64,000 nucleotides of DNA, taken from the NCBI RefSeq assembly GCF_037392515.1, contig NC_090287.1, forward strand, positions 11,413,501 to 11,477,500, in the 5' to 3' direction. A model generated the notes under the pieces. It had not been told where the DNA came from, did no database searches, and saw nothing but the letters and a program-made list of their open reading frames with translations. This DNA comes from Haliotis asinina (taxonomy: Eukaryota; Mollusca; Gastropoda; Lepetellida; Haliotidae). The translations under genes were made by a program, and so were the position numbers. Shown here piece by piece: positions 1 to 64,000 of the stretch (positions within the stretch are counted from its first letter, which is position 1; each line of letters begins with the position of its first letter).

Positions 1-660
1 TTAAAAAGGTTTGTTTCAATCAACCTCCCTAACCCTTTCATTAACAATATTTTTTAACGCTAGCTATGTATACCCAGTCCACATCTCAAATGTACGTGGA
101 ATATCAATTGTTATTTCATAGCATGAAGAGATCATTGGCATAGTGTAGTTCGTGGTATATTTAGAGACGGCGCATCAATGACGATGATGACTGTTAAAGC
201 GAACCAAGGACCAAATTAAATGTATGCTTTCTCGGAAGAAACACAAGGACTGTGTGACGCTGGAGATATCATAAGAGGGTAAGAGGATAAGATTCTTTAT
301 GGATAGCAACTTCTTTATAACAGATATCATTGAATAACAGGGACCAGGGGCCCATGCTTACCTCTCTAACTCGAGTGCTCCTGTTTGAAAATTCTTGAAA
401 AATAGCTGTTTCAAATCTGAAGGAAAAGGATCAGTTTGAGCCTTCTGGTGTTAAGTAAGTTAATCCCTGTTTCCTCATCAAGAAGGATATAGGTATATAG
501 AGTGAAATCTTGTGTCGAGAAGAGTACGAAACATCCGATTAGCGGTTGTTGTTTGTGGCGAATGTTGCCTGAACAGAGCAGAGCGGTTGCCCCATGAATA
601 TTGTACGTGCGCTTCACTTGCTGAAAGAAGCTAAACGCAACTAATGACTTCAGGAAGACT
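1..660. other. Intergenic, nothing recognised
   Basis: AT-rich sequence with short chance frames only. Confidence 0.6.
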
Positions 661-661
661 C

Positions 662-1150
662 ATTCACTCACTGAACAGCTAACACGTCCATCCCACACTG
701 AACAGATAACACGCCCACCCCACACTGAACAGCTAACACGGCCATCCCACACTGAAAAGCTAATACACTCATCCCACACTGAACAGCTAAAACGCCCATC
801 CCACACTGAACAGATAACACACCCATCCCACACTGAAAAGCTAAAACGCCCATCCCACACTGAAAAGCTAATACACTCATCCCACACTGAACAGCTAAAA
901 CACCCATCCTACACTGGACAGGTAACAGGCACATCCAACCCTGAACAGCTAACACGCCTATCCGACACTGAGCAGCTAATACACTCATCCCACACTGAAC
1001 AGCTAAAACACCCATCCTACATAGGACAGGTAACAGGCACATCCAACCCTGAATAGCTAAAACGCCCATCCCACACTGAACAGCCAACAGGCACATCCTT
1101 CACTGAACAGCTAACACGCCCGTCCTACACCGAACAGCTAACACGCACAC
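662..1150. repeat. 27-bp minisatellite, about 18 copies
   Basis: The unit is CCCACACTGAACAGCTAACACGCCCAT-like with scattered substitutions. Because 27 is a multiple of three, long open frames appear on the minus strand with a nine-residue period; these are not genes. Confidence 0.95.
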
Positions 1151-1437
1151 CCCATCCCAGAAGCTATAAATGTCAGCCGACATCGTTACGCTACATGAAT
1201 AAACAGGCAAATTGAACCAAAAACTTAATCACGCCATGTTTACACCAAACGTTTTGGGAAGAAAATAACTCGTGTAATTTAACGGAAATGGGGCTTTGCT
1301 CATCACGAAATGCACGTGTAAACAACTGCATGCTCTTCTTACAGCAATGAAACATTGATGATAAGATTCATCTAGCAGTAACTGTGATCAAGCTCAAACA
1401 GGTTTAGACTGAAAATCAAGAGTGACAAGTCATATTC

Positions 1438-1588
<151 letters not shown>

Positions 1589-2100
1589 CAAAGACGGGTA
1601 TATATTATGGGTGATGTCTTGAGTTGGTTAGTCTCAGACCCCGTAATTTTAGACACATTGACTCCGTGATAGGGTTGTATAAGGATGGGTTTTAATCCGG
1701 CACTTTTATGATGAATTTACACCTGTCTACGCCTGACAACAGACAAAGACGTCTGATGAAGACGGTCATCTGTAGATAGGTGTATTGCGTTGATATGTGT
1801 CACTCTAGCCCCCCACACGTAAGTCTTTATTCCACGTATCTCTCAGGGTGGAAATTATAATCATCATGTACAGATTAGAATTATGAATTCGGTTGAGAGG
1901 GCTCAAGTGATTTGTGTTTGTTTTGGATTTTTTAAAAAGTTATAAGGAGTTCCACCAAATTTCGAACATCAGCAAATGAACAACAATTTGAGAGCGTCAG
2001 ACATTTGATTTGATTAATCAGATTGATGCAGTGGAAATGATTGATCAAGTTGTATGTCTATTCTCCGTTTTGGAATACACAAAACACAGATTAGATGAGT

Positions 2101-2250
2101 GAGTATGGTTTTACACCGCTTTTAGCAATAGTCCAGGATTATCACGGCGGGGACAGCAGAAATGGACTTCACACTTTGTACCCATGTGGGGAATCGAACC
2201 CGGGCTTCGGCGTGACGAGCGGACGCTTTAACCAATAGGCTATCCAATAG
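2101..2250 (-). mobile_element. SINE-1 copy
   Basis: Reverse-strand copy: CGCTTTTAGCAATA tail side first, then the B-box complement GGAATCGAACCCGGG and the A-box complement TTTAACCAATAGGCTA. Confidence 0.88.
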
Positions 2251-2254
2251 CCAC

Positions 2255-4325
2255 ACAGATTTAATGAGGTCAGGACTCAAATACAGCACAGATCAAAGAT
2301 CATACAGAACAAGTGTCGGAATGGGGAGAAACGACAACGACAAGAATGTTTATTTCATTTTGTTAGGTCATGTGTCGTCCATCAGAGATAACAAGGGGCA
2401 TTTGTTCGCAATATTGGGTCTGCTAATGTTCCATGATCTAATGTTTAATGTTCAAATGTTCGAACTGATAGCGGACATACCTTTCCTGGTTCATTTTGAA
2501 CATACAACTCAACTTCTGCTCTTCCACTCACACATACAATGGTATGGCTTTTTCCCAATGCTGCATTAAATGGCCATTGAATATCTGACTATATTGACAC
2601 TTTTCGCACCTCCAAGCTGCTTGGACTTCGGTAGGTATGTTTAAGATGTTCTTAGATAGCTTCCGTGATTCAGTGTGGGTCAAGCTCCTACTCGGGTTGG
2701 TTTGTAAATTCAGGTTCACTAGGTTGTGAAGCATACTTTTCTTCATGGCGGTCAGTGACCCAGTATTACAATGGCTACAGTGTTAGCACTAACTAGATGA
2801 TGTACGTTCTGTTCTTGGGATAGGTCCTGCTGTCGGTTATCATATTCGGTATTCGTGTAATCACTATGTATAATCATTATAACAATCGGTGCATAATAGC
2901 ACCCACTCCCATCGTGGTAAATACATACATGACATTTACTACAAAGAGAAACACGTATCTAATCAAACACTGGAACTACTAATGGTAACAACGGCATGGG
3001 AAATAACATACATCATGACTTGATAGACTTTGTCATCTCACCGTCTTGAAATGACACCCACAATACTACACTGCTAGTTAACACTACCCTTGTACATGTG
3101 AGAATACATCAACAGCTCCCAGCCCGATCCCACCCCTGGCTTCTGTGTGGGTGTATATATTTTTTGGATGTATGAAAATTAGTGCTTCACGTATTCAGTG
3201 GTGTCAATTACAAACAGCGACTTATCAACGCCTCATTACAGCCTGTCAGTGTTCATCTCACACGTGGCCATCAGCCATTAAAGGACTATCAATTATCATT
3301 AGCCAGTTAGCTGATGTCCGTGACCAGTTCTGGCGGACATAGAAATCTCTTGTCCGTCCAAGATTACCCCGGACTGGTCAGTCTATAGGTAATTTTGCGC
3401 CGAGGCTGTTCTGACTGCTTAGCCCATGGATACACAGTAATTCTATCCTTTAAAGAGACGAGTCTAAATAACGGAGAGTATATAAGGTTAGAGGGACAGT
3501 GTATTTGTTTTGCCTATGCGGTTTTTTTACCACGGTAGTAACTTTGCTGTCACGCTGTTCTAGTTGCCATATCTGAATTCTGACCATTCCCTTATATGAC
3601 TGAACTATGAGGATGGACAACGCCATACCTGTCAACCAAACGGTTCATGTTTCATTAACTATATTGTGTGTCGAAATGGTTATGTTGATCGAAAACGATT
3701 CATGTCCAAATTCATACTTAGCAGTATATTGTTCACCAACAGTGGCATTCATATGGGTATTTCGCATGTTCTGTGCAGAGGTACGCTCAGTTTGAAGTAT
3801 ATTTGAATCGACAGAATGCACAGATGATATCTACATTACATACCACAAACCGTATGATTTAAATAAACGCGAGAGTATTAATTACATATTCATTAGAGAA
3901 CTCTGACAAGACTGTTGTAAGTTTGGGACTATTTGCGCATGTGTGTGTGAAGTACATTCAAACAGGGGAGTCATTTCTCAGTAAAGGAATTCTGCCCCAT
4001 CACAAACACACGCAAGGGAAAGTTAATTCTACACCAGAGATCATGTAAATATGCGTGGATCATGTGTGGATTATGTACTTCCTACTTTATTCAGACAATT
4101 TGGCCCACTCGGATATTGTTATTTTCCAAACAGGGAACTGCATCGGACATCAATTATTTCAAATGCGTTAAATTTTCGAACATTCTCATATATCTACGAT
4201 ATGTCATGTACGTTTCGGAAAGTATTACTGAGCCCTTCAGTGCTGTAGCCTTATGAAATAAATTTTGAGCTGCATTTGCTCTTTGAAATCTTATCAGAAA
4301 GAGGATGCCGTAAACTCTTTTTTCC
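2255..4325. other. Intergenic, no clear gene
   Basis: Chance frames only. A zinc-finger-like string on the minus strand at about 2545-2620 (CEKCQYSQIFNGHLMQHW) lacks the second histidine at usual spacing and stands alone. Confidence 0.5.
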
Positions 4326-4329
4326 TGAA

Positions 4330-4520
4330 GTGAGTGAGTTTAGTTTTGCGCCGCATTCAGCAATATTCCAGTCATGAGGCGGCGGTCTGTAAATAATCGA
4401 GTCTGGACCAGCCTACCCAATGATTAACAGCATGAGCATCGATCTGCGCAATTGGGAATCGATGGCATGGGTCAACCAAGTCAGCGAGCCTGATCACCCG
4501 ATCCCGTTAGCTGTACACTG
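4330..4520 (-). mobile_element. SINE-2 copy
   Basis: Contains GTCTGTAAATAATCGAGTCT, AACAGCATGAGCATCGATCT, GTCAACCAAGTCAGCGAGCC and CACCCGATCCCGTTAG. In the sense direction the tail ends in GCGGCGCAAAACTAAACTCA, as in SINE-1. Confidence 0.85.
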
Positions 4521-5405
4521 AAAGGGGGAGTTGCTGCACAATACTCTACATGGATAACGTTGGCGTCACCCTTAATATGTTACCATACTGTGGAGGGATT
4601 GTTGTCATTCAGAACATGCACAGATCTATATCAGAAACATGCGGTCTCTTATTTCCTGTTCAGTTAGGTTAACCAGCTTTGCTGTTTAGTTGTTATTGAA
4701 CGATATCAACCAGCAATAACCAATTATGACCTTGTCAGTACATGACGTTTGAGCGGTGTCCCAATCTTACATAATCTATTTGATGAATCGATCGGGTAAA
4801 GGATAAAAATATTTCAAACGGGACAATCGGATGTTGATGATTTGCTGTAGAAATAGCAAAAGTCCGATTAAATCATTTTATACTGTGACCTTCCGACTGC
4901 TGTTTGTAAATTCTGCCTGTGCGTAGGTGTGACACAATCGTTCGGCGTGACGTCATTCGAACTACAGCCAAACAGACCCCAAACTACCACGTCGCCTACA
5001 CGTGTAACAACATCGTTACCATCAATAGACAATACTCTAGTCTTGTGCTAAGTGAGTAAGCGCATCATAGTGAAGACCCTCGTTTATTTGCATCAGTTGT
5101 TATGACCTAGTCCTGAAAGGGTAAAACCAAACGTATGGTTATATACACATGAGTATTGACGGGGCAGTTTGTTTCACAGTTTGTAAACTGGCAGCCATAT
5201 CATGATAGCGTATATTTTATATGTTTGCCATGCATATGCAAGAATCATGCTGTCGGCGAACTTTGAATACTGACGGTTAAGACAACTGTATTCTATCATA
5301 TCACTGCCTGATACTCTGAAGGGGAATCCCACAGTCATACAGATCGACGAAATTTTAAAAATGTACTAAAACGATCAGGATGAATCACTTAGAGTGACTG
5401 ACAGG

Positions 5406-5550
5406 TGGAGTTTAGTTTTAGGCCGCTTTTAGCAATATTCCAGCAATATCACGTCGGGGACACCAGAAATGGGCTTCATAAATTGCATCCAGGTGGGGAA
5501 TCCGGGGCTTCAGCGCGACGAGCAAACGTTTTAACCACTAGGCTACCCAT
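5406..5550 (-). mobile_element. SINE-1 copy
   Basis: Reverse-strand copy with GGCCGCTTTTAGCAATATTC, CACCAGAAATGGGCTTCA and TTTTAACCACTAGGCTACCC; the B box has decayed. Confidence 0.88.
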
Positions 5551-5617
5551 CGCTTTGGGCGCATTTAGAAATCGTGATGTCTGGAGCAACTGATCCTTGC
5601 AAAACCAAGGGACACAA

Positions 5618-5848
5618 CTACGTGCCATGAGCTGCGGCGCTGTGTATCTGTGAATGATCTATTCCTCCCCAAGGGCGTCTTTGAAGTGTCATTACCACCT
5701 CATGAACCTGCCACGTGGCATCTGTCGTTGCTGAGTTCTCCCAGTAGGGCGTGCCGACTGATGCGGATTTATAGCATGCCACTCTGATACCAAGATGAGT
5801 CCACTTCCGGTAGGTCATATCACTGTAGAAGGTACTTCCGCTCCACAT
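5618..5848 (-). other. Unassigned open frame with coding-like composition
   Basis: The minus strand is open for 76 codons with balanced codon use (contains TYRKWTHLGIRVACYKS and TPYWENSATTDATWQVHE). An acceptor-like TTCTACAG lies upstream of the ATGACC at about 5822. It abuts a SINE at 5406-5550. I recognise no family; it may be a lone exon or old transposon sequence. Confidence 0.2.
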
Positions 5849-7382
5849 GTGCTGGCATGTGCTCGGGTTAACATTATATATAGAAAATAGTTCGTCATCA
5901 GGTATAATTCCACCGACTATGGTTCTTAATTAGGAAATGTCCCTACTGAGAAAATAGTATTTGATTAGGGACAAGATTTGACGTGACGTCTTATTTTGGT
6001 TTGATTCACATTCATTCATGAAACACCGCAATGTTCTACTTCAAGACACAGAAGATATATGAATACATGTATCATGAAAACAAAGGGTTTCGTACGAAGT
6101 GAGTTTGCAATATTACATCTGATAGATGATCACCATAATTTCCTACGAAATTGCCTTGCTTCTACTTGATGTAAAGTTGAATAAATAATAGATGATTTGT
6201 TTATTGTAGTGTGGTTTATGTTTCATTAGAGCCAATGCTCTGCTGTTCATCCTCAATAATTACATATAATGTTAGAAAAAGGAAAAACTGGAACAATTTG
6301 GTAAAACAATCCTAAATCTTCATAATGTACCTATTTCAGGTTCAATTTACAAAGAATTCCAGAAATTGGAACCATATTTCGATCGTTTCACGATGACATT
6401 GTCTAAACGATGATATCCAAGCCTTCAATCCTATCACAACCCATCCTCGAAATCTATAGAGAACATTAACACAGGTAATTAGTGAGAAAGTCAGACGCTG
6501 CCTTTGTGTCTAGCTTCCGCCCGGTACTAGGTCCCTTTAATCCCGGTACATTAGGACTTTAATTCCTTGAAACAACAGGTTCAAAATCACCGGCCCGGCA
6601 ATGTCTATTGACCGACAGGTCAGGAAAAGGACATACTTGCAGTTCGATTGTGTATTGAAGGACAGAGGTGTTGCTAAAAGAAAGAGGACGAGGAGAGGTT
6701 GATGGGGTGTGTTGTTGTCGACGTCGAGCTGAGATTACCGGAAATCGTTACAATATCCTTCCCAAGACGTGTTAACACAACTAATAATTTGATAATTCGC
6801 ATTCATGAAATAAGGTTTATGGATGCGGATGTCAGTGGGGCCGTATAGCAGCGTATTTTGAGATGGATCGTTGAAAAACGATTGCAGTTCTTACACTAGG
6901 TAGTCAGTGAGTACTGAACCACAGTTACTATATTTCCGTATGCAGGGCACTGTCTTATTATTACAATGAACCTCGAAATGCTGGACATTGTACGAATAAA
7001 TTCGAAATTAGTACTTATCTATTACCATAATACGATTGCTTATGGTAATATCGAATGATATGTTCTTGTTTATTTTGTTGTACGGATTGTTAAGGTTCTA
7101 TGTTGTTATTGACGTCCCGTTTATCAAAGTGCAACTGTACAGTGACAGACATTCGTAATTTCTTATGTAAAGTCTTTTATAAACAACCCCACATGCGTGT
7201 TTCATCATAATATTAAATTGAAATATTTACAGGGAATAATAATATCGTATATATGATGAATTAGGTGCCGTGTTATTGAAATGTGCATCAATGTATCTAT
7301 AAGCCACACGTTGACGTCCGAATTGAACGCATGTCAACCAACAAAAGGTCAGTTTCGACAATGCAAATTCGTGTTTTCCAGA

Positions 7383-7513
7383 TGAAGAGGAAAAGATTCA
7401 AGCTGAACAAACTTAACAAAACCAGCAATATTGACTTATCAAAACATTCTTGCCCACAGAATGGCCCATTGCCTGTAGTAGACGAAGAAGATGAGGAGAA
7501 TGATTGTGTTTAA
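7383..7513 (+). other. Candidate terminal exon with acidic end
   Basis: After a GTTTTCCAG acceptor at about 7382 the frame reads MKRKRFKLNKLNKTSN and ends PVVDEEDEENDCV with a stop at 7511-7513. A basic start and acidic end are unusual for random AT-rich sequence, but no upstream exon or homolog is recognised. Confidence 0.2.
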
Positions 7514-7929
7514 CGGATAAGTATAACTAAACTAGCGTCCAAAAGAAACGCCACCACATACATTTCTGGTGTAAAAACGTAAGCAAAATATGGTAACATT
7601 AAATGTTTAATTGTAAAAAGCATCCATTCAGTGACCGGTTTTAATGGATAACATGAAGAAATACGACGGAGCTCGTGATCTAAGATCACATGACTGACAC
7701 TCAGGTGCATTACCCTGTATTCGATCACAAATGCAGAATCGTTTGGGAGCTTTTACAACTGTTATCAGCACGTATTGTTCAATACCGGGTGTTGCCACCC
7801 CTAGTTGCTGAGTCTTCTGGCGTCTTCATTAGGGATCCGACGCCATTACCTTTGCAGGGTATCTGCCAAAGCGTTCCTCGTCAATGGCCGACTTGGGCGT
7901 TTCCGAATATGACATCGCAGTTATTATAA

Positions 7930-8418
7930 AAGGTGTTCAATTTGGGGACAGATCTTGAAGAGCTGGAACCTGGGTTCATCAATAAACCTCACTCTTCGGC
8001 AGTTGCGCTGTTGCCAGTGTGGCACAGTCCTGGTTCATTTCAATCTGGCACGCCGGCGTTGGCACGTCAACGTCATGCCCTTGAAAGGTCGACTGGCACT
8101 GAGACCATGAATGCTGAGTCGTTTGGCCACAGTCTGTCTTCTGACTGGATGTTCAGTGCTGTTGCATTTTGATGACGTCAGAGTGACATATCGGTACCTC
8201 AAGTGAATCAGCCGTGAATACCGGCCCTGTTTTTAGGGAAGTCACCTTCACTATACAACTCTTTCGCCTGTCTGCATTACTGCCAGTCTGACAAGTGTGA
8301 CAAATCTCCAGATGGTGGATTTGCAATATCCCATTGTCGTATCCACATACTCTTGTGTCTTTTCCATCTGTAACATACCAACAGCTCTCTCCCTCTGCTC
8401 TGGGGTTAAACGACGCAT
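7930..8418 (-). mobile_element. Degraded Tc1-like transposase, N-terminal half
   Basis: On the minus strand, starting at 8418, the sequence reads MRRLTPEQRERAVGMLQ, a helix-turn-helix opening like that of the Tc1-like copy at 27.9 kb. Further on come SRPFKGMTLTCQRRRARLK and FIDEPRFQLF, the latter matching the FSDESRF block with the first catalytic Asp. The segments are in different frames with stops between, and the remaining D and E blocks are not seen. This is a DNA transposon fossil with an incomplete C-terminus; no terminal repeats were found. Confidence 0.7.
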
Positions 8419-8429
8419 GTTCCTAGTTG

Positions 8430-11110
8430 TTAATCGATTAAAATGATGAGAGAGAATAAACCTGATTAGCTTTTATACCCACATTTGATACGGGTAACTT
8501 TGTGCACAGCTTCCGTTTTATTTGTGTAAATTCGGTTTTCTTTCCACAGAATACAAAATGCAAGTGCAAGTGTTCTTTTGGAATAGATGCGTTATGTTCG
8601 AGAGATATGTTTTTCGCTATTCAAACAGACTGACAATAATTATTTTGACAATTTACAGTCGTTTTTATTTTGGTGGCGTTTCTTTCGGCCGCTAATTTAC
8701 AGTTGTAACTTAATTGATTGCAGTACCCTTTTAAATTCGGGAAGGACAACCTAAACAGGCTTGAAAAAGAAAGTTTGCCGTTGTTTTTCCAGTAATCGAA
8801 AATCAAAAGCGATGCTAAACCATCAGTCATTCTGAGAGAGGGTGAAGGTGGGTCATTATGTGTAAATCCAACTTCGTTCATTGAAAACCCGGGCCATGCA
8901 GGTAATACAACCACGTGACTCTTGTCATCTTTGAACTGTGGATATATGTCGAAAAGACAAGATCCTTTTGATACTCATTGGCAGTTGTGTATATTGCCAA
9001 CACCTGTGACCAGTTTTATACATTTTTACTCGAATTATATTTTAGAAATTATGACATTGAGAAAGGTTATTTGCATGCAAGTTCAGATATTTCTTTTGTG
9101 GTAATATCGACAATTTAACGTATTTATCATTGAAAAATCAAACGTATGATAAAATTCATCTGTGAAGTATAATTCCGTGCGTTCACGAGTTGTTGGACAT
9201 TATGATAAATAGTGTTTGTTGGTGTATTTATTTAATATTAGCGTATTTTCACATCATACTCAAAGTATATAGACACTCAAAAGTGTATTTCTTGTAAAAC
9301 TGCGCAACGGAATAGCACATCCGTCGCTTTTACTGATAGTATAAGGGCGTACCTTCACTGACAAAGATAAACTAATATAATTCAGGAATTAATTAGAAAA
9401 TGTGAACATCTTTGTCGGAAGAATCTGTAATGGTGGTTTGGTTTCACTACAAAAGAAGTGTTTCCGGTCGTGCTTAATTAAGCTGGAAATTGAGAGTTGT
9501 ATTGTCATTGGTCTGAGAGAGCCTAGTCCAATCACACTCACGTAAAGACACCGGTATCTGATGGATGTAACATGTCCACTGCTATGAAGATCTCGGTCGA
9601 TTGCGAGAGAGTTGCAAAACATGTTTACTGTCCACTGGGTGTGGACGGATGGTTTCCGAATCTTTTCATGTTTTTCGTCAATGTGTTCAGATGTGCTATT
9701 ATTTACGTACACAACGTGTCTTTGAGACAGGAAATTAACCTGGCCACACCATCCTATTGATGTTTGATGCAAATGCATGTGATATTGAAGCCGGAAGCTG
9801 AATGGTCAAATATTGGGCATAAAAGGGACATAACTATAATACCTACTTCAAAAAAGGACACTACGATCGAGCTACGAAATTCTAGCATATTTCTTCAAGG
9901 GAGGATAACGACTGCTGCGACGTTGTAATCAAATTACTGGATATGAAATTTAGGTTGATGTCAAAAGAAGCGAGAGTGGAAGTCTGTCTTGCTGTATTAC
10001 TTTTCCGTTTGTTATTAATGAAATTGAACATAATCAGTATTTTGTGTCGGATTTCACAACATCCTGTCGTTGTCATGAATGTCCCAGAAACGGTTCAGTT
10101 AAAGATGACCACAACAGGTAAAGCATTTATTTGTCTTGCGCACGAGTTTGGCGCCATGCTCTACGGCATTCCAACTGATAGTCAGCGGTCTCTAAATAAA
10201 TCAAATCTAAACAGTGAGTGACATTATGAACATTGCTCTACGCTGCGGACGTCCAGTAATCCATACATTAAAGAACCTGGCCACTCGATCCCCTTACGAT
10301 AGCCATGTGGTTGTGTGGGCCATATTACTCACTTTATACATAGATGGGTATATCCAATGCTTCTGGTACGTCTTAAATTCCAAAGTGTTCTCCAAGGGGA
10401 TTCTGGCTGAATTTGTTCCACATTAACAGGTTTTTTGTTGGGAAGAACTACGCTGATCGCGGAGTGAGTCACTTCATTAATTGGACCACATAGTACCCTG
10501 ACAGCAGTTGCCTTTGTTCATAATGTCAGTCATTGGATGGTTTAGGCATAGCTCAATCATCTATGAGAGTATCTGACCAAGAGACCAAAATAACATTACT
10601 GCAATACATGGTTGTCTGAATGGTTGCCAGAGAAAGACTATTCCACTCTACCATGAGAACACTGCTGAGTTTCTCTGGGGTTGCTGGAAGGACAAGGCTT
10701 AGAGAGCAGTTTGCAGCGGTCTGTAGGAGTGCGATAAGGCTGCTGTCATGTGGAAGTATAGGCTACATTAAGTAGACCTTGCAACGAGACTCGATGCCAC
10801 GACACAAATAGGTTCGATCTCTTTGCACCAACATAGGGTTTTACTGGCACAACACAGAGATCACCCCATTACTCCATACCTGACATATTTTGGGTTTTTT
10901 TAATTTTTTTGCGACCCTTTGTAGGGTATGGGCATTCAATTCTTCCAGCTGAGTCTTCTCCGTAGCAGTCTGAAATCTAGTGCGTACATGACAAACTATG
11001 AAGGCTTGACAATGTGCCCAATATTGATATGATCTCCTGTCATTGAAAACACCTGTCTGTCATGTCGGCCCAGCTGAGTGCGTATCCATGCCCTTCATTG
11101 TGAGAGAACG
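8430..11110. other. Intergenic, no clear gene
   Basis: Frames up to 129 codons (9389-9778, minus) show no recognisable domain or splice support. 10450-11110 is slightly richer in GC and may be an old unidentified repeat. Confidence 0.5.
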
Positions 11111-11120
11111 TCACCACTGA

Positions 11121-11272
11121 GGCGGTGGGGTAGCCTATTGGTTAAAGCGTTCCCTCGTCTCACCAAAGACCCAGGTTCTATTACCCACATTGGTTCAAAG
11201 TGTGTGTACCACGGTCGTGTTATTGCTGGAATATTGCTAAAAGCGGCGTAAAACCATAATCACTCACACTAA
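11121..11272 (+). mobile_element. SINE-1 copy
   Basis: GTAGCCTATTGGTTAAAGCG head, GGTTCTATTACCC decayed B box, GCTAAAAGCGGCGTAAAACC tail. CACCACTG flanks both sides, a possible short target duplication. Confidence 0.88.
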
Positions 11273-11734
11273 CACCACTGGCATTGTGCAGGTCACATCT
11301 GATGGTGTGGGTAGTCAGCATCTTGATGCAGTAGGATAAGCAGTATTCTGCCACATATACCTGATGTATTAATGGGTTGCTGATTGGTGTCGGTTCCACG
11401 CTCTGATGACGACAGTCACATTACCCCACAATTCTGACGTACATCAAAGACGTATGCCACTTGACGTGGCATTGTTAAATGAGTTTGAAGAACGCTTATT
11501 CATCGATCCTTAAATATCTTATGACGTTCAGTTGGGCGTAGGTGCGTTCAGGTGTTGAAATTCTCAGCAGCAATTTTTATATTCTCTCTGAAAGCGTTTT
11601 GCAACGATTCTGCCAAGATCCATACATACAGATTTTCCAGCACTTGGGGCACATCGTGCCTGTGACTGCATATCTCAGACCGGTCATCATGAATCTGAGA
11701 CCGTCTGGGTTTGCCCAGTCACTGAGTGCAGATA

Positions 11735-11876
11735 TATACTAAACAGCAAATGAAACGCAACTCTGTTTTTGTTTTTTTTTATGGTCATTTCTTAAAATAG
11801 ATTACATAACCATGAACACTTACTTTTATGAGATTTCAATTTTTCGAAACGTATGTTTCTTTTGCTGTTCAGTATA
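11735..11876. mobile_element. TA-flanked MITE, about 142 bp
   Basis: The left end TACTAAACAGCAAATGAAAC and the right end on the reverse strand TACTGAACAGCAAAAGAAAC are inverted repeats, with TA at each border. This fits a Tc1/mariner-derived MITE. The interior is AT-rich. Confidence 0.7.
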
Positions 11877-11879
11877 TTT

Positions 11880-13650
11880 CAACCGTTATTTGTTGTGGGA
11901 TTTCAAATGTCACGAAATCATATCCATGGCAAACGTTGGGTAGTAGTGTTAGTATGGTATGCTTAACCTTTAGTTTCGCCTCTCAAACTGGATATGAGTC
12001 ACACTTGTTCAACTTCTAGCTGCCAACGAAGCATATCCCAATCTTTCTTCCAGCCATTACAATTTCTGTTAGTTAACTCACCAAAACGAAATCTCAATAC
12101 ACTTCATGTGTAGTTTGGTATAAAAGTTTAAATAAATTCACTATAGATCCACCCGGCAGCAATGTTACAATAAGATACATTTCGTGGAAATTCCGACTTG
12201 CAAGACCTAACCATTTCCATAAGGTTTGTACGATGCTTGTTTTTTTTTATCGGATTTCGCTGCTTTGAGCGCTTTTTTCATGCGTTTGATGTTCTACACT
12301 TGGAACGAGATGTCTCCATGTACAGTTAATTGTTCGAGGGGTACACAATAGGCGGTTTTATTGATTTGTGCTCAACCTTTTTCCGTGGATCTCAGCGTCG
12401 TATTGGTGCTACTAATAAGCTTATACTTCACGTATTTATTCAAGACCACCAAAGGCAATCGATACCCCACAGCTTGGCATCCTCTCTGGGTTTAACAGGG
12501 AGCTTTTCTGAAATGCCATTCTGAGAATTTCCTTCAAAATATTCGTGACTGATATGAAATCATGGACATAGAAAACATATGCCTGTAGTAAACATTTACT
12601 CCCAGTACTGAGAAACTTGTATACTACAACACAAAATCTTTTTCTGGAAAGTAAATCAATTTGAATTAGCCACGAGTCCAGACACTTTGTGGCACTTTTA
12701 GTTTGCTTACATTCTGTTTGTTTAGGTACTGTAACACTGTACTTCAAATACATTATAAGTTGTTCACTGGTCACGTAGGGGGGCATAGGTTGATGTACCC
12801 TCAATGTTTGTTTAGGTTCCCTGAGCCCGAAAAGCGAGGGGATCACAAACAAAGATCGAGGGCATATCCACCCATGGGCCCCTAGGAAGCAGTGAACAAC
12901 TTGTTTCTTACTCTTACCGAGCACCTCATTGCTAATCTTTAGCTGTTGAAGCATGGGTATTGGATAGTACACTTCGGCCAACCTGGGTGAATCAAACGAA
13001 TCGAATCTTGCATGTTGATTTTACTCCCGCAGGTATTGTTTTAGTAAAATGGTGTAATGCCCCATCTTAATATTCACAGGGACAAAATATAATTATTTGA
13101 ATGGGATGCAAATCGTTTCGTAGCCAACGCAACAATTTGAAGACGACACAAGAAAAACAAAGTTTGCTTTCGCAAACCATCATTAATTTCCGTGCGTCAT
13201 TCTTGATTCAATGTTATTCGCGAGGAAGAAGTACTACCATTAAGTACCGAATGAGTTTTCATTGGCAGTGGTTTACATCGAAAATAACAGAGGAGAGCTT
13301 AGCCAATCAGAAAACGACATTTATGTGTGAGGTAAGATAAGTCAATATGTAACACGCGTACTGGGTGAAAAACATCGACGTAGTCCAGGGATCCTTTCAC
13401 AAGGGTGATCGTAAGTCACTAAGGTAAACTTGTGTAATGTTAATGAATGAGAGCTATGGTTAACCTTGGTTGCGTCGTGAAAAGAGCCCATGAAATTAAT
13501 CCATTACGCCATGCTCCATCAATCACATATACACGAATTCGGTGTAAAGCAAACGAATTTATCACGATATGGGTAAATTTTGTACAGATCCGTAATAGAC
13601 GGTGTATACTGTCATCGTCTTACGTAAGTGGAGTATGGCCACGGTGAAAA
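11880..13650. other. Intergenic with one long unassigned minus-strand frame
   Basis: A 181-codon minus-strand frame (12436-12981) is the longest unexplained one in the left half. It has no recognised motif, codon bias is weak, and no splice context supports it. Confidence 0.4.
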
Positions 13651-13654
13651 TGTT

Positions 13655-14818
13655 TTTTGGTGTCACTATCCCTTACGTAGGACTTCTTATCTCCTATATA
13701 GGACTTACTATCACTTACGTAGGACTTACTATCTCCTACGTATTACTTTGATATATCATTTTAAAGTTTTGGATTATGAGATATGGTTATTAAATTGAGA
13801 AATGTTTGGTTATGCAGGATGTCAGTAGAAATGCAAGTGCATATTCATAGCACTAACACAGTGTTACTATACAGTGTTTTTGTGTGCGTGTGTGTGTTAC
13901 GTTAGGGTGACGTGGACCTTGATCTAACTGCAGTCAAGGAGTTTTGGGTATTCACACACGCACGCGCGCACTCACACAGACAGAGGGAGGGGGATAGGTT
14001 GTGATATGAAATTCTGGTTATTACACGTCCTACGAAAGGTTTGCTTGTCTGCAGATACAACACTATTTTGCGTTTTGTTTTCGGTTTTTTCTTGATCGTT
14101 TTACAAGTTGACTTGACGGGGGTGGAAAAGTGTTGAGGGCGGCGTAAAGCAATACGAAATTCAAAATGGCAATAGATTGCCATATACAATGTAGTTGTTT
14201 GAATAAGTGTACACTAATAAGTACGCATAGGCTGCCACCGATAGTGTAAGACACGTTTGGTACGCAGATTATGACTCATGTGCAACGACCTCTGAAATAT
14301 CCAACGCATTTTAGAAAAGTGTAACAAAGTGCAATATGTAATAGTAGAGCACTCTGAACCCCAGGAAGTACAGTACATCAGTCGGTCCAACACATGACGG
14401 TAATGTGCAACAATAAGTTGAACACATGTGTCTAATGTTGACGGTAACAGGAGGCTATTATAGTAAATGAAACACGTGATAGTAGACTCTAAGGGAAAAG
14501 TAACACATAACAGTAGACTGAACGTGAATGTAACACATGGCTGTTGACTCTAACAGTGACTGAAACAGTGAAACGGGAGAAGGTTTGCGTGTCTGGGGAT
14601 TTAAGTCGACCAGTTTAGATTAATGTATATTAACACATATTGATCTTCTCCTAAGTAGGAGATAGTAAGTCCTACGTAGGATATAGTTAGTCCTTCGTAT
14701 GGGATATTAAGTCGGAATTATTACGTATTAAGTCCTACGTAGGAGATACAAAGTAGTACCTCCTACGTAGGATATAGTAAGTCCTACGTAGGTGATAGTA
14801 AGTCCTACGCTTCTCAGT
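13655..14818. repeat. Foldback-like pair of inverted TACGTA arrays
   Basis: At 13655-13745 a unit of about 21 bp (CTACGTAGGACTTACTATCT) repeats about four times. At 14645-14818 the same unit is repeated about seven times in the opposite orientation. The two arrays bracket about 0.9 kb that contains a degenerate ACACATG-type short repeat (14290-14580) and no gene. The palindrome CCTACGTAGG occurs within most units. Confidence 0.75.
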
Positions 14819-15312
14819 GGGGCGGAATAACATTCCATATCTATTCTGTATTCATCTGTATACCTTTCGATCAAGGCCGCGCAGTATTATTATGTATGTG
14901 AGAGGTATTACTGACAGAGTGCGAACATATTATTAGTTTAGAAATGGGACTGTTAACCTAAAAATAACTTATTGCTGAAATCAAACATTAAAAAGAAAAT
15001 ATTGTAACAGGTGACACTGGTGTAATGTTTGGATTCATCTCCAATGGTAAAAGACGGTTTCACATAGTTGTAACATGCCCCTGTATAAACTGTGTATTTT
15101 AAGAATTCCAAGTCTCCATGCCAGTATTCAATTCTAATCCCAGGATCGTCTTAATGCGGACGTTGTAGTCAAACACGTGTCGACTGTGTATTCATGGTAA
15201 CAAATTCCGTCATGGCGGAAGTGGTAGAAGGGCAATTAACTTTTTGATTATATTGAATGTTTACATTCTTATTTATTTGTTTTTGATACAGGACAGAAAA
15301 ACAAAAAACGTA

Positions 15313-15360
15313 AACGCAACGCAACGCAACGCAACGCAACGCAACGCAACGCAACGCAAC
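15313..15360. repeat. (CGCAA)n pentanucleotide repeat
   Basis: About nine tandem copies of a five-base unit in otherwise unique intergenic DNA. Confidence 0.95.
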
Positions 15361-15730
15361 AATCCAACCGAAACCCAAAGAAACTCAACCTAATGCACTG
15401 CCGCCGGACCCAATCCAATGCAACACAACGACGTATTTAATACGAAATAACTTCCTCTTTAGTGCATTATGGTGCAATCAATGGAAAATTGGTGTCTTTT
15501 AATCATCATAAGGTTTGAAAGTATTAACGTGTTTCAAGCAACATGCATCCAAAGTTTGTTGAATCATATTTACATAATTTGGAATATGATTTCAAATGTC
15601 TTTAAGTAAATTACACACCATAACTACTGAGGCTACCGTCCATGGTATGTATTGTTATTAAAGAGAAGTATTTTATGAATCCGATTCCGCACCATGATAT
15701 CCTTTCATAATACACCCAGTAACTGTACGG

Positions 15731-15897
15731 GGTCGGTGGGGTAGCCTGGTGGTTAAAGCGTTCGCTCGTCACGCCGGATACCCGGGTTCGATTCCCCACA
15801 TGGGTACAATGTGTGAAACCCATTTTCTGGTGTCCCCTGCCGTGATATTTCTGGAATATTGCTAAAGGCGGCGTAAAACTAAACTCACTCACTCACT
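15731..15897 (+). mobile_element. SINE-1, best copy, with 14-bp target duplication
   Basis: The tRNA-like head has TAGCCTGGTGGTTAAAGCG (A box region) and GGGTTCGATTCC (B box region). The body has CATTTTCTGGTGTCCCCTGC and the tail ends GGCGTAAAACTAAACTCACT then CACT repeats. CAGTAACTGTACGG is repeated exactly at 15717-15730 and 15898-15911. This copy serves as the reference for the others. Confidence 0.93.
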
Positions 15898-15983
15898 CAG
15901 TAACTGTACGGAGCATTACCTTCCACCCTTGAATCCGACTTTTGTACCTGATGCCATGTGAGCTGTACACATGTGTGCTTTTG

Positions 15984-15984
15984 A

Positions 15985-16054
<70 letters not shown>
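15984..16054. repeat. Compound (GT)n-(GA)n microsatellite
   Basis: About nine GT units run directly into about 26 GA units. Confidence 0.97.
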
Positions 16055-16056
<2 letters not shown>

Positions 16057-16563
16057 CTATGAATTAAACTGACGAAACCAGAGCCAGTATGTACTATGTT
16101 TCATGGCCCCGTGAGACGATAGCTGGATATTTTGAACTTTGTGAAATACTGGAATTCAAGAACCAGTATTTACTATTTTCATTTATATCATCCCTCTCAT
16201 CTTCCCAGATTTCAATGGGTTGGATGCAAATATCATCTTGAAATTCACACCACCGAGAGCTCCATGCTGTAGAAAACACCTGAAAGGTTTCAGGTTTTAA
16301 AATAACAAAGCAAAAAACAAAGTTTGAAGGTATGTGAAATTTAACTGAAGGAATGTCAACAAAACACACTCTCTAAAAGCCACAGAAACCGTAAACAGTA
16401 ATCAGGACATTTGTTTGAACGACAGATATGTCAATAAAATATGTCCAATACGAGCATACTTCGTGCACTAATCATCTGTACGATACATTCATATTTGATG
16501 AAACAAACATGACGCTGATTGTAATACGGCTTCCAGCTCTGTGATCTCTGCGTTCAATCTCAG

Positions 16564-16685
16564 TGATGCTGGCATCGATTGGAACCGATCGGATCGATAC
16601 AAGGAATGTATAAATCCGTGGTTGGCATGGGCGGCGTTCACTACGTCTCCTACTGCTTCAAGAGTCATCACGGTACATCTTTCAG
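16564..16685 (+). other. Candidate orphan exon with good splice sites
   Basis: A 122-base block is preceded by a CAATCTCAG acceptor and followed by GTAAGT. One frame is open throughout (begins DAGIDWNRSDRYKEC, ends VITVHLS). The opposite strand is also open over the same block (MTLEAVGDVVNAAHANHG), so the coding strand is uncertain. No neighbouring exon was identified and I recognise no domain. Confidence 0.2.
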
Positions 16686-17074
16686 GTAAGTGCCGCATCA
16701 GTAGATGGCGTGATAGTGATACTGTATTTGTAGGGGTAAACGTCTCATAATATTGGTTAAATGTACTGACGTTAATATGTATTATTACGCATTTTGTTGA
16801 AGTTTGTGATTGTTTTCTCAATTAATTTCTTTTTTTCCATCCGCTACATATATTTCATTCTTCAGCTGACGACGGTTTGTTTTGGCGCTGACTTAAGTGG
16901 TTTAATCAAGACGTCTTATAGGTTACGTTGAAAATGAAAGACCAGATAAAATTAGTCTGAAAATATCACATAAAACAGATATACCGTCGCTATATGTATG
17001 GATATTTTATTTAAAGAAAGATTTGTATTTAGCGATTTGAAAAATGGGTTACAATGCTTTATAACCTCTCATCA

Positions 17075-17935
17075 ACGTGTTTCATCAACGATGGCTTGTA
17101 CATTTTCGTGATGTTTCATCAACAATGGTTAGTTACCTGTCGTAATATTCTGTCAGGGATGGTTCTTAAGATTTCTTGCTATTTTATCAACGATGGTTTG
17201 TAGGTTGTAGTAGTGTTTCATCAGTGATGGTCTGAATGTCTTCCTGCTATTTCATCAAGGATGGTTTACAAGTTTTTGTGATATTTCATCAACGATAGTT
17301 CGAATGTTTTCGTGGTATTTCATCAGCGATTGTTTGTTTGGAGGCATGATGGGCGAGCTGGCTAGAGCGCCAGACTAGTGATCTAGCGAGGTTGAGGTGT
17401 CGGGATCGAACCCACCTGTGACCGGGTGTAACTTCTTGAAGTCAGATTTGTGTGCAGATTCATTCCGTGTTGTCAAAACCGTGTTGTACAGAAAGCAGCC
17501 ATGTGCACTTTAAAATACCCACGAATCCGTTAATGTATGACCAGATGGTTTCCACATGAATATTGCAAACACATGCAGTGACAGTTGGACAAAGTACAGT
17601 GACTGTGTATCCCAGTCCACCAAGCTGCAGATAGGTACCTCGTAAGGATGGAAAAACCACGTGAACACGGTGCGCTTAGTGTCTGCAAGAGTTGTATACT
17701 CCCCAGGGGGCTGAGATTGATAATATGACGTGATGTTGTGATTGACATCCAGTGATCGAGGGAAAAACGAAGCGCCTTAGATCAGCTGAGCTGAATATCG
17801 GCGCTATATTAATGTTCGTATGTTTTTTTAATCAACGATGGTTTTAACGTCTTCGTGCTGTTTCATCAGCGATGGTTTATGAGTTTGTAGGTTATTGTAT
17901 GGTTTGTCAGTTTGTGTGGTGTTTCATGAGTTTTC
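17075..17935. repeat. 41-bp degenerate minisatellite split by a SINE
   Basis: Copies centred on TTTCATCAACGATGGTTTGT repeat about every 41 bp from 17075 to 17340 and resume from 17826 to about 17935. The block between is a tRNA-headed SINE. Confidence 0.8.
17341..17825 (+). mobile_element. tRNA-derived SINE (type 3)
   Basis: The head has tRNA-like promoter boxes: GAGCTGGCTAGAGCGCC (A box region) and GGGATCGAACCC (B box region). The body ends GCGCTATATTAATG. Its head and tail differ from the common SINE-1 of this window. Confidence 0.7.
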
Positions 17936-18099
17936 AATGGAAAATACATAGAGAATAAAGAATTTCACTAATGTGGCATCATCAAAATCGCAGTAATTTA
18001 TATGCTCACATCGTACGGATAATGTTCTATGTCTGGATACAGAAAATAATTGTGATAATCAGGAATGCAAAGAACACAACGGTTATTTGAGAATCGATT

Positions 18100-18150
18100 G
18101 CTGGAATATTGCTAAAAGCGGCGTAAAATAAAATTCACTCACTCACTCAT
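18100..18150 (+). mobile_element. SINE-1 3' fragment
   Basis: Only the tail is present: GCTGGAATATTGCTAAAAGC followed by GGCGTAAAATAAAATTCACT. Confidence 0.8.
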
Positions 18151-18324
18151 TTTAAATCATGGCAAGGATGCGCAAGCCCCGTCAGTTCTATTATGAACCA
18201 GTCAGGAAATTTAAAACCTTTCGGGCTTTGTGCATGCATTCATTTCTTATTCGGGATTCGAACAGCAAGCTGTGGTATGCTTGTTTTAAGACGCGACTTT
18301 ATACATTGTATAGCTTGGTGACCT

Positions 18325-18443
18325 GGGCCCTTATTCTCGAAGGGTTCGTAGCCTTAAGAATTCTTAGCTTTGATCGTAGGCAGTGTTTTAAGTATGGGCT
18401 TAAGAAGTTCGGAACGCTACGAACGTTTCGAGAATAAGGGCCC
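18325..18443. mobile_element. Foldback MITE, about 119 bp
   Basis: The left arm starts GGGCCCTTATTCTCGAAGGG and the right arm ends TTTCGAGAATAAGGGCCC; arms of about 28 bp pair with few mismatches. The interior has no gene. Confidence 0.75.
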
Positions 18444-18449
18444 TGGTCG

Positions 18450-21400
18450 CTGGCATCGCAGGTTGGGTAGATCGTTGCTCATGATATCAGCCACCAGCTG
18501 GTCTGGTCATTTATTTCGATGACATATATATATATACACTTCGTTTCACAAGTTTAAAATCGTGTAATTATAGACACTTACTCAGGCAACTGTTCTAAAC
18601 TAAATTTTGCCATTAAAAATGCCATACTGTTTAAATGTTTATTTGTGAACTGAAGTATTGTGAACAAATTTCTGAAAGCCGAAAAGATTATTATCATGAC
18701 TTAAATAGAGAGCAAATAAGTGAAAATTGGCAAGTTCTTAACAACCACAACGCCGCTGTTCATATGAACGATATGTGCACATACTTTTGGGCAGTTTAGC
18801 GATTTATCTGCATAAGGTTTGCAGTTGGTTCCCCTAAGTTAGTAGGGAAATCAATGTTCGACGTAACCATATATATAATATGTATGTATTTTTCAAACGA
18901 AGTGGCCTGATGTTGTTCGATAGAGGTGGAATATGAGCTATGATAGTAAGACATATGTTGGATAAAAGCTGAAGATTCCGTATGGCAGGAGCAACAAGTA
19001 CAGATCTCTGGTTAAGTCCATCAAACAGAATCTGAAAGGTTTGCATTACCAAGGATAGCACTCACTTTTATCCCTGTCTTGCAAGTGCTGTCGTTACTTT
19101 GTCGTTACTTTGTCCTACCCCGTGCTGTCGTTACTTTGGTCAGAAGGCATAGATCAATAGCGAACAGTACTTACCGGATCTCTCACAGCATTTGAGAGTG
19201 CATTAGTATGTTTCCGATGTACATCACGTATTTGTATAAATATGATATGGTCGAGGTATTTACGCTCACTGAAAAATAGAATTTCCAAAGTTTTCTGCAG
19301 TTAGATCGGATGAATGTCACGTTTTAGCGTCGCAGTCCATCTTAATAATGGAACCGTGACAGCAACCGAACGCTTTACATGCATAAATACTTTACCTTTT
19401 CCCTAGTTGTACAAACTTCGTTTGTATCTTGAGCCGGTATTGGCATACCGCAACATTCACTAGGTCTCTTGACACTGACCGCGCAGCCTAGTGTTAGAAC
19501 CGGGAGGAATCAATGGTTTGTATGAGAGCCGATGGACAAGAACAGACGGTCAGATGGTCTGGTGGTCGCTGGTTTATATGCTGGACGGTATAGAGAGTGG
19601 AGTAAACCACGCGAATATATGCTGTGGGACATATTAGCAACCCCACCGTCTCCTCTGACGCTGAAGTCTGCTGGATGAAGTCGGCTGGTCTTAAATGTGA
19701 AACGGAGGGCTTCCTTTTTGCTACCTAATATAAGTCACTTCCCAGTCGCACTAGTCAAAATGTGATGCTTTTGATAATATTTGCATGACAAGTCAACTAT
19801 GCAATGCATTCAAAGACTGTTCAACACCTTGTTAGTGGATGTCATTCTTTCATGTCAAGAGCGTTACAGAAAATGCTGCGTTCAAATGTCTTTAAATAGG
19901 ATCATGTTCCGCCTCAGAAAATTTCAAACCTACAAAAATGATCTTTTTAGTAAAGAAACTGAATTTGTCGACATCACTGAAATTTATCTCCCTTTTGAGA
20001 ACAACATTCGGGGAAAGCATGATAATATGTGGACCGCCTTTGAAATGTCACGCGTACATCCCAAATACGTAAGGCTCCTCACTGTTCTTGGTGTCCTTGG
20101 TTTGGTACTTCCTTATCTCTTGGCACAGATCAGGAGACTGCCCGGGTTTTCCACCAGGAGCACAGTCTTTCTGACACTCTGAGTAATGCAGAAGGTTCCA
20201 GTGTTGGAGAGTCTACATATTGTCCAAAAGGTTCTTGATGGGTTCGATTGAGCAGCGTTTCCTGGGAGAAGTCCCTTACGCTAATCTGGGTGCGTTTAGA
20301 GGGGGGAAAGGCCCAGAGCTGATGATGAACTTTACCAGCCTGTTTGTGTCAGGATCACACAATAACACCTCTTCGATGTGACTCTCTAGAGGGGCTAGTT
20401 TCATCATACGGTGCTCAACGGCGCAACCTGATTATTAGTTTTCTTTTTGTTAACCCGGATAACCCCAACAAGGCACAATAAGGTTAACAGTCACATGACG
20501 TATTCAATCGGGTACCCATTTTCTGCTGGGTAAACAGAGGTAATTCTGAACAAACCCACTTGCCTAAGGCGAGACTCCATGTATCCCATGTGCTTGATTG
20601 AGGGGTAGGACTGAAGTCCTAAAACCTCTAAGGCGTCAAGCAACTAAGCATGGTCACCCATCAAAGGATCCTTCGCGCTAAACGGTGCTTATCTTGAACT
20701 GATTTATAAACTTGAGTTCTACGCCCAGGACAACACTCCACCATTATTATTGATGCATGTCGCATTCCAGTCGCTTACATCGATGCTGATAATGTCAGTC
20801 TTGACTGTGTTGAAGTATTTACAAATCTTCGTCACATAGCTGAAATAATGTTGGGTGCGGCGTTAAACAACAGGCAAAAAGACAAAGAAATCCTCTCGAG
20901 GCTTGACATAGCTGACATTGATCGAAACGACGTTGAACAACAACTCGCCCACTGAGTGACCAATGAAAACTGATGAATGTCCATTCTTCGTTTCCTAGTC
21001 ATGAATCACAATAAATATTAGCATGGCACAAATTACATACACGTGCATGAAACTGGTTTTGGCAGTCACAAGTCTTTTGGAAACTAGGGGATAAGGCCTT
21101 ATCTGTTTTTAACTGGAGACGTATCCATATATATTGGACTGTCCCTGGTTGTCTCTGAGTGACAAGGCCATAACGAGGGCTCGAAGACATTCAGATGATC
21201 GGACATTGTCGAAATCGACTTTATAAGCCCTGAACGCTGATGAGGGGGGAATGACGTTCGCGCAACGCACCATTGTGGCTATTTAATCGATATAAATAGC
21301 GGTTACATGTAAAACTACAAATGGTATTCCATATATTTAGTGCGGTTATATATAAACACCGATTTAAAAAGCACACCCTTTAGCATTTCTACCAAACTTA

Positions 21401-21625
21401 GAATTTGGTTACTGTAAATCCCACGTTAATAGGTTCGTTGAAAAAGAGATTGGGCAATCTAAATTGAGTAATATGTTTTGTTGAGTTGTTTAATGGTGCG
21501 TTTAACACTTGTGACCGTGGTATGTAAATGACTGCGTAAAGACAAATTGAAGTGATTGATAACATGAGCAAATATTTATGCCGTCAGGATACAAAGTCTA
21601 CCGAATCGAAGGGGCTCATCACCTG
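18450..21625. other. Intergenic, no clear gene
   Basis: A 133-codon plus-strand frame (19781-20182) ends with a hydrophobic stretch (LLTVLGVLGLVLPYLLAQI) but has no signal or homolog that I recognise. A diverged SINE-2-like tail (GGGTGCGGCGTTAAACAACA) lies near 20860. Confidence 0.45.
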
Positions 21626-21629
21626 TATT

Positions 21630-21800
21630 TCAAAGTGCCTCCACCGACCGGTTTCCTATTGGTGTCATTAAAGGCGACTAACGGGTTGATGTGGTCAGAA
21701 CTGATTATCTGGTCCAGACACTATTGTTTTACAGACCGCCCTCATGTATTGCTAATATCGCCAATATTGTTGAGTGCGGCGCTAAACAACACGCAACCAA
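21630..21800 (+). mobile_element. SINE-2 copy, diverged
   Basis: GGCGACTAACGGGTTGATGT, TTATCTGGTCCAGACACTA and a tail GTTGAGTGCGGCGCTAAACA. Confidence 0.7.
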
Positions 21801-22627
21801 ATAACTGGGAATCTGACATTAATTCTGTATTCATTGTTGCGTTTTCACGAACCTTTAACGACTATTTAAGTCACTGACACAAAACAACGGCACCAAGCCG
21901 CCACTGATTCTTTTTTAGGCTCACCCACTCTGTCATTCAATTATCTACTACACTCACCAAACACCCATACGAACTCGTTCCTCTACCAGCCCATGACGAG
22001 CTAATAACCACCAACTGGAGGACGCTCTCCTCCAGCACACCTACTACAATCATAGGCTCAGGATTGCTCCTGAAAAGATGATATTAGGATGGATAAACCT
22101 GTCACAAGGGGAGCAATTGCCGTGATGTGTGATCGAACTAAACTTCATCTCAAGAAGAAGCGGTTCAGAAATAATAGACCATTCTCGGTGCAAAAACGTC
22201 ACTTGGGCTCTTAAGGCTTCGATATATTGGGGCGGTTATTCTTTACCCTTGTGATTAAACAATATTCCGATCTGGAATGTCGTGAATTATTACCTTTTGC
22301 TTGGACGACCAAAGATGTGCCCGTTCCTCTGCTGGAAGTTTCGCGTGTTGGGATACAAAATGGCGATTGACTGTGAACGACACATTCTGTACGAATGGAT
22401 GTTTTTTCAAATCCTGCTTTCAGACAGACATGCGCGGACGTATACACACTCACAGGTCACAGGTCCACAGATGCAACGATTCAAATACTGAGACATAGTG
22501 GACTCCGACCGACAGCGTCAGACATACCTTATATCACGACTTTAGTGGAAAATGCATTCATGTATGAATCATAACTTATTACTAACTAATATCTTTCTTT
22601 TACAGGATTTGAATACAGACGGTCAAT

Positions 22628-23546
22628 ATGTCTTCTGTAACCTTGTTCAGCTGCGCATGCGCAATGATACTCTTTGCATCAGTAGTCACCCCATCGCCCA
22701 CGCTACCGGAAGTAGGACTGAAAGACATGGGGTCGGAACACGCATGTCTGTTTATGTGTGAAATGTGCTTCACCGGATTTGTAAGTTGCTTTCAGCAGTT
22801 TATGCTATAGATCACGAACAATCTTGAAAAAAAATCCAAAATATAAATACATTGTGTGCTTTTACTTATCAACAACGTTGATGGATTGACACACTTTCAA
22901 ATTCAAAACAATTTAAGATGTAATAGAACACACTGTTCCTAGTTCAGTGCATAATTTCGAATTGCAGAATTGGAAACTTTATTCCATTTTAGTTTCATGC
23001 CCATTACCGATTCCTTGCATTTAGTTTCCAAGAATGGGTCCGAGAAGCATTTTCCGTGACAGTAGAACCAGTGCTGAGCGTAAGGTTACACCGTCTTAGT
23101 CATCACCAGTGCGAACCCACGCGAGCGTATAGCAGTTATACTACGGTGGCACTAAATAGGACCACGTTTCGTCCGTCTGTCACACACAAAATATGTTTTT
23201 AGGACTTAATGTCCAGACATGGTTAGACATGACGAAGACCTTTGATATGAAACGTCATATACTAGTGACGCGTGTACTGTAATAGAAGCAAGTCTCTGAT
23301 AGACGGGAGTATGGCCATTGTGATGGTCTTTTCTTTAGATTCATAGAAAACTCGATTGTCAGTATAGCTGGAACACAGAAGTGAAGGCATCATATTAACT
23401 TATTTTTCATTCTATTTCAGCCTAAACCAATGATGTACTGCGCTAACGAGGTATGCGCTGCTGGTACCTGCAACGCCCCTGGAATGGTATGGGTGGGACG
23501 CGCCTGCAAAAACCCAGCACTCCTTGACAAATTCCTGGCCAAGTAG
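22628..23546 (+). CDS. Secreted cysteine-rich peptide A (2 coding exons)
   Basis: Coding exons 22628-22780 and 23421-23546 give 92 aa. A splice acceptor at 22605 just upstream of the ATG implies a further 5' untranslated exon that I could not place. Residues 1 to about 20 (MSSVTLFSCACAMILFASVV) are a hydrophobic signal peptide, so the product should be secreted. The mature part has seven cysteines spaced C-X3-C-X2-C-X10-C-X4-C-X4-C-X11-C. CLFMCEMC ends the first exon and YCANEVC, TCN and GRAC lie in the second; the chain ends in PALLDKFLAK. The intron is phase 0 (donor GTAAGT, acceptor TTTCAG). Gene B shares every spacing and gene C shares the layout, which is the main evidence that it is real. 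An odd cysteine number would allow a disulfide-linked dimer (inference). I do not recognise the family and assign no function. Confidence 0.82.
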
Positions 23547-24025
23547 AATTCAAGTTCACCAAAATGACATCTGGTTTTGTTATCACATTCACATTCAGAC
23601 AGTGCACTAGACACTAGATGTAGCCATATCAAAGTAGCACGCGTGTTACTCATATTGGAAATTCAAGTTATGCTAAAAAAGAAACCATCCTCGATGGTGC
23701 AGGTAACAATATCTATTTTCCGGTTAATACCTTTGATCCACTCACAATGAATGGAAACGCTTGTCTGGAGACTTCCTACAATGGAGCATGAAAAACATCA
23801 TGGGTTAAATATTCTACAATATAAATGTTACTCTCAGAGTGTTAACATTCAGCGACAGAGACAATGGAGTTGGATGGACGTGAATTCAAGTAATCAACGT
23901 AAACAAACGTTCTCAGTATCATCAGATCAATAACTTACATTGATAGGAGTTATTAGCAGGTGCACTTCGGTAAAGCTCTTATGGAAAAAATACATACTAG
24001 ATAATAATGACAGAAACATAATTTG

Positions 24026-24031
24026 AATAAA
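24026..24031 (+). terminator. Possible poly(A) signal of peptide gene A
   Basis: AATAAA about 480 bp after the stop; another lies about 40 bp further on. Confidence 0.45.
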
Positions 24032-24189
24032 AATGTCAAGGACTAGAATTATGTACATTTGGTCACACAATAAATTTGTTAAATATGAATATTGTAATAT
24101 GTTATTTTTCCTATGTCACATCCGATATGCTGCCATTTGACAGTGTGAATTGTCGGATATGGACGTTTGAGTGCCATATTCTTAACAAA

Positions 24190-25520
24190 ATATCTACGAA
24201 GATACTGTAAGCTACGAAGATGACGTTACAATCTACGTAAGACCATACTTTCAGCAACATTGATTACACTTTACCTTAGATCACAGTTACGTCGTCTTAG
24301 CCCGCACCCTCATCAATATACGCAGGTGATGCTTAGATCATCAAAGACCATACTTCATCTCCGTAAGTGATACTTACATTATCCTAGATCATACTTTCAT
24401 CTCCGTAAGTGATACTTACATTATTCTAGATCATACATTCATCTCCGTAGGTGATACTTACATTATCCTAGATCATACTTTCATCTCCGTAGGTGATACT
24501 TACATTATCCTAGATCATACTTTCATCTCCGTAGGTGATACTTACATTATCCTAGATCATACTTTCATCTCCGTAAGTGATACTTACATTATCCTAGATC
24601 ATACTTTCATCTCCGTAGGTGATACTTACATTATCCTAGATCATACTTTCATCTCCGTAGGTGATACTTACATTATCCTAGATCATACTTTCATCTCCGT
24701 AAGTGATACTTACATTATCCTAGATCATACTTTCATCTCCGTAGGTGATACTTACATTATCCTAGATCATACTTTCATCTCCGTAGGTGATACTTACATT
24801 ATCCTAGATCATACTTTCATCTCCGTAGGTGATACTTAGCTAATCCTACATCATACTTTCATCAAACCAGGCGATATTTACATGGAGTCGGACCATATTT
24901 TTCTCTACGTTGATTCTATTTGCATCAATTTATACCATATATCCATCTACCTAAGTGATACTAATTACACTTAGACCATACATTCAGTTACGTAAGTGGT
25001 ACTTACATCACTTTATACCATACATTCGGCTACGTAATTAATACTTACATCACCTTAAACCATAAATAGCTACGTAAGTGAGACTCACATCGCCACATGC
25101 CATTCATTCAGATATGTAAGAGATACTTACATCACTGTAGACCATACCTTTAGCTACGTAAGTGATGTTTGCATCATCGTAGGCCATACATTCAGATACG
25201 TAAGTGATACTTACATCACTTTAGACCATATATTTACATTACCATAGGCAAAACACTCAGATTTGTGATACTTTTATTAATTATTATTATTTATTAGATG
25301 ATGCTTACAACACCTTAGACCATTCATTCAGCCACGTAAGTGATACATCACCTTAGACCATACATTCAGCCACGTAAGTGATACATCACCTTAGACCATA
25401 CATTCAGCCACGTAAGTGATACATCACCTTAAACCATACATACAGCAACGTAAGTGATACAACACCTTAGACCATACATTGAGCAACGTAAGTGATACTT
25501 ACATTACCTTAGACTACACA
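24190..25520. repeat. 42-bp satellite downstream of peptide gene A
   Basis: The homogeneous core (24330-24845) has about 12 copies of a 42-bp unit holding CATCTCCGTAGGTGATACTT. Degenerate copies with GCTACGTAAGTGATACTTAC continue on both sides to 25520. No coding potential. Confidence 0.95.
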
Positions 25521-26121
25521 TACATTTGCGATCCAACCATCCCCAAAGGTTAACCTCACTGATGCTAATACAGAATGACAGAACTGCCATTACAGCTTGT
25601 TATAGAGTTGGAAAAGAATAAATATAGGTTAAAACAATTACACGCATAGCTGTCTGCAATGTTTAATAACCTAATTCTTATTATAGGTCACATATATAGT
25701 TCAACTCTTTATACGGAGGTAGTATGGTGAGACTTATCACCAGCATCAGATCACCATGGCTAGAATTACGTCACGATGGTATTTGGGGAGTCAAATTTTC
25801 AAAAGCTTTGTCACGTGCGTGTTCAAATGCTAAGTTATCGGAACTGTTAAAAGCTTTTAGAAGTTTTTACCATCTAACAAAAAAGATGGTTGTGGAGGTG
25901 GGATGGGCATATAGCTGTCTGTCAGGTCCCATTTTGTTTATTTAGCAAGATGAACGCACACCATCCCCATGACTTCGTGCTGTCCATCAGAATTAGCCTG
26001 ACTGGTTGATGTGCTGAGAATCTTCCCGCGATGTAACACCCATTGTTGTAGTGCATGATAACACAGACTATCAAAGCTTAAGCAACACGAGACTATGTTC
26101 TCGGAGTCCACTGAGGTGAAG

Positions 26122-26170
26122 GGGCTGTGGGGTAGAGTAGTGGTTAAAGCTTTCGCTTGTCACGTGGGTG
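26122..26170 (+). mobile_element. SINE-1 5' fragment
   Basis: GGGGTAGAGTAGTGGTTAAA and CTTTCGCTTGTCACG match the SINE-1 head; the rest is missing. Confidence 0.7.
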
Positions 26171-26303
26171 AGCTGTAAGTGGGGTTACAGCAGGTAGTCC
26201 ATTAAAAGCTAAAAGTAATTCTAAGAAAACATCGAAATACCCTACTCTAGATTACCGTGCCGACTAGCAGGTAGTCAGTATTGTCTCTTAACCATACATT
26301 ACA

Positions 26304-27329
26304 TATACTACCGACAAGAAATAAGGGAACTAATGAAATAATAGCGAATTTGAAATTGCTTTAAATATCCACTAAATCAATTTTAGGCGTCAAGTTCAAT
26401 ATCTGGTGTGTCCACCATGTTGGGCAACACATTCACGGCACCTTGATGGCATGCAGTTAATCAATTTCCGGATGGTTGCCCGTGGTATTGCCCGCCATTC
26501 CTCTTGGAGAGCTGCACCAAGCTGGGCCAGGTTGGCGGGTCCTGGGTCCCTGGCGTACACCCTTCGACCAAGAACGTCCCAGAGATGTTCAATTGGGGAC
26601 AGGTCTGGGGACTTAGAGGGCCAGTCCAATGTCTGAATACCTTCTTGTCGGAGATAAGCGGAGACAATTCGGGCCCGATGTGGTCTGGCATTATCATCTT
26701 GGAATACAAAATTTCGGCCGATAACTCTAGCCAATGGAGCCACAAAAGGACGCAATATTTAGTCAACGTATCGCTGACCAGTCATGGCTCCGTTAATGAT
26801 GACCAAATCTGATCGTCTGTCATGTGTAATCCCACCCCACACCATGACACTACCACCTCCATATCGATCCAATTGCTGCTCTGGCATATCGCTCCCCGCT
26901 CCGACACCAACAATCTGTGAATAGTAGGCAAAACCTTGACTCATCAGAGAACATGGTGTAACGCCAGTGGCGCATAGCCCGTCCTTGATGCTGCCTACCC
27001 CATGCCAGTGTTTGGCGCTTATGGTGAGCTGAAAGGGTGACACCATTGAAAGACCGTCTTGGTTTCAGACGAGCTTGATAGGGTTGGTTTTTAACGGTTG
27101 AGGTTGAAATGTGTCAGTCTCTATTGCATTAGTGATTGCGACTTCTCCAGTACATTTACAGGAGTTAACTTCTGTATGCACGTGTAGCACGTACTGGGCA
27201 TGCATTATGCGAAATTCCATTGTCATTGGATGTTGCGTTTGGGAGATACGCCACGATAACGGACCCTGTCACAGTCAAAGTCATCTACATTCAATTTCTT
27301 GGTTCCCTTATTTTCTGTCGGTAGTATAT
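26304..27329 (-). mobile_element. Tc1/mariner-type transposon, shortened and inactive
   Basis: Inverted ends match: TACTACCGACAAGAAATAAG on the left and TACTACCGACAGAAAATAAG on the reverse strand at the right, next to TA dinucleotides. Minus-strand transposase pieces include MFSDESRF (about 26935), GGGSVMVWGGITHD (about 26850), FVFQDDNARPH (about 26690) and DWPSKSPDLSPIEHLWD (about 26610). From the second Asp to the Glu there are 34 intervening residues, the DD34E spacing of Tc1. The pieces lie in more than one frame and a stop precedes ILRPF. The helix-turn-helix region is missing and the element is only about 1.03 kb, so it cannot be autonomous. Confidence 0.9.
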
Positions 27330-27857
27330 ACATTACCGATAGTACTTATATTAGTGAATCCAGTTCACATGTTTCCTAGAAATGTATAAACACCAAGAGT
27401 AGTTGACAACTTCTTTAATACTTGAACACGACGTTTCGATACAGGTTCTTGTATCGTTTTCAAAGTATAAGAAAAAGATATGCCTCTCAAGCAAGTCAGC
27501 TGTAATTATAATACAACAGATAAAAAATGAAACTACAATAAGTGTAAATATACTGAGTCAAACAAGAAACTTCAGAAAATGCAATTTTTAAAAATAATGA
27601 ATAATAATTCTCTGTTGATACATCTATGTAACCGAAATGAGATCCCTATCTTTCGACTCTAGAAGAACGTTAGCAAAACCCACTCAAACCCATCCATTGG
27701 TCGTGTAAATGACGTTAGTGCCAAATCGGGTTTTACACGTGCAGTCGATCACGTGATCTTTGCATCGAAGTTGCCTCCATTTGCACGTGCTTTTTGCACT
27801 GGCCTCAAGAATTGAAAAAAAGCACACTCTTAAACCACAGTTCTAAGGGTACGTTAA

Positions 27858-28833
27858 ATGCCACGATTGTCAAATGTGCAACGTGAACGTGCCGTTGGCA
27901 TGTTGCAAGCGGGAAGATCAGTTATTGACGTCGCAAGAGCAATGGGATGCAGCCGTCGTACTGTGTAAAGACTTGCGAGGTCGCCTACATCAAACTGGCA
28001 CCACTTCTGATCGCCAAAGGTTGGATCGTCCACGTGTGACGTCACGAGCAGAAGACCGTCAAATCGTCCTGCGTCACCTACGTGACAGATTTGTGCCGGC
28101 TACACGAACCAGGGCTGATATGTTTAGAGGTCGACTGTCCTTACAGATCATTCAAAATCGGTTGCGAGCTGCCAATCACCATTCTCGTGGTCCATATAGT
28201 GGGCCAATATCGACGCCGTTTCATCAACGTCAACGTCTGCTATGGGCCCAACATCACCTCCGATGGTCCCAGAAAGACTGGAATGGAGACGTCTTTAGCG
28301 ATGAATCCAGGTTTACCCTCAGATTCGTGGACGGCAGCCACAGAGTCTGGAGACGACGTCATGAACGGTATGCCCAATGTTATGTGGTGTGGGGTGCTTT
28401 CTGTGGGAACAACCGTTCCCGACTTCTGGTCATCCGTGGAAACCTCACAGCTGCTGCTAACCGCGACCAGGTGCTCACCCTTGCACTCGTTCCTTCCATG
28501 GCGGCTCATGGCCTAGGTCTACAGTTCCAGCATGATAATGGTCGGCCGCATACCGCGATACGGACACGAAATTTCCTTTAAAACGCTGAAATCAACGTCA
28601 TGGACTGGCCATCGAGGTCCCCTGACCTTAATCCAATAGAGCACGTTTGGGATGCACCTGGTAGAAGGCTTCGTGGTCTTAGGAACCAAACTCAGTATTT
28701 GCAGGAACCTGGCGCTGCCTTGCAAGAGCAATGGCGCAGAATCCCCAACCACGTGTTCACAAGCATCAGGCAGTCGATGACGGTGTTTGGCAGTGGTGAA
28801 TGTGCGGGGCGGTCATACAAAATATTGAACTGA
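27858..28833 (+). mobile_element. Tc1-like transposase, nearly full length, inactive
   Basis: The sequence begins MPRLSNVQRERAVGMLQAG with the helix-turn-helix VIDVARAMGCSRRTV, then after a stop and a frame change near 27965 continues as RLHQTGTTSDRQRLDRPRV. VFSDESRFTLRFVDG gives the first Asp, FQHDNGRPHTAIRTRNF the second, and DWPSRSPDLNPIEHVWD the Glu, with DD34E spacing. A second stop (about 28579-28581) lies between the second Asp and the Glu. The frame ends at 28833. I see about one frame change and two stops; terminal repeats were not found by eye. It lies about 0.5 kb from the Tc1 copy at 26.3 kb in opposite orientation and belongs to a different subfamily. Confidence 0.9.
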
Positions 28834-29284
28834 GAAATTTCGAATTTTTATTCTTGTCATTTGACATTCTGCATACCCATGTTTTGGAACGGCGGTGTAG
28901 CCTAATGGAACTGATTGTGGCACTGTCAGTGTATCGAGTACATCACACAGACCGCAGCAGTGAAATGATAACATTTTAACCATCTTACCATTTCTTGTTC
29001 TTTTATAGTGCCCTGAAATAGAATTTATATAAAGTTTCTTTTTTGATGTATTAGAATAGACAAAAGAAAATAAGCTTATATAAAATTTATATCTGTGAGT
29101 TTAGGATGCTATATAAGGGTGATAGTGATTCTTCATTATCAAAATGGCGAACGCACGGGTGAAAGTTACGTTTATCGAGTCCAGCATCTATTCTATGATT
29201 GTATTAGTTTGGCTGCATGAGAAGTCCAAAACAACAATCTTAGTATCAAGAGGGCATTTCGTGATTTAAAATACAGGACTGATG

Positions 29285-29405
29285 GCCTTGTGCTTGACGT
29301 GTTGCTTCGTGAAGTCAAACTCTGAGGTTCGATTCCCATGTTGGTACAACATGCGAGTCTGAGTCTTGTGATAAGGAAGGATTACTGCTACCATCGGGTG
29401 ACTCA
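29285..29405 (+). mobile_element. Degenerate SINE-1 remnant
   Basis: GAGGTTCGATTCCCATGTTG matches the B-box region; the surroundings are heavily diverged. Confidence 0.5.
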
Positions 29406-30959
29406 CCCATACACCTACAGTACTGCTACAAATAATCTGCAATGATAGATAAACTCATAAGCAGTATTAAAGTACAGGTGTCCTATAACTTCCCTTGTAT
29501 TTTCTTTCCAAGTTTTAGTTTTTATGGTCCAACGTTCTGATTCAAACCGCAGCTGTATCCAAAGTTACTTTGGTGCTGCAGTACAAGTATACTAGCGTGA
29601 CACGTACATGTCACGTGACTTGTCTCTAACAGTTCCTCATCTTGGATAAAGCAAACAGGTTGGTACGTTTTGGTACAGGTTCGTACAGTTTTACAATACA
29701 GACGTAAGTTATGAAATTATGAGTCGGACCCGGCTGCTATCAAATTCCATTTTATTTTGCTAACTTTCAATAATACTTTCAGCAATGCAAACAATTGGAC
29801 AAAAGAAAGTATATGAAAACATGACCGGATTTGAGTGTCTGAATTCGGAACGGAGGGACGTCGGTTCAAGGGGAGTTTCATGTATATATGATGTAGTTTA
29901 CAATTCGGTTTACAGGGAATGTCGGATTAGAAGGAGTCAAAGGTATCATGTTTTAATGGTAGATGAAATTGAAGCAAACAACATGTGGTTGTTTGCAGTG
30001 TTTGATATCATACCTAGTTTTGGAATATGGTCAACTACGTTTCAACGACATTTCACATCTTGAAAATTGATTGCAAAATATATTGTTTTGGTCAAATCCA
30101 ATGTTTTTGTATACGTGTAATTTCTTTTGTCCGCCAGTGTGGTATATTTCACATTTATTCTACTAAGTTTGAAAGTTCTAATACATCGCTTGTCATTCAC
30201 ATGTAGGTAAGCTGAAGTGAGCTTTACGTCGTGGTTAAGACCGGTTATATAGAACTGTCGGACGAGGGACATAATGCTTTATCTCTGATGCCGTCAGGGA
30301 TAGAACTTCTGACCTCTCTCTAGACACACTCCAGCCACTTGACCACATATTCGGTCATTACACACATTAACAAAGCGATAGAACTTGGTTCAGTAAACTA
30401 CATGCATGTATGAGTCATGTCAGAATGGTTGTCCTCTCTCTTCAAACTGTAATCATGGCTGTGATTGATCGCTTTCACTAGCAAGGAAATTGTTACACAT
30501 TTTCGTTTCGTATGTAAATCTTTAAAATATTCTTCTGCAATAAATCAACGTCTTGTTAAGAATAGGCAGCGGATGGGTTACAAATTATGACAATTGCTGT
30601 CCAGGCAAATTGGAACACAGCTTGTCTCTAAATTAACTAATTTATGAAACAAGTACACTGAATAATGAGCATGAGTGAAGATTGTTTTATGTCGAGTAAA
30701 GAAGCAGTAGCACAGTAGTATCCCAGTAAGATAAAATTAGTTTCACACAATGTAATCTTGTTGAAATTGGCTCTAGGCCTTCGGGGTAAGAGAGACAGTT
30801 TGATCCACTTGGCGTCACAAGGGTGTAGAGCAGGATGATTATGGATTTAAAAATACATGCATATATATATATATACCTAAGCCTTCAACAATATCAGTCA
30901 TGAAGATGTTCAAATAGTTAATTTAGTCTTATGGGATATTTTGCGGATAACGGCTGTAG

Positions 30960-31063
30960 ACACCTGAAATGAGGTCCACTAATTGCACCCATGCGCTGAA
31001 TCGAAACCGGGTCTTCAGGGTACCGAGCGAACGTTTTAAGCACTAGGCTACTGCCCGTGATAT
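30960..31063 (-). mobile_element. SINE-1 copy, partial
   Basis: GAATCGAAACCGGGTCTTCA and GCGAACGTTTTAAGCACTAG are reverse complements of the head. Confidence 0.8.
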
Positions 31064-32239
31064 CCACATGCGGTCCTCTGAATCAAAGTAACAGCAGTAG
31101 CCTGCTTTAACATTTTATTGATTTTTTCATATCCATTAAATTTACGTTGAACAAAGTGATAGATTTCGTGTTGAATGTGGTTTTGCAATATGACAACCTC
31201 GGTTAACCTTCCATAACTACATGTACTACAAACGCTAACCGTCTTCTACTTTGACGCAGCGAAGCAATAATTCAGTTAAACACACCAGTAATAATCAATG
31301 AGAATGTCAGGATATAAATATAGCTGAAGCTTCCTGTCCTCAGCTTTAAATAACTCGCGCGGAAATTTTGGTGTCCCAAACTGGATTAACCACATCGAGT
31401 AATGCAATGATTTCCTCAGAAGAAATATTAATCGATTTTGTTCAAATAACAAAATACCGATTTAAAGTAAGAACCTTCTGTACAAATATAATGCTCTTCA
31501 ACATTTGGGAGAATGAATTTCATTTAATCGATGAATAAAGATAAATGAAGGGTATTTTTGATGCAGTTTTAATCATTTGGAGCGACATTGTGTATCGGGC
31601 GAACCAAATCATGCTTTAAAAATATTGATAAACTTTGTTGAAGCGTATGGAATCAATATTGTGTAATAACACAACACATGACCATCCTTGTAAACCTTCA
31701 AGACCTCTAAATACCCCTCTGTTGACATTTGCTAATTTCCTTAAACTGGTTTTAAGGACGCTCTGGGTAGACGCCATTAACTTAGATCGCTTGTAAAAAG
31801 GTAACCTCCCTCTTGAATCTCCCCCACCCCAGTCCAAACCTACCTCGAAAGTTGCCGGCGGCAAACAGACGCACGGGGACCCACCTTCATTACTTCTACC
31901 GGTATGAATCTCATTTATTCTGTGAAAGCTATTAGAAAGGTCTTTTGTTTCTTTTTTATTTCAAATTACGAGTGAGTAGTGTTGTCCGCTCTATTGCAGT
32001 TACGGCGTTTTAGGTCACAGTAATCGGTAATATTTGCTGTGAATCTCACCCTCTATCTCCACCGGATGGGGTCGGAAAAACGTTAATAGAGAAAATGAGA
32101 ACAGAACGTTTAAATTCAAGTACCAAAACATTTGCCAAATCATGAATTTACCCCGCACTCGACGCGTGATATAATATACACGTCTTCCATTTCAATGTCA
32201 AATATGTTCTCATCACGATATGGCTCAAACACTTAATAT

Positions 32240-32480
32240 TAACTAGTTTTACGCCGCACTCAGCAACATTCAGCAATATGGCAATGGTCTGTAAATAATC
32301 GAGTCTGGACCAGACAATCCAGTGATCAACAGCAGGAGCATCGATATGCGCCATTGGGAACTGATGACGTGTCAACCAAGTCAGTGGGTCTGACCACCCG
32401 ATCCCGTTAGTAGCCTCTTACGACAAGCATAGTCGCCCTTTAAGGCAAGCATGGGTTGGTGAAGGCCCATTCTACTCCGG
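32240..32480 (-). mobile_element. SINE-2 copy
   Basis: Carries ACGCCGCACTCAGCAACATT, AATAATCGAGTCTGGACCAG and CACCCGATCCCGTTAGTAGC. It ends about 200 bp before the LINE target duplication. Confidence 0.85.
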
Positions 32481-32680
32481 ACCTTCACGGGTCTCACCGC
32501 GTGAGGGTGGACGAGTGCTAGCTCGCGTGCCTGTAACCTCTGGGTCATATTCGTGCGTTGATTGATGCTCAAGGTGTCAATCACCGGATTGTGTGGCCCA
32601 GACGTGCGTGTGGTCGTCATGTAGCTGGAATATCACTGAGAGAGGATATAAACGAAAAGACACGAAATCGTGCTCTCACA

Positions 32681-34137
32681 ATGTAAGTGTGAATGTTGTG
32701 AATAATGGAATATTTGTTACTCCCCAAATCAAAGATTTACTTTTGCTTCTCTTTGCAGATGATATTGTCACGTTTTCATTTATGGTAAACGGACTGCAGA
32801 GACAGATAAATATTCTTCAAACATTTTGTGACACATGGGGACTAGAGTTGAATATGGAAAAATCTAATATAGTTGTCTTTAGAAATGGGGGCATAGTGGC
32901 ACGTTCTGGGGCAAAAGTATGAATGTTGTTTCATATTATAAATATTTGGGTCTTTTATTTTCTAGCCGATTAAATTGGTCCATGGCATCTAAAACTCTTG
33001 CAGCACAAGGGGCAAAAGTATGAATGTTGTTTCATGTTATAAATATTTGGGTCTTTTATTTTCTAGCCGATTAAATTGGTCCATGGCATCTAAAACTCTT
33101 GCAGCACAAGCTAAGAAGGCATTATTTCCCATTTTCAAACTCTTTAAGGCTAATAAATTTATTTCATTTGACTCAGCTTGCTTACTTTTTGACACTAAAA
33201 TAGCACCAATATTGTTATATGGATCTGAAATTTGGGGAGTAAACTACTTCGAAGCCATTGAAAATGTGCATGCATCATATTTTAAAAGATTTCTTACTGT
33301 AGGTAAATTTGCTTCCAACAAAGCCGTACTTGGCGATACAGGACGCTATAACATGCATATTGAGAGTCAAATGAGAGTTATCAGATACTGGATTAAACTT
33401 ATCAGAATGCCCGATTACCGCTACCCGTATCAAAGCTATCAATTATTATTATCCATAGACAAACGTGGAAAGTATTCTTGGGCTTCGGGTGTGCGAAATG
33501 TGTTATTTTCAAGCGGGTTTTCTTATGTTTGGTTTAAGCAAGATGGTGGTGATATAAAAATGTTTCTGTCAGCATTTAAACAACGAATAAAAGATATATA
33601 CATTCAGAATTGGCACGCATCAGTAAATTCATCGAGTTTTCTAAGTCATTATTCACAATGTAAATCGATGTTTGGACCTGAAAAATATATTAGGGTCCTT
33701 AATGATAAGTCCCTTTTAAGAAATTTTTGTAAATTTAGAATCTCTCTACATGCCTTAAAAATACAGCATTATAGAAAAGATAAAAATACACTAGAAGATT
33801 TATCATGTTCTTATTGTTCTTCTGGTAAAACTAAAGACGAACGTCACCTATTATTAGATTGTGAGGCATTCTCTGCCGGCCGAAGGAAGTATTTAAAATG
33901 CTTTAATGATTCCCCACAAACGATATATAAAATACTTAAATCTAAAAACGATGACACTATTAAATCAGCTGCCAGTTTTATTAAACATTTGATGTCCATC
34001 CTTAAATTACATGTAAAACCATAATTTCGTGTCACGTGACCAATATTTGTTAAAAAGAAAAATTAACTGTACTATGGGCCACTGGGCCTTCACTACTGAA
34101 TAAAAACCTGTCTGTCTGTCTGTCTGTCTGTGAATGT
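32681..34137 (+). mobile_element. 5'-truncated LINE (non-LTR) with target duplication
   Basis: TGCTCTCACA flanks both sides (32671-32680 and 34138-34147), a 10-bp target duplication. The insert starts in the middle of the reverse transcriptase, with LLLLLFADDIVTF (catalytic FADD at about 32752), then NMEKSNIVVFRNGG. A second open stretch (33020-34024) holds YKYLGLLFSSRLNW, LLYGSEIWG and a C-X2-C-X9-H-X4-C zinc-like motif (CSYC...H...C, about 33807-33862). The tail is (TGTC)n before the target duplication. A 101-bp direct duplication (units from 32908 and 33009, about one mismatch) and a further loss between NGG and the YKYLG block break the frame. Probably CR1/Jockey-like; the clade is not settled. 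Confidence 0.9.
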
Positions 34138-34263
34138 TGCTCTCACAGAGTCGATATGGAGGAAGAGCGGAGAGCTTATAAGACCTGGAAAATCCGGACA
34201 AACTTCCCATCTTCTAATATCTTCGTACAACTAGGTTTGTTGTATTTGTATGGAATTTCGTCA

Positions 34264-34545
34264 GGCATACATGAAAACACCAGACATGAAAACACCAAAC
34301 ATGAAAACACTAAACATGAAAACACCAGACATGAAAACACCAAACATGAAAACACTAAACATGAAAACACCAAACATGAAAACACCAAACATGAAAACAC
34401 TAAACATGAAAACACCAAACATGAAAACACTAAACATGAAAACACCAGACATGAAAACACCAAACATGAAAACACTAAACATGAAAACACCAAACATGAA
34501 AACACTAAACATGAAAACACCAGACATGAAAACGCCAAACATATA
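34264..34545. repeat. 15-bp minisatellite, about 18 copies
   Basis: The unit is CATGAAAACACCAAA with C/T and A/G variants. It starts about 120 bp after the LINE 3' target duplication. The 15-bp period keeps frames open on both strands (HENTK repeats), which should not be read as protein. Confidence 0.96.
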
Positions 34546-34829
34546 TTTTACAAACATGTATGACCTAGATGGTCTTTCAAGACGGACATGAGATTATGAT
34601 TATGATTATGATGATATTGATTATTGTTATTATGAGGTTCCAGAACCATGGGTATTGAGAGTAACGCATTTAATGGTGAATTATACATACTATTTTTATT
34701 AGTGACACAATACCATAGAGCCCGTGGTTAATGACTGGAGGTTGTTGTACACCGCACCCCTGACGTTCAACCGCGCCTTCATTGGTGAAACAGTCTAACC
34801 AGTCATATGGAGGATAAGATAACATTCAA

Positions 34830-35040
34830 CACTGTCGCCCAGTTCAGGCAACCTAATCCCATATGTCGAAATGGATGCTCCAGTAATGTGAATGGCGTCT
34901 GTAAATAATCTGGACTTGACAAAACAAATGATGAACATCGTGAGTATTGATTTGCGCAGTTGGGGTACTATCATAATCAACATCCAAGTGAGCGACTCTG
35001 ACCCCGTGTCCGGCCTTTAATCTCAGCGGGGGAAATGATG
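34830..35040 (-). mobile_element. SINE-2 copy, diverged
   Basis: GTCTGTAAATAATCTGGACT and GATTTGCGCAGTTGGGGTAC in register. A SINE-1 copy follows directly. Confidence 0.65.
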
Positions 35041-35070
35041 GACTGAGTGATGCGCGGACAAAGGTGGTCA

Positions 35071-35222
35071 GGTAGCCCAATTGCTAAAGCGTCCGCTTGT
35101 CACGCCAAAGACCCGGGTTCGATGCCCAACATGGTTTCAATGTGTGGAGACTAATTCCGGTGTCCCCCGTCATGATGTTGTTGGTATATTGTTAAATGCG
35201 GCGTAAAACTACTCTCACTCAC
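35071..35222 (+). mobile_element. SINE-1 copy
   Basis: GTAGCCCAATTGCTAAAGCG, GACCCGGGTTCGATGCCCA and GCGGCGTAAAACTACTCTCA in the expected order. Confidence 0.88.
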
Positions 35223-35224
35223 TT

Positions 35225-35980
35225 GAACCACACTTGCTGAAACTGACACGGAAGTGGTAGCGCTTTCGATATTGAATATGATATCTGCGTTTTGACTCGA
35301 GTATATATCCTTCGAAAGTGAACTTCATGATATTTCAAATACATGAAAAAAGGCTTAGGACTACATCTATAAACAAGAAATAGTTTCATGATTCTGTGAA
35401 ACACACATGTGTGCTTTGGGACCTTCTGCCAAGCTTACCCCTGTCACCAAGAGGAGGACATAAGATCCCCTACTCCACCATGAGAAACTGGTGCAGTCTC
35501 TATTCATCCATGTGGTCAAGCAAAGTCTGTAAAATCACTCTCTCCCACACTCAACCGTGGATACTCCCACCGCATTGAGTCCATGGTAGGGCAATGTCTA
35601 TTTCAGGCTCTGCTCTCTAACGAACATGTTCGGGCCACCGTATTGGAGACACAGTTTTAGAAAACTGAGGGAGGGTGTTCTGGCTCATTGGAGCCGAATT
35701 CGCCATTAACGTGGGCGATCATATGTTCAGGCACGTCTCGTTCTCCACTGCACCGAACGGATTATTTTAAATACTGAAGAGCATGTGCTTCATTGGAGGG
35801 CTGATTTCTTTAACGATTTAATGGTAATAAGTACTTGTCGCCTGGAGTCATGTTTGGTGAGAATCTGACAGATTGGCGAGACTGACACGCTGGAAGTTTG
35901 GCATGCCGGAGGATAACATGTTAGAGCCTATGACATGATTGGACATGACGTGCTGAATTGTATGACATACTGAGAGACCC
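35225..35980. other. Possible remnant of a DNA transposon
   Basis: A short frame near 35715-35820 reads RSYVQARLVLHCTERI then HWRADFFNDL, loosely like the middle of Tc1-type transposases. Too little to name. Confidence 0.2.
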
Positions 35981-35984
35981 GTGA

Positions 35985-36160
35985 ACATCCGGGCTAGAAC
36001 TGGGCTTCAGCAACCTATGTTTCCCGTAAGAGGCGACTAACGGGATCGGTAGGTCAGGCTTGCTTACTTGGTTGACACATGTCATCATATACCATTTGCG
36101 TAGGTAGATGCTCATGATGTTGGTCACTGGATTGTGTGGTCCACATTCGATTCTGACATG
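35985..36160 (+). mobile_element. SINE-2 copy, partial
   Basis: AGAGGCGACTAACGGGATCG, CTTACTTGGTTGACACATGT and CACTGGATTGTGTGGTCCAC. The tail is lost where the 34-bp satellite region begins. Confidence 0.75.
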
Positions 36161-36239
36161 ATGGGTAGTCTGACATGAGAGTTTGACACTCGAACTTATG
36201 ATGAGCTGAACAATACATAGGAGACAATCTGACATACTA

Positions 36240-37220
36240 AACCGTCATGACACGTAAAGGCATCTGGCGTGCAAAACACCCGCTTTACAGTGCAAGAATG
36301 TGTAACGTGCTAGGCAGTCTCACATGCAAGAATCTATGACACGACAGGCAGTCTGGCGTGCAGAAAACGTATGACATGCTAGACTGTCTGACATCCAAGA
36401 ACGTATGACATGCTAGACTGTCTGACATCCAAGAACGTATGACATGCTAGACTGTCTGACATCCAAGAACGTATCACATGCTAGACTGTCTGACATCCAA
36501 GAACGTATCACATGCTAGACTGTCTGACATCCAAGAACGTATGACGTGCTAGACTGTCTGACATCCAAGAACGTATCACATGCTAGACTGTCTGACATCC
36601 AAGAACGTATCACTTGCTAGACTGTCTGACATCCAAGAACGTATCACATGCTAGACTGTCTGACATCCAAGAACGTATCACATGCTAGACTGTCTGACAT
36701 CCAAGAACGTATCACATGCTAGACTGTCTGACATCCAAGAACGTATCACATGCTAGACTGTCTGACATCCAAGAACGTATCACATGCTAGACTGTCTGAC
36801 ATCCAAGAACGTATCACATGCTAGACTGTCTGACATCCAAGAACGTGTCACATGCTAGACTGTCTGACATCCAAGAACGTATCACATGCTAGACTGTCTG
36901 ACATCCAAGAACGTATCACATGCTAGACTGTCTGACATCCAAGAACGTATGACACACTAAATAGTTTGCCATGCAAGAACGTATGACACACTAAATAGTT
37001 TGCCATGCAAGAACGCATGACATGCTAGACAGTTTGACATGTAAGTGTGTATGATGTGCTAGAGAGTCTGACATGGAAGAACGTGTGACATGCTAGACAG
37101 TATGACATGCAAGGACGTATGATATTGTAGACAGTCTGACATGTAAGAACGTATGACATTGTAGACAGTCTGACATGTAAGAACGTATGACATTGTAGAC
37201 AGTCTGACATGTAAGAACAT
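36240..37220. repeat. 34-bp satellite upstream of peptide gene B
   Basis: The core (about 36370-36955) has about 17 nearly identical copies containing GCTAGACTGTCTGACATCCA; variants lead in and out. Copies abut one another without spacers. Confidence 0.96.
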
Positions 37221-37637
37221 ATGAACAGCATTAACGCAGTTAGTGGCAGGAGGGACTACACATTGGTTAGCACAGTAGTCAGTAACACCTAATATGTGTC
37301 GGCGACCTCTATATACTTGAGGTACTGATACAAACTAGTGACTGAAATCACAAAACTAGACATTTCATCTCGATACAATGTCACCTTATCATCACAAAGC
37401 CACGTATAATTTGTCTCCTTTCGTTTTGTTAGCATGTATTTAAATCATACTTATATTCAAACACAACTGGAACGATTCTTCACATGAAACCTCATTTAAT
37501 GTATTAAGCACTTCATAACACCCTCTTTTATGTCAGTGTAAGTGTTAACGAATCTCTTTAATATAGATTAGCTCATCCTTACAAACACATATGAAGGAAT
37601 ACACTCAAATGGTTTCAAATGTATCACAATATGTTTC

Positions 37638-37782
37638 AGGGGTCGGTGGGGTTCAAACATTCGCGCGTCAAAGCGAAGACCCGAGTTCGATTACCGACAA
37701 GGAAACAATATGTGAAGCTTATTTCTGGCGTTCCCCCACCATGATATTTCTAAAAGTGGGGTAAAACTAAACTCACTCATGC
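37638..37782 (+). mobile_element. SINE-1 copy, upstream of gene B
   Basis: GGGGTCGGTGGGGTTCAAAC, GACCCGAGTTCGATTACC and GGGGTAAAACTAAACTCACT. The A box is partly deleted. It ends about 110 bp before the exon that carries the gene B start. Confidence 0.85.
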
Positions 37783-37896
37783 ACTATGTTTTAATCAAAG
37801 CAAGAGATAACAATGGTAAAAGAAGACAACTTTCAATTGTATTGCGCTACATGTGTCTGTTAACTGTACACGTCTCTTTTTTAATTTCAGTGAATC

Positions 37897-39403
37897 ATGT
37901 CAACAGTTACAATACTCATTCTGGCATGCGCTGTGCTTGAGTGCTTTCCGGTAGTGACGTCAAATGAGCCTGAAGCCGGCCCAGTGCTTCCTGTCATTGG
38001 TCTGAGAGATCCGCTTATGAGACCGGGCGATGATTGTCTCTTCATCTGTGAGATGTGTTTCTGGGACAACGTGAGTGATGTTGAAGCCATAGTCTTCTGC
38101 GTCTACCTGTTCTTACGATTGTAAAATTGACTGACCATTCCATGATAAGGCGAACCGTAATCACACAAGTATATCGGTATGGCTACAACCGCCCCTGAAG
38201 ATCCTGGTTACAATTGGTCTTCAATAAGAGGCGTTTACCGATACTGGGTGGTCAGGTTAATGTATCCCAATTGTGTTGTACGATGCCCGTGAAGTTGATC
38301 ACTGGATTGTTTGATCCAGACTCGATTGCTTACAGACCGCTGCTATATATCTGAATTTTTTCAGTATGTGGCGTTTAACACCCAACCAACAAAGAAACAA
38401 AGGTTCATTCGTGGATTGAAGTCACTAATACAACCGTAATGCCAATGTCTCGGTTTCTCTGTGTCAAGGCAACTTAACAGCCCTTGCGCCCTCTTTCGGT
38501 ACCTCTGATTTTATCATCATACCGGGATTTGTATACTATCTATCTGTATATAGTGACAACAGTTTAAGCCGTGTGGGCTTCAGAGAACCTTCGTTCTTAT
38601 GCATCTACCGTGGAACTGGATTAGATGATGATCGGTTACGTCACACTCACCCATGTACTACGTGTTGCCAATAGCCAAATCTGAATCAGTTTGTCCAGTG
38701 ACTGAAATATATCTATCGATCGTACTCAGCAGCCGCTCCTACGGTCGCTTCTTACAAGCCTTGGTTGCTGAAGATCCGAGGGGTGGTGGGGGTAGTCTAG
38801 CTGCTACATCGTTCACTCATTACACCTAAGATCCGGGTTCGATTCTCCAAACGTGTGCATAAAGCCCATTTCTGGTGTCCAAAGTCGTGATATTGCTAAA
38901 AGCGGCGCGCGAGTCGTAGCTCATGGATTGTCGGAGTCGTAGCTCATGAATTGTATGAGTCGTAGCTCATGAGGTCTGACCTCTGTGTTATACCTAGAAC
39001 TTCTTATTGCATAAAACAACATCTCAACCGTTCATACATTGAATCTACCCGATCAAGCATAAGATATCTTAAACTTATTGCTTGCAATTCTACTACAGTT
39101 AGCTGTGTGGAAAAGACAGATATACAGACCTGATTCAGTTCAATAACGTGTGTTCAGCAATATCAACACTAATATATGTCATTTTCAAATATATATTTTC
39201 AGCCACAAATGTTGATGTACTGCGCCAACACCGCCTGCAGCCGCACCCACTGCAACATCGTCGATCTGGTGTACATAGGGAGAGCGTGCAACAACACAGA
39301 GTGGCTGGACAGGTACCTCACTCCGACGATGAATACAGACACGTATTCGGAGCAGGAAACGTATTCACCGGATACGTATTCACAAGAAACGTCCAACCAG
39401 TAG
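37897..39403 (+). CDS. Secreted cysteine-rich peptide B (2 coding exons)
   Basis: Coding exons 37897-38070 and 39203-39403 give 124 aa. The ATG lies six bases inside an exon that opens with a TTTCAG acceptor at 37890, so a 5' untranslated exon is expected upstream. The signal peptide is about residues 1-22 (MSTVTILILACAVLECFPVV). The seven-cysteine spacing is identical to gene A (X3, X2, X10, X4, X4, X11), with CLFICEMC in exon 1 and MYCANTAC, HCN and GRAC in exon 2. The intron is phase 0 (donor GTGAGT). Unlike A it has a C-terminal extension of about 27 residues rich in Thr, Tyr, Ser and Glu, with TYS repeated three times. It lies about 0.7 kb after a 34-bp satellite. Family and function are unknown. 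Confidence 0.82.
38190..38390 (+). mobile_element. SINE-2 copy in the gene B intron
   Basis: GAAGTTGATCACTGGATTGT and CCAGACTCGATTGCTTACAG with a diverged tail (GTGGCGTTTAACACCCAACC). Confidence 0.7.
38786..38912 (+). mobile_element. SINE-1 copy in the gene B intron
   Basis: GATCCGGGTTCGATTCTCC and ATATTGCTAAAAGCGGCG; the tail is replaced by the 23-bp repeat. Confidence 0.82.
38911..38973. repeat. 23-bp triplicate repeat
   Basis: GAGTCGTAGCTCATG occurs three times with a 23-bp period at the end of a SINE-1 copy, inside the gene B intron. Confidence 0.9.
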
Positions 39404-39431
39404 ACCTGCACTCTTGCTCATCCAGCTTCGA

Positions 39432-39437
39432 AATAAA
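39432..39437 (+). terminator. Possible poly(A) signal of peptide gene B
   Basis: AATAAA only about 30 bp after the stop codon. Confidence 0.5.
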
Positions 39438-39439
39438 CA

Positions 39440-41960
39440 AACGTCGATAAGGCGACCAGTTGTTATCTTGTTTGTTGGAGTGGGGCAGCCTAGTAACTTC
39501 GCCACTTTGTTGATTTTATTAAATATACTGGCGCTTAGTCTACACCGAAATGATACATCTACCTGTTATATTTTCTTACAATTTAGTTTGATTTAAAAGC
39601 AGGAAGATTTTGGGGCATGATACACAACTGTTAGTCTGCCTTACAGTCCCTGAACCATATCTTTCCTGCAGTCTTATCCCCGCCCAACACCCGCAATGAT
39701 AGCCCTAAAGGCAGCAAGGCTAGGTCTATATGGGGCTCCTTTTCAATCTAGACAGGTTTATATGTTACAATCAAAATATGTATTCAGAGACTAAGCTTTA
39801 GTCTACACATAATAATTTTCGAATTTCTTGCCCCCAGTTGCCACCGAACCAGTTTAATGTTACCATTTAAATGGATGCCAAACATGTAACGCCAAACACT
39901 GGATTGTCTTGTCTACATTGGATTATTTTCAACTGGACTATAACTGAACAAATCTATGCAGGTGAGCTACAGTGATTGCGCCACTAGTTTTTACTCATTC
40001 GACGGAAAGGTTATACTGAATATTATACTGAAATAGCTAAAATACGCCCACATTTTGCACAAAAGTTGAAACAGACTCCGTGACAACGTACACTGGTTTA
40101 TTACAACCCTCTTCAGTAGTAAGCTGTAGCAAGGTCTTGACATAAGTAACGTGTATACCAAATTTTGACAAAATAAACTGTCTTCAAAATCATCATTTAT
40201 GTTTTTTTCAACTATATGGCGTTGACGGTTTGAAGTGAGTTCTTTTAATACATTACCACAATTGCTGCCGGGAGTTAGTAATGGACAAAGCTGAACGAAC
40301 CCAAGAAAACTTGGACGTACATGTAACCCTTACCCACAGACCGCTGTGAAGTCTCCTGCGCCCTGATGTAACTGTGTCGGATGTCATTAAAGGTGGAGAT
40401 CGTCTACGATCAGCGTGGGTGGCTTTCTCACTAACATTGCAGATATCTCTTCCATGCTAGATAAAGAGTGGGGTAGTTGGGGTGATTTGGGGTTTACGTC
40501 ACATCGTCATTGTTCCAGCCATATAGTTGAGAGATCAGTCCTACAGAGGGAGGACTGAGGGAGGGAGGGAGGGAGGGAGGGAAGAGACTTACTCAGGCAT
40601 AGAGAGATTCCTGTAACAGTTGCACGCACATAAATACGTACAGACGCCCAGAGACCGAGATCAATGTCTTCACAAATGCTGTATCGACAACTGCTCTGTC
40701 GAATCCATCAAAAGAAGATATACACACAATGATATGCGTCATTTCTTTGAAAGTGTGTCAGTGCCGACTTGCTGGCCTGAACTTATCTGGGTCAAACTCT
40801 TCAGTAGGTGATGTGCCATGCCTTGTCTGTATCTGCATGAAAGTACCTTAACAGACTTATAACACCTGTTACACCTGGTCAAAAGGAGGATGATTACAAA
40901 ATCTATACGTTCAACAGAAACACCCCCATCAAGCATCCCACTTGTCCTACATTGTAGCAATACATAGATATGAATATCGATCAGAATGATCAACATAATG
41001 GTTTGGGTGAAGAAAAAAAAGATAATGTAAATTAAGTCAATTCATACAAACTATGCTGATATTCCAAGAACGAGACGCACCCTTATCAGCTGTTGCCGTA
41101 TCATGATATAAACTTTCAGAGCAGAGCAAGAAGTCTTCACTGGTTATCAAGCCGCTATTCGAGTCTCGATCAGGTGCAGTCTGCCAACACCAAAACCTCT
41201 GTCATACAGAAGAAAGCCTATCCGGTCACTCGAGAGGGAGACATTGTTCAGGTTTGTGTTTTTGACACCTTATAAAGGTAGAAAATAACATTTTGCTATC
41301 TTTGCTGTACACCTAATGATGACTAGATTTCGATACACTGTCGCTGGTAAGAACCGTGCCACGAAAGTGCCGTCCACGTTTGTTTGGCGGAGTTGGGTCT
41401 GTCTGTTTTATCCAATCTGCTACGCTACCATTATGACAAACCAATGGAAATGATCAGTACGTCCTTTTCGCTCTAATCAGCAAATGTCTGGAAAATACTA
41501 ATACGTATGCAACGTATGAATATAAGTGAAATTGATGACAGTATAAGGTTATGCATTTACATGCATCATATAACAAAGCACATACAAGTGTTTACGGGTT
41601 CATTATGTTTTTTGCTGTTGTCGGTTTTGCAAAGGCGATAAACGTGTACGTGTGATAACTGTACAACAATTCTTATAGCCGCCACTAACTCTTCCAGCTC
41701 AATTATTGTTAACATTCCTTGTTTCAACAAAATCAGTAATTACTCTTTTCAGACAGTGGATTGTCTGGTGTCGGATCTTTACGGTACACCGGAACCCTTT
41801 TTGCGAACACTGATTCTCAGTGGTGCGTTCATGGAATGTTCATCACTACAAAACTTTCGTCTTTACATTCAATGAAAACCGTTTCGTCGGAGTTAAAGAT
41901 TGACCGTGACATGTTCTGACCATTCTTTGGCCTTGACATTCTGTATTCTCATTTAATCAA
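39440..41960. other. Spacer between genes B and C
   Basis: No repeat family beyond the (GGGA)n tract and no domain. It probably holds the 5' untranslated exon of gene C; a stretch ending GGAGACATTGTTCAG then GTTTGT (about 41251) is one weak candidate. Confidence 0.4.
40557..40581. repeat. (GGGA)n repeat
   Basis: About six GGGA units between genes B and C. Confidence 0.9.
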
Positions 41961-41990
41961 CTATTCCAGAGTGGGAGTGCACGCTGAAGT

Positions 41991-44900
41991 ATGAAGTCCC
42001 TCCTCCTCGCGTGTGTGCTGACTGCGTACCTGTACACACCTGTGACAGGTGAGATGCGACTGCTTCCTGATAAGAACCTGTCGGAATCGGATATAAGTGC
42101 ATCACACAAATGCATGTACATCTGTCAGATGTGCGCTGTAGTAAGTAAACACCTCGCTAGTACGGACTTTCATATTCCGTACACGTTATCCTAGTAGCTA
42201 CAGTTTACAGCAATGTTTTCTCTTTCCTTAATTACGTGTGGGGGTAGCCTAGTGGTTAAAGGGTTCGCTCGTCACGCCGGAGACGGGTTCTATACCCCAC
42301 ATAGGTATAATGTGTGATGCCCATTGATGGAAGGAATGGACGCACTATAACTCACTCACTCTCTTGTCTTAGTTGATCATTGGATTGTCTGGTCCAGACT
42401 CGATTATTTATAGACCGCCGCCACATAACTGGAATACTGCTGAGCACGGCGTAAAACTCAACTCAGTCAATCTTAGCAAAATTGCTTGGTAATTACATCC
42501 GGTGCCTCAATATCCCATGTGTCCTGGCTAAATGATAAGTTCGTTTCACTCCATTTAGTGGATTTACGTCACAGTGGATGCATCTATAGAAGTTGCCCCT
42601 TGACCTGTCAAGAAATAAACAACCCATTTTCTTCACTTTTATTTTTCATGGAATATTTATGGCCCCTAAATGATCTTAATATGGGAGGGACATATACACT
42701 GCATGTTTGTGTTTTCATATGTGTCAGAAAGCTGACTAGATTCAAGTGAATGAGTACACACATAGATATGTTAGCATGTGTCTGTATGAACATCTTTGAT
42801 GTCGGTGACTCAGACTGCGATGGTCCGTTGATTAAGTGGACAGTTAGACAAGGTTACCTGTTGGCACGGCGACACCAATAATGGACTTGACGCATTGTAC
42901 CTGTAAGGGAATCGAACCCGGGTCTTAAGCGTGACGAGCAAACGCTTTAACCACCAGACTACCTAAAAACATTTTGGAGCGAAATTGCAAAATTGTTTAT
43001 GCGGTGTAATGAAGTACTCACCTGTATTTGCGCCTACCTGTATATGTGTAATCTCATAAACGCCAGTGCCTGGCAGGCTAAACCTTCGATCACACACTAG
43101 ATTCATTGCTTGTCACAATGTGTGATTATATGACGAAATGAAATTGTCAGTATTCACCGGAGGTGCAAAATACCACTGCTTCAAGGTCACGCGTTTTATT
43201 AGAGAAGCAATGATATCATAGTGGATTACACGACCTCACGATGTACGTTTTGATGCATTTAGGGATCGAACCTCAGATCCTCTGCTCTTTGGGGCTGACA
43301 CACTATCCATTGGGTTACGACGTTCTTGTCCTCGATCTGTGCAGGGACGACACTCGGGAAGACCAAAGGTGTTTGTTTGTTCGCAGATTCATCGTAATTC
43401 GCCATGATTATATGTTCTTGTGGCTTTCGGTCTTCTATCACTACGGGTTTCCGTGCCATGGTCGGGTCCTAGACAGTGCGTGGGGTGAAGACAATTCTAA
43501 CCCCTCCCCCTACACACACACACACACACACACACACACCTTCAACATTCCTGGATCCGCCCATACGTCCTGCATTAAATGCCCGTGAAACAGTTACAAT
43601 TCTGTGATCTAACGTTGTGATACTTAATGTTTACGTCGGCACAAGGATGACGTTATTTGACGTTCTAGGATACTTAACGTGAATAGTTTATTAGTTTTAT
43701 TTCTGCACGTGCAACTCCATTTCCCTACCATCTGAATCTTGAAAATCAAGTTTCAAACACTTGGTTTCAGCGGTCACTTTAGAGTGAGTATATCAGAGAA
43801 AAAAGGTAACTACCGCTGAGAGATGGCATGTGATAGGCATGAAAAATGCTGGCATGACATGCAGAGTCGTTGCAAGGCTAATGGCTCCTCATCACCCGTT
43901 TAGTTGCTAAACATAATCAAACCAGTGATGTCAATGACAGTCATAGATCTCGTTACCATTGAGTATCCAAAGTAGCAGATCACAAAAATGGTGGGTGGCG
44001 CTTAACTTTTGTGCATATGTATATATTAAGGCGGCGTTTTACCCAGTTCACTTTCTCACAATACACCACACACGCCGTCGGGTATTTTAAGGCAGCCTAA
44101 ATAACAAAGGTCACCAGAAGATGGCATATCCCCCCGGCCCCCACATATTTGAGAGGACAAATCATCTGAATGTTACTTGATGTTTTCTTAGATTAAGTTT
44201 GAATCGTCTCCATGGAAGTCATGAAAAATATAAATGCCATATATCTGTAAACAGCAAAAGGCACCACTTAAAGATCTGCCTCACATATCTGCCAAGATGT
44301 GTTGAAAGATATCAAATGGTGCTCGAGTTGTCCTCTGGAAACGAAGTCCATCCCTCCATGTTGAGACTAAGTCAGAATTGTTTCAATGGAAACCAGGAAA
44401 AATAGAAATGCCAAAAGATTGTAAATGGAAAAAGGCACAACTCCGTGGTCTGCCTCAAATATCTGCCATGTTTTGCTGTAAGATCTTGAATAGTTTTCGA
44501 GTTCTGCTCCGGAAACGAAGTCCATCGCTCCATTTTGAGACTAAGTTAAAACCGTTTCCATGGAAACTGTGAAAATGATAAATCACAAATTTATGTAAAT
44601 AGCAAAAGGCACAGCTTTAGGGTCTCCCCTACATATCTGCCACGTTTTGCTGAAAGATATTCAGAAGTTTTTGAGTTGTGCTCCGGAAACGAAGCCCATC
44701 CCACCATTTTGCGACTAAGTCCGAATCGTTTCCATGGAAACCCAGAAAATTATAAACAACAAAAATCTGTAAATAGCAAAAGTCACCACGTTGGGGTCTG
44801 CCACATATACCTACCAAGGTTTGCTGACGAATATTAGGAACTTTTTGAGATGTGCTCCGGAAACGAAACACACCTCTCACTTTTGAGACAAAGTCTGAAT

Positions 44901-46163
44901 CGTTTCCATGGAAACAGAGGAAATCATAAATTACAAAAAAAACTGTAAATAGCAAAAGGCACCAATCTTCTGATTGGTATATCTACCAAGTTTTGCAGGA
45001 AAACAAAGAACGGATTTTGAGGTGTGTTCCGGAAACGAAGTCCATCGCTCCATTTTGAGACGAAGTCCGAAACGTTTCCATGGAAACCAAGAAAATAATA
45101 AATCACAAAATCTGTAAATAGCAAAAGGCACCACTTTAGGTTCTCCCCTACATATCTGCCAAATTGTGCTGACAGATATTTAGAAGTGTTTGAGTTCTGC
45201 TCCGGAAACAAAGTCCATCCCTCCATTTTGAGACTAAGTCCGATACATTTCCAGGGAAACCGAGAAAATAATATATATATATATAAAACTGTAAATAGCA
45301 AAGGACACCACTTTAGGTTCTGACTCATGTATGTAACAAGTCTTGCAGAAAAATAGTCCGAAACGTTTCCATGGAAACCGAGAAAATGATAAATCACAAA
45401 AACCAGTAAATGGCACCACTTTGGGGTCTGCCACACATTTTTGCAGAAACATACTGAACGGTTTTTTAGTTCTGCTCTGGAAACGAAGCCCACCCCACCA
45501 TTAGACTAACACCATAATGTTCCATGGAAAAACCAACAAAAAAATAAAATAAATAAAAATGCCCAAACACTGTAAATAGCCAAAGGCACAACTATAGGTT
45601 GAGATAGTTTCTGAGTTATGCTCCGGAAACAAAATGATTTCGGAAGGACGGACGGTGGGCGGGCGGGCGGACGGACGGACGGACGAGGCGTCGACTATAT
45701 CCCCCCGCATTACATGCCGGGAGGATAATAAAACATATATAAGTCACATTGGGATGAGGATCCCAGTAGGGTTTATGGTGCCCAAGTCGTCGTTGTTTAT
45801 GGGTCCAATAATAAAGAGCACTTCTCTCCCCTGCCCATTCCATCCCGTACATACTATTTGTGTAGGTCTAACGGTCTTCATCGGTGCCCAGATGGGCCGA
45901 TCCATGCTCATATTGTCGATCACTGGATGTCCCGGTCCAGATTCGATTATTTACAGACTGCCGCCCTATAGGGCCAATATTGTTGCGTATGACGTAAAAC
46001 TAAACTCACCAGCTCACTCCAGTGTACATACCTCTGTGATTGGTTGTTCCAGGACCTGGAGGCGTGCTTCAACTCCTATTGCGGGAGCGTGGTTGACCCA
46101 GCTGGAATTGCCAGGATCGTCTGCGAGTGCCAAGACCTCGAAACTTTAAAGAAGTACGTCTAA
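41991..46163 (+). CDS. Secreted cysteine-rich peptide C, diverged paralog (2 coding exons)
   Basis: Coding exons 41991-42140 and 46053-46163 give 86 aa. The ATG follows a splice acceptor (TTCCAG, ending 41969) by 21 bases, as in A and B. The signal peptide is about residues 1-20 (MKSLLLACVLTAYLYTPVTG). Exon 1 ends with CMYICQMCAV, matching CLFMCEMC and CLFICEMC of the paralogs, then a phase-0 intron. Exon 2 holds ACFNSYC and VCEC, so seven cysteines remain but the later spacing is changed to X6, X4, X13, X1. The C-terminal CQDLETLKKYV resembles CKNPALLDKFL of gene A. The intron is about 3.9 kb and holds two SINE-1 copies, two SINE-2 pieces, a (CA)n run and a 174-bp satellite. The exon 1 to exon 2 link rests on frame, splice sites and likeness to A and B; it is less secure than theirs. 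Confidence 0.7.
42236..42362 (+). mobile_element. SINE-1 copy in the gene C intron
   Basis: GGGGTAGCCTAGTGGTTAAA with GTTCGCTCGTCACGCCGGAG; the second half is shortened. Confidence 0.85.
42365..42465 (+). mobile_element. SINE-2 3' part in the gene C intron
   Basis: GTTGATCATTGGATTGTCTG, CCAGACTCGATTATTTATAG and GCACGGCGTAAAACTCAACT. Confidence 0.8.
42862..42968 (-). mobile_element. SINE-1 copy in the gene C intron, partial
   Basis: GGAATCGAACCCGGGTCTTA and CAAACGCTTTAACCACCAGA are reverse-complement head sequences. Confidence 0.85.
43258..43325 (-). mobile_element. tRNA-like SINE head or tRNA pseudogene
   Basis: On the reverse strand TAACCCAATGGATAGTGTGT and GAGGTTCGATCCC mimic A and B boxes about 30 bp apart, with an Arg-tRNA flavour. 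The fold is not complete enough for a functional tRNA. Confidence 0.4.
43512..43540. repeat. (CA)n microsatellite
   Basis: About 14 CA units in the gene C intron. Confidence 0.97.
44195..45640. repeat. About 174-bp satellite in the gene C intron
   Basis: The mark CGTTTCCATGGAAACC recurs at about 44209, 44382, 44560, 44729, 44903, 45075, 45250, 45366 and 45523, spaced 169-178 bp except the last two. Other conserved parts are CTGTAAATAGCAAAAGGCAC and TCCGGAAACGAAGTCCATC. Long minus-strand open frames here (for example 44924-45493) are repeat-derived. Confidence 0.92.
45644..45686. repeat. (GGAC)n/(GGGC)n tract
   Basis: A G-rich tetranucleotide run directly after the 174-bp satellite, followed by a CCCCCCGCATTACATGCCGG segment. 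Confidence 0.9.
45880..46012 (+). mobile_element. SINE-2 3' part before gene C exon 2
   Basis: TGTCGATCACTGGATGTCCC, CCAGATTCGATTATTTACAG and GACGTAAAACTAAACTCACC. It ends about 40 bp before the exon. Confidence 0.8.
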
Positions 46164-46365
46164 GACTCATGCCAAGATCGACGTCGAGCTGAAGACATCG
46201 AACCGCCTCACTGTCATATCTCCACACAAAACATTTTAACACACGGATTGCATTTATCACACAAATGCTTCATATTTAAAAAGGGAAATTATCATCTGTG
46301 AGAGGGTAACACATTAAGTGTCCTTGGTTACATCGAGGAAAAACCTAAGCATGTTTTATTTCTCC

Positions 46366-46371
46366 AATAAA
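46366..46371 (+). terminator. Possible poly(A) signal of peptide gene C
   Basis: AATAAA about 200 bp after the stop codon. Confidence 0.5.
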
Positions 46372-46904
46372 AATAACCATTCTTAAAAACGCATACTGTG
46401 ATCATTTCCTGACACAACGCATAATATATTTCCACAGAAGCCGAAATAGACTACCCACGGCATAAAATGCAAGAAATTCCCTGGATTCTTAAGTGAACAG
46501 TTTTAACAGTTTCCATAAAACGATAGAAATAGTGGCCACGCCCATAAACTGAAAAAAGTTTCCTGATTGGCTGATAAATGGGCGGGGCGTGTGTTTCATT
46601 ACTGTGCTGATCGATGTAGCCAACACAATTGTTGCCAACACAATTGTTGCCCTGCTGTATTACATCCCTCAGACAAATACAGCGAACATTAGCGTGGCAC
46701 TGACGAACCCAGAAACATAATCGGGGCCAGCCATACTAGAACCAATCACGTTTCTGCCATGCCCAAAGGACACAGCACTGGGAATCGTCGGATGATGACA
46801 TGCATCATCCAGTCAGTGGATAAACCCATGTCTCTTTTGGCTGCTTGGATGCTGAAAACACATTCTTATATTTTTTACTAGTGCTCTTATACTTATGGTT
46901 CGAA

Positions 46905-47060
46905 CATCCTAGCTAGAATTGGTCTTCAGCAACCCCTGCTTAACAGGATCTGATGGTCAGGCTCCCTGACTTGGTTGACAGTAATTATATATAACTGATC
47001 ACTGGATAGTCAGGTCAGGAATCGACTTTATACAGCTAGCAGGAACATACAACACTTGGC
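46905..47060 (+). mobile_element. SINE-2 copy, partial
   Basis: CAGGCTCCCTGACTTGGTTG and ACTGATCACTGGATAGTCAG match the 5' and middle parts. Confidence 0.65.
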
Positions 47061-47127
47061 TCACACCAGGAGTACATGGCATTAGCAGGATTAAAACAGG
47101 GAGCAAATACTTGTTTCTTTATGAGAG

Positions 47128-47390
47128 TGAATTTAGTCTTACGCTGCAATCAGCAATATTCCAGCTATATGGCAGCAGTCTAAATAATCAAATCTGAAAT
47201 GGTGATCAACAGCATGAGCATCGATCTACACATTTGGGAACTGATGACATGTGTCAACCAAGTCAGGGAGTCTGACCACCCAATCTCATTAGTCGGCTCT
47301 TACCACAAGCAGATCTGCCCTTTGTAGTAAGTATGGGTAGCTGAAGACCTATTCTATCCTTGATCTTCATGGGGACGTCTCCTTTATGGG
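47128..47390 (-). mobile_element. SINE-2 copy, full length
   Basis: TTTAGTCTTACGCTGCAATC, AACAGCATGAGCATCGATCT, GTCAACCAAGTCAGGGAGTC and CACCCAATCTCATTAGTCGG. It ends about 80 bp below the suggested SRP14 poly(A) signal. Confidence 0.85.
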
Positions 47391-47469
47391 TTTTAGCTAC
47401 CAGGATGCAGTCTAAATGTCAACACCAACACCACCACATACAAGAAATACATTAGGCTTCTGACTGAGC

Positions 47470-47475
47470 TTTATT
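47470..47475 (-). terminator. SRP14: Possible SRP14 poly(A) signal
   Basis: TTTATT on the plus strand is AATAAA in transcript sense, giving a 3' UTR of about 1.2 kb. Another candidate lies at 47819-47824. Which is used cannot be told here. Confidence 0.4.
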
Positions 47476-48646
47476 CTGTGTTTGTATATACAATATAAAT
47501 ACACACATTGTGTTGAGTCACAAAGAAATACCATATATTACTGAATCACCTTCAGACATTGAACAACTCATCTATGTCCTCGGTTCCTCCAAAACAGAAC
47601 ATACTGGCTAAACAACAAATATACAGTGTTATTAAATCTTGACACAAGGTTCAGCTAATCATTCCATAGGCCAAGTGTTATAGGTCCTTTCAGCATAAAA
47701 TATGTGACGGCGCTCTCATATTGTCACATCCACATCGAAGGGAGCACACAGAGCAGCTATTGTCAAAGGATTACAACATGGAAACATTTAATCTCTATTA
47801 CCCATAACATAACCATAATTTATTCACTAGCATATGCCAGTACATACATAAAAACAGTTCATGTCAGCTTACTGTGAAGTTCAAAAGTAGCTTGTACAAA
47901 GTCACTGACAGAGAATATAGGTAAGGGAAGTAACTCTAGTTTGCATATCGGCACACTATCAGCTCTCATAATTTGTGCACTCATGCACAAAGTCAGACTA
48001 CCTTAACTATACTAAACTAAAAAAATGTGTAGACCTGATATATACTTCATTCTACAGAAAACATTTTCTTTGAGCAAATTAGTTACAATCTGAATCTTTG
48101 GGGAAGACAAGTTAAATATCATCATCAACATGGAACTTCGTTTTTTCATCTCACAGCACAATTTCTCACTCTTTTTTACAACATAAACAAAATCATTAGG
48201 TTATCTTCCCACATCTTGAAAGAAAGAAACAGTAATAGAGTTCATGTTGATAAGAAAAAAGAGTTTTTCAAAAATAAAACTGAAACTTCAATAGAGCAAG
48301 GTTCATATTCAATTCTTATGGACCTTGATTCTTGAATAGCAATTGATGACGAGGATGACTGGCAGCCTAAAAGCCTATTATTAGGGGGAACAGCTGTTCT
48401 GGCATGAACAAAACAAAACATATGGGCTAAACTGTAGTGTGTATGGTTTTAAATGAAATTCACCAAATGCCTCCTATATACAACAAGATTTGGAGATGTA
48501 TTTTACATGTATTTGATAAATTTGTATCAGTGGAATGATAGGAGGCTACTTGAGTCATCAAAACCACAACAAAGTTTATGTCCACCGCCTTTCACATGCT
48601 CACTGGACAGGGTGATGACATTTTATGACAATGGAGTTAGCAGCAT

Positions 48647-51600
48647 CTATTGAGTGGCTTTCTTCTTCTTCGATTTGTCTTTCTTCTTCATACCATCCAA
48701 GTTACCTTTGAGAAGATTTGCATATGCCTGGCAGATGAAAACAATTCAACACATCAAGACACTTTGAATTTACATGTCCTCTGGGTTTCAAATTCTAAGT
48801 ATGCAGCACAGCTGCCACTGGAAATGGAATAATATATTTTTGTTTTGTTTGTTGTTCTGTGTCTCACTCAGCAATGTTCAAGCTATATGGTGACATCAGG
48901 AAATGATCCAGCATGGATTATATATACCAGTGATCAACAGCATGAGCATCATCTATTCAACTGGAATACAATGACATCTGTAACCCAAGTCAACATCTGG
49001 GATGAACCAATTTATAGCCTCTATGACTTATTCCACATGCACCAGCACTGGCTATGTTGAGGTTTGCTCTGTGAGTGACTGAGTTTGGTTCTACACTTCA
49101 CACTTGACGTTTTTAACAATATTCATGCATTATCGTGGCAAGGGACACCAGAAATGGGCTTCACACATTATACCCATGTGGAGAAATGAACATGGGTGTT
49201 TTATTGGACCAGCGAACGCATTAACCACTGGGCTTGCCAGCAATCCGATAAAATTTGAAATCAACTTACCAACTGAAACTTATTAACATCTTTCTGATGC
49301 ACCTGAAAACAAACACACACATTAACACATCCATGTACATAATCAGGATTCAACAAGTAGTTAATGAGATCATAAGGGTTGCTACTTTGTAAACAATTTC
49401 AGCATGTTAAACTCATTTGATATGCCAAATGATCATAGTAATGAACTTTATGAAGTAAACATACCGTATAAACCAGTCCATGTATTTGACTGTAAATTTT
49501 GGAACTATGTTAATATTACAAATCAGAGATTTGACTGAGTTGGTGTGCACCAAAACATTCACTTGCATGTCTCCTAAAATGGTCAGAAAAGTACAAAATA
49601 CTACATTTGTTTGTATAGACATGATAATCACAGTGTATATTAATACTGAATCAATAACCTCTCTAGATTCAAAATCTTCACGAATATTCTTTGACGTAAA
49701 CCATATAGTATGATAGTTTGATTTAATGATATCACACTGGATGGCTTTCTAGATGACTCAAATACCATCAATGTTGACATGTCTCTTGAATATAGAACTC
49801 CACATGAACTGCTTTCGGTTGTTATACATGCTATACTATCTATTCCACAAACCCAAGGTATTTCAAGGGCAGCTGTTGGTTAAACCTTCTAACCTGACTG
49901 TATAATGTGCAAAAGCTACTTAGGGGTAGGAACAATTGGTAATCCAACAGATTGTGCAAAATAAGTGGCTTTTGATACAAAAAAAATCAAGTGAGACTTT
50001 ATTTTCACTAGTGCTAGACTAAGATGGACATGGCTGTGTCTTTTTGAGCTACTCACAACTGTACTGATCTTCTTACTACCAAGGGTTGCCCGAATCAAAC
50101 ACTTGTACTCTGTTGGGTCTGGTACATGTCCAGTTCTGGGTAAAGGTTTTGTCCTACCATCATCTGGAAAAAGTTATCATACATAAATAAATGCAGTTAA
50201 TCTTCGGGAAATGATAATTTGCATCTGAAAAATGTTAATTCTGTTAATTCTCTTGTCTGTGAGAAACTACTCACATGGGTATGTGTGAGAATTGTTACTG
50301 CACTTTCTATAAAAAGGCTGAAAATGAAATAACATTCCATGGTGTAGCGTGTTTTTTAGGTAATAACACAAATGATGATCATGTAAATCATTGCATATCA
50401 GTAGATTATCAAACATGTAATTCTGTAAATATGTCAGCTTTCATAAATTTATTGTAAGAATGTTCTGTCATCCACTGATTTTCCAATAGAGCGAACATTT
50501 CATGACTGTCCGCCAGCCCGAGTGGGAGAAGTGCAGTACCATGTTTTCCAGTTACACATTACAGTGTGGGAACACGACCTTATACAGAAGCCCAGGTGAT
50601 TCATTCTTCTCTAAGGAAATCACCGGATGCAATGTGGCATTTCCATACCATATATAAAAAAAACGGTTATATTTTTCTTAATATTTGAGTGGGATTTTTC
50701 TGTGAAAATTCTAAAAATTAAACATATTTACTGGTAAGTTATTCAATCATTTACACATTGACTCTTCTTGGCTGCATGGCATGCCATGGCAGGGACATTA
50801 AATCATATCATGTCTGCGCAGAAGACATCGCAGCAGAATTTTAATTGAACCCAGTGGTCACAAGCCGGGTAAAATACTGCAACTCTTGACAAGTTACGAG
50901 CTTTGTTTCAAGGTTATGTTCACATTTATGAAGGTTGTGAAAGTGCATTACATTCCAGGGTAGAATTTTAGTACTTTGATAGAGATTTCAGTCAAAACAT
51001 CCATGAAAGCTGGATATTTCAAACATTTTGTGTCCGGGTTGCAACGGAAGCCTCCACACGGGAGACGGTGTTTACAGGTGGCGCTGTCATTGCACTGTAC
51101 ACGAGAAATCACGGGGAAAAAGAAATAGCCCGAAAACATGGTACTGCATGGTATATCAGCACAAAATGGCTGTTGGTGATGCTTTCAAGAGCAGCATATG
51201 GATGGCTAGTAAGAACAGTCACAGATTTGTATGCTTTATTTAAATGAAAATCCTACAAAACCCAAAGGTAGATGTTTCTTTAGGAAAAAAATACAATCTT
51301 GAGCAGTAATAAACTGAATTAAAGCAGTAATAAGCTAAATTAAACAAGATAAACATGGTAATGTCACCTGAGATCACTATACGTAATATCTCTGGAATGA
51401 CTGGAACAGAGTTGGTCTTTTAGTGAGTTTGGTTGCAACATCAATTGAAATTCGTGAAATTTAATAAAAATTAACTCATTCAAATTTACTTTCGACACAG
51501 TGATATCCTCACTATCACTTTAAATGAATCTGATTCAACTGTAGGTCTCTATATTAAGGCAACCAAACACAACATCAGTCTTACATCGCTTCATCGTGAG

Positions 51601-51795
51601 GTTGATGGATCCAGATGTTTTACCCTTCTGGAAAAGTCGGGTGAGCTCCGTGAGAAACTGAAGTGGAAGTAGGCGGGTATTAACCAAACCATATAACAGA
51701 AAACATCCATTAACATTTGTGCATAAAACCCAATATCGAACTCGTGATTTAAAAACAACAAATGCTTTACTTACAAAGTCATTTTCCAACAACAT
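48647..51795 (-). CDS. SRP14: Signal recognition particle 14 kDa protein (5 exons, complete)
   Basis: Minus-strand coding exons in transcript order are 51775-51795, 51585-51657, 50057-50163, 49270-49302 and 48647-48727, giving 315 bases or 104 aa. SRP14 and SRP9 form the heterodimer that binds the Alu domain of SRP RNA and delays translation elongation while SRP targets nascent chains to the ER. Recognisable blocks are MLLENDFFLTELTRLFQKGK at the N-terminus, TSGSINLTMKRYDGRTKPLP, KCLIRATLGSKKISTVV, DVNKFQLAYANLLKGNLDG and a lysine-rich end KKKDKSKKKKATQ. The alanine-rich tail of mammalian SRP14 is absent, so the protein ends soon after the basic stretch. An in-frame ATG lies upstream at 51906, but homology puts the start at 51795. 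All introns are GT-AG. The gene is divergent from SAE1. Confidence 0.96.
48865..49030 (-). mobile_element. SINE-2 copy in the last SRP14 intron
   Basis: CACTCAGCAATGTTCAAGCT, CCAGTGATCAACAGCATGAG and GTAACCCAAGTCAACATCTG; strongly diverged. Confidence 0.65.
49083..49245 (-). mobile_element. SINE-1 copy adjacent to SRP14 exon 4
   Basis: GGACACCAGAAATGGGCTTC and ACGCATTAACCACTGGGCTT on the reverse strand; B box decayed. It ends about 25 bp from the SRP14 exon at 49270. Confidence 0.82.
50948..51139 (-). CDS. Small cysteine-rich open frame inside an SRP14 intron
   Basis: A minus-strand frame of up to 63 aa lies between SRP14 exons 2 and 3, on the same strand as SRP14. The last 48 residues run from CNDSATC through PCGGFRCNPDTKC to FYPGM and hold five cysteines; CLKYPAFMDVL resembles the CKNPALLDKFL end of peptide A. 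Just before CNDSATC there is a pyrimidine tract and TACAG, so this may be a terminal exon with its acceptor near 51094. It could instead be a single-exon peptide starting MFSGYFFFPVI, a short hydrophobic leader. I found no convincing partner exon. It could be a nested gene, an unused duplicate of the secreted peptide family, or a remnant inside a mobile element. Confidence 0.35.
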   Translation of the reverse strand: MFSGYFFFPVISRVQCNDSATCKHRLPCGGFRCNPDTKCLKYPAFMDVLTEISIKVLKFYPGM

Positions 51796-52374
51796 GCTGC
51801 CAACACGGTGAAACTCTTTTGCAATGAAGTCAGTATGTTGATTGAAGGAAATACTATAAGTATACTTCACCTGAAACGGATATTGAATTATTAAATAGTG
51901 GAACATTCATACCAAGTTAGTATTCCATTTATTGAATCGTATTAACACACAAATGTAGTTAAATTATTCAATCCAGTGATGGACACACATATATTTGTAA
52001 AAACGAAAGTGTCATTGTTGTTCAAACAAACTTTCGGAAATTTTCCTAAACTTCCATTCGGATATTTCTAATCAACCGAAGCTTTGGATATGTAACAGAC
52101 GCATTGATTGGTCGAAATGCAGTTCCCAGTGAATCCGGATATTTAAACCGGATTGGTCTCAGTTGGTTAGACGTATCCCGAAAGAAGACAGATTTTCATA
52201 TATATTTGACATAAATACAGATTATCAGATATCACATGTGCGATAATCTTAATGAGAGGGTGAACAGTGGTGCGAGATATACAGAGTAAGTGGAGTTTCA
52301 GATGTCTATCGACGCCCATCATATGTCGACAATTTAGAAAACAATGCATGTAATCTCCGTTCCCCAAAGTCAAA

Positions 52375-52955
52375 GCCTTCAGTAGTGACTACCGCTCAAT
52401 GGCTCTAACGCCATTAATCATAGATTGCTTTGAACGAATTATCTTGAACGTAACGCAAAATACATGACATCTAATGCTTTCAAGGTCAGGCGCAGGGTAA
52501 GTCTTAAACTGTAAGAATCATCTTTGCGGACTTCTTCTCTGCTTTCAACACAAAACCAGTCACACTTGATGATAAGGAAAGCGATGAACATGGAATAAAA
52601 TTGTAACATAGTCAAGTGGTTAGAGGCCTTCTTGATTAACCTATCTCAACGTGTTCGGGCCAATTCAACTCTTTCTGGCGTTAATATTAATTGTGGGTAC
52701 CGGTGCTCCTCAAAGCTGTATCCAGTCCCCTGTCCTATTCACACTCAAAACAAAAGACTGGATATCTCATTTATAGACTGACTGAATTTCAGATTTGATG
52801 ATGGTGATTCTGCCTGGGTTGTATTTATTCGCCAATCGGTGGAAGAGTAGAGGAAAAATATTGATGAGTTTATGGCGCAAAGACAATTTCCTCTCCCTTA
52901 ACATACATAAAACAAAGGGCGTGATAACTGGATTGCGACAGTGCAAACAATAATG
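52375..52955 (+). mobile_element. LINE reverse-transcriptase fossil between SRP14 and SAE1
   Basis: Fragments in several frames follow the order of a non-LTR reverse transcriptase: DYRSMALTPLIIDCFERIIL, then IIFADFFSALNT (first Asp block), NIVKWLEAFLINLSQRVRAN, GAPQSCIQSPVLFTL (the usual GxPQG motif with Ser for Gly) and FLSLNIHKTKGVITGLRQ. The FADD-type block itself is not evident. The type resembles Jockey/CR1/Rex-like LINEs. Many frame breaks suggest an old insertion. Confidence 0.75.
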
Positions 52956-53309
52956 TGGCAAGAGGGATTGTAAGGTAAATTTTATTCAACTTCTAAATAC
53001 CCTTCAAAGATAAGATCCAAGAATCATTCCTACTCTCCGTTCTCATCCAAAAGTAATAAACAACCATTCCCTTAATTATTTTCACATTTATAGACTTTGC
53101 CCAAATCGAACATGGAATTTTCTAGTTCGAGTTTCCAAGCAGTGAAGAATGCATGGAATTGGACAGTCATCCTCCATTTGTCTTGATCAGTGTCAAAGTG
53201 TTATCAAACTTTGCATAGACAGCCATGTTTTTCAACCCCGTGCGTGACACGCTCCTACTGTTCAAAGTGACGTTCACTCATTCACTCACTCGGTATTTGT
53301 TTACTTTTT

Positions 53310-53560
53310 CGAGTGAATGTGTTTAGTTTTACGCTTCGAAATATTCCAGCATTGCTTACGGCGGTCTGCAAACAATCGCGTCTGGACAAGACAATCCAGA
53401 GATCAACCACATAAGCATCGATCTATGATACGATAAGTGTCAAACAAGTCCGCGAGCCAACCAACAGTAACCCTATCCCGTTTGTCGCCTCTTAAGACAA
53501 ACATGGGCTACTAAAGAGCAATTCTAACCCGGATCTACTCGGGTTACCTTTTCCGTTCGT
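53310..53560 (-). mobile_element. SINE-2 copy upstream of SAE1
   Basis: GAGTGAATGTGTTTAGTTTT, GGCGGTCTGCAAACAATCGC and CCTATCCCGTTTGTCGCCTC. It ends about 175 bp before the SAE1 start codon. Confidence 0.82.
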
Positions 53561-53651
53561 TATAGTTGTCGTTCTTACTTGGAAAATTGATCATTGCATA
53601 ATTTTTGTGGATAATGTTTCATCGTCCGGATTTTAATGTTGACAAATCTAA

Positions 53652-53656
53652 CCAAT
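53652..53656 (+). promoter_or_regulatory. SAE1: CCAAT box candidate upstream of SAE1
   Basis: CTAACCAATCGAA lies about 80 bp before the SAE1 ATG. No TATA box is evident, as is common for housekeeping genes. Confidence 0.3.
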
Positions 53657-53734
53657 CGAATGTTCCGTTACAAATCTCCAATGTAGCGTCTACCGGTAGA
53701 TTTGTGTTGTGTTATTGCAACTTGTGGGAAAAGC

Positions 53735-56700
53735 ATGGGTCGAGAGGAAAACATAACAGAAGACGAAGCTGCACTTTACGACAGACAGATTCGTCTGTGG
53801 GGTCTTGACGCCCAGAGAAGGTTGGTGGAAAAAATGGCCAGTTGAATTTGCAGAGATTTGAGCACTTGTCATTGCCGGATGGTGCAGGTGTTCGTGTTAT
53901 ATTGTTCAAATCCTGATCAGTTGTATGATGACGAGTAGTAAAGAGCGTGTTTCTTTACAAGTACAGTACAGTGTGAACGTGTGTCCTATTCCTGAACAAA
54001 CAGACGGAATTATCTTTGAAAAGAAGTTCGTATTCAGAAGCTTTCAAAAGGTACAGTCAGTGTCAGGCCAATCTATTGTCAACTTTAAAGGGGCACTGAT
54101 GCGGAGCATTTTCCGTGGACTGGTGTAAACTTTTGTTATTGTTTTTCTCCCGTGAGTACCCGGATGATATCCCAGAATTCGTGACTGGTTCGTGACCTCT
54201 GCTGCGCAGTCCGTAAGCGCAATTGATAGTTTAATTATAGACATATAAACTGAGGTGAAGTCAATTGTACTTCATTACAAATGTATTATGAAAACAAATG
54301 AAACACTTTGAAGGTTAATCATCTGCCAGTGGTAGAAATGGTAAAAAACTATTAGGACGGAAAAATAACGAAGCAAATGTACGTCTCTATATTTTGTCTC
54401 ATAACCCTAATTAGTTTATTGTCATATTTGTATGATTCTGAAAATTAATAAAAGAACACACGATTTGCTTATACTCATAGTAAATTTCTAACATAACAGC
54501 AACATTTATACATTGTATAGATTGCCAATGTGGATCCTATTTCACACACATACGCGATCTAGTGTGTGTTTTCTGTCATACAGATTCTGCTGAATGCTAC
54601 AACAAATAAATTAAAACAAAATGCAAATAATGAACAGACTAATTTTATAGCAACAGTGTCAGGCTACTACCTTGTTCAGAAATGTATCCATCAATATCCA
54701 CGTAAAAGAAATCGTATTCCATTCATCTGCAGCTGGTAAACAATCCTGCTCTGTGTCGCGTGTCTTACAACTGTCTCATTTGCGAAAAAGTAACACATCG
54801 TTTCACGTCTTTCGTTGGTGAAAACTAGATAAACCTCTCATTGGTCTCCCAAGATAGCACACCTGGCAACTAATTGTATGATGTCCACTATTCTAAGTAA
54901 TTTAGTTGACCAATATTGAGCAATCAATCAATCAACGCAAGGGTGGTTAATTCTTTGAAGGGAGGATGTTGTTTTTGCACTCACACTTTACGACAGGGTG
55001 TAGTCATCTACACACACTGCCTTTTGACAAATCCGCTAGAAGAACAAAAGTAATTAATCAATCAGTGTGTTATCGGTTAATCCTTTGATCGATGTTTGTT
55101 TTTGTAACTCAGGTGATAAACCCTCTTGCATCACTTACATGCACATATTACATAACATACAATACATTTGCCATTACAGACCTTAATTTATAATGTTGAG
55201 TATTTACTCCAGACAGGAGAAATGCCAAATGGGAACCTTTGTTGAGTAACCGATGTGGTGTTGCTACTAATTATACCTGTTATAAATTCATGAATTGACC
55301 ATCAAGAGAATGATGACAAATAACACGTGTAGGTTTACACCATCAAACGCGAGTTACAGCAAGGAAGATGTAATCTCTGTGTCGCATGCAGCCTGAAAAC
55401 ACTTATGGGCCGAAACTGTTTTGAGGATACCAACGGAATTTCGTTACATAAGGAATACACACAGGCATTTGCTGTGTACTTTGGTAAATAAGTGAAATAC
55501 GTTTTTTTTACGTAAGACAATTTTCAGATTTCTCTACCAAAGCCAAGGTCATCGTTTTTTTGTTTACGAATTCAAATAAATCAACTGTGTGTTTTATTAT
55601 CATAAATAATAAACCATTGTAGCTACCATAGCTACCAAAATTTACGTATGCTATTTGCTATCACAGCTCAACCAACACTCAAAACTACCTAAATATACAG
55701 CTTTGCAATCTTCCGTACTGAAACAAATGGCTTGCTACGTGCCTGTAGACATCATATTTCCATGTAACATGATTAAATATCGAGGTTAAAAACACAGAAA
55801 TAGGATCAAATTGGATCAGTAAGTATACCATCCAAGCATCTGAAAAGAACTACACTGCTGGGATATATGGTTACGATCAGACAAGGAATACCATGGATAT
55901 TTTTAAACAAATGGCATGTGATGGGCATCCGGCCTCCTGACTGTTTAAGTGAAGAAATTTTGCTAATATGGACAGGAGCCCAGTTCCTTTGTCCGTCACG
56001 GTCGAAGGAGTGGGCGCTGACCAATTTGCGGTCTGCTTTCGTAATTAGACCGTTAGCGAGAAGCATTATTCGCTCCGCATCAGTGCCCCTTTAAGGCCTT
56101 CTGCCATGTTAATCAAGACAGTAGACTCATCGCATCTGAGTTTACCGTCCAAACCAGTGACGAATCCCAATAACTCTGTGACATGTGAAAACTAGTTCAG
56201 GAAATGTAATATACAATCAGGAATTTTGTAGGCCATTAGGACTATATAGACCAATAAGATTCTATTAACGGTTTATATATTTGATACATGAAGTCAATGT
56301 GCCTTTCAGACTTCGTGCAGCACGTGTGCTTTTGGTTGGAGTGAAGGGGCTTGGAGCAGAGGTGGCCAAGAATATTGTCCTCGCTGGTATCAAATCAATC
56401 ACTCTACTTGACAGTTCGCTGGTGAGGACATAAGTTCTTCATAATGAACATCCTGATTTACTGTTAATCATGTTGATCATATGAACATGATACTTATCAT
56501 ACTGAAGTTAACAAATTACATTCCAGTGAACTGGACACTAGTAACTCTTAGGGTTATTTATTAATTACAGAGAATACTTAACAAAATATCATTTGATTAT
56601 CAAGAGAAGCATCTTCAGTCAAATATACATATGAAGAATATCCACAGATTTCACATCACTTGTGAGTAGTGATATATTTGTGTGTTGATAATAATTTAGA

Positions 56701-59700
56701 GCTGACCTTTGAATAAAGATGGAACTTTGTGTATTGTGTTTGGTATTTAATACATGCACTGCAAGCTGTATAAACTGGCACTCTTTGGGAATGAAAAAAT
56801 AATCCTGTTTAGACAATATGCTGGATTGTAAAGCTGATGATAAATGTACTCTCAATAGATGGAACTGAGATTTTAAACCAGTGTTGACAACTTGCCGGAT
56901 TTGGGAGATGCCGGTTTTGATAGCTTCCACTGTGCTGTGATATCCTGAAATACCAAATCAGTCATCTAGAGCATGGATAGATTTAGGCATTGGAGTAAGA
57001 CTGAAAATATTCAGATGTGATTTCACTAGCCATTCTGATTACAGGTTGACAATGAAGACTGCACATCTCATTTCCTTGTGTCCAGAGCTGATTTAGGCAA
57101 AAATGTAAGTTAAACAAGACAATGCCTTAAATACTGGTTTTCAGTGAGGACTACCCAAAGTGGGTTTTCCCCAGTCAAAGGTACAATTAATCGCTGTAGG
57201 CAAGCACTCTTGTGTGAATTTTTGTGACTGTAAGTGCTAGGTGGAAGACTACTGAAATTGAGACTGATACCGTTATGTTTTCTTATGGAGTTCAGACAAA
57301 AGTTGTTTTTTTCCAAAATATGAAATAACCTCATACAAATGGTAGAAGTTTCGATATTCTCCAGTTTTTCCATGTCCCCAGCGTGCTGAATCCTCCCTTC
57401 ATCGGGTCCAGCTGCTCAACCCAATGGTCCAAGTAACAGCTGACTCTGGAGATGTTGACAGCAAAGACGATGCCTTCTTCACCAACTTTGATGTTGTATG
57501 TGTCACCTGCTGTCCAGCAGCCACTCAGTGCAGAATCAACAAGTTTTGTGCAGAAAACAACATTCAGTTCTTCAGTGGGGATGTCTTTGGTTACTATGGT
57601 TACATGTTCAGCGATCTAGGTGAACATGAATATGCAGAGTAAGTTGTTTGCCACTTTAAGCAACATTCCAGCAATATCCAGACACGAGACAACAGAAATG
57701 GGCTTCACACATTGACTTGTACCTATGACTGGAATCGAACCCAGGCCTTCAGCATGACGAGCAAACACTTTCACCACTTGGCTACCCGACCACCCAGTGG
57801 GGGAACACGTGTCCTCAACCATGGCAGTAAAACACAACATGTCAAAACAACCATAAAGCCAATAAAACCAAACCCACTCACTTGCTCACTATTTCCAATC
57901 TGTTGACCTCAGCTGGTCAGCTGCAACTCATCTGGTCTTAACATACACCCAAGGCAACCCAGTAGATCAAGAGGTCAGACTTGGCTGCAGTAGTTAGAAT
58001 ATCAGTACATGAGGTTGTGAACAGTCAAATATAGCATTGTCTGTGGAGGTGTCATGTCACACTGTGGTGTATTAACGATGTATATATGACTCTGTAGGGA
58101 GGTTCCCAACACAAAGGCCAAAGCGGCTGATGATGAGGAGACTGATGAACCATCACCCAAGAAAGCAAAGACAGAGGAACCAGAAACTGTTGTTGTGAAA
58201 AAGGTATAGAAATGTTATTTCCTCATGTCATACAAAATTCATGTCAGAGGTCTCACAGGATCAATTTTTCTTGTGTATTAATGTACTTGAAATGATTAAC
58301 CTCCTTTACGGTTCACGATTGGATACGAGGGAGGAGTGCAGAGAAAAGGACAGACAGGTGTTTGAGAAGCATGTGCACTAGTGATGTCAAAGTTAATTGT
58401 TCATTAACCTGTGCTGTGCTGTCTCCATGCTTTCTCACACACTGGGCTGTCTCTTTCTTTGCACTCCTCCAATGTAACAAATAGTGTACCGAGTCAATAT
58501 TTTTATGATAATTTGTTAAACAACTTTTTTTTATTTTAGGGCTTAAATTCTGCAAAAGCCTCACAGAGTTGGTCTTATGTTTTGATTATGATCAGTGTCT
58601 CTTTGAGTGTTACAGGTTTATTAGATTTCGAGTAAGACTGCTTATCAAATTTTTTCATGAGCCTGCCCAAACACATATTTTTATGACCCTCCTGTTGAGC
58701 CTGTCATATGTGTACCTGTACGCATTCCCTGATTCAGTTTGATGACATACTGCCACCCATCCATGATCTTGAAAAAATGACTGGACTGTTATCACTAACA
58801 ATACCTGGGTGTGTGGTTACATTGTGTCACAGTGCTAACTGAGTGTGGATATTTGTCAATGCTCTGATATAGTTAGTTTCCTGTACCAAACGAAATACAG
58901 AATTTTCAAGGGTCTTATAGTCTCATACACTCTTTCAAAACACTGTGCAACTAATAATATACCCGTGGACCATGTGGTTTCTGGACAGTGATGAGTGACT
59001 TACGTAAGGGGTGAAAACTAATGCTTGGCTGTTCAGGAAGTGACTGAAACCAAGACGGTGCTTTTTTAAAAGCAGTGGAATGACAGTTGCCGACTGAGGA
59101 ATTATTTGAATGGGATTGTGTGTATGGGTTGTCACGGCAATGAAGATTGACCCATCTATATCAGATTTATGTTTGAGCTCAAGAGGAAACACACAGACAA
59201 ATTATATAACAATCCTGTGGTCCGCTTCCACTGTTATACTGGAATATTCTGCGATCTTCCTGACATGGTTCAGTAATCTATTTTCCTGGGTTTGTTGGTT
59301 GTAAATGATGGGGTATTTATGGTAAAGTGTTTATAATGTTCCTGTAATAAATCTCTTGTTCAGTATGTAACTAGTGATTTGTTTGCTGCTTTTCAGTGCA
59401 TGACATTCAAGCGCCTTGAAAATGCTCTCAGTGTTGACTGGAGCTTAGATGACATGAAAAGGAAGCTGAGAAGAACACCCAACACATACTTCATCATGCA
59501 AGGTAAGGTCCTGATGAAAAGCATGTGCAAACTCTGATAATGAAGTGCTGTGAGAACGTATTTATCCTAGATTTTTTATGCTTTTGTCAGTTTGCAATAG
59601 ACCATCTCTAATTTCATGACAGATTATCTTCAGTAATATGAGAGTATCTGATAGTCCTTTACTTGTTTTAGTTGTACATGTTCCATGTTTTAACAAGCGT

Positions 59701-62700
59701 TGTGTTGTTCACCACCCCCACACAACTCTGATGCATTTTTTTTTTTAAATGCTGTGAAATAATGCTGTTTAAATCCAGTAGGTCTGATAATATTGTAACT
59801 GTTATTGATTTTGTGTGTTTTCAGTGCTTCTCGACTTCTATGGCAAACACAAGCGGAGGCCTCTAATTAAATCAAAATCGGAAGATGTGGTGGAATTGAA
59901 TGGAATAAGGGAGACAACTCTAGACAGACTCAAGGTGGACAAGAAAGTTGTGCCAGAGGACTTTGCAGGGTAAGACTTTGCTTGAAGGTTAAACAAGAGT
60001 GACTTTGTTGAGTACTGACCCTAGTCATAAGATTCCACATCAGTTCCATTGAGGGACTGAAAATGAATGGTTATTTTATTCTTGGCAGATTTGTAAGGCA
60101 CATTGTATTTGTATGATGTTATGTTAATAACATGTTCTGCTCCAGTTACTGGCTATGTGACCCATTCTAGACCTTTGCAGCAACATGTCCACTCAGATTG
60201 TCTCTGTTAGAACTGACACTGTATATAGACTGTGTATAGGTCACAAATCAGGTAGTCATGAGAAGGAGCCACTGTCGGCAGCTTGACTCCTGAATTGTCA
60301 TTGTCACTGTAACATGATGGCATCACCTTAGATCAGTGACACATTTTAAGTATGCCATCGTTCCCACCCATTTGGCTTTGCTAGTGTCTAGTAAACAGTC
60401 AAAGTAAACTTAGTCTCAGTATTTTTTGTTACTCTCCACTACTGAGTCTAACATAACCTTGTAAGAGGTCGCGTCAGGTAACCTTTGAGATAGACCAATC
60501 AGATCACAGCTTACCAAATAGCAAAAGTAGACATTCGCACATACCTTTTGAACTTTTACCTCGGAAAGGTTGGTTCCCAAACGATTGCTAATGCTATTTT
60601 CCCATGTGATTGCTACAGGGTAATGCGCACAGAGCACGCTACAATATACTGTCAACAGTGTGTAAACAATCACTGAAAATAACAGTTTTGCCAAAAATAA
60701 CATTTTTGTCAATATTCAAGGATGTTAGATTGCGGAAATGTTAGCTAATGGTAACCATGTCATCAGAAAGCCCTAAACATGTATACTGCAGGCCAAATAC
60801 CTGTCTGTTACGCGGATTTTCGTTTATTGAGGGATCAGTGTTGGTGGCTAGCGAATTTTTCAAGCCCTGCCAAACCCTAAACAATAGCTGTTGTCTACTT
60901 GGTTAAATCTATTCGGCCTTTTTGTGTTTGACTGGGTGGTCATAGTTCGCTCAAAGCTTACCTGACGCGACCTCCTGTTAGGTTTTGTTAGACTCAGTAG
61001 TGGAGTGTAACAAAAAGTACTGAGACTAAGTTTACTTAGACTGGTCTAGTGAGCAGCTTTAGTTGGAAAGTTTCCTTAGAACTGACAATTAAACCTTAGT
61101 GCACACTGATCCATTGACAAGAGTAATATTGTTGCACATTTTGGGTGTGAATATGGCACATTATATGCATGTGAATATTCTGTGGTCTTTGTGAGGTCAG
61201 GCTCAAACAAGCCACTCACTCACCGTGATAGACTTTTAATGACTCTAAGATAAGCCCTTCTGCTGCAGTTTCTGTTTTGCTGAGCTGAGTCCTGTGTGTG
61301 CTGTCGTGGGAGGTGTGCTGGGACAGGAAATTATTAAGGTGAGTGCACAGCATTGATTTTCATTCTTACCCTAAAAATAATTGATATGTCTGCATAAGGT
61401 CTGAACATTTTCTTTTCACCTTGCACCTCTGTAGAAAATTCTCAGTTAAAATGGTCTTCAGGAAATATGAGGCTACTAAGGAAGTCACAGTGCACCAATG
61501 CACTGGTGCATCATCAGCAAGATTTGCTCTGTATGATACGTGATTCATCTGATTTTATATCGATTTAATGTCTTTCTACACATATTGATTACTATTTTGA
61601 GTCTCAACATATCTCTCTCTTGTATTTTTTACACAAAACAGCAAACATGACTTGTTGAGAGTGAGTGATGGGTACTTGGCTGATGGGTAGTTTATCTATT
61701 AATGTCTGTCTGTAACAGAAATGATTTGGATTATTTGTTTAGAGGTTTACAGTGAATAATGATTTCAGCATCAGACAACTTCCCATTAATGTAATGGCTG
61801 CTTGTTATGCACAAAATGTCGAAAATGCTGTATTGCGATATGTATCGCATCTTGACCTCTGTATAAAGATGTGTATCGTATGATGAGAAACCTGTATCAT
61901 GATTCAGCTAGAGGCTACCAAATGGATCAGGACTTGTTTGATAGTGTGTTCACTTTAACTGCATGGATTCTTGGTCATTATCAATCACAGATATGATACA
62001 AGTTGGTTAGTTATATTACACAAGAGTGCTGAATGTGGCGTTCAAGAAACACCCTTTCCTTGACATAACTGTAATGTTATGAACGTAGGGTGCAGTTTAG
62101 AAAGTCATCAAATGTAATGTACGATATGGAATTATTTATTTTCATTTATTAAAGAGAGCATATTATTTGAGTGCCCGTGTCATCCTATGTTTACAACACA
62201 TGTGCCTAAATGTTGATATTTCCTGAGCAACATTGCGTGATGCCAGATGAATGATGTCATAATGGCTTACTGTTATGACGTCATAACACCACTACCTGTC
62301 ACAATGGTATTTGACCTCTTTGACTTGTGGAAACTTGAGAGCCATCACAATGTTGGCAGTTTCTATCATTTTATGTTGGAGAGTAATTAATTGGGCCTCG
62401 TTTCACAAAGCTATTTAATGATTGCTTTGTGAAATTGGGCCATAAATACTAAACTGGCTTCCGTGATATACCATTTTCATAAAACTCATCAAAGATTTAG
62501 TATCAAACTTGCTTTCTCTTGTTTGATTCCAGTTCATTAACGTGTTTAATAAAAACAGTATAACACGGAAGGTCGTTTAGTATCCTCTGTATCTAACACA
62601 CTGCAACATCAATGTTGATGATTACAATGTATCACCTCACTAACTCACTGTATATTTTCAGGCGGTCTCCCAGAAAGACCAGCCACACAACAACTTCTTC

Positions 62701-62760
62701 TTCTACAACGGCATTGACGGCAATGGCATGGTGGACAACATTGGCAGCAGTCAGCACTGA
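53735..62760 (+). CDS. SAE1: SUMO-activating enzyme subunit 1 (9 exons, complete)
   Basis: Exons are 53735-53820, 56310-56421, 57045-57104, 57382-57638, 58098-58203, 59397-59502, 59825-59969, 61269-61338 and 62662-62760. All introns are GT-AG, phases agree throughout, and the total is 1041 bases or 346 aa, the same length as human SAE1. SAE1 pairs with UBA2 to adenylate SUMO, mainly in the nucleus; it carries no catalytic cysteine itself. Visible marks are YDRQIRLWG (residues 15-23; R17 matches the human arginine reported to contact ATP), the nucleotide-fold stretch VLLVGVKGLGAEVAKN (about 34-49), FGDVFGYYGY-type sequence (about 152-161), a charged linker (about 174-207) with SPKKAKTEE that could serve as a nuclear signal, and the C-terminal block CAVVGGVLGQEIIK followed by HNNFFFYNGIDGNG. 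The start is the first ATG and its sequence aligns with the human N-terminus. Introns hold transposon insertions but no exon is damaged. Confidence 0.97.
54089..56090. mobile_element. 2.0-kb TTAA-flanked non-autonomous element in SAE1 intron 1
   Basis: TTAA occurs on both sides (54085-54088 and 56091-56094). The ends are perfect 19-bp inverted repeats (AGGGGCACTGATGCGGAGC). TTAA duplication is the hallmark of piggyBac-type transposition; the terminal sequence does not have the common CCY start, so the superfamily call rests on the target site alone. No transposase is visible inside. Two related segments near 54925 and 55050 suggest an internal duplication of about 127 bp. It occupies most of the first SAE1 intron. 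Confidence 0.75.
57645..57800 (-). mobile_element. SINE-1 copy in SAE1 intron 4
   Basis: CAACAGAAATGGGCTTCACA, GGAATCGAACCCAGGCCTTC and GCTACCCGACCACCC. It begins within about 10 bp of the donor after exon 4. Confidence 0.88.
60402..61039. mobile_element. 638-bp MITE with inverted ends of about 75 bp in SAE1 intron 7
   Basis: Left end 60402-60477 and right end 60965-61039 are inverted copies of one another with a few mismatches (AAGTAAACTTAGTCTCAGTA, later ACTACTGAGTCTAACA and GGTCGCGTCAGGTAA). No transposase. The 98-codon minus-strand open frame inside it (60416-60712) begins in the left arm and is best explained as a by-product. Confidence 0.85.
62393..62441. mobile_element. Short hairpin MITE remnant in SAE1 intron 8
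   Basis: Arms GGCCTCGTTTCACAAAGC and GCTTTGTGAAATTGGGCC form an imperfect hairpin with a short loop. It looks like the two fused ends of a foldback MITE. Confidence 0.6.
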
Positions 62761-63766
62761 CATCATGACTCTTTATGTATCTGAAGTTTTTACACCAGCC
62801 TCAATGTTATTCTTTACATACTCTGAGAATCAATGCAAATCTCAACACTGACAACTGATCATAAATATCTAAGACACATTGTAAGGCTGATCTTTGTCCC
62901 ACTGCTAACACCTATTTTGCCAACAACAAACATCTATAATATACTAAACTCAGGAACGTTTCATTAACTTACAATGAAACAGGTTGCTTGCCTATGCCAT
63001 TATTTTGTCATACAACCAAATTTAGAAGATCCTCTTTCTTTTTCATAAGGATATAGTGTCAGGTGAGATGGAGGTGGAGGAGGTACTCCGTATTCTGCAT
63101 CTAATGTTATACCCAGATATAAAGATGGATTGAAATGCCATGATTTAAAAGTGTTTGGGTTGAAACAGTGAGGGATGTTTCTGTCCAGCTTTTTTGTCTC
63201 AACTGAATGAACTGTTGTTTCTGATTTTGAATCAAACTAGTGTTAAGTTTATTGTCCACTGCCAACCAGAAAGCATTTAAGCTCACCTGGGACAATTTCA
63301 TGTCATGGTTCATAAGCATTTTTCCTCTTTGGATTGATGTGTAGTTATTCCTGTTCACAGGTGAACTAAGATTTGTTAAAGTATCACATGATCTTATGGG
63401 AAACCACGAGACACTGTTATATCTTTTTTGAAATGATAACATTTATATATACATTGTTCACAGAACAAGTGGCACTTAAATTTGGTCAATATAGTTTTAG
63501 CCAAGGCAGCAATTTCAACATACAAAAGGTACCAAGTCAGATTAACTTGCACATACCTATTGTTGCAACAAAAACTGTGTGAAAAACTAAATTAAAGTAT
63601 CTAGAAAAGTAGGATTGTAACAGACCTTTGGAAAGTTATTTTCTCAGTTCAGTTTAGTTACTAGACTTCCACAAGGACATGCCGACGGAGATCAAGCACA
63701 CATGTAAACATTTTCATCAAAGTATTGTCAGTTTGGGAATGGTCACCAGCTTGTGACTATTTTTGT

Positions 63767-63772
63767 AATAAA
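63767..63772 (+). terminator. SAE1: SAE1 poly(A) signal
   Basis: AATAAA followed by a strongly GT-rich stretch (TTGTGTCGTTGTGTTTGTTT), about 1.0 kb after the stop codon. Confidence 0.75.
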
Positions 63773-64000
63773 TGCAATATATTTGTGTCGTTGTGTTTGT
63801 TTTTATGTTGCCTGTGATGATTGTGTCTAAGATTCAATCCCCAAGAATCTGTGCTTGTTATAAAAGGCAGCCAATTGGATTGGGGGATAAAATGCGGTGA
63901 CGTGGTTGATTTAGAGTCCCTGTTAACCGACAACCTTGATTGTCACTTACAATTTTGATCACCGAGATATTGGTGATTGAAGAGCTGAACAACAAGGTTA

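Follow-up and report, generated by a model that had tools for sequence, protein, structure and literature searches.

The tandem array of three genes, A, B and C, for small peptides predicted to be secreted in the vetigastropod snail Haliotis asinina is probably made up of eclosion hormone (EH) paralogues that have diverged strongly, a kinship that we regard as likely rather than proven. The three genes are homologous to each other and codon-constrained, and the array is old, not a fresh expansion. All lie on the forward strand of the window, by which we mean the whole 64,000-nucleotide stretch analysed, as follows.

22586..22605, forward strand: gene A; acceptor-like site, CTAATATCTTTCTTTTACAG, of a presumed 5' intron; ATG 22 nt on
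22628..22780, forward strand: gene A coding exon 1; predicted leader, then a short linker and CLFMCEMC, with the donor GTAAGT next
22781..23420, forward strand: gene A intron, phase 0, GTAAGT...TTTCAG
23421..23546, forward strand: gene A coding exon 2; four cysteines and stop, homologous to B exon 2
37871..37890, forward strand: gene B; acceptor-like site, CGTCTCTTTTTTAATTTCAG, of a presumed 5' intron; ATG 6 nt on
37897..38070, forward strand: gene B coding exon 1; predicted leader, then a linker and CLFICEMC, with the donor GTGAGT
38071..39202, forward strand: gene B intron, phase 0, with an interspersed repeat inside and the acceptor TTTCAG
39203..39403, forward strand: gene B coding exon 2; four cysteines, and a tail that is acidic and carries DTYS-like repeats
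41950..41969, forward strand: gene C; acceptor-like site, CATTTAATCAACTATTCCAG, of a presumed 5' intron; ATG 21 nt on
41991..42140, forward strand: gene C coding exon 1; predicted leader, then a linker and CMYICQMC, with the donor GTAAGT
42141..46052, forward strand: gene C intron, phase 0, with the acceptor TTCCAG
46053..46163, forward strand: gene C coding exon 2; four cysteines, the end CECQDLETLKKYV and stop

As read from the DNA, each gene is predicted to encode its precursor (92, 124 and 86 amino acids for A, B and C) in two coding exons separated by a GT-AG, phase-0 intron, and the junctions proposed in an earlier note on this DNA, 22780/23421, 38070/39203 and 42140/46053, are retained in these models. 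That note also described a shared leader and a CxxxCxxC motif at the end of the first coding exon with the intron 2-4 codons past the third cysteine; the N-terminus is indeed hydrophobic in all three translations, judged by eye, and the distance from the third cysteine to the intron is 4, 4 and 2 codons in A, B and C. CxxxCxxC occurs in open frame at 31 sites on both strands of 264 kb (the window plus 100 kb per side), and at 4 of them a donor word from a list of 13 lies no more than 18 bases away; A, B and C are three of these four. An upstream intron just before the ATG had been claimed for every gene: the acceptor-like site is convincing in A and B, being matched or beaten within 30 nt of 0.5% and 0.3%, respectively, of the 6307 ATGs in the 264-kb region, but not in C, where it is weak by score and 20% of the same ATGs do equally well or better. 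AATAAA/ATTAAA words stand 3' of gene A at 24026 and 24069 and 3' of gene B at 39432 and later, an AATAAA word stands 3' of gene C at 46366, and the gene C intron holds a 174-bp tandem array at 44190-45355.

Past the predicted leader, cut by eye, A, B and C have seven cysteines each, and within it two, two and one. A and B agree in every cysteine spacing (3,2,10,4,4,11), just as had been noted, and C, at 3,2,6,4,13,1, has only the opening (3,2) in common with them; the description as a seven-cysteine family is thus right in number, but the full pattern does not extend to C.

That the three genes form one tandem family of cysteine-rich peptides is confirmed by searches within the window, with composition correction off, in which the second exon of A recovers that of B (E 3e-10), the first exon of A that of B (E 4e-9) and the first exon of C that of A (E 7e-7). 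Shuffles that keep the cysteines in place reach the observed score in 0/2000 cases for A-B, 0/2000 for B-C and 26/2000 for A-C; with longer cores, at gap -11 and shuffled either way, the counts out of 2000 are 0 and 0, 1 and 0, and 2 and 1, and a profile of A and B scores C at 21.5 bits, with 0 of 1000 shuffles as good. Over 92 codons, A and B differ at 35, 29 and 58 first, second and third positions (p 0.003). It is therefore hardly credible that the genes are non-functional, either chance open frames or pseudogenes, given this excess of third-position changes, the homology of both exons between A and B, and splice sites intact in all three. The suggestion that the family is expanding by local duplication is not borne out for a current process, because silent sites are at or close to saturation, introns and flanks have only short matches in common, and no fourth copy turned up: genome searches with B, A and C, in which the best candidates only were scored, returned nothing at E <=0.5 beyond the three genes themselves (four places from the gene B search, at E 0.52 and worse, were left unread). 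The best other tblastn place in the 264 kb (E 0.045) carries a stop, and weak places on C15 and C7 from the genome searches have no EH-like frame on inspection.

What, then, are these peptides? Pfam gives no match for A, B or C, nor does its EH model PF04736 (25-bit cut-off) with whole sequences or cores, and NCBIfam, a bacterial and archaeal library, and PDB sequences give no match or chance matches. Searches of the literature on EH in molluscs, gastropods and Haliotis, EH expansion and seven-cysteine gastropod peptides did not find the array described, as judged mostly from titles and abstract openings with few subscription journals covered, so a prior description is possible. The earlier statement that no named family with this pattern was known stands as far as models go, but is probably incomplete, since the C-x3-C-x2-C opening and a six-cysteine core fit EH, a link without statistical proof.

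The snail's own genome supplies the nearest points of comparison. A PF04736 profile search of it gave 12 matches, of which one, at C8:28111171, lies above the cut-off (30.7 bits on the genome, 29.5 bits as protein); six of ten extracted loci were inspected, this native EH among them. Its precursor, like that of oyster EH (PMC8398477), has two EH-type domains, here EH1 and EH2 split by SRKR. With the native EH as query, six other places were returned and four inspected, one of which (C8:15905761-15906027, E 0.51) is a second, EH-like gene with eight cysteines, the EH frame plus extras, and its coding sequence in one exon. Although this gene falls below the PF04736 cut-off, its residues surely mark it as EH-like, 0 of 2000 shuffles being as good against EH1 in each of four runs. 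The coding intron past the third cysteine is absent from both native EH-type genes; an insect EH gene has one intron according to PMC8396664. An acceptor-like site stands 2-22 nt before the ATG in five of five genes (A, B, C, native EH and EH-like gene), with 6.8% of ATGs equal or better for the native EH and 0.4% for the EH-like gene, where it is 9 nt 5' of the ATG, and all five lie on C8, which makes up 5.9% of the assembly.

The frame of EH1 is C3C2C13C3C11C, against C3C2C10C4C4C11C in A and B and C3C2C6C4C13C1C in C. Manduca EH, in a sequence that Pfam confirms as EH, has the frame C3C2C12C3C10C. Relative to the order C-x3-C-x2-C-x(12-13)-C-x3-C-x(9-11)-C, drawn from Manduca EH and the two native EH domains, A, B and C keep the first two spacings, have 10, 10 and 6 residues from the third to the fourth cysteine and 4 from the fourth to the fifth, and add a seventh cysteine. 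When seven cysteines are placed randomly in the same span, an EH-like frame, with ranges chosen when the sequences were already known, arises in a fraction of 0.0008 (A/B) or 0.0013 (C) of 400000 draws each. An aromatic and then an aliphatic residue stand at +9/+10 past the last cysteine in six of six sequences (A, B, C, the EH-like gene, Manduca EH and Drosophila EH), a feature picked after viewing the sequences and expected by shuffle at 2.5-4% for each; native EH1 lacks the pair, with a basic site there, and EH2 stops at the last cysteine. CLFMC in A and CLFIC in B compare with CLFEC in native EH1.

Residue comparisons are uneven, and the shuffle tests have little power, because a true EH second domain also fails them (607/1000). 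Against the EH-like gene, the score of B is equalled in 8 and 6 of 2000 shuffles with the gap at -8 and in 50 and 36 of 2000 with the gap at -11, and A (637-981/2000) and C (283-427/2000) are at chance level against the same gene. With an EH profile, A is equalled by 32 of 1000 shuffles, and B (399/1000) and C (194/1000) are unremarkable. The A+B profile is equalled by 16 of 1000 shuffles against native EH1, 84 of 1000 against the EH-like gene and, at chance, 796-926 of 1000 against three insect EHs; a profile-profile comparison with the latter gave no match (probability 0.2%), 74 and 70 of 100 column shuffles being as good. Against native EH1, A, B and C are matched by 83-167, 70-243 and 104-177 of 2000 shuffles; against Manduca EH, A and B score under their shuffle means and C is matched by 84-240 of 2000.

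In sum of architecture, A, B and C resemble EH (PF04736) in the putative leader, the compact domain opening C-x3-C-x2-C, the C-x3/4-C pair and the last cysteine, insect EHs in the +9/+10 pair, and the native EH in the acceptor-like site shortly before the ATG and the chromosome. Unlike EH, they have a seventh cysteine, other loop lengths and a coding intron 2-4 codons past the third cysteine, and in A and B a spacing of 4 between the fourth and fifth cysteines and a 16-residue stretch ahead of the last; and they have one domain each, unlike the two-domain native and oyster precursors. With the EH-like gene they share the acceptor-like site, the +9/+10 pair and escape from Pfam, B being its closest residue match, but that gene has eight cysteines and a single coding exon, and A, B and C have seven cysteines and two coding exons. 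The same differences could be read another way: an independent, lineage-restricted secreted seven-cysteine family, serving in peptide signalling or as part of defence secretions or mucus, may have arrived at the C-x3-C-x2-C start by convergence. We hold this to be a real but lesser possibility, in keeping with the failure of every model to match, residue similarity to EH that is weak or at chance, and the extra cysteine and the coding intron, the latter missing in two native EH-type genes; against it stand the features that the array has in common with EH-type genes, namely the chromosome, the acceptor-like site ahead of the ATG, the six-cysteine frame and the aromatic-aliphatic pair towards the C-terminus.

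Two known classes were also weighed. The ITP/CHH family (PF01147) comprises six-cysteine peptide hormones in which CxxC is followed by an aromatic residue, and membership of these helical neurohormones was considered because A resembles ITP around CExC (CEMCF..F..P....C in A, CEDCY..F..P.....C in ITP). Against an ITP sequence, A is equalled by 14-24 of 2000 shuffles, a better fit than that of A to EH1 (83-167/2000), C by 38-101 and B by 193-298. The identity was dropped on the cysteine frame, which for ITP is C-x15-C-x2-C-x12-C-x3-C-x8-C, with the first cysteine 15 residues upstream of CxxC as against 3 in A, B and C. PF01147 matches none of the three, ITP is at chance against the A+B+C (366/1000) and A+B (248/1000) profiles, and, among 23 places that PF01147 returns genome-wide, the sole one over the cut-off, which was the one inspected, is a tandem repeat, all of which makes membership very improbable. 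Tandem families of small cysteine-rich peptides are common in molluscs, and A, B and C, being small, cysteine-rich, equipped with leaders and in tandem, could recall antimicrobial or toxin-like peptides. We think this scarcely probable, as none of the predicted mature peptides is cationic (net charges of 0, -10 and -4 for A, B and C), the cysteine order is unlike that of defensins and Pfam finds no match; the defensin pattern is cationic, with C-x3-C and a final C-x-C, and the latter is present in C only, so that a defensin type was rejected.

Why would kinship with EH matter? EH is known for the control of moulting in insects. Animals that do not moult also have the gene, and its role in them is called an open question in PMC6660194; molluscan EH is already known, for example from oyster (PMC8398477). 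If the array is EH-derived, EH-type genes number at least five in this snail and the Pfam model misses four of them, so molluscan EH-type signalling would be richer than profile searches show; if it is unrelated, A, B and C form a small secreted family that no curated model covers, and the interest is modest. In oyster, EH is transcribed mainly in the female gonad, the mantle and the digestive gland (PMC8398477), so a neural role for A, B and C should not be assumed. A, B and C are named genes for studying expression, dimerisation and receptors.

For A, B and C as diverged EH paralogues, we infer not only the descent but also fold, disulfide pairing, dimer and receptor. The leader would be cut from the short precursor to release one mature peptide of about 66-102 residues; no dibasic site lies ahead of the first cysteine. 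EH disulfides pair C1-C5, C2-C4 and C3-C6. Held by bonds of this type, the mature peptide may form a small helical bundle, with the first three cysteines on one helix, the fourth and fifth on the helix that follows, and the last cysteine ahead of a C-terminal helix ending in the aromatic-aliphatic pair, and the odd seventh cysteine may join two copies as a dimer. By analogy with EH, whose receptor is a receptor guanylyl cyclase (PMC5627052), the peptides could be secreted signals acting through that receptor class. A bolder and rather doubtful extension is that the array is a vetigastropod hormone subfamily that split from EH within a single chromosome, acquired both a coding intron and a seventh cysteine, and signals as disulfide-linked dimers, a "moulting hormone" gene turned into a multi-copy signalling system in a non-moulting animal. 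The structure models are of low confidence (pLDDT 57 and 66), and the low-confidence AlphaFold2 model of B suggests three helices.

Reading of the sequence bore out the plus-strand exon coordinates that an earlier note had proposed for the three putative secreted peptide genes A, B and C. The assembly comprises 1.14 Gb in 159 contigs, with the window at C8:11413501-11477500. The introns of the three genes have GT-AG splice sites and are in phase 0, and the predicted proteins contain 92 (A), 124 (B) and 86 (C) residues. The tandem family that the note had observed is confirmed by sequence similarity among A, B and C and by their intact splice sites. In searches within the window, each exon of A matches its counterpart in B (E 3e-10 for exon 2 and 4e-9 for exon 1), and exon 1 of C finds exon 1 of A (E 7e-7). 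With cysteines kept in place, shuffled sequences reached the observed score in 0/2000 cases for A-B, 0/2000 for B-C and 26/2000 for A-C; with longer cores, gap -11 and either partner shuffled, the counts were 0+0, 1+0 and 2+1, respectively, each of 2000. A profile of A and B scores 21.5 bits against C, and 0/1000 shuffles were as good.

Codon differences between A and B number 35, 29 and 58 at positions 1, 2 and 3 over 92 codons (p 0.003), and their silent divergence exceeds the NG86 range; dS and dN are 2.07 and 0.85 for A-C, and 1.26 and 0.78 for B-C. Introns and flanks have only short matches in common: the best that links A to B or C spans 38 bases (E 1.4e-5), and the best between B and C, 61 bases (E 7e-14), is inside a repeat present elsewhere in the window. 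The codon-position excess, the dS and dN values and the shortness of the intron and flank matches argue that the array is old and constrained. Judged by sequence, A, B and C form a genuine tandem family of old standing. The note's interpretation is upheld in part: the tandem family stands, but silent sites that are saturated or nearly so do not support an expansion that is still going on.

Queried with B, A and C, the genome yielded no place beyond the three genes at E <=0.5 among the candidates scored. Across 264 kb, CxxxCxxC occurs in an open frame at 31 sites; a donor word from a list of 13 lies within 18 bases of only four of them, and A, B and C account for three of these. Satellite-like arrays are present downstream of A (42-bp units, window 24324-25521) and upstream of B (34-bp units, 36293-37224), and the long intron of C holds a 174-bp tandem array at 44190-45355 (~6.7 copies, 74% matches). 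There are transposase-like fragments at 26396-27046 (-), with a DDE_3 match above cut-off, and 27874-28581 (+), with a Tc3-type match below threshold. A reverse transcriptase fragment at 32593-34024 (+), RVT_1 just over cut-off, contains a 99% identical 101-bp tandem duplication at 32908-33110.

A, B and C match none of the curated models (Pfam, NCBIfam) or PDB sequences with which they were compared. The lead to eclosion hormone (EH, Pfam PF04736) came from C-x3-C-x2-C, with which EH opens. A Manduca EH sequence scores 120 bits against the Pfam model, and a PF04736 profile search of the genome gave 12 matches, one of them above cut-off, at C8:28111171. Two genes on C8, the chromosome holding the window, are relevant (G000, own genome; L044 and L045, cut-out loci):

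G000:C8:28111102-28111455 (L044:1501-1854), native EH gene, two EH-type domains (EH1, EH2) split by SRKR
G000:C8:15905761-15906027 (L045:1402-1668), EH-like gene, found by search with native EH, E 0.51

The native gene has an acceptor-like site 2 bases upstream of its ATG, and its precursor resembles that of oyster, described in PMC8398477 as two EH ligands with a dibasic site between. PMC6660194 reports EH from molluscs, annelids, nemerteans, phoronids and other groups, and PMC6425005 from a survey of molluscs. The EH-like gene has one coding exon, an acceptor-like site 9 bases upstream of the ATG, and eight cysteines. The Pfam EH model misses it, and 0/2000 shuffles reach its score against native EH1; by this comparison it is clearly a diverged EH-like gene. 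Used as a genome query, the EH-like gene found itself, native EH at E 0.13, and a single C7 place in which reading revealed no EH-like cysteine frame.

Several comparisons connect the array with EH. The score of B against the EH-like gene was reached by 8 and 6/2000 shuffles with gap -8 and by 50 and 36/2000 with gap -11; that of A against an EH profile was reached by 32/1000, and that of native EH1 against the A and B profile by 16/1000. An EH-type cysteine frame arises in ~0.001 of random cysteine placements, with ranges set after seeing the data. All six sequences tested, those of the array (A, B and C), of the EH-like gene and of Manduca and Drosophila EH, have an aromatic residue nine positions after the last cysteine and an aliphatic one at the tenth. 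All five Haliotis genes are on C8 (66.9 of 1143 Mb), and each is preceded by an acceptor-like site no more than 22 bases upstream of its ATG, weak for C and middling for EH.

Other comparisons speak against this connection. Compared directly with insect EH, A, B and C gave no significant result, and chance levels were found for B (399/1000) and C (194/1000) against the EH profile, for insect EHs against the A and B profile (796-926/1000), and for A (637-981/2000) and C (283-427/2000) against the EH-like gene; such residue shuffle tests have low power, since even EH2, from the true EH precursor, does not pass, with no residue signal beyond its cysteines against the EH profile (607/1000). A scores better against an ion transport peptide sequence than against native EH1. 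Native EH1 has a basic site where the aromatic-aliphatic pair would be, and EH2 terminates at its last cysteine. The array differs from both native EH-type genes in its seventh cysteine and in the coding intron that follows the third, although the EH-like gene has extra cysteines too. Tested against the Pfam EH criterion, A, B and C fall short, and therefore we do not class them as EH members. Descent from EH is nevertheless the likeliest reading of these sequences, and the family is probably an unrecognised EH-type branch.

How might such peptides act? The exon-2 part of B is predicted, at low confidence (pLDDT 57), to form three helices, and the EH-like gene product (pLDDT 66) a helix over C-x3-C-x2-C and another over the following cysteines; these models fit a small helical disulfide bundle and prove nothing. 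The six cysteines of EH pair in three disulfide bridges. The same pairing in A, B and C would close three bridges and leave the seventh cysteine, which could join two peptides. B has an additional acidic tail, and the mature charges of A, B and C (0, -10 and -4), neutral to acidic, speak against a cationic antimicrobial role. Insect EH acts via receptor guanylyl cyclases, according to PMC5627052, and the peptides of an EH-type branch may do likewise. Expression of oyster EH is mainly in the female gonad, the mantle and the digestive gland (PMC8398477), which cautions against supposing a role confined to the nervous system.

Elsewhere, the window has a perfect CACG repeat at 1439-1589 (~38 copies). 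An egg-lysin (PF01303) profile search of the genome gave 10 matches, eight of them on C14 with E <0.05 (best 2.9e-12); egg-lysins are not known outside vetigastropods such as abalones and turban snails, and the matches thus indicate a snail of that kind. Six egg-lysin-like matches are clustered at G000:C14:26671878-26685731.
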